Assembly (NCBI GenBank): GCA_009746045.1
Contig: RPFO01000165.1
Coordinates: 4,646,692 to 4,710,691 of the forward strand
Reading direction: 5' to 3'
Length of the DNA stretch: 64,000 nucleotides
Source of the DNA: Mesostigma viride
Taxonomy: Eukaryota > Streptophyta > Mesostigmatophyceae > Mesostigmatales > Mesostigmataceae
Below the pieces are notes generated by a model. It was given only the letters and a program-made list of their open reading frames with translations. It searched no databases and was not told the origin of the DNA. The translations under genes were made by a program, and so were the position numbers. Every line of letters begins with the position of its first letter. The stretch's first letter is position 1. This document shows positions 1-64,000 of the stretch, one piece after another.

Positions 1-7
1 CCCCTTC

Positions 8-561
8 AACAGGCGTAGTTTGTCCATGGTGCGTTCTGCCACCTGAACCCGCGACGTGGTGGGTGGTGGACTGCCACCTGCACAGCTCAGGAAGTGCCTA
101 CGGCGTCGCAAGGCAACCGCCCAAGCGTTGTAGTGACCAGTATAGTGACCAAAGGGTCCAGTACAGCATACTACGGCTTCGTACGGCAACCCTGTAATGG
201 GGTCTGACTTTGGATAACGCTGGCTGCACGAATCACGGTCGCAATATGATGCTTGCCCTCTTCCCCTGCTATGTGATGTCTCCCGTCCTATGTGATATCT
301 CCCGTCCTATGTGATGTGTCCCAGGTCAAGTTTGTCAACGAAGGGTTCTGTCACTGCGCATTTGCAGCCGGCCAAAACGGACTATATTGGCCATCAAGGG
401 ATCTGGTCTCATCATGCCACCTCAGTCAACAGATCAAATAATGTGGATGATGCGTTCCGCCACCGTTGGCCTAAACAGTGCTACCCTATCCAGCCCTATT
501 CTCTGATGCGTTCCGCCACCGTTGGCCTTAACAGTGCTACCCTATCCAGCCCTATTCTCTG
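8..561. repeat. Echoes of the first visible DBP4 exon start, plus a 56-bp duplication
   Basis: The exon at 616 begins AG|GTCAAGTTTGTCAACG. Diverged copies of this acceptor and exon start lie at about 8-45 and 321-353. A direct duplication with a 56-bp period (449-504 and 505-561) begins GATGCGTTCCGCCACC, resembling the next exon bases. The copies contain stops or frame breaks, so I read them as intronic remnants, not exons. Confidence 0.7.
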
Positions 562-615
562 ACCCCTTTAACCACAAAGGCACGATCTACCTTTCTCACA
601 ACCCCCACGCAACAG

Positions 616-1973
616 GTCAAGTTTGTCAACGATGCGTTCTGCCACCTGCGTCCGGGCATCCCCATCCGCCACCTGCACGGCAAGATGGCGCACATGAAGC
701 GCATGGCGGTCTACTACGAGTTCTGCAAGCCGCACCCGAGCGTGCTCATCTGCACCGACATCGCGGCGCGGGGGCTCAACTTCCCCACCGTCGAGTGGGT
801 CGTGCAGGTGGGTGGGCGGGATAGGTGTGTGCAGGTAGCGTGGCCCGGGGGCCGGTGGATCGGGTGCGTTGTGCAGGTACATGGGCGGCAAGATCTTCTT
901 CTATTTTGCACCACATTGCAAGATCTTTTATCTCCTGCTCCTCGTTGCAAGTGTTACTGGTGCTACTGCTACTGGCGCCTGGTCGCAAGTCGCTTGCTGG
1001 TGGGCCGTGGGCGTGATTGGGTGGGCAGATAGTTTTGGCGGCGGGGTATGCGGATGGGTGGCGACCCCTGCAAGAAGTGCATGGTACTGTAGGATGTACG
1101 CGTGGTTGGGCCCTCCCTGGGCCCACACATCCCTGCGTGGCTCAGGGAGGTGCGTCCCTGGAGGGGTGCGGGTGGCGCGAGCCAGTGTTTGGGTGCGATC
1201 GTGTGCGAGAGGGCATCAGGCGGGCACACTCTCATATGTCTCATATGTCTCATGTGTCTCACATGTCTCATATGTCTCATATGTCTCATATGTCTCACTC
1301 TCATATATGGCCATCTGCTTACTGTAGTGTGCCATACCCCAACATTTTCACAACCCAACCCTCCTGTCACGCGAAGCCGTCATGAGCAACAAAAAAATCA
1401 CAAAAGGCGAGACCAGGCCCTGGCGATGTGGTCTTCCAACGGAGCTGTGCCGTAGTGTCTTTTTATTTTATATTATGCAGTTATGTTTGAGCGTGGATTA
1501 GATACAAGTCGGGGGATGCCCCATTAGATGCCTGTTTAATGTTAGGTCAAGTTCACTAGTATTTATTGGTTTGGCTGTTCGTCTGTGCCTGTTCTTGCCC
1601 CACTTCTGCCGTCTTTCCTCCCCCAATGTCCCGCAGCGCTGCGTGTTCCTGCCCTACTCCTGCGCCCATTCTCGCCCTAATTCTGGCGTCTTTCCTCCCT
1701 CAATGTCCCGAATTTTCGCTGAGTGTCTTCTTCTGGCACTTTTTGTCCCCGCTCTCCACCCCCGGACCCTACAACTGCCATCACACATGCACACTCGCAC
1801 ACCTGCACACACGCACACACGCACACATGCACACATGCATTCGCAATAGATGCAGCCACACGCACTCCTGGTGCCATGTGCACAGCCCCAAACGATGTGA
1901 AAACGCTGCTGGCATCTTCTCCCCCCAGATTACCCTACAAATGTGAATGTCTGTGTGGCTTTATTGTGGCCCT

Positions 1974-2004
<31 letters not shown>

Positions 2005-5000
2005 TTAACGCTCCAATGAATTCTCTCTTACTGTGTGGCTGTATTCTGGCATCCGCGCCCCCCCTGGATGATCCAGGTCGACTGCCCCGAGGACGTGGCC
2101 ACGTACATCCACCGCGTGGGCCGCACCGCGCGCTATGTGGCGGGGGGCAAGGCGCTGCTCTTCCTGCAGCCGAGTGAGCGCGCCTTTCTGGGCAAGCTGG
2201 AGGCCGCCAAGGTGCCGCTGCAGCTGCTCAAGGTGAGGGGGGTTTCGTTGGATCGTGGGTCATGTACTAGTCTAACCATCTTCTTATGGGGTCATGCAGT
2301 AGTCATGGGACGTTGGAGGTCTAACCATCTTCTTATTGGGTCATGCAGTAGTCATGGGACATTGGAGGTCTAACCATCTTCTTATTGGGTCATGCAGTAG
2401 TCATGGGACATTGGAGGTCTAACCATCTTCTTATTGGGCCATGCAGTAGTCATGGGACTTTGGAGGTCTAACCATCTTCTTATTGGGTCATGCAGTAGTC
2501 ATGGGACATTGGAGGTCTAACCATCTTCTTATTGGGTCATGCAGTAGTCATGGGACATTGGAGGTCTAACCATCTTCTTATTGGGTCATGCAGTAGTCAT
2601 GGGACGTTGGAGGTCTAACCATCTTCTTATTGGGTCATGCAGTAGTCATGGGACATTGGAGGTCTAACCATCTTCTTATTGGGTCATGCAGTAGTCATGG
2701 GACATTGGAGGTCTAACCATCTTCTTATTGGGTCATGCAGTAGTCATGGGACGTTGGAGGTCTAACCATCTTCTTATGGGGTCATGCAGTAGTCATGGGA
2801 CATTGGAGGTCTAACCATCTTCTTATTGGGCCATGCAGTAGTCATGGGACTTTGGAGGTCTAACCATCTTCTTATGGGGTCATGCAGTAGTCATGGGACA
2901 TTGGAGGTCTAACCATCTTCTTATTGGGTCATGCAGTAGTCATGGGACATTGGAGGTCTAACCATCTTCTTATTGGGTCATGCAGTAGTCATGGGACATT
3001 GGAGGTCTAACCATCTTCTTATTGGGTCATGCAGTAGTCATGGGACATTGGAGGTCTAACCATCTTCTTATTGGGTCATGCAGTAGTCATGGGACATTGG
3101 AGGTCTAACCATCTTCTTATTGGGCCATGCAGTAGTCATGGGACATTGGAGGTCTAACCATCTTCTTATGGGGTCATGCAGTAGTCATGGGACATCGTAG
3201 TCATGGGACGTCGTACTTGTGACCATCTTATCAGTTGGTCATGCAGTAGTCCGGGGATAGCTTTAGTGTAGTCATCTTATTCATTTCATCTGATTCATTT
3301 ACGTTCCGCCGCTACAGTGCCGTTGCAGCTGCTCAAAATGAGGTATCAACATTTTCGGGAACGGGCAATGGGATTGGTCGTCTGATGGTGTTGCGTTGGT
3401 ACCGCCAGGGCGTCGCTGCATGTGCCCAAGTTGCAGTAGGTTTAGGTTTAGTTTTTTTTTTTTTTTGTGTGTGTGTGTGTGTGTGCGTTTTGGTTTCTTC
3501 GCAGGGCATCCTAGCGTTTGCGGCACGTGCACTTTCTAGCCCTTAGTAGGAGGTAAGTGTCCGCCTCCGAGATGGCCAAAGCACCATGACAACTACCTTG
3601 GTTCAGATCGCCGCCGCGTGCCTGACGCGCTGATCTCACGGCTGCATCGTGTTTGTGTTGAGGGTTGGGTGGTGGAGGCTGGGGGTCGTCATCTCACCGC
3701 GACGTGGGGCCGGTTGGCCCGCGTTGTATTCTTTTCGGTGCCGGTTGGCTGCTTACCCCCATGTCTTCCCCCCATGTCTTCCCCCCATGTCTTCCCCCCA
3801 TGTCTTCCCCCCATGTCTTCCCCCCATGTCTTCCCCCCATGTCTTCCCCCCATGTCTCCCCCCCATGTCTTCCCCCCATGTCTTCCCCCCATGTCTTCCC
3901 CCCATGTCTTCCCAGATCAACCCGAAGCACCTCAAGCCAGTGACTCCCGCGCTGGAAGCCCTGCTGTCCAAGGTACGTTGCAAGCAGGCAGCACGGCAAT
4001 CGTTGTCGCTGTCAGCTGAGGGAGGGGTGTGGCTCGGTGCCTAGAAGTGCCGATGGTGTTTTTCGGTACCAACTTTGGCGCCTAGTTACTGGACTAGAAA
4101 ATGCTCGAGAAAATGTGAGAATGTTTTTCCTCCTCGGCTTTGTGTGCATGGCCCTCATCCACTGCCGCCTTGTTACCTAATTAAACTCTCCCATGCACCT
4201 AGAACGTGTGGCGCATTTTGTGTACTTGCATCCTATTTGTTTCCTAATTAAACTCTCCCATGCATCGTGTGGCGCATTTTGTGTACATGCATCCTATTTG
4301 TTTCCTAATTAAACTCTCCCATGCATCGTGTGGCGCATTTTGTGTACATGCATCCCATTGTGGCACATGGCTCTATGCGCTCAGTCTTAGTTTGCTGCTG
4401 CTGCCTTTACTGCTTCCTCCCCATGTTCATCGTGTGCTGCAAACGCGTGCTGTGAACGGTGTTCTTTCCTGCTCACGTCACCCATACATGTGCCAACGGC
4501 GACCGAGCTGAGGCATATACCATGCATAAAACACGTGCACCTATTAGCTCGCATATACTGCTGCCCCTCTTGTTACCCCCCCCCTCTTCTGTGTTGCACA
4601 TGTGTGCGTGCCAGTTGCAAGCAGGACATGGAGCTCACGCACATGCACATGCCCATGCCCATGCCCATGCCAAGCAGCCTAGTACATCCTTCCACTCCAT
4701 GTGCTGCCTTTGATTCTACTCCCACTCATTCGCTTGTGCCGGCTGCAAGCAGGACGCGGAGCTCAAGCACACCGCGCAGCGCGCGTTTGTGTCGTACACA
4801 CGGTCCATCTACCTGCAGGTGCGTGCGCCCGGCAGGGTTAAGGAAATAAAATTAGAGCCACTTTTATAGCGGAGAAAGGGCACTTAATTCGAAGAAAGCG
4901 AGAGGAATTATGCTCTCCCCTGGCACGCTCTTGTCTGCCGGCGGGCTCACATCTCAGCCCGCACACTTTGCATCAGCAACATAACTTCTGTGCACAGTAA

Positions 5001-8000
5001 AAAGGGAAAATGCACTGTCAAAAGGGAAAAGGTAAAAAGAAAGCGTACACCAGCGTGCCCACGGGACCTGCACATGCCCACGGGGCATGCGCATGCCCAC
5101 GGGACCTGCACATGCCCACGGGGCATGCGCACGGGACACACGCTAGTTATACTCTAGTTTGCACGCTAGGTATACTCTAGTTTGCACGCTAGGTACACTC
5201 TAGTTTGCACGCTAGGTACACTCTAGTTTGCACGCTAGTTATACTCTAGTTTGCACGCTAGGTATACTCTAGTTTGCACACTAGGTACACTCTAGTTTGC
5301 ACACTAGGTACACTCTAGTTTGCACACTAGGTACACTCTAGTTTGCACGCTAGGTACACTCTAGTTTGCACGCTAGGTACACTCTAGTTTGCACGCACGG
5401 TACACTCTAGTTTGCACGCTAGGTATACTCTAGTTTGCACGCTAGTTATACTCTAGTTTGCACGCTAGGTACACTCTAGTTTGCACGCTAGGTATACTCT
5501 AGTTTGCACGCTAGGTACACTCTAGTTTGCACGCTAGGTACACTCTAGTTTGCACGCTAGGTACACTCTAGTTTGCACGCTAGGTATACTCTAGTTTGCA
5601 CGCTAGGTATACTCTAGTTTGCACGCTAGGTATACTCTAGTTTGCACGCTAGGTACACTCTAGTTTGCACGCTAGGTATACTCTAGTTTGCACGCTATGT
5701 ACACTCTAGTTTGCACGGTAGGTATACTCTAGTTTGCACGCTAGGTAAACTCTAGTTTGCACGCTAGGTAAACTCTAGTTTGCACACTAGGTAAACTCTA
5801 GTTTGCATGCTAGATATGCCGCCCATGTCATTTGGTGTGTTTGTAGCCGTATTTGCGAACCCGTGCACAAAAATGCAGACATTTTTGTGAGCCAAACATT
5901 GCCCGTGCTGCGAAACCTGACCGCGAAGATTTCACATAAGTTTTTTTCTATCAGCAACTAGTGGAACGCTATAGCCGTACTGAGAGATATACTATTACTA
6001 TAGTACAACCTGAAGTACAAATAGGAAATGATGCACACGAATTGTGTGCAACACTGATTGACATGGGCGGTGTACCGCGGGCGCCAGCATTAGAGGCGCT
6101 ACCATGCATGGATGCTTGGCGGGTTGCGTCGCGTGTGCGTGCTTGGCACACTGTTCCTGAGGCGGCTGCGTGCCGTGCGGTAGCTGGAGGACAAGGACAA
6201 GCGCTGCGTGCCGTGCGGTAGCCGAAGGGCAAGGAGATGCGTAGTTTTGTGCATCCAACAGCGGTGGCACCAACCCGCGCGTATCCTGGCCGATGACCGT
6301 GCGTGCTGGCGTCCGCTCGAACTTGGGTGCACACCTCGGGGGTTCTGTGGTCTGGGCACTGGACATACCGTAAATATGCACTTCAGGGGGTCTGTGGTCT
6401 CAGCGGGCGCTGGGGTAGTGGGGTATTCCACGGGCCATGTACTAATTAATGGTTCCATGGCCGCTGCTGTTCTACGTGCATTTCTCCTCGCGTGGCTGTT
6501 TCTGCTCAATCTCTGGTGTGTCTTGGGGGCATGGGCCATCTTCTAATGAATAAATGGGCCATGTGCTAATGAATGGGTTATTTAATTCACTATTGGGCCA
6601 TGTGCGCGGCGCTAGCAGAAGGACAAGGAGGTGTTCCAGGTGGACCCTGAGGCGCTCGCGGAGTACGCGCTCTCGCTAGGCCTGCCGACCGCCCCCAAGA
6701 TCCGCATCAAGAAGCAGACCAAGAAGGGAGGGGCACCGGAGGGCAAAGGTGGGCCACCCATGGGTCGTGCTCACCCTACGCATCAAGGAGACAACCAGCG
6801 CAGGCATGGCATTACTTTATACTATAGTGACCATGGCATCAAGGAGACAACCAGCGCAGGCATGGCATTACTTTATACTATAGTGACCATGGCATCAAGG
6901 AGACAACCAGTGCAGGCAAGGCATTGCTTTATACTATAGTGGCCATGGCATCAAGGAGACAACCATCGTAGGCATGGCATTACTTTATACTATACTGACC
7001 ATGGTATCCGTGAGACAACCAGCGCAGGCATGGCATTACTTTATACTATACTGACCATGGCATCAAGGAGACAACCAGCGCAGGCCGTATGTGTGCATCA
7101 AGAAACATACCCAGAAGTGAGGGGAGTCGGAGGGTAAGTATGGTGCCATGCAGTAATAGTTCACAACCTCAATCCATGGTAGTCAACTAACAGTAATGGT
7201 TTGCAACCTCAATCAACGGTAGTCAACTACCACTGGTAATAGTTTGCAACCTCAAATCAATGGCAGTTAACAAATAATATTACTTCACAACCTCGATTAA
7301 TAGTAGTGCCTGTATGGTGAAAGGAGGCAGGGATGGCGGTGGTAAGGTCGGATGTGACATGCTGCATGACGTGACTGCGGTGCAGGAGTCAGGAGATGAG
7401 GCTGGGTTGCTTTGTACTTAGTAATGCAGCGGATTCTGGAAGGTATGCGTTGGAGAAATATTAAGGCCTCAGGGACCAGAAGGTATATATCGGCAGAGCC
7501 CAGAACAGTAGCATGCCGCAGTGCCTGTCGAAGCATGGATTGCTAGCCTAGGCGAAGGAGCCTGCTTGGGTTTGTTCCGATGCCAGAAGAGTGCCGTGCT
7601 GGCGACATATTTCTGTCATGTTTTGGCGCGCGCACAAACAGCCAGTAGATCGTTATTATCAGTCGACTATGACATTATTATTAAATAGCCAGTCGATCGT
7701 TATTATCAGTCGACTATGATATTATTATTAAATAGCCAGTCTATAGTTATTATCAGTCGACTATGATATTATTGTTATCAGTTATTTTGTGGGTCACCAA
7801 TCGCTCGGCTTTCTTGCGAGCCTGCCTCACTGCCGTTGCGTGGGTGATGCGCAGCTCCCAGCAGCGACGACGAGGGCGAGGGCGAGGCCAAGGGTGAGGA
7901 TGGAGACGCAAAGCGAGCTGGCGGGGCGGGCAATCCGGCAGCAGGCCGCACGAGCCCTGATGGCAGTGACGAGGACCAGAACGAGGCAGCCTCTCCCGAG

Positions 8001-10364
8001 GACGGACCAAAGAAAAAGAAGAAGAAGGACAGAAAGGTGGTGGCGGAGCCAGGGGGGGCGGATGCGTCAGGTCGTGGGGACACGTGCCGCGGGGCTGGTG
8101 CAGGGGAGGATGGCGACGGGGCGGCAGCAGCGAGTGCGGAGGAGGAGGACGGGGAGGGCCTGCTGCAGCTCAAGCGCGCGGATGTCGACTTGGAGTCGCT
8201 CGCGGAGAAGTTCCGGGAGGCGCAGGGGGAGGCCGCGGCGCTGTATGTTGCTTATAAATAGATGCATGGCCACGCGCTTTTTAGGTCACGGGGCTACCTG
8301 CTTATGCTTTATGCGGCCACGTGCTTATGCGCCATCTGGCCATGTGCTTGCGCGCCATCTGGCCATGTGCTTGTGCAATTTGTGGCGAACCTCTTGTTTC
8401 ATCTTGTGGCTGAGTATGGGGTTTTCCTGTGCCATTTGCCAGTAGCTACGAGGCTTCGATCATGGTGTGGTCCAAGGCTGTTTGTCCGTATCTGGCGACC
8501 GTGGTGTCATGTGGCTATGTATTGGCTATGTGTTGGCTATGTGTTGGCTATGTGTTGGCTATGTGTTGGCTATGTGTTGGCTATGTATTCGCTATGTGTT
8601 GGCTATGTGTAGGCTATGTACTGGCTATGTACCGGCTTGGTGTTGGCTATGTATTGGCTGTGTGTTGGCTATGTGTTGGCTTTGTGTTGGCTATGTATTG
8701 GGTTGATTGGGCTCATGCAAGTGTTCTTTTTTTACAGCAACGCGCATTAGTCACCTGACTTGTTTGTCCGGCAGCACATATTTGATCAGCCGCTCGATGG
8801 GCCGAGGTACCAAATCGGTCACTATTCGCTGTTTGCCTCTCACACCATAGGGCCCCATTTATATGGTTTACTATACAGTTCATGCATATGGTTTACTATT
8901 TGCTGTTTGCATCCCACATGATAGGGCCCCGTTTACATGGTTTACTATACAGTTCATGCATAGGGTTTACTGTTTGCTGTTTGCCTCCCACATGATAGGG
9001 CCCCATTTATATGGTTTACTACACAGTTTATGCATATGGTTTACTATTTGCTGTTTGCCTCCCACACAATAGGGCCCAATGCATATGGTTTACTGTTTGC
9101 TGTTTGCCTCTCACACGATAGGGCCCCATTTATATGGTTTACTATACTGTTCATGCATATGGTTTGCTATTTGTTCGTCTACGACGCGTTAGTCGCGTCG
9201 TTGTACCTTTACAGCTCTTGACTTCATTGCTTTGTCTTAATTTGGGGCGTATTAAGTTTGAGTTCGTTTCGTGACCGATTCCATTTAAACCTGATCTTAG
9301 TCTCTTGCTCTTGCTCATTATTCCTTCGCCGTCTTTTCTTCCTGCCCCCCTTCCCCCCCACACCTGGTACGCCCCCCCCCCCCAGGTCACGCAAACAAAA
9401 GAAGGCGCTCAAAATCAGCAAGGGTGCGGGCCCGCCGCGCAACAACAAAGTGGTCTTTGACGACGCCGACGAGCCGGACGACCTCAGCGCGCTTCCCTCA
9501 AAGGAGGCCTTCCTAGCCGCGGCGATGGGTGGATATGGCGGGGATGCCTCTGGGGACGACCAGAAGAAGGGACATGACGAACGGGGGGCTGACGTCGCCA
9601 TGGCTAACCACAAAGGGGCCGTGGAGGTGACGGAGGACGGCAACGGGGTGAGGCTGCCCCGCATGGACGCGGTGAATGAGCGGTTTGCCCGCCTGCGCGC
9701 GCTCATGAGGGAGCGCGACGCTGAGGACAAGCAGCTGCTCAAGGAGAGGCTCCGGGAAAAGCGGCACAAGGAGAAGGCCAAGGCGGAGCGCCGGCGCGAG
9801 CGGATGGGTGAGGGCGAGGGCGGCGCAGTGGCCATGCTGGGCCGAGACAGTGACGATAGCGAGGGCGGGGATGATGACGACGATGATGATGCGAGCATGG
9901 GCGGCGATGATGTCAGCGGGCATAGCGGCAGCGAGGAGGAGGGTATGGGTAGAGAGCGGGGTCGCCAGGTGCGGCTCGATAGTGACGAGAGTGATGGTGA
10001 TCATGACCGTGGTGGAGAGGAGGATGGCGACTCGGAGGATGACCTGGCGGTCAGATGGACGCCCTCCCAGGGGCGCGGCAGCAAGAGGGCGCGCTTGGGT
10101 GAGGAGGATGGCGAGGACGAGGATGAATCGATGGGCCGTGAGGGTAGCGATGAGGGCACGGGTGCCAGCAGTGAGGAGGAGAGGGAGGCAAGGAGGGGAA
10201 AGAGCAAGAAGGGCAAGGGGAGGGAGTCAGGCAAGCCGAATAAGAAGTCGGCAGGGCAGGGCAAAGTGGCGGCCAAACGAGGCAAGTCGGACAAGGTTGT
10301 GGCTGGGATGTCGCTCAAGGAGCAGGAAGCCCTGGCTCTGTCGTTGCTTGGCCGTAGGGGCTGA
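616..10364 (+). CDS. DBP4: DBP4/DDX10-family DEAD-box RNA helicase, 5'-partial
   Basis: Seven exons join in frame: 616-807, 2077-2232, 3916-3972, 4753-4818, 6619-6748, 7855-8242, 9386-10364 (655 residues to the stop); the DEAD-containing N-terminal half lies upstream of the window. Seen: helicase motif V ([11 protein letters not shown]), motif VI ([10 protein letters not shown]), then the family's C-terminal blocks [26 protein letters not shown] and EYALSLGL. An acidic/lysine-rich region, a charged helix near [15 protein letters not shown] and the end [16 protein letters not shown] follow, mirroring the end of human DDX10. Known for the family: a nucleolar ATPase of the small-subunit processome that acts in 18S rRNA maturation and release of U14 snoRNA from pre-rRNA. 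Introns are swollen by minisatellites. Phases agree at all six junctions; the exon F start at 7855 was chosen over two nearby AGs because only it keeps frame. Confidence 0.93.
1230..1300. repeat. 9-bp microsatellite-like tract (TCTCATATG)n
   Basis: About seven copies of TCTCATATG or close variants inside a DBP4 intron. This intron also holds an ACACAC-rich tract near 1785-1850 and a run of C at 1974-2002 that leads toward the next acceptor at 2076. Confidence 0.85.
2269..3195. repeat. 49-bp minisatellite, about 19 copies, DBP4 intron
   Basis: Head-to-tail 49-bp units with few substitutions. Each unit contains TCTAACCATCTTCTTATTGG and then GGTCATGCAG. Read on the gene's strand, that is a branch-point-like CTAAC, a pyrimidine-rich stretch and a CAG, resembling a 3' splice site. 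The array follows the donor at 2233. Confidence 0.95.
3307..3343 (+). repeat. Echo of a DBP4 exon end with its donor region
   Basis: This stretch reads GTGCCGTTGCAGCTGCTCAA followed by AATGAGG. The true exon end reads GTGCCGCTGCAGCTGCTCAA followed by GGTGAGG (to 2232 and beyond). The copy lies about 1.1 kb downstream, beyond the 49-bp array, and its donor GT has become AT. Confidence 0.75.
3755..3912. repeat. 14-bp pyrimidine-rich array abutting an acceptor
   Basis: About eleven copies of a unit reading CATGTCTTCCCCCC run directly into the acceptor CCCAG at 3911-3915. The array therefore supplies the polypyrimidine tract of the DBP4 exon at 3916. Confidence 0.93.
4174..4355. repeat. 61-bp tandem repeat, three copies
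   Basis: Three copies starting CCTAATTAAACTCTCCCATG, at about 4180, 4243 and 4304, in a DBP4 intron. The copies are nearly identical apart from a variant first unit. Confidence 0.9.
4611..4650 (+). repeat. Echo of a DBP4 acceptor and exon start
   Basis: Reads TTGCAAGCAGGACATGGAGC. The true junction at 4740-4770 reads CTGCAAGCAGGACGCGGAGC. The copy keeps the acceptor-like CAG and lies about 130 bp upstream of the real site. Confidence 0.75.
5050..5815. repeat. 23-bp minisatellite, about 29 copies, preceded by a 38-bp duplication
   Basis: At 5050-5135 a unit with CCCACGGGACCTGCACATG is tandemly repeated. From about 5140 to 5815 a 23-bp unit (CACGCTAGGTACACTCTAGT plus TTG) repeats with scattered substitutions. 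Both lie in a DBP4 intron. Confidence 0.95.
6179..6245 (+). repeat. Two weak echoes of the DBP4 exon start at 6619
   Basis: Two neighbouring copies resemble the junction GCTAGCAGAAGGACAAGGAG at 6611-6630: one near 6180 (TAGCTGGAGGACAAGGACAA) and one near 6220 (TAGCCGAAGGGCAAGGAGAT). They are more diverged than the other echoes. Confidence 0.5.
6782..7085 (+). repeat. 56-bp minisatellite shared with an ARMC2 intron
   Basis: About five and a half copies of a 56-bp unit beginning ATCAAGGAGACAACCAGCGC and ending with CTATAGTGACCATGGC. They start just after the donor of the DBP4 exon ending at 6748. The reverse complement of the same unit forms the array at 20765-21075. Confidence 0.95.
7140..7780. 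repeat. Two further DBP4 intron repeats (about 45 bp and 47 bp)
   Basis: At about 7150-7310 a unit containing CAACCTCAATC and GGTAGTCAACTA recurs imperfectly. At about 7639-7780 a 47-bp AT-rich unit containing CGTTATTATCAGTCGACTAT recurs three times. The second ends shortly before the acceptor at 7854. Confidence 0.8.
8510..9170. repeat. 12-bp and roughly 75-bp arrays in the last DBP4 intron
   Basis: Positions 8510-8705 hold (TTGGCTATGTG T)n-like 12-bp units. Positions 8822-9170 hold about four to five longer units that contain ATGGTTTACTAT, TTTGCTGTTTGCC and GATAGGGCCCC. The intron ends in a C-rich tract and CAG at 9385. Confidence 0.88.
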
Positions 10365-11734
10365 GGGATAGGTCCTCCAGTTTGTGGGTCAGAGGGGCTG
10401 GCCTGACACGTGCGTTTATAATTAAGATGTTTGGAGCTTCAACAATGGAACGTTCTTGTGCTTGCAAGGGAGGCATTTCCTGCAACTCTGATCTAAAATG
10501 TGAAATTCTAAACAATCTAGTTTATTCGAAGCTAGGATGCGCATGATTAAAATTAATTTAAATGCACATGATATGACCCTTGAATGCCCGAGTGACCTCC
10601 CTGATACCTCTAATATTGTGCATGGGTTTGCGCCAAATATCCCAGCACATGCATGCAATTTCTAATGCAATGATGGGTACGGAGTTCATTGAAACCCGCA
10701 TGCAGACCCACACAGTAATTTATAGAAAACAACGTGAATATCTTTCCGTTGCCTCACTTCCAGGGTGGCCAGATCTCGTTTCACTGCACACGCCCTACTA
10801 GCTAGCTGCCCCGGCGCCATTAATTGCATGGCCTTGCATGGCCCCAGTAGGTGCCCCTTCTCTCTGGCTCACGCGGGGGTATTAGATGCTTCTCTGTTAA
10901 TAAATGTATACATGCATGTTGTCTTCTTGGTATACGCGGGGAACTTCCTATGAAGTGAGACAACTATGCCTGCCGCCTGGACGCATGGCGATTCAACGCC
11001 GTGGAAGGAACTTCCTAGGTGTATACGCGGGGAACTTCCTATCAAGGAGACAACCAGCGCCGGCCAGAAACTTCCTTATACGCGGGGAACTTCCTATGTT
11101 GATTGGCTCATTCATGTTATTTTATTGGAAAGTGACCCCAAGCCCTGGGGTTCACCCTGGTGAGGCGTTGTGTGCCCAAGGAATTATGCAAACCACCCAG
11201 GTGTGGAATGCAAATCATCCTAGGCTTTCCCCACCAGGGCATGCATTGGATGTGTGGCTTGCCGATTGTTTACCGGTCAACTTCCCCAAAAATATCATGG
11301 GGCGTGCTTCATGCAGTCTTGCAGGCAACGTTCTGAAAGACAGCGGTAGTGCCCAAGAACTCGCCAAAACTGAAGTACGCGGTCAGATAAAACAACTTTT
11401 GACTCAGCAACCAAAGCAGCAACCTTGTAACTTTGGAATGACTTAATGCTCTGACACGAATGCTCGGAAATGCCATCTCAGGGTGCAGCTGTATGTAAGC
11501 ATGGTGATCCCAAATGTGATGGGAAAGCAGAGCTAGCAACATGGGAAGTGCGCATCATCGGAGTTGTAGTCATGATCAGTGAGACACGCATCTATACATG
11601 CATTTATACATGCTTCGAGTTATACGTGCCTATTGGCGAGCGATGATCAAAGAAACAAAACGGAAAAAGTTTCAATTAGAGTTAAAAATATACAGTAGTA
11701 TGTTGGACTTCAGCATACAAAGCCCGCGCCTTGT
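10365..11734. other. Intergenic region downstream of DBP4
   Basis: No gene is supported here. The region is richer in A and T than the neighbouring exons. It contains three exact copies of the 21-mer that begins TATACGCGGGGAACTTCCTA, at 10931, 11022 and 11077. Directly after the second copy lies a partial unit of the shared 56-bp repeat (CAAGGAGACAACCAGCG). Confidence 0.7.
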
Positions 11735-11941
11735 ATGGAAAACATGTGCGAGGATTCTGCCGCCACCATTTCCTCAGAGGACTCTCAGAAGATGCACCAG
11801 GATTTATCCACTGCGTTATCAAAAGCCGCCGAGCAGAGAGAGCGACAAACGAGCCATGTTAAGGACGTGGGGGCACGAACGGGCAGCAGTCTTCACCGCC
11901 TTGTTTCAGGTGCCAACTTCTTGTACAGCATTCATAAATAG
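11735..11941 (+). CDS. Possible small hypothetical protein (68 aa)
   Basis: An ATG-initiated frame of 68 codons with a polar, helix-prone composition (acidic near the start, AAEQRERQ in the middle). It is convergent with NDUFB7 and ends 55 bases from that gene's stop. I recognise no family. It has no obvious pyrimidine tract or donor, and its codon bias is weaker than that of the confident exons, so it may be chance or a terminal exon of an unseen gene. Confidence 0.2.
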   Translation: MENMCEDSAATISSEDSQKMHQDLSTALSKAAEQRERQTSHVKDVGARTGSSLHRLVSGANFLYSIHK

Positions 11942-11996
11942 ACTGTCAGAGCCTTGTTGAGCGCGCCATCCCGATCATGGCGTACGGAGAACGCCA

Positions 11997-12224
11997 CTAA
12001 TGGGCTGCTTTCATAGCTTGCTTAGCCTTCACGCGCTTCAGGAATTCGACGTATTGGCATTTCTCGTACGCATGCCTCTCATCCTGGCATTTCCAAGGCA
12101 AGTATAGTTCTTCTCGTCGGCATTTGTTCAGTGGGATAAGCAAACCTGCACATGCATCCCTGTAAGCTAGCGGGAGCCTCGCCTCTGCCATTTCCTCCGG
12201 GGTGGCTTTGGTTTCTGGAGCCAT
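11997..12224 (-). CDS. NDUFB7: NADH:ubiquinone oxidoreductase B18 subunit (NDUFB7), mitochondrial complex I
   Basis: A single exon of 75 codons plus stop. Residues from about 8 (ATPEEMAEARLPLAYRD) match the plant B18 subunit closely. Two CX9C motifs are visible, CAGLLIPLNKC and CQDERHAYEKC, separated by RREELYLPWK. This twin CX9C layout is diagnostic of the subunit and of import into the intermembrane space by the MIA40 pathway. The known role is an accessory subunit on the intermembrane-space face of the complex I membrane arm. The protein is shorter than plant homologues of about 100 residues because the variable charged C-terminal tail is brief. The first ATG is used; no targeting presequence is expected. 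The gene has no intron, unlike its large neighbours. Confidence 0.93.
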   Translation of the reverse strand: MAPETKATPEEMAEARLPLAYRDACAGLLIPLNKCRREELYLPWKCQDERHAYEKCQYVEFLKRVKAKQAMKAAH

Positions 12225-13292
12225 CGTCGTCCGCCAAACTAGCTTACAACGTCTCAGGACTGAGGTGCTTTATGTTGGCAGCGACCTGCGCCCGCAAATG
12301 TAGTGCGGGAATTGAGGACGCCGATTTTCCAATCAGCAGTTCTTGGCACCGGTAAGATCAGGTGCGCGCTTCGCTCGGGAAATTGCGAGCTGCAGGCTTG
12401 CGATGGGCGTCGATTGCGGGTGTGTATGGAAGGCATTATATTGTCGCCCATGGAGTAGTCAACTATGTCATCTATGCACGCACGGGTCACGAATGCCTGC
12501 AGCAACAATCATGGGCTATGGGAAGACCGGCGCGGCGCGTGGATGGGCCTTGCGCCGTTGATCGGCGCCCTTTGGCTGGCTGCGGTACGCGGAACGCGTG
12601 ATCGGAGCGCCGGCAGCGGCGCGGCATGCCGGCAGGCGACGGCAGGAGACGGCAGGCGGACGGGAGGCGACGGCCGGGAACGACCAGGCCACGCCGGGCG
12701 GCCGGTAAAATTATGGAGAACGTCTTGGCCGTCTCGACTCAGTCGACAGCATCAGAAATGATAATTAGCCGCCATTTATCATCAGTCATGTGCTGATGAT
12801 GGCATGAAGGAAGACCAACGGTCTCATACCATAGTGCCGGACTGCCGTCATGAGTGTCATCCGATAGCCGTGATCATGTTGATGACCGACAATGACGTTC
12901 ACCTGAATACCGACATTGAGGCGGTCATCTTGTACTTGAAAAGCCGAAGCGGCCCGGCCATGCCCGAATGCCATGCTTTTTCTTGTTCGTTGACTTGTTT
13001 TTATTTTCTCGCAACTAACAACCGACTTGAGGAAGCCATGACTGCTGACACGTGACAACATCAGTGCTAAAATTTGCCGGCCATATCAGTTAGTACTACA
13101 CCCGAGATCTCTATCACAAAACAAAACATACACATGGTGTATCATTACACTGTCATAGTCTGATGAAACCGAATCACATGACATCCGTCTTTCGCAGAAG
13201 CCCGTTGAAGGCCCTTGCGACCCGGCCATGCCATACTGCCAAACGCAAGTCAAATCGTTCTCATATTTACATCAATGAGACAAGCCCCATAT
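12225..13292. other. Intergenic region between NDUFB7 and the DUF302 gene
   Basis: No gene is supported. A GC-rich patch near 12600-12710 carries degenerate GGCAGGCGAC-like repeats. It may include the NDUFB7 promoter on its left and the 3' untranslated region of the DUF302 gene on its right, but no clear motif was seen. Confidence 0.55.
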
Positions 13293-15062
13293 TTACATGT
13301 TCAGCCTCGGCTCATTGCCCTTCATCCCACGCAACACACTGTCCAGCTGCTCATAGGCCTCATCCACCAAGGGTTGGAACTGCTGGTTGTCCAGGAGCTT
13401 GAGCATCATGTACGGATTGATAATCGCAATGCGTGACCCCTTCGTTGCGCCCGTAAGCTCCTCCACAACGATGTGGCAGGGCAGCAGCACCCCCACATTG
13501 GGATCGATGCTCAGCGCCTTGTGCATCACTTTCGGGTCGCACGCGGCCAGGACCTTGTAGCGATGGAAGTCCGCCCCAATCTTGGACTTAAGCGTATCCT
13601 GGATATCAATGTTCTGCCCCCAAGAAATAGTTAGCCACCAAGAAATAAAGAAATAGTCAGCATTCAAACAAGTTCAACCGCTACTTTGAACGAACAACTA
13701 CGAGTAGCGTAGCGCACCCAGGGAGGAAACCAACAATTAAATAACATCAAGATAAGAGGACGTTCAGGTGAGCCGGGAAAAAATCTGAGTCACGGTGTGT
13801 CCGCTCAGGGCAAGCTAACCATCCGACACATTGATTAGTGATTAGACACAAGTACAAGCCCCGTTCGTGGTACGTGCACGGGGGTTGTTGGGACCCCCCC
13901 AGCCCATCCCCTATTCCCCTTACTTGCATCCGCTCATAATAATCTGATAGTCATGTGTCCCCTCGTAGTCATGCCTCCCCTCATAGTCATGAGTCGGCCC
14001 TCGTAATCATGCCTCCCATCATAGCCGACCCCCCCACTCGACCCCAACATTTGCACAAAACGCAAGTGAATTCACAACTTGTCATCGCCCTTTTCTTCAG
14101 CATGCAGCAACGTGCGCGAGGTTGTAGCAATAGCCATGCAATATTCAACGCGAGCGGAAAGGGAAAGCGACAACAAAGAAAATAAACATTTCAATGAAAA
14201 CACGGGGGAGGTTCTTAAACCCACCGATAGGACCCCGAAACCTTGCATGTTCAGTGCGGCAATAATCTTCTCCTCGGCCTAGAAAGAAAGATTTGAAGGA
14301 CAGGGCCCGAAGGAAATGGGAAAAATACGCATATATATCAGCAAAAGAGCAGTTGCAAGTGATGTAAACCCGGGTACTTGGGGCAGGTAGCGTCCATACT
14401 CCCATTCTATTATTAGGGTACCTAGAACGGCATTTACTCCCATTAGGATACCGGCATTATACAGCGTCCTGCATCACAAAAAGTAGCTGATGTCCGTCCA
14501 TGTATCACCGGTTGTCTACGGGAAATTGAGACCAACGAAACGACGACACTACCTTGGTCGGGGGCCAAAGCACGATAGGCACCGTATAATCCATGACAGC
14601 AAAGTTATCAGCTACATTCAAGGCGCGTACATGCAGCTGTAACTTGCTTCTCTCCCACAGGTCTCATTCCAGCTAACCCCCCCCTTTTTTGTACTGGTCG
14701 CTGAATGTACTTCCACCGCCGCTATATACATTCCAAATCGCACAGAACGGAGGCTCCGTGCTCTGTCAAGGACGAAAGCCGATATGTGAAGGTGATTAGA
14801 AAAACCCTGCTGCCTGCCTGCATTTTCTAGCCACCGGTCAGCATCAGCCGCAGCAACATGGGAACCACGCCATAGTAGGTTGCGACAGCTATCTTCTTGG
14901 TATGCTTTCACCTGTTAAACTAAGCGAAATAAGATATATGACTGAGTCGGTCGCGCTTCCTTCCCCCCCCCCCCCCCGCCCCCTCCCCCCCTCCATGTTT
15001 ACCTTTTCAAAAGACAAACCGGGGAACTCCCTGTCCAGGGTCAGCTTCTGGCTCGCGGCCAT
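13293..15062 (-). CDS. DUF302-domain protein
   Basis: Three exons on the minus strand join in phase 0: 15062-15003 (from ATG, MAASQKLTLDREFPG), 14278-14225 (AEEKIIAALNMQGFGVLS) and 13613-13293, giving 144 residues. The order of blocks is that of DUF302 (PF03625): an N-terminal strand, helix AEEKI, GFGVL, IDIQDTLKSKIG, YKVLAACDPKV, ALSIDPNVGVLLPCHIVVEE, then IAIINPYMMLKLL and a terminal helix. The family is widespread in bacteria and present in algae and plants; its biochemical role is not established and I infer none. Intron 1 begins with a run of G tracts on the sense strand right after the donor. The start codon is the first ATG of a clean 20-codon exon. Confidence 0.85.
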
Positions 15063-16751
15063 TGAATAAGATGTGCGCGAACGGAATAGGCTATGCGCTT
15101 ATGATTTACACTAACTTCCAAAATCGGTGCCCTCCTCGAAAACAATATTTCCCGTCTGTCGTCTCGAACTGTAATCCCGCGATGCCAATCAGGACTGCGT
15201 GGTGACTGTTAGTACATGCCATTTCTGGCATAACTCATTATTGCCACGACTGATACAAATACCAGATGCATGTCGAGCAGGTGTCGAGCTGTTGTCCAGT
15301 CCTGTGTATGGCGTCGATTGTTCATTCTCTGGGATTTTTAAAAGCTCGTCCAATTTCCGGTGAAATGGGTGTTAGTTTATTTCCATATGACAGTTAAGGT
15401 GACCCAGTCCGGTGTTGCAATCGTTACGCCACGTGGCACGCCTCCCAAGTTCCTGCCATCACCAAGGCAACGGTTGTCGGTATCTTACCGTTTATTGTTC
15501 AGTAAACCCGTCAATACAAGTAAGTACAGTCAGTTCCGCTTTGTCTGCGGTTCCGCTTACAGCAGAGGTTATCTCGAAACAGGAGGGGTGACATGTCCAG
15601 CCAAAATTTCACGGGTACTAGGGTCTGGCCCCAAGGCTGCCGGTGGCTGCATTGGTCCGGCCCCTAAATAAATATAGGGGCTGCGGCTGAAATAGCCTGC
15701 CGGCGGGTGGTCATGGCCCCCATATGGCGAGCCTACTGCCGAAGGGAATTTGCCACGTGGCAAGTGCTCGTCTGCTGCGTTGTCTTCACACGCTTCCGCG
15801 TTGGCTACAATTCGGTTCCGCGGACACCTTTCAGCGGGGAAAGTCCCCCCGGGCTTCCGGGGCAAATTCAGCAAGCGCTGCGGAACTTCGATACTAAAAT
15901 TTCGTTTTTTGTTCGTACCGTACAGCCAATCATTTTGCGCCCGGATCAAATTGTGATCTGGTCACTGAACACGAAAATTTCAGCGCGTTGGGGGGGGGCA
16001 TATGGGGGCCGGCTGTCGGCGCACCGGTGGCGGCGCCCCAGGGGGGCGCTAGCATACTGGGGGCCAGCAAGTTTCATTCCGGCGGTTGGCATTGGACCCT
16101 GAGTTCAATATGGGGGCCGGACATTTCAACCTGGCGGTGGCGGTATTGGGCCCCCAAATAGCATGGCTGTATGTCACCACTCCTCTCGAAACTAGTTTCC
16201 GTGGCTGAAAAACAATATGCCGCGTATTGTATCAGTTGTGAGTTGGCTGCCGTTAACTTCGGCGATCATGGAATCCTCATTCCTCAGGACGAACTTGTAC
16301 TGACGCGTAGGACAACAAGTCAACAACAACAACAACCGAAGCGTGCGCTGCTAGTTGCAACAAGGTCTGCAAGTTTCAGCGTAAATTGGAGCTCAAATCC
16401 GTATTCTTCGCTAAGTACGCAGCAGTAGGCAGCTGAGCTCTGACTGCCTCTGTAGTCCCAAACGGAACATGCCGCGGGGGCTGACCGGCCCGTTTTAAAA
16501 CATTGATCGTTGGAATATCGAACCAAAGCATGGGGAGGTGGACCGTGCAAACAAGGCCATGACGATGGCCATAGCGAACCAGGATGGCGCGCACACGCAA
16601 TAACGTCTAGCCATGCCGGATTTGCGCGGCTCGCTGGAAGATGCGCCCAGCGACGAGCGAAGATGCTAATTTCGAATTAATTAGGGTGTCAAAAGATTAA
16701 GTAGTTTCTGGGGCGTTGGCCTACATTAGCGCCAGGCATTTTCTAGTTGCC
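15063..16751. other. Intergenic region between DUF302 and ARMC2 genes (divergent)
   Basis: The two flanking genes point away from each other, so both promoters should lie here. Apart from the short transposon at 15581-16183 I see no gene. The 70 bases before the ARMC2 ATG are AT-rich; no TATA box could be assigned with confidence. Confidence 0.6.
15581..16183. mobile_element. Short non-autonomous Mutator-like element (about 600 bp)
   Basis: Flanked by the identical 9-mer TCTCGAAAC at 15572-15580 and 16184-16192, a plausible target-site duplication. Just inside, the ends are inverted: AGGAGGGGTGACAT on the left, and on the right (reverse complement) GGAGTGGTGACAT. Inner copies of GGCCCCCATATG-like motifs occur in both orientations (about 15714 and 15998). 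A 9-bp duplication is typical of Mutator-like elements. No transposase frame is visible. The short inverted repeats make the class assignment tentative. Confidence 0.55.
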
Positions 16752-19700
16752 ATGGATAGAGATAATCCGGTGGGGGCCACTGGGTCGGTGGCCTCCGTTC
16801 TTAGGGAAGCACGCGCCTCTTTGAAAAAGCCCTCTCGACCTTTTACCCCTGCTGACCCTCAAGGACGTAAGCTTTTCCATGGCAATGAGTACCCTCACCG
16901 GCCAGTGTCAGCCGTTCAACATCACACTAGCAGGCATTTTCTCGATGCGATCCGCGCCCCGCTGCCACCCATTCAGCCGTTGGCAACGACTCCCAAGGCC
17001 GGAGATGGCGAAAGCAGGGCAGTAGGTGCAAGTGGGCGCGCACGGGGCCCGAAGGAATTGGATACCGCTTTGGAAGGGTCGCCTCGAATTGGACCTGGGT
17101 CTCCATTAGCGGCATCGCCACGGACACTGGATCAATATTTCGCCGCCCAGCAGCCGTCATCCTTGAAGTCCGCTTCGCACGCGGTAGCTGCTCTCAGAAT
17201 CGACGAAAACTTCGCGGAGCCGGCAGCTGCATCCCCTCGCACGGCCACCCCAGAGTGTGCGAAGTGGTTCGCCGAGGTTAGGGACGTGCTCGTAGGGTTA
17301 GGGGATGAGGCACTTTTGGGCGGTTCCCCTGCGGCCGAGGACCGGATTTTAAGCCTCACGGAGAACCTACGGACACAGGTGGACACGGCCCTTCAGCGGT
17401 GGCCGTCGGCCTTCTCACAATCTTGGACAAGCCTGGGGGGGGATGCCAGGGAATTGGTGGGCCCTGGCTTCTCCCACGATGCGGCATCGGATGGAAAGGG
17501 AGGGGAGGAGGTGTCCAGGGACCTGACAGTGCGCCAGGCGGTTCTGTGCCGGCTGTTTGCGTTCATGGACCTGAGCAGTAGCCGCGTGCTGCTGCGGATA
17601 TGCTCCGTGTCGCTCAAGGTGCGCCAAGAATAGCCCGTGAGGGATTACGATCTGAGTGGGCTAGGGGAATTTGATATGATTGGTAGCGCTCAAGATGCAC
17701 CCAATCAGTATATTCTCTGCGAGGGTATAATTGTCTAATTGGATACCTTTGCAGTTGGGCATGAAGAAAACACGAGTCTTTGCGGTAGAGGTGAATTGCA
17801 TTGTGGTGGAGTTGAGGGGCGGTGTAATCAGGAAGAAATAGGTGTGACAGCGGCTTATTTATGGGGTTGCTCTGGCTGGTGTCCACAATCCGGTAACGGT
17901 GAGCTCCTGCGGATGGCATTAATCCCAACAAGCCGCCACGGGGGGGTTCCAGGGATGCGCCTGTGCCAGCAGGCCAAGCCTGATAGGGATAGGCTGTGCC
18001 AGCATTAGCGTGGGGAGGTGTTCAGACAGAGGCAACGGAGTGCGAACGCCAGGGGGGCTTGCGGACGCAGGTTTTGTCCACGGGTCATTTGGTGGCTCAG
18101 AGGCTCGTTGTGTGAGCTACGACCACCGTACTCCCCAGCGCTGCATGTCCCTGAAGGGGGAGGAAAGGAAAAGGGGTGTGTGTGTGTGTGTGGGGGGGGT
18201 CAGGTGGTGACAAGAGGAACAAGGATGGTATCAAGAGAAATGGGTATTTACAAGAGGAGGAACAAGGAGGTATCAAGAGAAATGGGTATTTACAAGAGGA
18301 GGAACAAGGATGGTATCAAGAGAAATGGGTATTTACAAGAGGAGGAACAAGGATGGTATCAAGAGAAATGGGTACTTACAAGAGGAGGAACAAGGATGGT
18401 ATCAAGAGAAATGGGTATTTACAAGAGGAGGAACAAGGATGGTATCAAGAGAAATGGGTACTTACAAGAGGAGGAACAAGGATGGTATCAAGAGAAATGG
18501 GTATTTACAAGAGGAGGAACAAGGATGGTATCAAGAGAAATGGGTACTTACGTAGTTGAGAGGTAGGTGGGGCCTTAGCCTCTTCTGTCGATACCCATTA
18601 TTATGGAGTGCTAGAGAGTGTTGTTATTACCCATTATTATGGAGTGCTAGAGAGTGTTGTTATCGCCCAGTAGTATGGAGTGCTAGAGAGTGTTGTTATT
18701 GGAGTAATGGAGCGATGTTATGGAGCAATGGAGGGTGTCATCATGGAGCAACGGAGGTTGCTATTGTGGAGTAATGGGGAGTCCCCTTTCCCCCTGTCCT
18801 CCCCCTTTTTTTCTATTTATGTCACTGAGATCTCGTGATCTCGTGATTCGTCTTCCATGCACATGTTGCTCTCACGATCGACGCTAATGCTCCTGTCTGC
18901 CCCCCCTCCCCCGTCCCCTGTCCCCCCTCCCCCCTCCCCCCCCCCTGTCCCCTGCCCCCCCCCCTAAACCCCTCCCCCTCCCCCCCTACCCCAGATCGTG
19001 GACACACTTCCCTCGGTCACGCAGCTCATCCGGCTCGTGTATAAGCTGAGCAAGGACCCCGCCCACGACACCCTCTTCCGCCACGAGAAGCTCGTCGACC
19101 CACTGCTCACCCTCCTCCAGGCCACGCTGCCGGAGCCCCTGCAGCAGGCTGCAGGGAAGGCTTCCGGGAGCGGCAAGGCGGCCGCGGTGGCCTCGGTCGG
19201 CCCCCTTTTGGGCCAGGCGATGGAGCTGCTGGTGTACATGGCCGGCGCGATCAAGAACGTGAGCAACGACGCGGGCATCCAGCGGTCCCTGGCGAGCCGA
19301 GGGGCCGTTGCCTTGCTGGCGCAGCTCATCACGCACAAGACGGCGGGGGCGACGGGCGGGAACAGCAGCTCCGCGTACGATGGTGCCGTGCCGCCGTCAC
19401 GGGGGAGGGATGCGCCGGGAGGTGGCAGCACGGCCCGCGGAAGCAGCAGCGGATCGTCATCGGCGATGGCAGCGGGAGGAGCTGTGGCGTCCCCTGGGGG
19501 CGCAGCAGGTGGCGGGACCACTGCGCGCCGGCGGCCCGGCAGTGCCCGTGACAGCGTGGCGCAGCTCCTGGTCCAAGTCACCGGCGTGCTCCGCAACTTG
19601 GCCGTCGCGGCTAGCCACGCGCAGTACTTTGCCCCCGCGCCCGTGGTGGCATCCCTGGCCGCGGTGCTGCGCTGCTACCCGGGCCACGCTGAGCTGACGC

Positions 19701-22700
19701 TCAACGTGGCCCGCATCCTCTCCAAGTTGTCCATGGACGAGGGTTGCCGCGCGGCGATCTCTCACGACCCCGGTTCCATTCCCCGCATGCTGGAGTCCAT
19801 TGCCTGCCACCCCGACAGTGCGCCGCTCGTCCTGCGCGTCGCGTTCGTGCTGGGAAACATCACGGTCCGCAACGACGACAACCGCGTGCGCATCGCCGCC
19901 GCCCCCGGGGCCATGGAGACCCTCACCTCGCTCCTCGTCAAGTACAACACCACGCTCACGCTCGCGGTCGAGTCGCTCTCCTGGCCCGACGCCGCCGTGA
20001 GCCCGAGCGGGGGGGGTGGCCACCCTGCAGGCGGCAGCAGCAACAACCACAACAGCAGCGCGGCAGCGGGGGGCCGCGAGGGCGCGACCAGCGGTGCGTC
20101 CTTGGCCAACGCGGAGCACACGGGGGATGTGGATGCGCGCGGTGACGGCGGGGGCACCGCCTCGGGTGGGCCCTCCCCCTCGGCCGCGTCAACGCACGCT
20201 ACAGGCGGCCACGTGCCGCCGCGGCCCGGCCGGAGCAACAGTGGGGGCGGCGCCAGCGGGGCCCCCTCGATGGCACGCAGCAACAGCGGCGGCGGGGGCG
20301 GGGGCGGGATGACCGGCCCCGTGGTGGCGTCGTCCGTGCACAGCAGCCACGCGGCGGCGGTGGCGGCGGCCAGCAGCGCCGAGGAGCTCTCGGCGCGGCT
20401 GCGGCGCATGTCCCCCCGGGAGCGGCGCGCGCTGGCCGAGGAGGCCGAGGCGGTCGTCGTGAAGCTCGTGCGCCTCTTTGCCAACCTGGCGATCCATGGG
20501 GACATTGGGCCCGTGCTCAGCGAGAGCCAGCGGCTGGCGGGCGTGATCGCGGAGCTGCTGCGCGTGCACACGTTGCAGGGGAGCGAGGTATGGTTGCCGG
20601 CAGCAAGTACGGAAACCAACCCCTGGTGGTTGCCGGGGGGGGGTGCCTTGGGAAGCCATAGGGATGTGTGAACAAGGGAGTAGAATGGATCCCTGCTGTC
20701 ATTGATGGGGGAGGGGGAGGTGATCTGTTCTAGGGAGCGAAGCTGCTGCGTGTGTGCACATGGCCTGCGCTGGTTGTCTCCTTGATGCCATGGTCACTAT
20801 AGTATAAAGTAATGCCATGCCTGCGCTGGTTGTCTCCTTGATGCCATGGTCACTATAGTATAAAGTAATGCCATGCCTGCGCTGGTTGTCTCCTTGATGC
20901 CATGGTCACTATAGTATAAAGCAATGCCATGCCTGCGCTGGTTGTCTCATGGACACCATGGTCAGTATAGTATAAATTAATGCCATGCCTGCGCTGGTTG
21001 TCTCATGGATACCATGGTCACTATAGTATAAAGTAATGCCATGCCTGCACTGGTTGTCTCATGGATATGGCAGGGGAGCAGGGTGGCATAGCTAGTAATA
21101 ATAGTTGTTACCGTCGGCATAGCTAGTACTAAAAGTAGAATAATGGTATTGTAATAATATAATATATAATGGTATCATAATTGTACTATAATGGTATTTA
21201 AATATATAATGGTATTATAATAATGGCCCGTTGGCATCACTGATAATACAACAACTAAGTGTTGGTCCAAGTAAGTGCTGGTCTACAACAGTAGACTAGG
21301 GAGCGAGGGGCCCAAGGTGTGGCAGACCAGGAGGCATGCGGTCATGCGGTCACTCCAACGTGTGAGACCCCCCAGTTTGGCCTCCGGACTAGGAGAGGGG
21401 GGGTCACTGACACTTCCAATAACGGCACTACCCGACAGTCGTCCAGTGCTTTCTTTTAATCGCGTTGTTCACAACATCGTATTTAACTATATCCTGCTCT
21501 TGATCACAGCAACGTATTTCAACATACCCTTTCCTGGCTCCGCCTTGCCCGCCGTGCCCGCCACCTGTCTCCCGCTGTGCCCGCCACCTGTCGCGTCCGC
21601 AGGAGCTCATCCTGAACGTCATCAGCGCGATCACCAACCTGTCCTTTTACGAGGGCGACAACAACCGCATCATCAAGGTTAGGTGTTAAGCGGGTGGGGG
21701 ACCAGCTAGAGAGGCATGGTGATGACTAGTCAACTCTATTAGCTATGATTACTGCCTTGTCCTTTTAATGTTTTGCCTTTTGGATGGCAAAGGAAATGTC
21801 TTTTGGGTCAGGGGGGTGTTTTGGAAGACTAGCAGGTTTAGGGAAGAGTATTGGAAGAGTTCTGGACGAGTACTGGACGAGCACTGGACGAGTTTGGGAA
21901 GAGTATTGGAAGACTACGGAGATGACTTGACTACGTGCTGCATGACAAAAGAGATTTGCCTCTAGCGATGTGACAGCTGCATCATCAAGAAGAGGAATAG
22001 TGGATGGCCAAGCAACCTGCTGTGTTGTTTCAACTGCAAACTTTTTTCGGGGTGAAATGTAGTAGCTTCCTGCACTTTGTGTAGCCTGCTAGTCGATGGC
22101 GGTTGCACCCTGCGTTCTACCTGCCTTCTCTCCTACCGTCTGAAACTCACTCAACCAACCAGCCAGCCAGCCAACCAACCAACCGACCAGCCGACCGACC
22201 GACCGACCAACCAACCAACCAACCAACCAACCAACCAACCAACCAACCAACCGACCGACCGACCGACCGACCGACCAACCAACCAACCAACCAACCAACC
22301 AACCAACCAACCAACCAACCAACCAACCAACCAACCAACCAACCAACCAACCAACCAACCAACCAACCAACCAACCAACCAACCAACCAACCAACCAACC
22401 AACCAACCAACCAACCAACCAACCAACCAACCAACCAACCAACCAACCAACCAACCAACCAACCAACCAACCAACCAACCAACCAACCAACCAACCAACT
22501 GCTTTGATTGCTGACATTGTGACTTCGCTCCTATCCTTGTGCCCTCACCCACCCACAACGATGCACAACATTACCCCGCCTGCCTTGCTGGCTGACCTTT
22601 TCTCCCCTTCCTGTGGGCCCCCACACCTCAACCCCCCTGCCCCCCCAGATGCGTGACGCCATGCTGCACCATCTGGCAGTCTTCCTCACTTCCGCCAATG

Positions 22701-24459
22701 AGGAGGCGGTTGTCGAGTCGGCACGCGCGTTTGGCAACTTCTCGCGATACGAGGTGGGTGGTTTGGCGGACATGTGTTTGTTTGTCGAGGGACCCGGTGG
22801 GCGGGAGACTTGTGTGTGGTGACGTGAGGTAAGGGGGAGGCGCGTTTGTCCTGTTGGGGGCGTTGGGGGCGTTGGGGGCGTTGGGGGCGTTGGGGGTACC
22901 GCGGGGGCGGTGCGTGTATGAGGTGGGCGATTCGGTGTATCCAAGGAGGTTATCAATACAAGGTGGGCAAAATATAAATGAAGTGTTCGCTGCGAATGGA
23001 TACGGTGGGGCCGAAGGGCAGGTCCACAGATTCCGTCCCAACTACACCTCGTCAATCCCCCCTCCCTTCCCTCTCCCCACCGCTTCCCCATGTGCTTCCC
23101 CTCCCTCCCCTCCCTCCCTCCCTCCCTCCCTCCCTCCCTCCTCCCTCCCTCCCTCCCTCCTCCCTCCTCTCCCTCCCTCTCCTCTCCTCCCTCCCTCCCT
23201 CCCTCCTCCCTCCTCCCTCCCTCCCTCCTCCCTCCCTCCCTCCCTCCCTCCTCCCTCCCTCCCTCCCTCCCTCCTCCCTCCCTCCCTCCCTCCTCCCTCC
23301 CTCCCTCCTCCCTCCCTCCTCTCCTCCCTCCTCCTCCCTCCCTCCCTCCCTCCCTCCCTCCCTCCTCCTCCCTCCCTCCCTCCCTCCATATGGATGTTGG
23401 CAATACATTATTTATTTATTATTTCGACATCGGGGCAATCGCTAATTCCCCCCCCCCCTGCCATGTCGATATCGGGACAATCATTAATTCTCCCGCCTGC
23501 AGGAGGTGCGCGCGTACATGGCGGCGGCGCGCGTGGACGACGCGCTCATCCTTCTGCTGGACCACAGCAACCGCGACATCCTCTTCTCCGCATGCGGGGC
23601 GCTCATGAACGTGACCGCCGAGCTCGAGCACAAGCGCGTGGTTGCGCGCGAGGGCGGCGTCGGCCGGCTGGTCGACGTGCTTGACCACTGGGCTGATGAG
23701 GACCTCTCTCTCGTGTGCGTCGTCTGCAAGACCCTGTTCAACCTCTCCGTCGCGTCCGCGTCGTCCACCCCGTCGCCCTCGTCCGGGGGCAGCGCGTCCT
23801 TGGTGGGCGGAAACAGCCTCTCCGCGTCCCAGGCCGCGGTCCACGAGTGCTTTGCGCCCGAGCACGTGCGCTCCATTGCCCGCGTGCTCCGTAGGACGAG
23901 GCGGCGGCTCGACCGGCTGGTGGCCGGGGACGGCGGGGAGGTGATAACGGCCGCTGACGAACGCCAGCTCAAGCAGCGGCGTGCGGCCGCCGAGGCGCAA
24001 GCAGCCAAGAAGGCAGCGAGCGCAGGCACGACGACGATGACGGGAGGCTCGGCGGGCATCGGGGGGCCTCCATCCTCAGGTCTATCGGGTGGGGCGGCCA
24101 CGGCCACTGGCGGTAATTCTGGTGGGAGCGGTGCCCTCTCTCGTCCCCCCCGTCGGCGCAGCAGCGGCGCCATTTCCCTGGAGAACGGGTCCGAAGGGAG
24201 CCCCGGGGGCGGGGAGGCCCCCCTGGAGGTGCCCAAGGTGTACGCAGTGGAGGAGGAGGTGGTCGAGTTTGGCGAGCTGTCGGCCGCACTGCTGGACCGG
24301 CTTGTCAAGCTCGGGTATGGCCGTGCGGTGCAGGAGGGGGTGGAGGATGGGGAGGAGGAGGCGGCGGGGGGAGGGGGGGGGGAGGGTGATCCGGAGTCCC
24401 CACTCTTGGAACCATTGGAGGGGGGGCGGGGGGACATGGCGGTTGTGGCCGGCCGGTAA
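16752..24459 (+). CDS. ARMC2: ARMC2-like armadillo-repeat protein (flagellar assembly)
   Basis: Five phase-0 exons: 16752-17618, 18995-20587, 21603-21677, 22649-22753, 23503-24459 (1198 residues). Seen: N-terminal [19 protein letters not shown] as in animal ARMC2, then armadillo-type blocks ([125 protein letters not shown]). Human ARMC2 has about 870 residues; the excess lies in Gly/Ser/Ala-rich insertions in exon 2 and a disordered exon 5 tail. Known: in mammals it is required for the sperm axoneme, and in Chlamydomonas it is an adapter for intraflagellar transport of radial spokes. Its presence suggests the organism builds motile cilia. The start is the first in-frame ATG; the upstream codons in that frame lack another. 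Confidence 0.92.
18208..18700. repeat. 43-bp and 36-bp arrays in ARMC2 intron 1
   Basis: About eight copies of a 43-bp unit (GGTATCAAGAGAAATGGGTA then TTTACAAGAGGAGGAACAAG) at 18208-18553. Three copies of a 36-bp unit starting ACCCATTATTATGGAGTGCT follow at 18592-18700. The intron then becomes C-rich up to the acceptor at 18994. Confidence 0.93.
20765..21075 (-). repeat. 56-bp minisatellite, reverse complement of the DBP4 intron array
   Basis: About five and a half copies of the unit found at 6782-7085, here in the opposite orientation (TGCGCTGGTTGTCTCCTTGA and so on). The array begins about 180 bp after the ARMC2 exon 2 donor at 20588. Several units share the same variant positions (GATACC or GACACC versus GATGCC). 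Confidence 0.95.
22155..22499. repeat. (AACC)n tetranucleotide array, about 85 copies
   Basis: Long, nearly pure AACC repeat in ARMC2 intron 3, with GACC variants clustered in the first 130 bases and pure units beyond. All its long open frames are repeat artefacts. It is followed by a C-rich stretch ending at the acceptor CCCCCCAG at 22641-22648. Confidence 0.97.
22856..23390. repeat. GTTGGGGGC array and long CCCTCC pyrimidine tract, ARMC2 intron 4
   Basis: Five units of a 9-bp G-rich repeat at 22856-22900, then almost 300 bases of (CCCT)n/(CCT)n-type pure pyrimidine sequence at 23095-23390. The pyrimidine tract is on the transcribed-sense strand, about 110 bp before the exon 5 acceptor at 23502. 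Confidence 0.95.
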
Positions 24460-26816
24460 CACTCTCGGCTAGGCACTCTCTAGCCTTCTAGTGAAGGTGC
24501 CTGGACGCCTCTCTTATGCACTCTCTAGCCTACTTTAGTGGGTGCCTTGCAGAGCAGTGCTACTGGAAGAGAGGCCGGCGCTAACGCAGTCACAGGTGGC
24601 ACATCGGCGCCATCAATGGGGCATGCTGGGGAGAACGGCTGGTGTGTGCGATGGCCACCTCCCATAAACGGTGCCAAGTCCATCGGGCGGCACAAGATGG
24701 GGCTGTGCTGGCCTGGCCAGCTGGTTGGCACGCGGACGGGCTGCCTTGCGTGGTGTTGCGCAGAGCCACATGGCATTGGTATGGGGCGAGACGACCAATA
24801 CTTGGTGTACACTGTCGTTGACGGCAGCCAGCATAGAGCACGGCTCGCCGATGCAGTCTTACCCGCAGGATGGTGCCTCCTACTTCATCGCGGTCACGTA
24901 TTTTAGCGGGTTCTCTTGTGTAGCAGATGAACAGGGTTGCTGGGCATGACTGACAGCAGACCAAACGGCTCCCCTTGGACAGCCTCTTGCTGTGCCCTGG
25001 TCAGAGATGTGTCTCGAGACTTTGTCTCATATCCAGATTCCTGTCCCAGGCGTATCAGGGCATGTGTTTTGTTGCTCTTGGCATCGCGTGCCCCTAAGCA
25101 AACTTTCTGTTCTGTTTCCCAATACCAGGGCAATGTCTGCAAAGGCTTTTGACTAGAAGCATTGCAGCCCCTCTTATATATTAAGTGAGACAACTAGTTG
25201 TGCAGCAAACTTTATGTATATTAAAGAAGCTCGCAGTATCAACAAGAGCATAGCGTTGTTCTATATTATTTTCATGAAACAGTAACTGTGTTCCCAAATC
25301 AACATCAGAGGCAGTCAATAATTCATTCGTTCATTCACGCTAATTAATTAATGTACACGTGAGCAAGTCCTCAGTGGGATGCGAATGGGATGGGATGGAT
25401 GTGCTATCTAGCTCCTAGCTACAGGGTTGTGGGCACCACGGCCCGCATCGCTGTGAATGCCAAACTGGGTCACACGCGGAGCCCCCACAGACTTGGGGGT
25501 GGTCTCCTTCATCACTATTTGCCACCTATCCTTGCGAGCCATGTGCCTCCATATTACAGACAAACCAGGAGGCTGCCCGGGCGTGAGCCCCTCCCATCTA
25601 GGGTAGCACTTGTCCATGCCGAGCGCCCGAGCCTATCACGGAAAGTCCACGTTCGACAACTGAATTACTCATTTGTGACATCCAATACTACAGCAAGGCA
25701 GAGTTGATATTTGCATGGCCCATGTCCTCGCAGTCTCAAGCCTGTGGTGGTTGTCCCATCGGTGTATGATGGGGGAAGCTATCTCGTTATTGTTCAGATT
25801 GCGTCCTCGAGGTCATCCATCGGGACACCCTGTTGCAGGGAGGATGACAAAACCGTTTACAAGCGCAGCATGGCAACAGAAGGACAGGTGTCAGTGTATG
25901 CACACCAAGAGTCCCTTTAGGGGTCGTGGGCGCAATTGAGCCCTCAAAGGCAATTTGGTCCCAACACGTTCCTGTTCCTAAAACTTATGCGGCCGCCGAA
26001 AATACGCCAGATCAGTGATGGAGTTGGCCAGAACAGCAAATAAGAACAAAGATTTTGACAATAAGTAACATGTGTGGAGACAAACTGCCATGATCCCAGC
26101 CAGAGGCTGCTATGATATGATGTCAACAATATAATGCTACCTCCAGCTTCGGCTAATTTAATGTAATGCTAATGCAGGCAAGCCTAGGCGGGCACAGAGC
26201 GGGATGTGACGACTCAGGTGCCATAATCTTCAGCTTGTTTTGAAGAAGACCGACTGACCAATAGCCCACTGACCGACAGAGCCATGTATATTTGACCGCG
26301 ATGACCATTGAGACATAGCCCGCTGCATATGACCATCTACACGCACGGAGGCATTGCTGCCCTGACCCGCTTGACCCACTTGACCCACTTCACTCACTTG
26401 ACTCCATTGAGCCACTTGACTCAATTGACCCACTTGACCAACTTGACCCACTTGACCCACTTGACCAACTTGACCCACTTGACCCACTTGACCCACTTGA
26501 CCCACTTGACCCACTTGACCCACTTGACCCACTTGACCCACTTGACCCACTTGACCCACTTGACCCACTTGACCCACTTGACCCACTTGACCCACTTGAC
26601 CCACTTGACCCACTTGACCCACTTGACCCACTTGACCCACTTGACCCTCTTCACCCTCTTCACCCACTTGACCCACTTGACTCATTCGACCCATATGACG
26701 AAATCTAGTGTGGGGTTCGACCAACATAACTGCACATATTCCCTTCCCTGCATCCCCTATGCAATCCGCGTCCTAAAGGAGAGGTCACAATGACAGGACA
26801 GCTATCTACTACTATA
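24460..26816. other. Intergenic region between convergent ARMC2 and Timeless
   Basis: The flanking genes converge here, so the region should hold both 3' untranslated regions. I find no supported gene. It ends with the 9-bp array at 26359-26690. A 16-bp motif related to the shared 56-bp repeat (AGTGAGACAACTAG) occurs near 25185. Confidence 0.65.
26359..26690. repeat. 9-bp array (TTGACCCAC)n, about 36 copies
   Basis: Nearly perfect 9-bp repeat with variants at both edges (CTTCACTCA, TTCACCCTC). It lies about 130 bp past the Timeless stop codon and may fall in that gene's 3' untranslated region. The open frames through it are artefacts of the 9-bp period. Confidence 0.95.
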
Positions 26817-29800
26817 CTAATGATGGCTGTAACCACATACCACGAATGCATCTGCCGCACGTGCAGGAGCATCCTCTGCCACACGCCGCAGCCGCCGCTT
26901 CTTCTTGGCACCGCCATCACCGCCGCCATCATTGCCGTCTTCATCCCTCTCTCGCTCGGTGGGCGCTTCCTTCACGCCGGAGGCCACGCCAGCACCCTTG
27001 CCCGTGGCACCAGCACCGCCAGCTGGCGCCTGCCCAGTGCCGCTCTTGCCGCGCTGACCAGCGTCGACGCCCTGGTTCCCTTCGCTCCCACTGACATCTG
27101 CAAACGGCACGCGCGCGAGCTTGCTGGCGATTTTCTTGAGTGCAGAAACGGCCGCATCTCCCTGCGTTATTGGCGGCTTCGCGGAAGGCCCCCCCGTTGG
27201 GCCCTTCTCGCGGTGATCGGAAGCCCGCGGTAGGGGGGCTGCCTCCCCCTCGTCCCCATCCCCCTCACCGATCTCGCTGGTGTCCGAGCTGCCACGCTTC
27301 TCTGTGCTGCGGCGCTTCTTGTCCTCCCTGGTCTTAGCTGTGGTACCAGTCAGCACCACGTCGACCTCCTCATTTACCTCTTCCTCTTCCTCGATCTTGT
27401 CCTCAATACCCGCCTTGGCCCCCTGCTTGCCGACCTTGCGCACAGACGCCCGGGCCAGCCGGCCGGCACTGCGCCCAGCCAGCGTCTTGCCTGCATTGGC
27501 GTTCGCAGGTGCAGCATCATCTTCGATGTCATCGACGTCATCACCAGCAACTTCATCGTCCTCATCCTTCTCTTCCTCCGACAGCTGGGCAGGGACAGCT
27601 GGCGCGCTCTTGGCCAGTCGGGCCCTCCCCGCGGCTGCCTTGGTCTTGTCAGTGCTGGTGTTGAGGCCACCCGGTGCCCCCTTTTTGGCGGCAGAGGGTG
27701 CGGCGACGCCCGATTTATCCTTGGCAGCGCCGCCCTTTGCGCTCTGGCTGGTCTTCCCATGGCGAGCGAGGGCTGGCAGCAAGGGCTCCTCGTCGTCAGC
27801 GCCGTCCTCGTCGTCGCTGTTGGCATGTGGCACGTCCTTCCCTTTGCCGGGACCCTCCTTGGCTTTTGAGCGGTTGTTGCCCGAGGGATTCTTGGCGCCC
27901 TCCTCACTGCGAGGGTTTACGGGAATGGGGGGGAGAGGGGGGGAGAGGGGGGGGGGGGGGGAGTGGATGTGCCGGTGGATTGGAATGAGAAAAAAAGCTT
28001 GCAAATCATGTTGGAGTAAGCGTGCAAATCATGTTAGAGGAAGCTCTGTAAGCAAACGCATGCCTGAACAGTTATTAATAGTTTGAGGGTATTATAAGCA
28101 AACGCATGCTTGAACAGTTATTAATAGTTTGAGGGGTATTATAAGCAAACGTATGCCTGAACAGTTATTAATAGTTTGAGGGGCGGTTCAGAGACTTGAA
28201 AAGTCAAACTAAAAAAGAAAACGGAGAGCCTGTGCGGAACCGCTTCCTCACAACACGACGAGGAGCGTGCGGAGGACGCTACAGATGGCTGTGCAATACA
28301 GAAAGTGTCCTGTTATTACTACTACAGACTAAAAGTATTACAAAAATCATCCAAACTTTTTGCAGATTTGTGGGGAAATGGGCAGGGGATGAGGGAGGCA
28401 TGTGAGGAAACCAAGAAACGACCTAAGAGTACGTATACCCCTAGTGCACGACACCCCGATACTGGCCACTCCCCCAATCTCAAGGAGACAACCAGACTCC
28501 CCCAATCTAGTTGTAGGCATGATACCCCATAGACTAGCCACAGCATCCGCATACCACACGAAAGAACTTAGAAACATGAAATAGACAGACAGACGTATGG
28601 ACACCCACCTGCTGCGCTTGGGCGCCTTGTTGGGCTGATTGGACGTCCGTTGGGACCGCTTCCCCGTAACGCGCTTGGCGTTCATCACGTCAAACACAGG
28701 CACATCCTCCTCCTCCTCCCCCTTGTCCTTGCCCTCGCCTCCCTTGCCCTCCTCTTCCCCCTCCCCCTCGCCCTCCTCATCGTCCTCCTCGACATCGCTC
28801 TCCTCTTCCTCTTCGTCGGACGAGCTGGCATACTTGCTGCGCCGCCTCTTCTTGTCCCCCTTCTTCCCCTTCCCCTTCCCCTTCCCTTTCTCCTTTCCCT
28901 TTCCATCGCCCTTGGCTTCGCCCGCCCCCTTGCCCTTCTGCTTGTCCCCTGCGTCTTCCTCCTCCACCTCGGCCCCCTTCTTGCCGCCCGCCCCCTTTGC
29001 CCCCTTGTCAAGCGCGTGGCGTTCCGCAGCGGCACTAGCCACCGCCGCCGCACGGCCTCCCTTGGCCAGCCGACGCAGGTGCCCCGAGAGACCCTTCGGC
29101 ACGGCTGTCCGCTTGCCACCATCCGCTACCTTGGCGGTGCCACCCATGTCATCCCCATCCGCTAATTCTTCGTCCGCGACGCTCACGTGCTCCCCAAGCA
29201 CGGCCAGGGCCCGGGTGGGCCAGTCAGCCCCGCTGGCAGCCCGGTCAGCCCCCCCACCGTCCAGCACCGCGGGGAACAGACGCCAGAAAACGCAGCCCTT
29301 GTCGGCGCTGCCCTTGTCGGCGCGTGCGGGCGGCTGGCAGCCCAGGGCTGTGGGACGCCATGCACCGGCCAGAGAAGTTTGCAGCGCGAGACGGTAGTGA
29401 AGGATGGGAAAGAGAGGTAGCGTTAGCGACCACCGAATAAGCGTCTGTCAAGCGAGCAACCTTGCCAAGAGAGGCAGCAACTGCCTGGTATACTTAGGCC
29501 GCCCGGCGTTTGCGTAAAGTATACAACAGTGAAGTGCGTATAGAGTACAGCGGGGAAGTGTGTATAGTGTACAACAACATTTTTCTCAAGTGATATGATT
29601 TAACAACAGTGAAGTATACAGCAACACTTCTAGTTTGGTAGGGTATATGTCTAGTTCGGTGTCTACATATCCCGCTCGGCGACGACTGCTACTTCATCAT
29701 AAGTAATGTAGTGATATCTAATACATGGAAATATAGAAGCAACAGCACTACTATTGCTGGTAGTGTCTAGTGCCAAGGGGTATTCAACCAGGGTGATATG

Positions 29801-32800
29801 CTGGGTTATTCCCACACCACTCACCGAACATCAGCTGCTTCACCCGGCGGGTGCCCGTCAGCTGCCACAGCGGTGCGTCCAGAGGGACCAGAACGTGTGC
29901 TGGCAACCGCGCTCTGCTTGCCACCCTCGCCCGCTCCCCTTCACTATCCGCGGCATCCGCATCTGCTGTCACCGCCACCCCCCACAGCTTGCTTGCCGTC
30001 TGGATCTCGCGGTACAGCCAGGAGAGGAGCCGGTCACGTTGCTTCCCTGACAGGGGGGGCTCCGTGGCTCGCATGCGGGCGGCTGTTGCGTCGGTCGCGT
30101 CGCGGCCATCATCAGTGTCATCGTCGTCATCGCGGCTCTTGTCGTCCTTGCCTGGCCGCTCCAGCCCTGTTCATAACCACCCAATAATAATATTATAGTG
30201 ATAGTAATATATAGTGGTATTATAGTGGTGATGTTATAGTGGTAGTAATATATATTGTTGATTTATGATGACATGTTATCATCATCGTCAATGCCCCGAT
30301 CATAATTCAACAACCTCCCAATCATCATCAGTCGATGCAGGGATTACAGCGCCAGAATAACGTTGACTCGCGGCGATACAACTAGGCCGTGACACAATCA
30401 CATTTCGAAGACGCGACATGAAGAACGCGCTCACGGTAAACAGCGCGATGTCTGGCAAAGCAGCTAAGCAAGACTACTGCCAAATCTATCGCACACAGCG
30501 CTATTATGTAAGCCTTTCGGTGGCGTACCCCATGGTGGCTGGCAACCCTCATACCTTACATATGCTGGCCACCCACATGCCTTTCGTGCTGGCATATGCA
30601 CACCTTATATTTGATGGCGACCCACTTACTCATGCTGGCTCATTCATATCTCGTATGTGCTGGCAACCCACACACCTTTGACCGCTTCACGGATCGCCTC
30701 CTCCGAGAGGCTCCCCATCGGTGGGGGCGCCAGCTCATCGCCTGAGTCCTCATCCCCACTGCCTCCCTCGCTTCCACTGCCGCCGTCACTCGCCCCCTCG
30801 CCCTCGTCGCCCAGGCCATCGACCAGGGGCCTCGGGGCCGGCGCGTTGGGGTCGACTCGGCCCTTCTTGGCCCGGTGGCTGCGCAGCCCTAACTGGTGCA
30901 GACGCCGAACCATTTGTCCATAGGTGAAGGGGCGCCCGTCGCGGGCCGCCGTGCCCGTGTCGATGCCTTGCGCTCGGCGTTGCTCGGTTTGCTCATTGAG
31001 GTCTTGGAGGATAAGGGGAAGGTGGTGCCGGCTGGCGCGCGAGTGGCTGCGGTGGGATGTAATAGGGGGGGGGGGGGGGGGGGTGAAGGGCACGAGGACA
31101 TGAGGGCAGGAGGGCAGGAGGGCAGGAGGGCAGGAGGGCAGGAGGGCAGGAGGGCGGGAGGGCAGGAGGGCAGGAGGGCAGGAGGGCAGGAGGGCAGGAG
31201 GGCAGGAGGGCAGGAGGGCAGGAGGGCAGGAGGGCAGGAGGGCAGGAGGGCAGGAGGGCAGGAGGGCAGGAGGGCAGGAGGGCAGGAGGGCAGGAGGGCA
31301 GGATGGCAGGAGGGCAGGAGGGCAGGAGGGCAGGAGGGCAGGAGGGCAGGAGGGCAGGAGGGCAGGAGGGCAGGAGGGCAGGAGGGCAGGAGGGCAGGAG
31401 GGCAGGAGGGCAGGAGGGCAGGAGGGCAGGAGGGCAGGAGGGCAGGAGGGCAGGAGGGCAGGAACGCACGAGGGTACATGGGACATGAAAAAATCCTAGT
31501 TATACATTGGTATATTCGGCAGAAAAGGATGTCGATGCGACCCCCAGCAGCCTGCAGCCGGGGAGAGGAGAACTATCCTAGTTCACTACTATCCTAGTTC
31601 ACTACTAACCTAATTCACTACTATCCTAGTTCACTACTATCCTAGTTCACTACTAACCTAATTCACTACTATCCTAGTTCACTACTATCCTAATTCACTA
31701 CTAACCTAATTCACTACTATCCTTATTCACTACTATCCTTATTCACTACTATCCTAATTCACTACTATCCTAGTTCACTGCCATAAGGAACCATGTCGGT
31801 AGTCCACACACACACACACACACAAACAACACTCACATACATGCAAGCACACACACAAGCATACAAACACACACATGCGCGCGCACAAACAACACTCACA
31901 CGCACGCATGTCAAAGTCTTGTTACCTGTCATACAGCTGGCGCAGGAGCTCATCCTCCTCTTCGCTGAAAATACGGCTGGCAACTGCACCGCCGTCGCCC
32001 GCTGCCGGCATGTCACCCTCCGCACCGTGCCTGTGACCGCGACAGGTGGCAACAGGAGGTCACGACAGGTGGCAAGGGACCACCACCAGGAACAGGGCAG
32101 CAGTGCACGCAATCATCATGGGGGAGGCCACGATTGTCTGCCGTAGGCAGGGGGGTGGACGCATGAAAATGCTGGCCCAGCTGGACCAGCATAACAGGCC
32201 CAGCTGGACCAGCAGAACAGGCCCAGCTGGACCAGCATAACAGGCCCAGCTGGACCAGCAGAACAGGCCCAGCTGGACCAGCAGAACAGGCCCAGCGGGA
32301 CCAGCATAACAGGCCCAGCGGGACCAGCATAACAGGCCCAGCGGGACCAGCATAACAGGACCAGCGGGACCAGCATAACAGGCCCAGCGGGACCAGCATA
32401 ACAGGCCCAGCGGGACCAGCATAACAGGCCCAGCGGACACAACCGGAATGTGCCAGGCGTCCAAAAAGCCACCCCTCATCTCAAGGGGGCGGATTTTTCA
32501 GTTACGAGTGAGGAAGAGAGGAGCATGTACAATGCGCTGCCAGGGCTAGTACCCCACAGAGCATGCACAAGGTGTGCCCTAGTGCTAGCATGCCGCGGAG
32601 CATGTACAAGGTGTTGCCACCTAGCATCCCATCCGCGCTGCCATTCGTTACCCACCTGCCGTACCGCTCTAGGCGGGAGCCGATCCTGAAACATGCCAGC
32701 TGTCCACCCACACTGGATGCTATTCGACATGGACATTTGCCATCGACATGGACTTTGCCACCCACCTGTCGCACCGCTCCGCGTCTGAGCCCCCCTATAT

Positions 32801-35800
32801 ATAGAAATTCATCGAGAATGATAAATTACGGAGGTGAGCCTATATATATACTACTAGAAATAATAGACCCCTATACATTCATTTTTTATATTATGTACCG
32901 TTCCGCGTCCGAGCCCCCCTCCGACTCATCCGAACCGAGCGCGTCGCCCTTGCCGCGCGCGCCAAGGGCCCTGGGCCTCCCCTTGCCCTTGCGGCCCTTG
33001 CGCGCCTCCCCCAGCGCATAGTCGGCGGCGATGAGCGCGCAGTCCTGTCGTGTCTTCCAGAAGAGCACGTCTAAAAATAGGAGCGGCTGGGACTTGAGGT
33101 GCCTGGCCGAGGTGGATGTTGTGTGCGTGGCCCATGGGGGGGGGAGGGGGGGGGGGCATTGCATATTTGTGTGCATGTATGTCAGTACATGTGCATGTGT
33201 ACGTGCGTGTGAGTATTCGTGTGCACACTGGATGCAGTTCATATGCATGAGTTGTGAGGTGATAGAGATGAATACCCTGGGGGTGAAGACCTGGGGGAAG
33301 AAGAACCTGGGGGGCATGCTGAGAATGAGAGAGAGGAAAGGATGAAAGAGAGGAAGGGATACCAGCTACCGATGGGCCAAGAATTCTGAGAAGGGGTCAT
33401 GTGTGATGGCTTATCCGTTATGTGATGTCTTGGAGTATATGAACATCATATACATGATATCCACTAGGCTGCTAGTACGAGGCCATAATATGAATATATG
33501 TTGCCTGTCAGCCCAGAACGATTCCCACGGGGTACCGGTACCAAAGAAGTCTCACAAGTGGTCAAGTGCAGCAATCACCACGTGTGGATGAGCAACTATT
33601 GTACTAACTACCCATACATATATACAAGCCATTTCGTCAACCAATTACGCTATGTCCTGCTTCACATTGCAAACTTGGCCCCTCACCGCAAAAAGAAAGA
33701 CGTCATGCTGGATTCGGGACAGGTGGACCCTGGATCGACAGGCCGTCGCCTGAACACGGCTGTCCCGTTTCGCTAATATGACTACAACTCTGCACAGGCC
33801 TGCTTATCGGCTTCTTACAATCATCTTGCTTATCTCCACGCATACGGCTAGTCTATCACCTAATCACCTTGCTTATCTCCACGCATACGGCTAGTCTATC
33901 ACCTAATCACCTTGCTTATCTCCACGCATACGGCTAGTCTATCACCTAATCACCTTGCTTATCTCCACGCATACGGCTAGTCTATCACCTAATCACCTTG
34001 CTTATCTCCACGCATACGGCTAGTCTATCACCTAATCACCTTGCTTATCTCCACGCATACGGCTAGTCTATCACCTAATCACCTTGCTTATCTCCACGCA
34101 TACGGCTAGTCTATCACCTAATCACCTTGCTTATCTCAACGCATACAGCTAGTCTATCACCTAATCACCTTGCTTATCTCCACGCATACGGCTAGTCTAT
34201 CACCTAATCACCTTGCTTATCTCCACGCATACGGCTAGTTTATCACCTAAGGCGCGTCTTCTCTTACCTTGTTTGCTAATCGCTCTATTTCGCGTATCTC
34301 CACACAAATTTGGGCTTTTACCGGAAGAAGGAGCCGACGACCGCACGCGCAAACTGCTTCAGCTCGCTGCGCTCCGCCAGCACATCATCCCGAAGAATAC
34401 CCCCCAGCACCCCCAGCACCGAGAGCTGGAACAGCATGGGCTCGAGGCCGCAGCGGTCGACCACCACGTCCCGCAGCATGCGCAGCACGCACCCGTTCAG
34501 CTGGTCCCCGTTCGTCCGGTAGCCCTTGAGCAGCCACACATACGTCGCCACGTTGTGATTGGTCGCACACTCGGCAAACGCACGCGCCATGCAGAATCGG
34601 CGCTCTGTCACGCCACCCTCCTCCCCCTCCTCCTCCCCCTCCTCGTCCTCCTCCTCCTCATCATCAGAGGCCATGCCCCCCTCTACCCCCTTCTTCCCGT
34701 CCTTCTCCGCTTCCCCTCCCTTGGTGCCACTCGCCCCAGCCTCCTTGCCCTTGGCTTTGTCAGCCCCCGCATGCTGTCCTCCGTCACCCTTTTCTCCCAC
34801 TTCTCCCTCGGCTGTATACTCGCTCTCTCCGCCTCCCCCATCGCCCTTCCCCTTGCCCGCCTCCTCTGACTCCTCCCCGTGGGCCATCCCTGCGGCCTCG
34901 GTACCATCACCCCCATCATGAGGTGCAGTGGATCCTCCAGGGACCCCGTCCTTAGATGGCCGAGCATCACCTGCGGCATCCCTGGACTCCCTCTCACCAG
35001 CAGTTTTCGGGGGCCGAGGAGGGGCACAATCGTACGGGTCCTTTTCAGGAGCAACCGAGCTGTCTGGCGAGGCATGAGACGCGTTGCGTGAGGAGAGCCT
35101 TTCTGGTTCCGCAGCCCGACCCTCCGCAGGGCCTGCCTGCCCCCTCTCGTTGTCAGCAGCGCCATCATGGCCCAGTACCCCACCTGGCCCAGTGCCGTCG
35201 TCACGGTCCCCATTGCCCTTCTCGCCTTCAACCTGATCATCATCCTCGCGGCGGACTCTGCCGCCACCCTGGCTGGTATCCCTGCCAGGCGGGAACGTGT
35301 CATCCTCACCCGTCTTGGTGGCACTCGCGCTGCCACCTGCCCCTGCAGGGCCTGCAGTCCCGCCTTTCCCTCCGTTCCCACTGCCATCGATGCCATCATT
35401 GTCGCCTTTGGGCTCCTCGCCGTCCAGCTCGCCCTCGGACTTGCCCTTGGCGGATGCCGAATCCTTCTTTTCCGCGTCCTTCTTATGCTTCTTCCCGCGC
35501 CGCTTCTTGAGCTTGACGAGGAAGCCCGTCTCCTTCCAGCGGTCGTTCAGCTCCTGCAGCATCGACAGCGTGACGTCCAGCAGCTCCACGAGGTCCACCA
35601 CGTAGCTGCGAGCGGGAGCAGTACGTGGCTCAGTGTCATTTTAGTGACCACGAAGTATACAGTGAACGGATGGATGTCCACTAGTCCACGAGGTCTACCA
35701 CCTGGCTGCGGCAGCCATCGCCTGCCACCTCCCACTCAAACTGCGCGGAAGCTTCCAAGGGCATAGCGCATCCAACTTACCAACACACACACACACACAC

Positions 35801-38800
35801 GCACCTATCCATCTATCTACCCACCAAAGCCACCCAGCTGTGCGGCAGCTTGAACCGGTCAAAGTACTTTCGCGGCGTGCGCAGGGCGGGCAACGGACCC
35901 GTCTCTCCCCAACCAAATGACCAACTAACTAAACACTTATCCACCCACACACAAAACAAAGCCACCCAGCTGTGCGGCAGCTTGAAGCGGTCTAAGTTCT
36001 TCCGCAGCGTGCGCAGAGCAGGCAATGGACCCATCTCTTCCCAGCCAAACGACCAACCACCTGAAAAAGTATCCACCCACCGAGACAAAAAAAAAACAAG
36101 TCACCCACCTGCGCGGCAGCTTGAAGCGGTCAAAGTTCTTCAGCAGCGTGCGCAGCGCGGGCAGCAGCCCAGTCTCGTCTTGGTCGTACAAGGTGGTCAG
36201 CACCAGCGCCCGCGCCACGTGTTTGTCCGCACGGTCCGCCCCGGCGTTGTCCAGGGTAGACTTGAGCACCAGCATCTGCGGTGGAAGGAGCAGCATTTCA
36301 GAGGAGTATTGAGTAGCATATCAAGGAGTGATGTAAGTGTTTAGATAAGAGATTGTAAGTGTTTAGATAAGAGAGTGTGTAAGTGTTTAGATAAGAGAGT
36401 GTAAGTGTTTAGATAAGAGAGTGTAAGTGTTTAGATAAGAGAGGGTAAGTGTTTAGATAAGAGAGAGTGTAAGTGTTTAGATAAGAGAGTGTAAGTGTTT
36501 AGATAAGAGAGTGTAAGTGTTTAGATAACAGAGTGTAAGTGTTTAGATGTAGAGAGTGTTAAGTGTTTAGATAATAGAGAGAACATGCCCGCACCAGCTT
36601 GAGCAAACAAGAGCCGAGATGAGCGGCAAATTCGCGAGCAACGATAGCAATTAATCTATTGCTATCGTTGAGGGGAAATGCCCCAAGAGTACATAAACAG
36701 CATAAAGAAAAAGTACATAAAAAGATCGCTCACATGAGTGAAAACAGTACGATAGGTTGACATTCTAAACAGTTTCGTAAAACTTTCGTAAACTTGTTGG
36801 ATCATAAACATAAACCCGTTTATATGGAAAACGGTAGGATCGGCTCACCACATTTTATCGTGCCCAACAGCTATCTCACTCGCTTACCCAGGTACAGCAG
36901 CGACTGAAGTTTGGTAACAGATGCACCAACCAGCGAAACCTGTTCCGCTATGCCCATCTGTCTAACTCATTGCCCTAGTAAAAGCACAGATAAATAGGCT
37001 GGCTCAACGTGTCCTAGTATTGGGCAAACTTCTATGAAACGGTCATCATAGCGTTGACAGCACAACCACCCGAATAGGCTCACCGTGTTCTTGAGGCACG
37101 CACACAGCAGCTGCAACAGGCTCTTCTGCTCCACGTTCTTGTGGTCCAGGTCGCTGGCCGCCTTGGCCCAGCGGTGCACCACGTACGGCAACACCTGCAC
37201 GATGCCTGCGGACACGCTGGAGAAGGAGAAGGGTGCATCCTTCTCGGGGGTGGGGGGGGCGCGTCCTCGTCGCTCTCCCCTCCCCTGGGCCCGCCGTGTT
37301 TGTCAGTGCTGCTGGGGCGTGAGGGCTTGGCGCTCGCAAACTTCTGCAAGGGGTGCAAACCGTGAATGCAAGTCAACAGAAAAGGAAGCATGTCATGCCC
37401 CGGCCAGCAAGCAGATTTGTCCATAAACATGCTTGAAAGGCATGAGGAGCATGTCCAGGGTGCGTGATGGCAACACCGGTTTGACAACGCCAGCATTAGA
37501 GCGCAACATTTGAATCAGGTCAGCATCAGGCCGAAGGGAGGAAACGTGCAACAAAGTATGAAAGCAGCTTAGCCTAGACCAGCCAGGAAAACAACTCCCT
37601 CTGGGCCCCCCATGTGCGCCTCTTCTCCTAGTGCAGGTGGGGTCCTACAAAAGCTGCTTGGTTTCATTTCAGCTGTGGTCGGTGCTGTAAACCCACTTTC
37701 GACTCCTTACTTTCCTCCCAACGGGGGCCACCGGACGCGACTTAAAGATTTCAACCAGGCTAGAGCATTCATTCGTTTGACGGTAACAAGCATCCACTTG
37801 ATCCGGCGGAGCTGAGCTGCATCCGCACACCGAAACAAGGGTCCAAGTTGATTGATGTGATACAAGCGTCCAAGACGACTGCGGTGCTACAAGGTCCGAA
37901 GTTGACCAAAGTGCCTGCAAATAGAGGGGAGCTGCGAAGCCGATATGGGAGCGATTGCTATTGACAACGGCTGTGTTTAGGCCCACCTGCCTAAACACAC
38001 TAGTTACAGCCCACCTGCCTAAACACACTAGTTACGGCCCACCTGCCTAAGCACTCTAGTTTAGGCCCACCTGCCTAAGCACTCTAATTTAGGCTCACCT
38101 GCCTTCCTATGGTTAGTATGGTATCAAGCATGTTCCTCTATCTACGACTTCACGGATGAAAAAGATTAATGGATCGATAGATGAATGGATTGATAGATTA
38201 GTTATGGATATATTAATTACGAATAGATTAATTACGAATAGATTAATTGGGGATAGATTAATTACGAATAGATTAACTATGGATGTCATAATTATCATTG
38301 TTCTGTGCACACTGATAGTCTCTATAATCCACATCCCATTACAGCTCTGAAAAAGAAGAGAAGATAGGCATATTGTTGCACACTGTGTTTTAAAAAATAA
38401 TAAAATAATAATAGAAAATTCGTCAATTGCGGTCGGAATGACGGCTCCCCTGCCTCTCCAGAAAGTAACCACCTTTCCTACTACTTATTGTCATAAAGGG
38501 GGTCCCTGCCCTTTCTTCCTGTTGTCATACAGGGATTAAAAGCACCCCGGTGCTCCGTGGCACCCCAACGGGAGCACGTGTTTAATTAATTATTGTCATA
38601 ACCATGTACTGTGCATGCAAAGTCCGTCAGTAACCGATGAGCCACCTGCTTCTCGAGGTAGTACTCACCTACCTCTACTTATTTAGAATAGCTTATCAGT
38701 ACTCACCTACCTCTACTTATTTAGAATAGCTTATCAGTACTCACCTACCTCTACTTATTTAGAATAGCTTATCAGTACTCACCTACCTCTACTTATTTAG

Positions 38801-41800
38801 AATAGCTTATCAGTACTCACCTACCTCTACTTATTTAGAATAGCTTATCAGTACTCACCTACCTCTACTTATTTAGAATAGCTTATCAGTACTCACCTAC
38901 CTCTACTTATTTAGAATAGCTTATCAGTACTCACCTACCTCTACTTATTTAGAATAGCTTATCAGTACTCACCTACCTCTACTTATTTAGAATAGCTTAT
39001 CAGTACTCACCTACCTCTACTTATTTAGAATAGCTTATCAGTACTCACCTACCTCTACTTATTTAGAATAGCTTATCAGTACTCACCTACCTCTACTTAT
39101 TTAGAATAGCTTATCAGTACTCACCTACCTCTACTTATTTAGAATAGCTTATCAGTACTCACCTACCTCTACTTATTTAGAATAGCTTATCAGTACTCAC
39201 CTACCTCTACTTATTTAGAATAGCTTATCAGTACTCACCTACCTCTACTTATTTAGAATAGCTCATCATTACTCACCTACCTCTACTTATTTAGAATAGC
39301 TTATCAGTACTCACCTACCTCTACTTATTTAGAATAGCTTATCAGTACTCACCTACCTCTACTTATTTAGAATAGCTTATCATTATAACCGTGTGCTGCG
39401 CTTTTCAAGCGTGTCAGTAACTAACGACCCACCTGCTTCTCGAGGCAGTACCCGTTGATGAAGCTGGTCAGCGCCAGCAGATTGAGCGAGTCACTCTCTA
39501 GCACGTGCGCCTTCTCCTTGAGGATGTCGTCCTTGGCCTGCTGCACCAGCACTGCGGGGTGTAATCAAGGGTGCGCAGGGTGGGTATAGAGAAACAGAGG
39601 ATCTAGGTTCACATCGTTGAGGACGTCGTCCTCGGCCACGGCAGCAGCACCGTGGGACATGAGGAGGGGAAATGAAGTGAGGAAAGGGCGGACACGGGAA
39701 AACACACACAGGACAGAGAGGAGGGCGTTTAGGGGTGCTATCTGTGCCTTCTCCAACACGGCCAGGCAAAAGCAGGGAAGGGGGACGAGGGCGAGGAAAG
39801 GGAGGGAAACAGATGGCGATTGAAGATGCTTCATGGACACTCACTCCTATGGCCGCCATGTGGCGAATCGGTCGATCAAATGCAGCACGCTTTTCTTGCG
39901 TCATTCAATAAAATTATGGACGCATGGTGAGCGGATACATGCCCTTCAGCAATAGTGACAGTTATATTCATGCCGATTTCGTGATGCAACAACAGTACTC
40001 ACGCCCGTATCTGCCACTCTCGATCCATAGTAACCATATCAGTCTCCCTATCAGTCTCCTATCAGTCTCCTATCAGTCTCCTATCAGTCTCCTATGCTAC
40101 TCACGCCCGTATCCGCCGCTCTCGAGGAACTGCGTGGTGAAGTTGTCGAGTAATTCCAGCACGCTGCGCTTGGAGGGGACCACCACGGGCTCCGCCGCGA
40201 CGCGCTTGGGCGCCACCGCGCGGACCTCCCCCCCCTTGTTGAGGGCCCGCTGCTCGCGGTCCGTGCGCAGGGGGTTCTGCTTCACCAGCGCGCGCGTGCC
40301 GCACTGCAGGGGTGGGCACATCGCACGACGAAGGTGCGACCGAGGGGGGGGGAGGGGGGGGTTGGCAGTTTGGGTCACAACAAGGAAATAGTTTGGGTCA
40401 CAATAAGGGAATAGTTTGGGTTGCAACGAATAGTTTGGGTCACAACAAGGAAATAGTTTGGATGACAAGGGAATAGTTTGGGTCCCAACAAAGTAGTTTG
40501 GGTCACAACAAGCCAACCCCTTCAAGCCGCAGTCCGATCGGTGGCAAGAAAACAGCCAAAGAAGGACCAAACAACAAGAATAGCTGAAGTGTGGGTGTTG
40601 ACAACAGGGAAATGGGTGGCAGAAAAATCATAGTTTGGGTGGCAGTAGCGATGGGATAAGGCATGGATGAGTGGCCTGGATATGCCTATGCACCCATAGG
40701 GACGCTACCCCTGGCCCTGGCTAGCTGGCCCTCGGGTGACGCACCGGCACAGTTAGACCAGAAGAGTTAGATAAGGACAGCAGTATTAGTTATTAGATAA
40801 GGACAGCGTTGCGCGAGACCCGCCGCGCTGATCTACAGGTGACCATATAAGAGGGGTGCGCGAGTGCAATTAAACAGTTAGGTAAGCTTCACCCAAAAGT
40901 CACCTCACTAGTCTGCAGGCATCGAGGTAAGAACGAGCCGGGCAGGACAATTAACCAAGAACAGTTCGAACCCAGCAGTCGCCAAGTTGGTCTGCGGGCA
41001 TTTCCAGGAGAACGGCTAGATACAATCGTGTAGGTGAGAACAGCTTTGCCCCACACCCACCGCGGTGGTCTGGAGGTACGTGCCACCAAAGCGCGAGTGC
41101 CGCAGCAGGTCCATCTGGAGCTTCTTGCTGCCGCCACGTGGCGCGCCACCGGGCAGCAGGCCCTCCTGCTGCAACAGCCGCTTGAGCCGGCTGTCGCCTG
41201 ACGTCTGGCGTACGGCACACAGGACGCAAGGTGGGTCAGGGTCATAAGAATAGGGTCATAAGAACAATTTCATAAGAACAGGGTCATAAGAATAGGGTCA
41301 TAAGAACAGGGTCATAAGAATAGGGTCATAAGAACAGGGTCATAAGAACAGGGTCATAGGAATCGGGTCGTAAGAATCGGGTCATTAGCGCTGCTTGTCT
41401 CATTGATACCAGGTGGCAGACAGCAAGGCTTGGACAGGCGGTCGCGGTGCATCCATTCAATTCAGGGTTGTAGCTTTGACAAATGGTGCCACATGGTACA
41501 GCCCTATACAGTTGAAGGTTTAACAAAGGGTAGGCAGGTTTCGGGGGGACAGATACCTTGGCACTGCAACGCGCTTCCGTGCACCTGGGCATTTTGTGCA
41601 TTGGTGCATAGGTGCATAGGTGCATAGGTGCATAGGTGCATCTATTGCAGTATATATACTAGTGTATATATTGTAGTATATACTGATATATATTCATTGA
41701 GAATGATAAATTACGGAGGTGAGATTGGCATGCAACATAAGGAAAACCCCGAAAAGAAGAAGAACCATAAAGAAAACAATGTAGTAATCAATACTATTAT

Positions 41801-44800
41801 GTATGCACCCGGGGAATGTCGGTGCTCATTCATGACCTCCCGAGATGGCACATGGCTATTCGTTTTATATTCATCTGGGTGGATTGGGCTCATGAAAGTC
41901 ATTTGAAGGTATCACTCTACTGGAAGGAAAGTAATGTGAGGGGGAGTCAGGTAGGGAAGATCAGGCAGGAAGGACGGCAGACACAATATAGGGGGGTATG
42001 TAAGGGAACAACGAAAAACGCCATCCACTGGCACTGCGATTAAGAAGAAAAATTTTCCAGCCATTGTTTGATACGAACCTTATTGTACTAGTGGTACTCA
42101 ACGCCGACATGAATGACACCTACTGTGCCTACGGTGGCCCAGTACAGCTACGGCTGATTCTAAACCTATAACAGATGCAAGGCTCTGCGGTACCTTCCCA
42201 AGTCACCAAGACGTCACCAACTCACCAAGTCACGCTGACACACTGGGGCACCAAGACCACGCAAAAGGCTCTACGTGACGTATGCCATATGCTGGCCATG
42301 ACTAATGTGCTAAGTAGCCAAGAGCACCTGCCGAAATCAGATAGTCCAGGCATTCCAATTTCAAATGTGCCGCCCAAACACCCAACATTTCACAAGCACT
42401 TGTACACGTGCCAGCGGCCGCAAGCCGTACCAGCCGAATGCGGACGCTTCCCCACTAAGCCCTCAACCCCAAACTCCAAACCCCAAACCCGAAACAGTTT
42501 CCCTCATTACCACCCTCTCCCCTGGTCCCGTCCTCCCTAACAGGCAGTCCCACCTGGTTCTCTGCCGACTTGGTGGCGGCGGCGCCGGCGCTACCATCCA
42601 CACCCCCACCCGCCATCGGGCCCCGCTGCCCCTGCCCTTTGGCCCCCGCCACCCCTCTAGCCCTGGTCGCCGCCACCAGCGCCTCAGGCCTCTGCCCACG
42701 GTAGATGGCCGCGAATATCTCCAGCAGCAGCAACGCGTCCTTGGAGAAGGGCTCCTCGTCTGCCATGGTGGCGGTGGACAGCATCAACTCCATGATATTC
42801 TCGCTGAAGAAGCGCTCCAGCAGGTCGTCCTGATGCAGGAGGGACAGAGAGCAATGAACGGGTTATAGTGACCAGGTAAGTGTCGAGGTGGGTAACGTCA
42901 GCTCCGCTGACAAGAAACGTACAGGAACGGCGCTATGAACCAAAGCTATTATCTGCCCTCCCCCACCTTCATGTGGGCAAGGCGCCTGCTTTGCAAATAA
43001 GGAAACGGTTCAGGACCGGCGACATGAATGCAAGCGACTGCCTGCCCTCCCTCACCTTCATGTGGGCAAGGTGCGCGCCCGCCGCACAGCTGCCGATGGG
43101 CGGCGCCGGGTCCGGGATAGCCAGCAGGTTGCGGAAGAGGGTGAGGACGAGCTGCGACAGCTGCGCCTGCTTGGGCGACATAGCGCCGCTGTTGGGTGGG
43201 TGGGTGGGTGGGTGGGTGGGTGGGTGGGTGGGTGGGTGGGTGGGTGGGTGGGTGGGTGGGTGGGTGGGTGGGTGGGTGGGTGGGTGGGTGGGTGGGTGGG
43301 TGGGTGGGTGGGTGGGTGGGTGGGTGGGTGGGTGGGGGTGGGGTGGGTGGGTGGGTGGGGGTGGGTGGGTGGGGGTGGGTGGGTGGGGGTGGGGGGGAAG
43401 TAGGCACCGAGTAGCAAACAGATTGACGACCATCATGCTCATGGTTCAGCACGCAATGCCACACAGCTGCCCATGCTTGGGCGGCGTGGCGCGGCTGGGT
43501 GGAGGTGGAGAGAGGGGGGGGGGAACGAAGAAATTTATACTGACAATAGACTAGAAAAATGGACACTATATATGAACACAATACTACTATATGGACGCTA
43601 TGGACACTATACTATACTACTATATGGACGCTATGGACACTATACTATACTACTATATGGACGCTATGGACACTATGCTACTATATGGACGCTATGGGCA
43701 CTATACTATACTACTATATGGACGCTATGGACACAATACTACTATATGGACGCTATGGACACTATACTACTATATGGACGCTGTGGACACTATACTGTAC
43801 AACTACAGTCGGCCCTGCGTTAAGGTACGACGCCCAGTAATTGGCATTGTGTACCTGACCGCCCACCTTACACAAAATATCTGGCCGGAAATGTGGACTT
43901 TGGGCACTTTGATGCTGCAGCTGGATCGGGCTTGACGAGAGCTGTCGATTGCCGCATAGAAGTCTGTCAGAACTCAGAAGAGGAGGGGGTGGGCTGCTAG
44001 CCTAATTCTACCGCTAAGGTTACGCCCCCGCGTTAAGTTACGTCCCTGCGTAAAGTTACGACGCCGAGAATTCGGCGGCGATCGTAACTTAATGCGGGGC
44101 TGACTGTATATGGACGCTATGGACACTATACTTTACTATATGGACACTATGGACACTATGGACACTATACTGTACTACATGGACACTATGGACACTATAC
44201 TATATGGACGCTTTATTGACACTACGTTGACCGTTTAACACAAGATGCCAGGCGAGTGCGCATACTTGGGCAAGGGGTTAAGGGCATACCCTTGACGGGA
44301 TTTGAGGGCATATTTATTACTAGTACCATCGAGACATATTTATTACTAGCACTAGTGTCTCTTTCACAGAGACACATGTGGTCTATTAATAGATAGCACG
44401 CGCGAACTCAACTGTGGCATAAGCGCTTGCCAGGATGGCAAGCACACGCGGACCGTCCACTAGACACGCATACACGAATACACACACATACGTGTGCACA
44501 CACACAGACTACTGTAGTGACCACACACACACATACACACCCACACACACCCACACACACACTACTATACTTTAGTGACCACACACACTAGTAAACAGGC
44601 CACAAATGGTCCTTAATCAGAGCCCGCGCTCACCTCTCCCGTGGCACAAGCGTCTGATACGATGGCAAGCACATCCTGATCCTAAACTAGCCATGTAAGA
44701 AGCACAGCTGGTCTACTGATAGCACGCGCTCTCACCTCTCGTGCGCAGCGAGCGGCTCCGCCATCATCAGGCAGATGACCGCCAGCGCGCCGTTGTCCAG

Positions 44801-47052
44801 GAAGGCGGCCTTGAAGCTCTGCAATATCGCCACCTGTCCCGCGATGTCATCCGAGAGAGGCTCTGGCGGGAAGGTGAGGAAGACCAGCACCTTGACTGCA
44901 GGCATGGGAGGGCGCAAATAGTGGCAGCAGGGGAAGAAAATTTAGGAGTGAGGAAGACCAGCACCTTAAAGGTGAGAAAGACCAGCGCCTTGATCGCAGG
45001 GGGGGCGGGGGGGGGGGGGGGGGGCGATAAAAGGCCCACAAAGGGAACAAACGAAGGGTGGGGCTCCTGGGGACAAATGCCAGCAGTTGGACTGCACCTA
45101 GGGGAGGGCACAAGTGGCGTCCGAAGGGGGGGCAATAAGGAAGGGCGGGAAGGTGAGGAACACGGGCACTGTCCATGGAAAGGATCAAGGAGGGGTGGGG
45201 GGGCAGGGGCACGGATGGCGCCAAAAAGGGGGACGACTTAACTGATAACTAAACGTCAGACTGATCATACAAAAGGGGGGGGCGACTTAACTGATAACTT
45301 AACGTCAGACTGATCATACAAAAGGGGGGGGCGACTTAACTGATAACTTAACGTCAGACTGATCACTTAAAAGGGAGGGGACGACTTAACTGATAACTTC
45401 AACGTCAGACTGATCACTAAAAAAGGGGGTGGCGACTTAACTGATAACTTAAACGTCAGACTGATCACTCAAAAGGGGGGGGGCGACTTAACTGATAACT
45501 TAACGTCAGACTGATCACTTAAGAGGGGGGGGACGACTTAACTGATAACTTAACGTCAGACTGATCACTTAAGAGGGAGGGGACGACTTAACTGATAACT
45601 TAACGTCAGACTGATCACTTAAGAGGGAGGGGACGACTTAACTGATAACTTAACGTCAGACTGATCACTTAAAAGGGAGGGGACGACTTAACTGATAACT
45701 TAACGTCAGACTGATCACTTAAGAGGGAGGGGGCGACTTAACTGATAACTTAACGTCAGACTGATAACTTCAACGTCAGACTGATCACTTAAAAAGGGGG
45801 TGGCGACTTAACTGATAACTTAAACGTCAGACTGATCACTTAAGAGGGGGGGGGCGACTTAACTGATAACTTAACGTCAGACTGATCATACAAAAGTGGG
45901 GGCCATCAGGAAGATGGTGATGTTGACGGCAAGGGGGGAAGTGCATAGGTGGCCACAGAGGCGAGGAGCCTGGGGTATAAAAGAAATAGGAACTGGCATC
46001 ACTGAAAGTTTGGGAACCGGGGACTTTGACTCCGAAGGGACAGGACCATGCGTGATGGCCAATCATATATGGGAGAAGCCAGGGGCGCAAGCCAACACAA
46101 AGAGGGGCGTTAGGGCAGTCTAGTTGCGACCTTTACTGCAGTGGGGGGGCATAGGTGATGGCCATACGTGGGGGGCCCATAATTGGGAGCCCAGAAGTGG
46201 GAGCAATAAATGGGGGCCCACACATGGGGCCCTGTAACTGGGGGCCCATGAGTGGGGAGCAGCCAGGGGCACAGAGGAATAGAAAAAGAGGGGGGGGGGG
46301 GGGGGGGGGGGGAATCCGCAGTGGGGAGAATGCGGGTCATGTAGTAGAGAAAGATTGGGGAGAAGGAAAGTGAGAAAGACAAGACGAGCACATGAAACAA
46401 AGTTGCGACTACTGTATATACTGTTGTCAATGGCGGGTATGCACATGGGAAAGTGAACACTCATGCATGAATGATGCCGCCCATGAGAACCGATTCGATT
46501 TCAACCCAAACTACAGACACAATCCGTGCAGCCCTCTGCTATTAATTGCGAGGAAAGATACTTGGCCAAGGAAACGGTAAGCAACCGAAAATTTTTTGGT
46601 AGCTTTCGAATGAGGTCACCACGATAAAAGTAAGCATCTTTGTTGCATGAGACGTACTGGCTTCAAGCGCCAGGTTGAAGTCTTCCACGCCATGCTGCAG
46701 TAAAATGGGGATGATGTCGGACCGCACGATGTTGAAAGCGCCGAGTTGCCTGAAGGCATCCCTCGTTTCTGGGCTGTCTCGCCGCAAGAAACGTTGTAGA
46801 TCGCGCAGATTATCTGCACGCACAACGACAGGGGAGGAAATGGAATGTTTAGAGAAAGACCAGGAAGGCCTCGCAAGTTTTGTAACAGTGGCAGAGCATT
46901 CGAAGGCAGGTTTGCCAAGTTGAAATTTTTTGCTAAAAGATACCTATGCTCTCCTCTCCCAGCTCATAATAGGCTCTGCCGTCCTCATCGGTCTGTGTAG
47001 ACCCCAAACCTGTACACACAGCGACCAGATGGCCAACATCAAGAGCCGCCAT
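26817..47052 (-). CDS. TIMELESS: Timeless/Tof1 replication fork protection protein
   Basis: Seventeen exons: 47052-46944, 46813-46658, 44895-44736, 43188-43056, 42829-42554, 41204-41061, 40303-40105, 39551-39433, 37343-37084, 36275-36109, 35605-34322, 33102-32899, 32030-31926, 31046-30676, 30166-29825, 29347-28609, 27906-26817; about 1952 residues. Seen in order: DNLRDLQRFLRRD and RQLGAFN (N-terminal TIMELESS domain), KVLVFLTFPPEP, LSQLVLTLFRNLLAI, RHSRFGGTY, LDNAGADRADKHVARAL, LFQLSVLGVLGG, VLFWKTRQDC, GQMVRRLHQLGLR, then FALGCQPP with FWRLFPA as in the C-terminal domain. Known: with Tipin/Csm3 it stabilises stalled forks, aids the S-phase checkpoint and cohesion. Twice the usual plant length is avoided only partly: exons 11, 16 and 17 add acidic, lysine-rich, disordered sequence. 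Exon 9 needs one extra base in a C8 run to stay in frame. All other phases agree. Confidence 0.93.
28035..28185. repeat. 48-bp repeat, three copies, Timeless intron 16
   Basis: Three copies containing AAGCAAACGCATGCCTGAAC and AGTTATTAATAGTTTGAGGG. They lie between exon 17 and exon 16 on the minus-strand gene. Confidence 0.9.
31060..31465. repeat. 8-bp array (GGGCAGGA)n with poly-G, upstream of Timeless exon 14 acceptor
   Basis: About 46 copies of an 8-bp unit on the plus strand, followed by a G run at 31066-31083. On the gene's strand this reads as CCTGCCC repeats and then poly-C, ending about 15 bases before the exon 14 acceptor. It serves as an extended pyrimidine-rich tract; the long Pro-Ser-Cys-Leu frames through it are artefacts. 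Confidence 0.95.
31570..31782. repeat. 16-bp array (CACTACTATCCTAGTT)n
   Basis: About thirteen copies with CTAGTT/CTAATT variants in Timeless intron 13. It is followed by an ACACAC-rich stretch at 31805-31890 close to the exon 13 donor. Confidence 0.93.
32168..32432. repeat. 23-bp array, about 11 copies, Timeless intron 12
   Basis: Units containing GACCAGCATAACAGGCCCAG, with a switch from GCTGGAC to GCGGGAC variants midway. The array lies about 140 bp upstream (in gene sense) of the exon 13 acceptor. Confidence 0.93.
32640..32838 (-). repeat. Echoes of the Timeless exon 12 end, and a dispersed 32-mer
   Basis: The exon 12 donor region on the plus strand reads TACCGTTCCGCGTCCGAGCC (32896-32915). 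A clear copy lies near 32772-32792 (CACCGCTCCGCGTCTGAGCC) and a weaker one near 32650-32680. Positions 32807-32838 carry a 32-mer that recurs at 41692-41723 with one difference. Confidence 0.65.
33822..34248. repeat. 43-bp minisatellite, about 10 copies, Timeless intron 11
   Basis: Nearly identical units starting CACCTTGCTTATCTCCACGC. On the gene's strand each unit contains AAGGTGATTAGGTGATAG, two weak donor-like GGTGAT motifs. The array starts about 75 bp after the exon 11 donor. Confidence 0.95.
35681..35712 (-). repeat. Echo of the Timeless exon 11 start
   Basis: Plus strand CCACGAGGTCTACCACCTGG then CTGCGGCAG, compared with CCACGAGGTCCACCACGTAG then CTGCGAGCG at the true junction (35588-35613). 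It lies in intron 10, upstream of the true acceptor in gene sense. Confidence 0.75.
35830..36040 (-). repeat. Two echoes of the Timeless exon 10 end
   Basis: Copies at 35830-35905 and 35961-36040 resemble the true exon 10 end at 36102-36180 (plus strand GCGCGGCAGCTTGAAGCGGT). Each covers roughly 75-80 bases and differs by about ten. Both carry CAGCTG where the true junction has CAGGTG, so the donor GT is lost in both. Confidence 0.88.
36325..36575. repeat. 22-bp array, about 11 copies, Timeless intron 9
   Basis: Units with GTGTAAGTGTTTAGATAAGA and small length variants, just upstream (in gene sense) of the exon 10 acceptor at 36276-36277. Confidence 0.93.
37975..38290. repeat. 27-bp and 18-bp repeats, Timeless intron 8
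   Basis: About five copies of a unit containing GCCCACCTGCCTAAACACAC at 37975-38105. An imperfect 18-bp unit (GATAGATTAATTACGAAT) follows at 38190-38275. Confidence 0.85.
38625..38662 (-). repeat. Echo of the Timeless exon 8 end with intact donor
   Basis: Plus strand CCACCTGCTTCTCGAGGTAG, against CCACCTGCTTCTCGAGGCAG at the true junction (39429-39448). The complementary CAG|GTGG donor dinucleotide is preserved. The copy lies on the far side of the 38-bp array from the real exon. Confidence 0.85.
38664..39384. repeat. 38-bp minisatellite, about 19 copies, donor-like motif in each unit
   Basis: Nearly identical units containing CAGTACTCACCTACCTCTAC. On the Timeless sense strand every unit reads GTAGAGGTAGGTGAGTACTG, which includes TAG|GTGAGT, close to the 5' splice-site consensus. 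The array begins about 50 bp after the true exon 8 donor at 39432. Confidence 0.96.
39988..40025 (-). repeat. Echo of the Timeless exon 7 end with donor
   Basis: Plus strand GTACTCACGCCCGTATCTGC, against CTACTCACGCCCGTATCCGC at the true junction (40098-40117). The donor-complement CAC is kept. A short TATCAGTCTCC repeat separates copy and original. Confidence 0.85.
40376..40512. repeat. 24-bp repeat in Timeless intron 6
   Basis: Imperfect units containing GGGTCACAACAAGGAAATAG. Between the array and the exon 7 acceptor lies a G-rich stretch (40340-40365) that is C-rich on the gene's strand. Confidence 0.85.
41241..41390. repeat. 14-bp repeat (GGGTCATAAGAACA)n, Timeless intron 5
   Basis: About ten units alternating between GAACA and GAATA endings, starting about 35 bases upstream (gene sense) of the exon 6 acceptor. 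Confidence 0.9.
42945..42985 (-). repeat. Echo of the Timeless exon 4 end
   Basis: Plus strand CACCTTCATGTGGGCAAGGC, against CACCTTCATGTGGGCAAGGT at the true junction (43053-43072), with CTGCCCTCC preceding both. About 100 bp separate copy and original; the donor GT is intact in the copy. Confidence 0.85.
43191..43398. repeat. (GGGT)n array abutting the Timeless exon 4 acceptor
   Basis: About 45 pure GGGT units, then GGGGGTGGGT variants. On the gene's strand it is (ACCC)n and runs to within a few bases of the acceptor CAG at 43191-43189. The plus strand has strong G-quadruplex potential. Confidence 0.96.
43558..44210. repeat. Array with unit TATGGACGCTATGGACACTA, Timeless intron 3
   Basis: Imperfect units of about 28-32 bp at 43558-43805, and a second block at 44105-44210 after 300 bp of unrelated sequence. 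ACACAC-rich and echo-like sequence follows toward exon 3. Confidence 0.88.
44380..44690 (-). repeat. Weak echoes of the Timeless exon 3 end
   Basis: The true junction on the plus strand reads CTACTGATAGCACGCGCTCT (44713-44732). Similar stretches occur near 44382-44405 (CTATTAATAGATAGCACGCG) and near 44622-44640. The two share further similarity (GGCATAAGCGCTTGCC and GGCACAAGCGTCTGAT followed by GGCAAGCACA). Confidence 0.55.
44943..45003 (-). repeat. Two echoes of the Timeless exon 3 start
   Basis: Plus strand GTGAGGAAGACCAGCACCTT at 44948 and GTGAGAAAGACCAGCGCCTT at 44971, against GTGAGGAAGACCAGCACCTT at the true exon start (44875-44894). The second copy also keeps an acceptor-like GATCGCAG. 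A run of G (C on the gene's strand) follows. Confidence 0.88.
45228..45895. repeat. About 48-bp array, 14 copies, Timeless intron 2
   Basis: Units containing GACTTAACTGATAACTTAAC and GTCAGACTGATCACTTAA separated by variable G runs. It is one of the longest arrays in the window. Confidence 0.95.
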
Positions 47053-48649
47053 ATTCTAGGCCTTGTCTACGTACGCAACATTTGCTGCAAGGTGCCTTTC
47101 TTGCCCCTTCTTTACCAAATACCAATCCTGCAGAACATAATATCATATATTTCCTAGCATCGTACGTCCTCCGTGCCTAGCGAGGTCTCTTTGGCACTGT
47201 TAATCACAAATACAGCGCTTGTCCTCACATAGCAACTCGTCCTGCCAGGTTTGACCACTAGACTATGGCATCCTCGCTAGACCGCACGGCCTGCAAATTG
47301 ATGTATTCTTCGCGCGTGACCTTTTGGCGCGGAATTTCGCTTTTTGAACGGGACACCTCCCGCGCCACGTGTCGCTTGTCTGCAGGTCCTGGGCTTTGCA
47401 GCTGTCCATCTCCGGTCAGCTTTGTTTTATCGGAACCAAATGGGTCAAATATCGGAATCTCGAAATCTTCCTAGTCATAGTATATGAGTGCAGAGACACG
47501 CTTCTACTAGATGGCTTGTCAGCACTGTGCGATATGTTTCCTTTCTGACCAAGCAAAACTGGACAAGCCTTCTGGGGATCGAAGATATATCGCCAAGTTG
47601 CGAGTTTTCATACGCAACTCATCAGCGACTGACGCTTGTCGATGCTGCGGAAATTATTCCAGTGTTCCCGTGCCTTGTTAGTGGCAAGCGTCATTCCAGC
47701 TCGGACTGGAAGGAGCACGGCAATCACCGAGCAGACTGAACCCGTTGATATATCCCAATAATACGTCCTGCTCATACACTAGCGAGTTTTGCTTGTTAGT
47801 TAACGGCTGGTGCCTCAAACGGGGTGCTGTGGTGCTCAACCAGGACATTTACTGCTGCGAACACAACGGAAATTTGTGTTAAAAACCTACTGCAAGCGAC
47901 TGCAGTCGATGAACATAGCGGTAAATTTTATAATTGCAAGTGTTTTGATAAGAATCCTTGATTATAGGTGATAGCAAATAGCAACCTTTATGGAGCAGGA
48001 TAGCAGTAGTCTTCCTGTTGCTAGCACATGACGCTCCTTGAATTGTAATTCTTGTCTTGCTGGGAGGTACGAGGGAAGCCTGCACGGTTCCGGTCCGAAC
48101 GTGTGGTTCCCAGATTACTTCTGAGCGTCGTTGTGAAAAGATATCTTAGTGGGCAATTATTACCTGCATCGCTTTGGGAATTAGCATAAATCTTCCGATC
48201 ACAGACATTTAATCATTTTAGCCCTACCAATTCATATGGGGCTGAACCCCTGTTGGCCCCCAGAGACAGAGTGAACCTTCTGATCAAAGACTTCCAGCTG
48301 ACGAGTGGAATTTGGGCCTATGGACCAAGCTATGGGCGCATGCCTTCTTTCCCCCTTACGAGAGTGTTATACCCAGTGGGTCCGTGTTCGTTTGGCCGAT
48401 GAGAGCTTATCCGACCGTTGGTCAAAGCGTGGTGCAATGGAGCAAATCGGCGTGTGCGCGGACCAGGCTGGGTTGTCAGGGTAAGGATTTGGCGATCTGC
48501 TATGTTCGGTTGTTGCTTGTTATGATTAACAGCCCGCTGGTCTTTTTTTCTGTCCAGACATTAAGTCTAGGCATCAATATTTTTTGTTAGTAAATTGGTG
48601 TGTGTAATGTCTGCCCCACCTTTTGGTTTCCTTCACCTTCGTGCACCAG
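47053..48649. other. Divergent region between Timeless and DCUN1D; DCUN1D first exons not found
   Basis: Should contain the Timeless promoter and the 5' exons of the DCN1-like gene. Two short ATG frames were noted on the plus strand: 47265 (MASSLDRTACKLMYSSR) and 47511 (56 codons, cysteine-rich, MACQHCAICFLSDQ). Neither resembles the DCN1 N-terminus, so neither was assigned. Confidence 0.5.
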
Positions 48650-51600
48650 GGGCCGCGCGTTGGACGGTCTTCGGGCCCTGGCAGCCGAGATGCGAGTGGA
48701 GGTAAGCCCTGCAGCCGTTGTAGATAATTACGTGTCTATCTAGGCCAGGAAGCGTTGAAGCCTTTCAGTTTTTTGGAGGGTAAAAATGTCCTCTCTCACA
48801 ACACACGCACGCCTTTGATGCACCCTGACTCCGAGACGCCGGGGAAGCAGAGTCACGTCGGCTCTAGTTTAATTTATGTTTGAAACATGAATATTGCGCG
48901 TAGAGTAAGAGCTGTTGCTCTAAATCTTTTTTCTTATCAAGTACTTTCTTGTTTTTATTGGATACTTGCTGGAGACTGTTCAAAGGATCTCCCCTGGTGC
49001 GCTTAGCCTGTACGTAGCTAGCTACTGGCCCTAGGCGCGGCTTTACTGCACGAGTCTGCTTGCGATGTGTATTACTTTACCCAAACCAAACCAAACCAAA
49101 CGAAATGGGACCAAAATTATAGTACCCCAAACAAAATAAAACCAAAATGTATCGTACAAAAAGACAAATACCAACTTCAACCCGCCCTACCCCCTTGGTC
49201 TTTCCATCCCATGCATATCACCCCTCTGACACGCAGCCCCCTGCGGTTTTTCTCTACTGTATCTGACGCAGACCCTGGACAGCATGCAGCTGAACCTGCT
49301 GTATCACTTCGCCTTCTTCATATGCCGGGAGCCGGGGCGCAAGAACGTCTGTGAGTTCTATTAGACAACTATCTTATCAGTATTTGTTCATCAATAAAAT
49401 TCTGTTTTCGATTGAACAGCAGAACCGCGGTGAGAGTTGAGTATAGGTTTGCCTGCTGTGTCAGCTTGCTGTTTCTCAAGTATCGGAGCCAGGGCACAAA
49501 GGCATTTGTGAGCATTACTATATACTACAATAGACTTCAATATACTACGATATACTTCTGCTTCAATATACTACGATATACTTCTGCTACAATAGACTAG
49601 AATATACTTCTGCTACAATACACTACGATATACCCATCGCGGTTGGGCAGTGGAGGTAGGACGGTAGCAAGCGCTACATATAGCATGGCCCTGCTGTGTC
49701 ACGCTGCCCTGATGGTGCCAAGAGCCAGGGCGCACGCTGCCCGGCTCTGAACCCAAGAAGCGGGGCGCAAGTCTGGTAGAGTGTCCGGGACCGGTGACCA
49801 CTAACCATGGCGTGGGGGGACTACTACCAGCAGTACAGTCATTCATGCCTTCATTAATGGATTAATTAAACTATATAGTACAGTCATTCATGCCTTAGTT
49901 TGGGTTTGCTTAGGTTGGGTTTGCGCCTTAAGTTTGGTCGCGTAGGATTTCGGCATTCTAAATTCAAACTAGTTCAGATTAGTATGTTTTAGTATCGTTG
50001 GTTCAAACTAGTACAAATTAATACAGCCATTCATACCTTCTATGGGTTCATGTCTTAAGTTAAGTTGACCCCAATTTATCTGGCGAATCCCATAGGAGGC
50101 GTGAATGACTGTCCTCTGATAGGACATGTTTTGCTGACGTTTTGCTCTGATAGAACATTCGATCACACAGCGCCGCGCCAATCGCTCGACAGACCGCACT
50201 GATTGATTGACCTATGGTTGCCGGTGGCGCGATGATAATCCTTCAATAATAATTAATTAATCCTCTACTTGCTCGTTGGCTCGCACCTTGGCAAGTCTAT
50301 GAAGTACTACTGTCCGCAGGTTGGACACTGTAAGGTCACTGTAGCACCATGACACCTGCCAGGGTGACCATCACTTGCTTTGAAGCAGCAACGGGCTCTG
50401 CACACGTGCTGCTATGATTTCTGACGTGGCTCCTGCTGGAAAGGGGTGAACTGATGGATCGCTTGTGCACAAGGGTCGCCCTCGCTTAACCTACACCCCC
50501 TCCTTGATGTTTCAGAGCCTCTGGTCAGAACATCAAGGAGGGGGTGTAGTGGGCGGACATTCCCACATCCCATGTTGTGGGTCTCGTGGATAAAGTTTCA
50601 TCTTTTCTTTTCTCTGAGGGTGATGGATGGTGGGGGGGGCACTCGGGGCATCCTTCAACATTATCCTCCCACATTTTAATACTCGTGCCCCGACATGCCA
50701 CTTGGCAAGTCTATTTTGTAAATGATATGCCACTGGGACGGCTGTATGCGCTTCCGCTGTCATGGCTATATGCGCTTCCGCTGTCATGCGCCTCCACGTC
50801 ACGGCTATATGCGCCTCCACCGTCATGGGTGTCTGTGCTCAGCGCTTCCACTGCCGCAGGGCATACCACTGCTTGCCGCTGTCACGGCGGTGTATGTAGA
50901 TATCCATGCGACAACCAGCCTGTAATACATATGCCTGTAGTTGTTGTAATAATGTTATTCCTGCAGTAGCTCGTTGCATTGGTTGGGTGTCTCTAAGATG
51001 CTCGCTGTAAAGTTGTTCCTGTTTTGCCCGCCATTCCCACTGCCGGTCTCACACCCGTGATCTAGCCAACACAGGTAAGACCAACGTGTTTTCTTTTGTA
51101 TCTGAGTCCATGCGCCACGCCATGTCACAGCCATGCCGGTCGCGCTGGCTGCCTGGCGGCTCGTCCTGAACGGCCGCTTCCGCCTGCTCGACAAGTGGTG
51201 CGCGTTCGCCGAGGTGGGTAGAACAGCAGATGTCCTAAGCGGTAGGAACACGCCCATGCCGTCGACATACTGTACTAGTATCGAACATGAGCACGAGCCA
51301 TCAACAGAACATGATGGCCTATACGGTCGAGTAGACCGTCGCGTGAACCGCACACCGTACCACCCAACAGTGTTGTGCTAGCAGCCTGCAGCATCGTCCC
51401 GGCCATGCTAGTTTGCTTGAGGTGGGTATGGGCTTGAAATATCTATGTATGGCGTCAGCTCGCAACGTCTTTACAATCCAACCCAACGGGAGCTTTGACA
51501 GATCACAGGCTAGCGGCCAGTAGTAACAGCCTGTCGGCATGTGCTGGCAAGGAGACGGTGTCGGTGGCCACTGGACCAGTTTATTTACCATGGAAACTCT

Positions 51601-54280
51601 ACCTTTGTCTGTTCTTGCACCCTGCAGGGCTGCGGCAAGGAGACGGTGTCGGAGGACACGTGGCTTCAGGTGCTGGAGTTCAGCCGCAACGTGCACGAGG
51701 ACCTATCTGACTACGACCCAGATGGTGAGCCATGCCCATGGTTATAGTCGTAGCATTAGCAATAGCGCTAGCAATCTTCGTAGTAGTTCAGCCGCAACGT
51801 CCACGAGGACCCGTCTGACTACGACCCGGATGGTGAAGGCATGCGCGCAGTGCCCAGGGTGGATTGAGGCCTGCCTTATCCATGGCACAAATCATCGTCA
51901 CTTGTAACTGAGTAGAAATTGAAGTGATTGGCTATTGTTTACATGGGCGTATGACAGTGTGTTGCCCTGTTTTGTAAGATCCCCCTGCGGTGCTTGGAGC
52001 AGTTGCTTATGGCTTTGCTTTTCATCCTGGCTGCTCCTGCATCGCAGTGACTATATTTAGCCACGGGTCACCAGACGACGATGCGCGCTGTGGACGCCTG
52101 TCCGCCTTCTAGTTTTACTTATTATACCAGTTACTACTAATATTCTTAGTACGAGTACTTTTTAATTTATAATATTCTCAATACGAATTTTTTATTTTAT
52201 TGTTTATGTAGGACTTGGCAGCATGTACGCCTCATCGTTTATGGATGTCTGCCCGTCCGCTCGTTTGTGATGAAGTGTACTACAGTAAGATTGCTTTATA
52301 GTATAGACCAAGAACTTCCAGAACACGCATCTAATTGTGCGCGGTCTCTGCTCGCCCCCATGCCCGCCTGCAGGTGCCTGGCCTGTCCTTATCGATGAAT
52401 TTGTCGAGTCGATATGCAGGTACGGTGGGGAGCGAAGGGGTTTGCTAGTTTCTGGCTTGGGGTCTGTCTGGGGACTCGTTGAATGCATGCTGTCACTTCC
52501 AAGGTCGCTCTTCCTTGTTGGTCTCGTAGAGTGGTCTTGTATGAGCTGACCTTGGGGCACAACAACGGCGTTGATGGTTTTGATCCTGTTTGGGGCACTA
52601 GCGAATCAGTGCATGATGGACAGCGGACAGCACAGGATGCTTGTTTTATCGTCCCCCCCGCTCCGCGCTGCAGTGAATGAGCAGGTTTTTTGGTTCTGTC
52701 AGCTCTACACGCAGCTCGCTGCCGGTGGCTGGCTTACAGGGGACCTGTCCAGGGTAAATTTTACCCTGTGTGCCCAACTGTGTGTGTTTACACAGGACCG
52801 ACAATATAGAGCCATTTCGAGTTCAGCATGCGACAACCGGTTTAGATCACAGGGGCTGACAAATGGCCTACGTTTGAGGTGCCACAAGTGGCTAGTTAAC
52901 ACATGCAGCTTTTTGGACCTATCATATACCGTTATGATTATACACCGCTTCGCATAACAACCCCTATCATATACCGCTATTATTATACACCGCTTCGCAT
53001 AACAACCCCTATCATATACCGCTATGATTATACACCGCTTCGCATAACAACCCCTATCATATACCGCTATTATTATACACCGCTTCGCATAACAACCCCT
53101 ATCATATACCGCTATTATTATACACCGCTTCGCATAACAACCCCCTATCATATACCGGTATGATTATACACCGCTTCACATAACAACCCCTATCATATAC
53201 GGCTATTACTATACACCGCTTTGCACAGCAACGCCCATTTATCTCCTCTTCAGCGTCCGCTGTTGTATCTATTCCGAGTGTCCGCTAGTTGTATCTATTC
53301 CGGGTGTTATCTTTCCGGGTGTCCCCTATGGTATCTATCCCGGGTGTTCTCTATTGGGTCTATCCCGGGTGTCCGCTATTGTATCTATTCCAGGTGTCTG
53401 CTATTGTATCTATTCCGGTTGTTCTCACTTTCCATCGTTACCTTCACCCGTGTCCTATCCTTGTCCTTATTTTCCGCTCTGTTTTCCGTGCATATTACGG
53501 GAGCTCTCACTTCCTATGGTTTTGTTTCCTCCGTGCAACGGCCTGGGTGGGCGCGTGCATTGCCACAGCCGATTCATGCAAGCCAGGACGCCGCACGCGG
53601 GATGCTCCCCCTCCTGTCCCGGCGCGCCCGCCATGCCCTGCCACACCAGGTACGGCCAAGGTCTGCACGGCCGCCCCCTGGGGATGCCCAGGGACCCAGC
53701 CACGCAGGCCGCCCCCTCCCAGGCCCCGGCGGGGTGCGATGTCCAGGCCAGGCTGGCACCCGGGTGCCAGCATCACGCGGCGCCGCGGCACCACCACCGC
53801 CATGGCCACCATCATCCGCAACCGGCCCCCTGGTTGTTGCAGCCGGAGACCGGCATGAAGCGGCGGTTCCGAGACATGGCGGCGCATCAGCCGGCACACC
53901 TGACCGGCCTGCCGTCCTCTCTAGCAGCGCATCCCGGTGGACCTAATGCTGTTTCCGGCACGTCCTCTCATGGGTTGGGAGCGGGCGGGGGCGGTAGCGG
54001 GAGGCATCCTGTGGGCCACAGCCACTACCCGCCCGCGAGTTTTGAAAGTAGCGGCTGTGGCCGGGTGATCGAGCCCTGCAGCCCGCCCTGCAGGGACGAC
54101 ATGTCATTGGGTGATGGCGTGGAGGTTCTCTCACACAAACTGGCGGCGCTGCACGCGTACCCCCCCGGCAGCGGCCAGGGAGGCTGCTGTGACTGTGTCG
54201 AGGGTGCTGGGTCGGCGGGGCATGTGTGCCCGGTGCACGGCAGTAGCCCGTGGGTGCAGCGCAAGCGTGCGTGCTGGTGA
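48650..54280 (+). CDS. DCN1-like protein (DCUN1D family), N-terminus not located
   Basis: Exons in frame: 48650-48701, 49272-49350, 51131-51213, 51628-51724, 52374-52419, and a probable last exon from 53587 (or 53569) to 54280. Seen: LDGLRALAAEMR; LNLLYHFAFFICREPGRKN; ALAAWRLVLNGRFRLLDKWC; SEDTWLQVLEFSRNV; DLSDYDPDG with AWPVLIDEFVE. These are the successive blocks of the potentiating-neddylation (PONY) domain. Known: DCN1 proteins bind cullins and the acetylated E2 Ubc12 and promote NEDD8 transfer, activating cullin-RING ligases. The first roughly 100 residues expected before LDGLRAL are missing; small exons in 47.1-48.6 kb could supply them. The last exon adds about 230 His/Gly/Pro/Cys-rich residues that DCN1 relatives lack; its frame fits but its membership is inference. 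Confidence 0.82.
50491..50549. repeat. Perfect 21-bp hairpin in a DCUN1D intron
   Basis: Left arm 50491-50511 starts CTACACCCCCTCCTTGATGT; right arm 50529-50549 is its exact reverse complement, with a 17-base loop. In the transcript it would form a stable stem. No repeat elsewhere in the window shares the arm sequence. Confidence 0.9.
51540..51844 (+). repeat. Echoes on both sides of the DCUN1D exon at 51628-51724
   Basis: Upstream, GCAAGGAGACGGTGTCGGTG at 51547 mirrors the exon start GCAAGGAGACGGTGTCGGAG at 51634. Downstream, 51787-51844 copies 58 bases of the exon end and donor (TTCAGCCGCAACGTCCACGA against TTCAGCCGCAACGTGCACGA) with about five or six differences, including GATGGTGA at the donor. 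Confidence 0.92.
52905..53420. repeat. 45-bp and roughly 25-bp arrays before the last DCUN1D exon
   Basis: Seven copies of a 45-bp unit (CATATACCGCTATTATTATA then CACCGCTTCGCATAACAA) at 52917-53225. Imperfect units with GTATCTATTCCGGGTGT follow at 53265-53420. Confidence 0.93.
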
Positions 54281-54726
54281 GCGCATGTGTGGGTGACGCT
54301 GAGAAAGGGTGCGGAAATTGAGAGAGCATGCAAAGGTTGCGGTGTAGACCCTCAAGCTCAGATTCAGGGACGCCCAGGGCGTGGTAGGCTTTTGCGCTCT
54401 TGGAGTGTTTGGTTAGGACTTGCCCATTGGCGTCTGTGCCAGAGTCCGCCCATTGTCAACGACATTCTTATATAGAGTCCGGTGTAACTGACAACTATTC
54501 CTGGACGCATGGCGGTCCAACGTGGTGGGAGGACTAGGGTAGTTGTCGGAGAGGAAAGACGCGAAGACCGCGGGTGTTAAAAAGGGTATAGGTTAGAAAG
54601 TATCATTGGTTGGGTTAGGTGTAATTTTTAAGATGTTGCAATAGACATTCAGCATAAATATTTTGGCATTAATGTTTAAATTTTTTAACTTATATTCACA
54701 CACACTATTTCATTAATTAATCCAGT

Positions 54727-55066
54727 CCATCCCATGTTCCCCTCCCACTGAGGACTTATGCTCACGTGACGCAGTCACGTGTCTATTAATTAGTTAATGC
54801 ACTGAAAGCATGCCACGGAGTACCCCATGAGGTACTTTTCTATGCGGATACTTCACCCGCGAAGGCAAGTGGCGCGACTCACTCGCCCAGGTCTATGAGT
54901 CGCAGATAGCGACTCCGCATCATCCGGACTATCCAAGACGACTGTACGCTCGGCCATGATGACGGGTGTGGGGGTAGGTTGCATGCTAACCCCAGATTTA
55001 AGTGACCCAGACACGTGACTGCGTCACGTGAGCATAATTCCTCAGTGGGAGTGGAACATGGGATGG
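54727..55066. mobile_element. 340-bp foldback element (MITE-like)
   Basis: The first 56 bases (54727-54782) are the reverse complement of the last 56 (55011-55066) with two mismatches; the match extends two more bases inward. The arms contain CACGTGACGCAGTCACGTG, itself a near palindrome. No clear target-site duplication and no coding sequence. I infer a miniature inverted-repeat element of unknown class. Confidence 0.7.
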
Positions 55067-55154
55067 AATGAAACCCCAGATAGCCCAGGAGAATATGAAG
55101 GCTTCTCCCGATGCACATGCTTGCCACACATGCATGCCCCATTTTTTCCTCCTG

Positions 55155-55868
55155 CTCACCTTTGCCCGGACTTACAGACTTTTTTTTTGCAAACTTATAG
55201 CCCGAGGCGGGGCCTGAGATTAATTAAGAGATACCTTGAAATTAAATACGAGACATGCCTCTATCCAGATATATTTTTGGACGCGAGTTTCGATTGGCGT
55301 TAACTTGTAGTAGTGGACGACAACCGTTTAATTCATCTCGACTTTTCCATTTTCACAAAGTTGTCAAAAAAGGATCAGTTATATACCCGACTTCTCCTTT
55401 AAATCTCCTCGACCGGGTTTCGAAACAACCCATGAACGCCGTAGATGCAGATCCAACGGAGTAAACAAACTCACGACCGACGCGGCGCCAAATAGTCGCC
55501 TAGGTTCCTAGCTTTTCTGCGAGCCATTTTGCTGTACAACGTCGTGCCGCGTCATGTATACCCGTGAGATGTACCCGTGAGATGTACCCGTGAGATGTAC
55601 CCGTGAGATGCAAAATCCGCTTGCCAGACCGGGATTCCGGGAACTCCGTCCAATACCGTCGTGCAGTACCACCAATGCACTACCAATCTATCAATCGTAC
55701 AATACTACGACTTAACGCCAACAGAAACTCGCCTCCAAAACTATATATTCATAGATGCACGCCTCTTATTTAATTTCAAGGTACCTCTTATTTAATCTCA
55801 GCCCCCGCAGACTTGTCTTCTCCCGGTTAGGGCTAAGTTTTGCAAAAAAACTAAGTCCTAAGTCGAAA
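55155..55868. mobile_element. 714-bp foldback element with 16-bp flanking duplication
   Basis: The direct repeat CCATTTTTTCCTCCTG occurs at 55139-55154 and 55869-55884. Between them the two ends form long imperfect inverted repeats of about 150-180 bp: 55168-55320 pairs with roughly 55690-55860, sharing TACCTTGAAATTAAATA and GGCGAGTTTC-type blocks. The centre holds the TGTACCCGTGAGA tandem repeat. The long inverted arms suggest a DNA element, but a 16-bp duplication is long for one. Confidence 0.65.
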
Positions 55869-56045
55869 CCATTTTTTCCTCCTGTTAAGGTGGCGTGACG
55901 CGAAATTCCGGCCACGAGGTAGCCATGGCTGTCGGAGCTCATAACTTTCACGTTTGAGCACAGAATTTAGCCGTGAATATCACTATCGCTTCGTCTTTCT
56001 AAGACGCACATGCTGATATAATTTTCCGAATCTAAAACGCAATAT

Positions 56046-59000
56046 ATGGCGAACAAACGCGCCTCGACGCAACGCAGCCTGGCGGCTGCGCTCGGCAATG
56101 AAAATACGTCTGCAGCTCAGGCTGCAGCTTCGCCTTCAGGTCCGGCAGGCGGCGATGACACTAGTCGTGCACTGGTGGTCGTCCAGCCACCCCCCGGGCT
56201 TAACGCCTCGCCATCTGCATCGCCTGACCCCAAGCGCACCCGCCCAGCCGACGACACAGGAGGGTCTTCACGCCCCCCAGAACCGAGCTTTCGGCCCCGG
56301 ATTTTCAGGGTCGCAGATTATGACTGGGCCACCATTTCTCCGACCGATGCTATGCGCTGCATCCTCCTCGGGGATTACGCTTCGCTTTACGACCTGTGCC
56401 TCCATCTCCACTCCATCAATCGCCTCCTCTGCCCAGACGGCAGCCGCTGGGGCAACATCTACCAGCTGTCCGGCTGCGTCCGCCCCCATCTCCAGCACGC
56501 CATCCTCAACTCCCTTCTCCAGCGCTCTGACGCCGAGATCTGGGCTCCATCCCTTTCCGTCCCCACCCTCCGCTCCATCCTCACGGAAGCCTTTCAGCAG
56601 CACGTGACCCCCCTTGCTGCCGACATAGCAGCAATCGGCGGCACGCTGACTGCTGAACTTCCTCACATTTCCACCGCCGCCGCCTCCACCTCCACTGCCA
56701 TTTCCGCCTCCACTGCCGACATCAAAGCCCAGCTCCTCGACCTCGACCAACGCCTTCAAGCCACCGCCAACGCCCTTGAGAGCTTGCATGACACCGCCGG
56801 CCTCACCGCCCAGGCGGTGAAGGACATCGCCGCCCAGCCGGCTCCTGCTGGCCCGGCCGGCGATGCTCCCTCCACCTGGGCGGACTTGCTTAAGGGGACA
56901 TGACACCCGGGACTTTTTTGGCGCCAAAAAAGTCGGGACGGTACCGACGGACCGTGAAATTGTGGTGCACAGTGCGCGCACCGTGCGGAGGTGGCCATGG
57001 CGACGTGCGTTGCGTTAAGATATGGCTAATCCGGCGGGCGACAGGCCGAAAAATTAAGCCGATGGTTAAAAGTGATGTTCTATTATGATGTTTCAATTAG
57101 CCAGATCTGCACTATTTGCAAATTCGCTGCCTTTGTTGGTACAGATTTGCACGGGGGTCTCATCCAACAATTTGGCCGCGATGAATAATCTAGCATGCGT
57201 GCCTGCGACGGTAGAACTCGATATTCGTGGGTTGTATTGATGCAGTAAGAGCCGTTTAGTAACGGACACCATGAAAATAACCTAAGCGTCTTCGATCTGC
57301 GGCCATTTCCTGTCATTTCTAAAATGATTTCGTTCAGGCCTGCGCGATCCGCGGTTAATCCATCCATGGCTGGCTGGCTTTTCTTGCGCGCCTGGGTAGG
57401 AAATAATGCCGGCCGTGGTACGTTGATTTGCCGCATGTCACCGCCCAGTCTGTTTGCGCTCTTAATGAACCTGGCATGAAACTTTTGGCGCCGTTTCTGG
57501 GTTCTTCTTGCTATTTTGTTCTCCACTTGTTGCAGTTGTGCTATCAGATTTTCCGCAGCTTTCAATGGTTTTCCTTACGCTGCGTATGCCATGCTTCCTA
57601 AAGCTACCCAGACTTGATCGGGCAGTTATCTGGCTTTGCTACGCTTCCTGTATGGAGGTTTTCACACGGTAGACATTCTATATTGCGTAGTCAAGGACCC
57701 TAGCTGCCTGGGAGCGGCATCACCGTTGCAAGGAGCTGGCGAGCTCATAAACGCCTGTCATGGCTCTTCAGCCTGCTGGAAAACAAGGTTGTTGTATGGA
57801 AGGTGAGAATATGTGAGTTACTTATCACATCCCCACCTGTTTAGCCTCCATTACACATGGCTTGTACTTCCTAGATGACAGGGATCAGGTCGTTATGGCT
57901 ATGAAGGATGCACCTTTTACCCATAAGCGTCATGACATGGTGTTGGCTATGAGTGATTCCCGTAAGCGGTCATACCTGCTCATAATGGTTAAAGAGTTGG
58001 TGGTTGTTTTCTTCAAGCATCTAGCATTTGTTTTTCGTGGTTCTGCCCCATTTGCAGGGGGCAAGCTTAGGAATGTGCTCATGGTATTGCCTCATGTCAT
58101 GGTGCACCAAGCATGCAGGCTGGCAGCTATAACAAGATGTAATATGGGCAAACTAGGTCAGAATGACCTGTAATTTGGTGGCAAGCTTCCTAACATCATA
58201 AATAAACTAATGGCTGTTGTTTTGGCCCAGTTTGTGGTGGGCAAGGGTGTCTTTGTGGTGGTGTTTGAGCTCCAAACCACAAAAAGCGATCATTTTTTTT
58301 TTGCACATGACCATATTTCAATGTGAGTAAACGTGGTCAGAATGAGCTGAAACTTTGGGGCTGTGTGATTGCAACCCTGGGCCAATTTTGATTATATGAT
58401 TTGACCCCATTGCATGTGTCTATGATTTGATATATTTTTTTAGGCACCAAAAAATACGTGTTTTGGGGTAAACTATTTCAATGTGTCTAAACATGCTTAT
58501 TCTGACCTGCAAACTAGCTGGAATTAATGGCAAGGGTTGCAATTAGATGGGAATATATGATTTGGCCACAATGGGTTTGCCCATTGTCCTAGGGAAAATC
58601 GGCCAAAAATAGCGTCTTTTTCTATTTTTAGCACATAACGGTCACATGGTGGGGGGTAGTACACCCCCAAGTGGTTGGAAAATTTTTTTTTAATCATATT
58701 TATGGTCCCCCATAATAACTGGATTTTTATCACATGCCTAGGTATGGTTTCCAGAAAAGTGCCCTTTTGGGGTGTCATGTCCCCTTAAGCAACACACCAC
58801 CTCCACCACCTCCACCATCTCGGCACAACTCAAGCAACAAGCCCTCCACCTTCGCGAGCTAGGAAGCCGACATCGCCCGGCGCAGCCACAATGTCATCGT
58901 CAAGCACTTCGACCAGCAGGCAGGTGAGACCTCCACGAGCCTTCTTGAAGGCGCGCCATTCTTGCCCCCATGTTACTCACTGGTGCATGAGCTGGACATG

Positions 59001-59294
59001 TCGGCTGTCCGCCTCCCCCGCGCGCGGGGGAAGGCTGGCCCAGCACCCGTGCTCCTCACCTTTAAGTACATGGCGGACAAGCTGGCGTTCCTTAAATGCC
59101 GCAAGAAGCTCTCGGAGACTCGCTTCACGCTGGACGACGACTTGACCCTGGCCCAGCAACAGCGGCGACGCGAGCTATGGCCGACCTACCTTCAGCTCCG
59201 GCAGAGCGCAAGGGGGAAGCCGGTATACTGGAGGGGGGCGGTCATCCACGTTGACCACAAGCCCTGGCAGCCCCCTCCTGCCACCTCAGACTAG
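56046..59294 (+). pseudogene. LINE ORF1-like (L1-type RNA-binding) pseudogene, split by a transposon
   Basis: Left part 56046-56893 opens at ATG with MANKRASTQRSLAAALG, a Ser/Thr/Pro/Ala-rich region, a globular block (FRVADYDWATISPTDAMRC) and a heptad-like stretch (TSTAISASTADIKAQLLDLD). Right part 58789-59294 continues with SARGKPVYWRGAVIHV at its end, preceded by LLTFKYMADKLAF and LTLAQQQRRRELWP. That order, coiled coil then an RNA-binding fold, is that of L1-type ORF1 (Transposase_22). Removal of the insert with one TTAA restores the frame at the junction. A further indel near 58862 (GAGCTAGGAAGCC) shifts frame, so the copy is dead. No ORF2 follows on this strand. The family assignment is from motif resemblance. 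Confidence 0.6.
56894..58784. mobile_element. 1.9-kb DNA transposon with TTAA target duplication
   Basis: Perfect 15-bp terminal inverted repeats: GGGGACATGACACCC at 56894-56908 and GGGTGTCATGTCCCC at 58770-58784. TTAA flanks both sides (56890-56893 and 58785-58788). A subterminal palindrome (CTTTTTTGGCGCCAAAAAAG) lies just inside the left end. TTAA duplications occur in piggyBac and Kolobok; the GGGG terminus fits Kolobok-type ends better than the CCY ends of piggyBac, but this is tentative. The longest internal frames (57083-57565 minus; 57862-58173 plus) match no transposase I recognise, so it is probably non-autonomous or decayed. Confidence 0.85.
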
Positions 59295-59903
59295 GAATAT
59301 ATATACCAGTAGTGTAGATTAGTAAGGCTTAGCCTAGCATGTGGCCCACGCGCATGTGCGCCCATAATGGCCCCCATGGATGTTGCCTTTAGAATTTAGC
59401 CAAGCCATGCCTATAATGGGACCCCCATGGATGTTGCATTAAGAATTTAGCCATGCTATGCCCTGCAGAGAGATGCTCTCTGTCGAGAAGCCATGCCCTA
59501 GCCCTTGTATAGCCATGATGATCTTCCTCCCCCGTGCCAGGATCCCCTTCGCTGGGTTGAACCTGAGACAGCATGGTGGTGCAGGTGCCCTTGCGGCACC
59601 TAGAGCAAGTGTTGCTTACATTCCCACCCTTGCATGAAGTAGCCTAGGATGTATTGAGAGCCATATGCCCCTTCTCAGGGATATGTGCTACATTGACTCC
59701 CAACGGAGTGATGTTGATTGAATTAATTAATTAGACTCGTGCTCCCGTTGGGGAGTCACGGAGCATTAACCCCGATGAATGGATGGATGGGCGCACACAT
59801 TCCTACCGGTCTAATCTATCTACATTGGCTACATACTACATCTATCTAACAACATTCTAACTACATCATCTATCTAGGCAGCCGCACGCTGCCCTAGGGG
59901 GAG
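59295..59903. other. Non-coding stretch between two retroelement remnants
   Basis: No gene seen. A duplicated segment of about 50 bp (CCCCCATGGATGTTGC in each) lies at 59363-59462. The rest may be 3' untranslated sequence of the two retroelement copies, which face each other tail to tail. Confidence 0.5.
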
Positions 59904-60128
59904 TTATCTAGCGTGCCTCCCGCGGGATTGCACACGCGGGCGCTTCCCCACTGGGGGGGGCTCGTTGTCCTCTATGACCTGGGCCCACTTGGCCTTGTCC
60001 ATCATCTTCTTCCAAATCACGGAGAGGCCTAGGCCCCCCATGTCCTCTACTAGCTGTTCTTTGAAGGTGCGGGCCTTGCGGCGTCTAACGTCACTGGGCC
60101 CAGCCCACGTCAGGAGGTGACGGCGTGT
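59904..60128 (-). pseudogene. 3' fragment of a LINE ORF2 (reverse transcriptase C-terminus)
   Basis: 74 codons and a stop on the minus strand, opening directly after an in-frame TAA. Residues include RRHLLTWAGPSD, TFKEQLVEDMGGLGLSVIW and KMMDKAKWAQVIED. The pattern RR-LLxWAG ... LxxDxxxLGLxxxWxxMM ... KWxxV resembles the region after the thumb of non-LTR reverse transcriptases in green algae. Upstream catalytic parts are absent, consistent with 5' truncation. AATTAATTAA occurs at both sides (59728 and 60130). Confidence 0.5.
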
Positions 60129-61533
60129 TTAATTAATTAAGGTGGCGTGGAGGAAGTACAGCCATCGATCATGCCTACGTTGTAATATTGTGACTGATGG
60201 GCTGCGCAGGAATTAAATAATTGTGCTTCAGACCCGAATGGGAGCGCGCGCCTAAGACATGCGAAGATAAGGCAAATGGAAATTACCAAGTACTTGGTAA
60301 ACAATTAATTAGTAGCACATACGCTAGTATGATCCTGGAATACATATGCCAGGGCGCACTTGAACCAGCATGACATGCACAAAACCTTGGTCATGTATAA
60401 AAAACCAACAGTGCATGCGTGGCCGCTGCACGGGCAACCATGAGCAACGGCATGGCCCCGACACTGGGACATACACATTATTGTTATAGTTGTACTACTA
60501 TCACAGATTCTACCTAGCTAGGACCCTACTGTGCGCGCCAGGACAGCACAGGCATCCCATTCCCAGGGGCATGGTACACCTGGCAAGCCGGCGCCGCTGG
60601 AACATAACCATCTATATCTAACCATCTATATCCCCGTTTAGTGATCATATAAGCTGGTTGTCGCTTTGATATAAAAGGGTTTGCCAACCAAAGGAGACTG
60701 GCACAGATTGAGGCTCACGCCTACTACCATCCATATGAGCACCGGTCAAAGGCAACCTTGACATTTCTCTAGGAGCCTGTTCAAGCTGTCGGTTGATCCA
60801 TGCCCAGTAAAGGAACTCCCCGTGGATACCAAAGCCGTGCAAGACAAGCACCAGGCACAAACGTCATGCCCAAGAAATCTATCATCCACACTGGGGAGCA
60901 GCACCGGGGTCACCCAGGGTTGCACGTGCCCACTCGCATTGGTCCTGTGCCAAGTGTCGTTGCGCCTTGATGTAGAACCCACAAAGCCTACACCCCGCTC
61001 TCGGTGCCCAAAACCCCGTCACACCACTACAGCTGCACAACCTTTCGTTTATAAGGGATAGAAGAAGATGCGCTGCCTGAGCCCATGATCTGCCTCATAT
61101 ATAAACACGCAGCGCCCCTACTCTAACCCTTCCGCCAGCCCCACGCACCGCCATCCAATCACACGCCCATCCAGTCACACGCGATGGTTGGCACCAACCC
61201 CACAATCCAGAATGGTACTCTGCCTGGAAGGCTACCAGGTCAGCCACAAGCACGTTAGCCACCAGTTTGCATACCCTAATCACGGGTCAGCCACCGGTCA
61301 GCCAGAGGATTCGCCACCGGTCAGCCACAGGTGATCGTGACTTAGCCACGAGTTTAGCCACCGCGTAGACACAGGCTAGTCACGGGTCAGCCACAGGTCC
61401 GACACCGGTTAGCCACAACTTTTGCCATAGGCTTGCCTACGGTCGACAGCGACCATGACGGCAAACACCACAACGGCAACGACCGTAATGGAGGCGACCA
61501 TGTCGGTGGCGATGCAAACAATTAGGAGGACGT
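60129..61533. other. Intergenic region downstream of the PAP2_C gene
   Basis: No gene is supported. Near 61270-61420 there are degenerate repeats of GTCAGCCACCG/AGG, close to the 3' end of the minus-strand PAP2_C gene. Confidence 0.6.
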
Positions 61534-63183
61534 CTACTCATGGCCGCGCCCGCCGAACCGCACGTTCTGGGTGGGCGAGTCGTTGGCGTGGTGCGCCTCC
61601 AGGTCCTGCGCCGCCTGGGGCCCCTGCAGCTTGAGCTCCACCTGGTTTATCGCGGCACGGTCAATGTCATCCACGTCCTTCATGATGAGCTCAAACGTGG
61701 CAAAGAGGAGCGGGACGGTGTAGAGTGCGACGACCAGGTCGACCGTGTAGTGCTTGTGCGCGGCGATCGTGAGATACAGGAAGGGTATGAGCAGGAGCCA
61801 GATGATGAGCTTGGCCCAGCGCAGGCGGCAGTACTTGGTCACCGAGAGCACGAAGGACATGAAAAGGAGCGTGTGCCCGCTGAAGATGAGGTCGCCGCAG
61901 CCCTTCTGGACGTTGACCGACTGGAAAATGTCTTTTGCGGATGTCGGCGCGCGATTGGGGTCGTACTCTCCGCCGCCGTCGTTCGTCACGTCCTGGCACC
62001 AGGGCGCGGGCCCAGGGAGCACGGTCACGAGGAATGTGATCACGCGCAGCAGGGTCCCTGTCGCGTAGATGGCCACGAACCGGCGCAGCCGGTGCACCGC
62101 ATACTGCCGCTGCCAGCCGACGAGGCAGGGCTCGATCCACTCGATGAGGGGCGCGGCGCACGTGGTCACACCCCAGAACACGCCCGCGAATGCCAGAATC
62201 ATCTCGTTCACGTCCGAGGTGTGCTTGGGGATGAGCGCAAAGCCGAGGTCATAGAGCGCGTCGTGCTTGTAGACTTCCTTCTTGTTGTAGATGTAGAAGA
62301 CGGTGTTGCTCATGAGCGCGTGGACCCACAGCGCAAACACCTGTCATTGTGGTTGTCGTTGTAATTGTCGTTGTTATGGTTGTTTGTTGTTGTTATTTCA
62401 ACCACCGAGGAAAAGTGCAGTTGGAAATCCATGACGAATTCTTAGCCACGCAATTAAGCACCAAAGAGGCGCTTTGAAGCGTGCCATGTCGTGCACCGGC
62501 ACATACTGTGAGGATACGGCCATGCCTAAAGGGACCCTTGGGAGTTGCGCGTGACTGCAAGGTAAGTATCGCTGGATGGCGGCCAGCAACCCACGGCACC
62601 ACGAAGATAGAAAGACCATTAACAAAGGGCACAGTCTCAAAGGGAGCCGCATATTGGTTAAAATTTCAACACAAGTTAAGACAAGTTGACCGATACAATG
62701 CGTACGACAGCATGCCAGACGCCAAGGCTGACTGCAGCAGAGTGAACTCTCGCCAGAGAAAGACCCACATGTACTTACCACAATGATAGGCCAAGGCCAG
62801 TGGCGTTTCATAAGTTTCAGCTCAAACTGGATCTGCACCTTGAAATGCTTCAAAATCCCTAGCTTTTTGGCGTTGCCCATCCTCTCCCCGACATTGCGGC
62901 TAGGTCGCGCAACCCCCGAGTTCGGCCCGACTGCCTGCAGCTGGAGGATATTAGAGGGATGATCCCCCGGGATTTCCTCCCCTGCCCGAGCGCCCTCCAT
63001 GCGCTCAATTTCCAACGCGATCTCACCCGTCGACTTCTGCGTCTGCAGTTTGCCATCCCAATCAGGCTCCCGATACATGGTTAAGCTAGTCTCCGAATTA
63101 CTATGACTCATAAGCGGCTCCCGCTCTCCATATCGCGCAGACCTGTTGCTTTGACGAGAAAAAAGCCAGCGCGCGCTGGACAT
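61534..63183 (-). CDS. PAP2_C family sphingolipid synthase (IPC/sphingomyelin synthase-like)
   Basis: Two exons: 63183-62779 and 62340-61534, phase 0 at the junction (PIIV|VFALWVH), 403 residues. Exon 1 gives a hydrophilic N-terminus (about 115 residues) and the first membrane segment (KLMKRHWPWPIIV). Exon 2 has DALYDLGFALIP, several hydrophobic segments, then GCGDLIFSGHT and AHKHYTVDLVVALYT. The two His and the Asp in these motifs form the catalytic triad of the PAP2_C group. Known: such enzymes in Golgi membranes move a phosphoinositol or phosphocholine head group to ceramide, releasing diacylglycerol. Which head group cannot be told here; in a green alga inositolphosphorylceramide is more likely (inference). 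The start at 63183 is the first ATG; a second in frame at about 63112 is possible. Confidence 0.85.
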
Positions 63184-64000
63184 GAGATTCGGGAAGTGCT
63201 TTTTGCGACAGACCGGACATTGCACAGGTGTATTTGGCAAACCCGGGATACTGCGATTGCCTAACTACTACGGTCAACGCATCCAGAAATGAATTGATCG
63301 AATGAGCCTATTATGTTATGCCTAAACTTAGCAGTGACCAGGTCAAGAGGCCACGCGCCTGCGAACCCACGCCTCGCAGGCTGGGATTTCCATGGCTGAC
63401 TTCACTAGTGTGGTTTGAAATGCCAGGCCAGCTCTGGTCCGTGGCCCGCACGGTCAGCGCGACAAGAATATGTTGGGGAAAAGTGACCGCACATTGCCGC
63501 TGGTACGGTCAGCTCGTTGCTCGCGCGGAGCGTGCCACTTCAGCAAATATCATTGCGCCAGGTCCCCAAGTACGCCCCCCTCGAACACCGCTCCACGTAT
63601 TCGCGGGCCCCAGAATAGATTGTGTACGTCCTACTGTACGTCTCTCTGCCCAATGCCCATGTGCGGCGTGGGCAACAACAACAACAACAACAACAACGTC
63701 CCAGCCTCCCACGCATTAGGCCACGGGGGCCAGGCGTTTTGGCAGTTGGATACTGGAGATCTACCGAGTGCACACCGACAGCCGACAGGTAATCAAAAGG
63801 CGCGCGTGCATCTGCGGCCGTGCTACAGGACGTGTGGTGATGAACAGGATTTTTCGTACGTTGGTGGCGATTGGCCAATATATATTTATTGTCCTGATGC
63901 GATCTCCTTCGACAGCTTCCCGCGCAAAATGAAGGACACGTTGAGTTGAGTTGAGTTGAGTTGCATGAGATTTTTCCCGCGCCGGTGTACTGACCGACAG
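63184..64000. other. Upstream region of the PAP2_C gene to the window end
   Basis: No supported gene. Contains an (ACA)n run at about 63674-63698 and a short GAGTT array at 63942-63963. The promoter of the PAP2_C gene should be at its left end. Confidence 0.55.

Follow-up and report, generated by a model that had tools for sequence, protein, structure and literature searches.

The locus and its gene models

The sequence analysed here, which we call the window, is a 64-kb stretch of one contig of the 440-Mb, 2243-contig genome of Mesostigma viride. Four of its genes were modelled manually: a DBP4/DDX10-like helicase and three others that we take to be ARMC2-like, Timeless-like and DCUN1D-like, labels that come in part from the preliminary description of this DNA. 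For exons 1-5 of DBP4, all joins hold in alignment to the HAS1 and DDX18 helicase structures. A small gene finder recovered most of the remaining exon boundaries (a stricter setting dropped several short exons); its training set was the same hand-made exons, and we regard this agreement as a consistency check, not as independent proof. One Timeless-like exon shows, by eye, an apparent frame change at a single-base run (about 37241-37260), which is either a sequencing error or a real indel.

The window also holds two intergenic inverted repeats, 54723-55070 and 55207-55808 (95% over 62 bp and 84% over 114 bp), which resemble small terminal-repeat elements. Further along, a long open frame (56041-59293) is seemingly interrupted between 56886-56908 and 58770-58792, two 23-bp stretches that match perfectly in inverted orientation, which would suit insertion of a terminal-repeat element; a similar frame was seen by eye at 2354-2678 of L032, one of the other loci described below.

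Table 1. Copies of exon edges and associated features, in window coordinates
Feature	Start	End	Strand	Remarks
DBP4/DDX10-like helicase exon	616	807	+	several upstream copies derive from its 5' edge
616 acceptor edge copy	7	45	+	84.6% identical to 610-648 (self-BLAST)
616 acceptor edge copy	322	358	+	34/38; AG retained
56-bp tandem pair (TRF)	448	562	+	resembles the 616 exon edge (TGCGTTC-GCCACC), by eye
Donor edge copy of exon 2077-2232	3308	3343	+	30/36; splice GT gone
Acceptor edge copy of exon 4753-4818	4608	4643	+	AG retained
Acceptor edge copy of exon 6619-6748	6208	6239	+	AG gone; weak, score 30; also aligned as 6215-6239; additional
Donor edge copy of exon 6619-6748	7095	7137	+	beyond the 56-bp x 5.5 array 6780-7085; additional
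Timeless C-terminal exon edge copy (edge near 32899)	32773	32796	-	91.7%; exon predicted by gene finder only; additional
Acceptor edge copy of exon ending 35605	35673	35710	-	AG retained
132-bp x 2.5 tandem repeat across donor of exon 36109-36275	35825	36163	-	TRF and alignment
Donor edge copy of exon 39433-39551	38598	38664	-	includes about 48 nt of intron
Acceptor edge copy of exon ending 39551	39614	39656	-	AG gone; additional
Donor edge copy of exon 40105-40303	39996	40023	-	26/28; GT retained; 11-bp array between
Donor edge copy of exon 43056-43188	42914	42985	-	73 aligned bases; period 88-89
Acceptor edge copy of exon 43056-43188	43463	43497	-	alignment; additional
Two acceptor edge copies of exon 44736-44895	44948	45009	-	44948-44967 and 44969-45000; AG gone in both
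DCUN1D-like exon with copies on both flanks	51628	51724	+	alignment
Copy of exon 51628-51724 near its acceptor	51546	51571	+	24/26; upstream
Donor edge copy of exon 51628-51724	51785	51844	+	51/57 over 51788-51844; downstream; GT retained

Exon edges recur in the adjacent introns

The preliminary description held that introns in this window contain partial copies of the neighbouring exon edge, splice site included, and named as a control the comparison with shuffled intron-exon pairs. Alignment recovered all ten places that it listed, the beginning of the pattern (position 8) and the exon flanked by copies upstream and downstream, together with copies beyond its list (marked as additional in Table 1). 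Our test unit was a 60-nt edge (45 exon and 15 intron nucleotides) aligned to its own adjacent intron, applied to 49 window junctions, a set that leaves out DUF302, the last gene (61537-63078) and the C-terminal exons of Timeless. A direct copy of the edge was found in the adjacent intron at 16 of these junctions (score >=28), and 22 of the 49 outscored all 300 equal-length draws from other window introns. We take 16/49 as the firmer count, since several of the 22 matches span just 11-19 nt and one, at junction 3915, is simply the pyrimidine array. The forward orientation scored above the reverse complement at 38 of the 49 junctions and the reverse was ahead at 6. No edge copy at score >=28 was found in the ARMC2-like gene (4 introns), and only 2 of the 10 junctions in the DCUN1D-like gene carried one.

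An unguided self-comparison of the window (arrays masked, score >=34, distance up to 1 kb) gave direct pairs of which 15 had one member at a junction, 6 were intron-intron, 1 was exon-intron and 5 were intergenic; it also gave 5 inverted pairs, every one of them between genes. Queries from exon interiors matched introns in 0 of 78 windows at score >=28, by score counts within the 64 kb.

Several copies deserve individual description. The donor edge of exon 36109-36275 has two outer copies, 35954-36014 (55/61) and 35827-35905 (83.5% over 79), and in both the donor G has become C (in the second by reading the sequence). The copy at 42914-42985 nearly abuts its partner, 43002-43074, with 16 bases between them, and 45144-45169 is a third match to the acceptor edge at 44895. 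When 51500-51900, which covers the two-sided exon, was searched as DNA against the genome, that single place was returned. Copy and original are separated by an array at five places in the window (2270-3195, 6780-7085, 38660-39382, 40037-40095 and 43193-43387); a 38-bp x 19 array, for example, separates the copy at 38598-38664 from exon 39433-39551. The 38-bp unit of this array (38660-39382) has, by eye, a donor-like GGTAGGTGAGT on the gene strand. The 56-bp minisatellite unit of 6780-7085 recurs as its reverse complement in an intron of another gene (20763-21060) and, by eye, once more in intergenic sequence (about 11041-11074), so array units seem to disperse, beyond local expansion.

Anatomy of the copies

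Exon-only queries (limit 60) yielded 31 copies at score >=28 in the window and the other loci together. All but two of these exon-anchored copies (29/31) end within 6 nt of the junction, where random placement predicts 8.7. The aligned exon part measures 18-55 nt, and the distance to the edge reaches several hundred bases for some copies. The 40 nt of intron past the junction are co-copied, with a mean score of 10.8 vs a null of -3.0 (sd 6) and p<0.05 singly in 13 of 29 cases. When the 50-nt intron flank served as the query instead, a local copy of it turned up for 24 of 141 junctions, and only 4 of these 24 copies clearly carry the exon edge too, which indicates that near-junction duplication is not limited to events that cross the junction. 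A copy abutting its original, with the unit length equal to the period, is clear at L032 8413-8668 and nearly so at window 42914-43074; elsewhere an array or unmatched sequence lies between the two.

Mismatches between copy and exon fall on the three codon positions at 23/320 (7.2%), 28/328 (8.5%) and 52/322 (16.1%), and the third differs from the first two with p=1.5e-4. Such a pattern would be as expected for a freely drifting copy beside an exon that is free only at silent positions, and weak constraint acting on the copies may be part of the explanation. These percentages are unusable as a clock, since choosing copies by their score against the exon lowers them.

Other loci of the genome

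Helicase and chaperonin loci were taken by Pfam match, not by the presence of copies, which gave 13 loci with 91 junctions. Within them we kept, by eye, predicted exons reading as part of the helicase, SNF2 or chaperonin gene; the remaining predictions, and a number of doubtful edges, were excluded (e.g., L001 213-441, L033 7607-8144, L030 5557-5644 and, in L006, 1276-1755 and the 1793 edge). Left out before counting were L002 and L007, which lack a usable intron junction, L005, for which the wider L033 was used instead, and L036, a near copy of L035; the 200-kb block L009-L028, which seemed to hold many transposons and few host genes, lies outside the copy counts. L035 (C1641:60501-64300) and L036 (C887:346301-350100) cover a CCT-like gene region and are 96.25% identical over 3.5 kb. 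They may be haplotypes or a recent duplication, and could serve to date copies.

Edge copies at score >=28 were found at 21 of the 91 junctions, with 0.30 expected from the introns of other loci, and at score >=36 at 14 of 91, with 0.03 expected; reversed edge copies at score >=28 occurred at 0 of the 91 junctions in the 13 loci. At least one copy is present in 10 of the 13 loci, while L001, L004 and L030 have no edge copy at score >=28. The earlier suggestion of a habit that extends beyond the window is thus borne out in loci chosen by protein family, and so, in the window and these loci alike, is that of recurrent events at donors and acceptors with varied divergence. L008 has three copies of one donor edge (the 1483 donor), L005/L033 has copies at two donors and L029 at five edges, and L032 contains an abutting pair across a donor (8413-8548/8549-8668). 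In L029 the gene finder fused copies into two exons, in the case of 8574-8685 because the copy retains its AG and an open frame. A tandem array of at least three copies, each with an intact donor, was found at one locus, outside the window: in the CCT-like gene of L037 (4482-4961), ten 48-bp tandem units, the real exon edge among them, each join 31 bases of exon to 17 of intron across an intact donor, and three further units that we translated keep the frame open.

Junctions compared with intron interiors

As a reference, a simple simulation of uniform tandem duplication with one-sided decay gave a junction/interior ratio of 1.0-1.5 for carrying a local copy. With arrays counted (only periods of 12 or less masked, score >=28), the ratio is 1.0 in the window and 2.1 in the loci; with arrays of at least three copies masked, it is 4.3 and 3.8 at score >=28, and 3.8-6.4 overall. 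Window interiors have a local copy in 206 of 638 cases with arrays in and in 31 of 406 with arrays masked. The ratio of 1.0-2.1 implies that introns duplicate throughout, with junctions at most about twice as active as interiors. Of the earlier proposal that introns grow by duplication across junctions, one part therefore stands, namely that junction-spanning segments are duplicated, but crediting growth to junction events in particular is not supported: given this ratio and the abundance of interior arrays, that emphasis assigned too much to the junctions.

Periods tell a different part of the story. The median period of the junction copies is 111 bp, with 17 of 31 at 85-139 bp and 3 of 31 below 85 bp. 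Interior events fall below 85 bp in 72 of 100 cases, a figure that mixes arrays with two-copy pairs and so limits the period comparison; after correction for detectability, 61-64% of junction periods would be expected to be this short. Restricted to periods >=85, copies are found at 15/49 junctions vs 15/320 interior windows in the window (6.5 fold) and at 20/92 vs 29/704 in the loci (5.3 fold), more than the one-sided-decay simulation gives. This excess may arise because interior pairs need both copies to survive fast turnover, or may reflect true targeting; interior pairs are probably undercounted, since both copies must survive in fast-turning introns. As for distance, 0 of 14 acceptor copies lie nearer than 52 nt, and 2 of 17 donor copies are very near, at 9 and 17 nt. 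These two look young, since one is 30/31 identical in its exon part and the other sits in a 97%-matched ten-unit array. We infer that the junction shortage of short periods reflects selection, a reading beside which others can be put.

Spare splice sites

Copies retain GT or AG in 19 of 29 cases (acceptors 9/13, donors 10/16), which is low relative to neutral drift at 8% per base (p=0.009) and not at 12% (p=0.10). The preliminary description had each event making a new potential splice site that then decays. Decay as such fits neutral drift; a faster loss of sites than of other bases is seen or not according to the drift rate chosen. That the copies are functional decoys or backup sites, kept to regulate splicing, seems improbable to us. 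The 19 retained sites would suit such a role, as would the ten units with intact donor at L037 and the frame open over three more of them, yet retention is not above the neutral expectation, and mismatch at codon positions 1 and 2 is half of that at the third.

Comparison with known systems

Intron gain by tandem genomic duplication is reportedly a subject of Gao and Lynch (2009) and Hellsten (2011). In the account available to us in part (PMC3443670), such gain follows tandem duplication of an AGGT-bearing exon segment, and our case resembles it in that small in-gene tandem duplications make spare splice sites; there, however, the duplicate is a new intron with ends resembling the opposite exons, whereas here existing introns lengthen. 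Cross-end similarity, of an intron's 3' end to the upstream exon end or of its 5' start to the downstream exon start, was found in 0 of 61 introns at score >=24, and mean cross-end scores equalled those of shuffled pairs. We therefore reject classical intron gain and regard the pattern as intron growth, not intron birth. A minisatellite is said, going by the title of Cuin and Porter (1995), to give multiple splice donors in a human interferon-induced transcript. The array at L037 (10 x 48 bp, with predicted donors) likewise repeats donors in a tandem repeat, but it is one case among diverged pairs, whereas that report, again by title, concerns one transcript.

Work on rice by Vaughn and Bennetzen (2014) is reportedly cited by a study of small tandem duplications in mouse cells. 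That study, in the sections available to us, attributes small tandem duplications at nick-made breaks to fill-in at staggered ends (PMC8355091). Like ours, its duplications are small, direct and contiguous, and fill-in at staggered breaks would best match the mutational step; the mechanism was shown in mouse cells, and for M. viride we infer it by analogy. In the near intron pairs of Drosophila, to judge from the accessible part of the source (PMC2891723), exon sequence with a proto-splice site is duplicated as it is here, but those cases are new intron positions (7 in section 10), whereas here many junctions of one genome carry readable outer copies. Introns of Chlamydomonas and Volvox are similarly rich in tandem repeats, with repeat density highest in introns and denser near intron-exon junctions (PMC3887541); unlike here, exon-edge copies are unmentioned in the parts of that source consulted. 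Among the matches listed from open PMC, as judged by title and the opening of the abstract, we met no description of exon-edge copying as a habit of a genome; one may nevertheless be in print.

Origin of the copies

We consider it likely, with a probability of roughly 75%, that the junction copies are remnants of ordinary contiguous tandem duplications straddling splice junctions. Direct orientation, anchoring at the junction, the co-copied flank, the drift pattern and the presence in 10 of 13 loci support tandem duplication. Against tandem duplication alone stand the excess of 3.8-6.4 with arrays masked and of 5.3-6.5 at periods >=85, both above simulation, the near-absence of short periods (3/31) and the 3 of 13 loci without a copy at score >=28. 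The pattern is thus explainable by a known mutation class at unusual density; a size limit at splice junctions we have not seen described in the literature.

The following course of events would fit. A tandem duplication, often with a period of 85-139 bp, would cross a splice junction; the exon-proximal copy would stay whole, so that the gene survives, and the outer copy would land in the intron and drift without constraint, while the gap between the two would often grow a minisatellite. The junction copies would then be that part of an intron-wide duplication which overlapped an exon, and would stay readable because the exon is conserved. Selection probably removes short units that strip the proximal site of its branch site and pyrimidine tract, as well as those that place a rival site too close, and the duplications themselves may arise by fill-in at staggered nicks.

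The main competitor makes the junctions themselves the target: exon-intron borders, through transcription, R-loops, nucleosome edges or splicing-linked breaks, would be hot spots of duplications of about 100 bp. The period-matched excess of 5.3-6.5 fold, set against 1.0-1.5 under uniform duplication, speaks for it, as do repeat events on one edge (three copies of the 1483 donor in L008, two of the 616 edge in the window), but the excess falls to 1.0-2.1 once all intronic arrays are counted, and the probable undercount of interior pairs would inflate it; we think such targeting rather unlikely. The related, wider proposition that borders are preferred sites of these duplications and so seed intron growth we put forward only tentatively, as a slightly better prospect. 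If true, junctions and interiors would differ in mutation itself, beyond survival, and each event would try out a spare site.

Other origins fare worse. Templated insertion, for example by polymerase theta, in which nearby short pieces are copied into breaks, could account for the short aligned exon parts and for copies several hundred bases off, but with 29/31 copies anchored at the junction, the intron flank co-copied and 0/91 reversed copies at score >=28, it is very unlikely; we reject it, together with inverted copying, on the grounds of junction anchoring and single orientation. An origin from spliced RNA is disfavoured by the co-copied intron flank. An artefact of assembly or gene prediction might be feared where introns are repeat-rich and hard to assemble and exon models are hand-made; the copies, however, are diverged with a codon-position pattern and the DBP4 joins hold by homology, which leaves such an artefact barely credible.

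Implications

Duplication that straddles splice junctions provides one route by which introns lengthen without gene breakage. It bears on two open questions, the lengthening of introns and the spliceosome's tolerance of nearly identical rivals close to the real site. In practical terms, exon-edge copies can mislead gene prediction and corrupt annotation. Should the rate in our sample (roughly every fourth or fifth junction) apply genome-wide, M. viride would hold very many natural experiments, in which donors and acceptors duplicated to varying degrees of divergence sit next to an intact original, and the missing class of short periods could serve to gauge the amount of surrounding sequence with which a splice site prevails.
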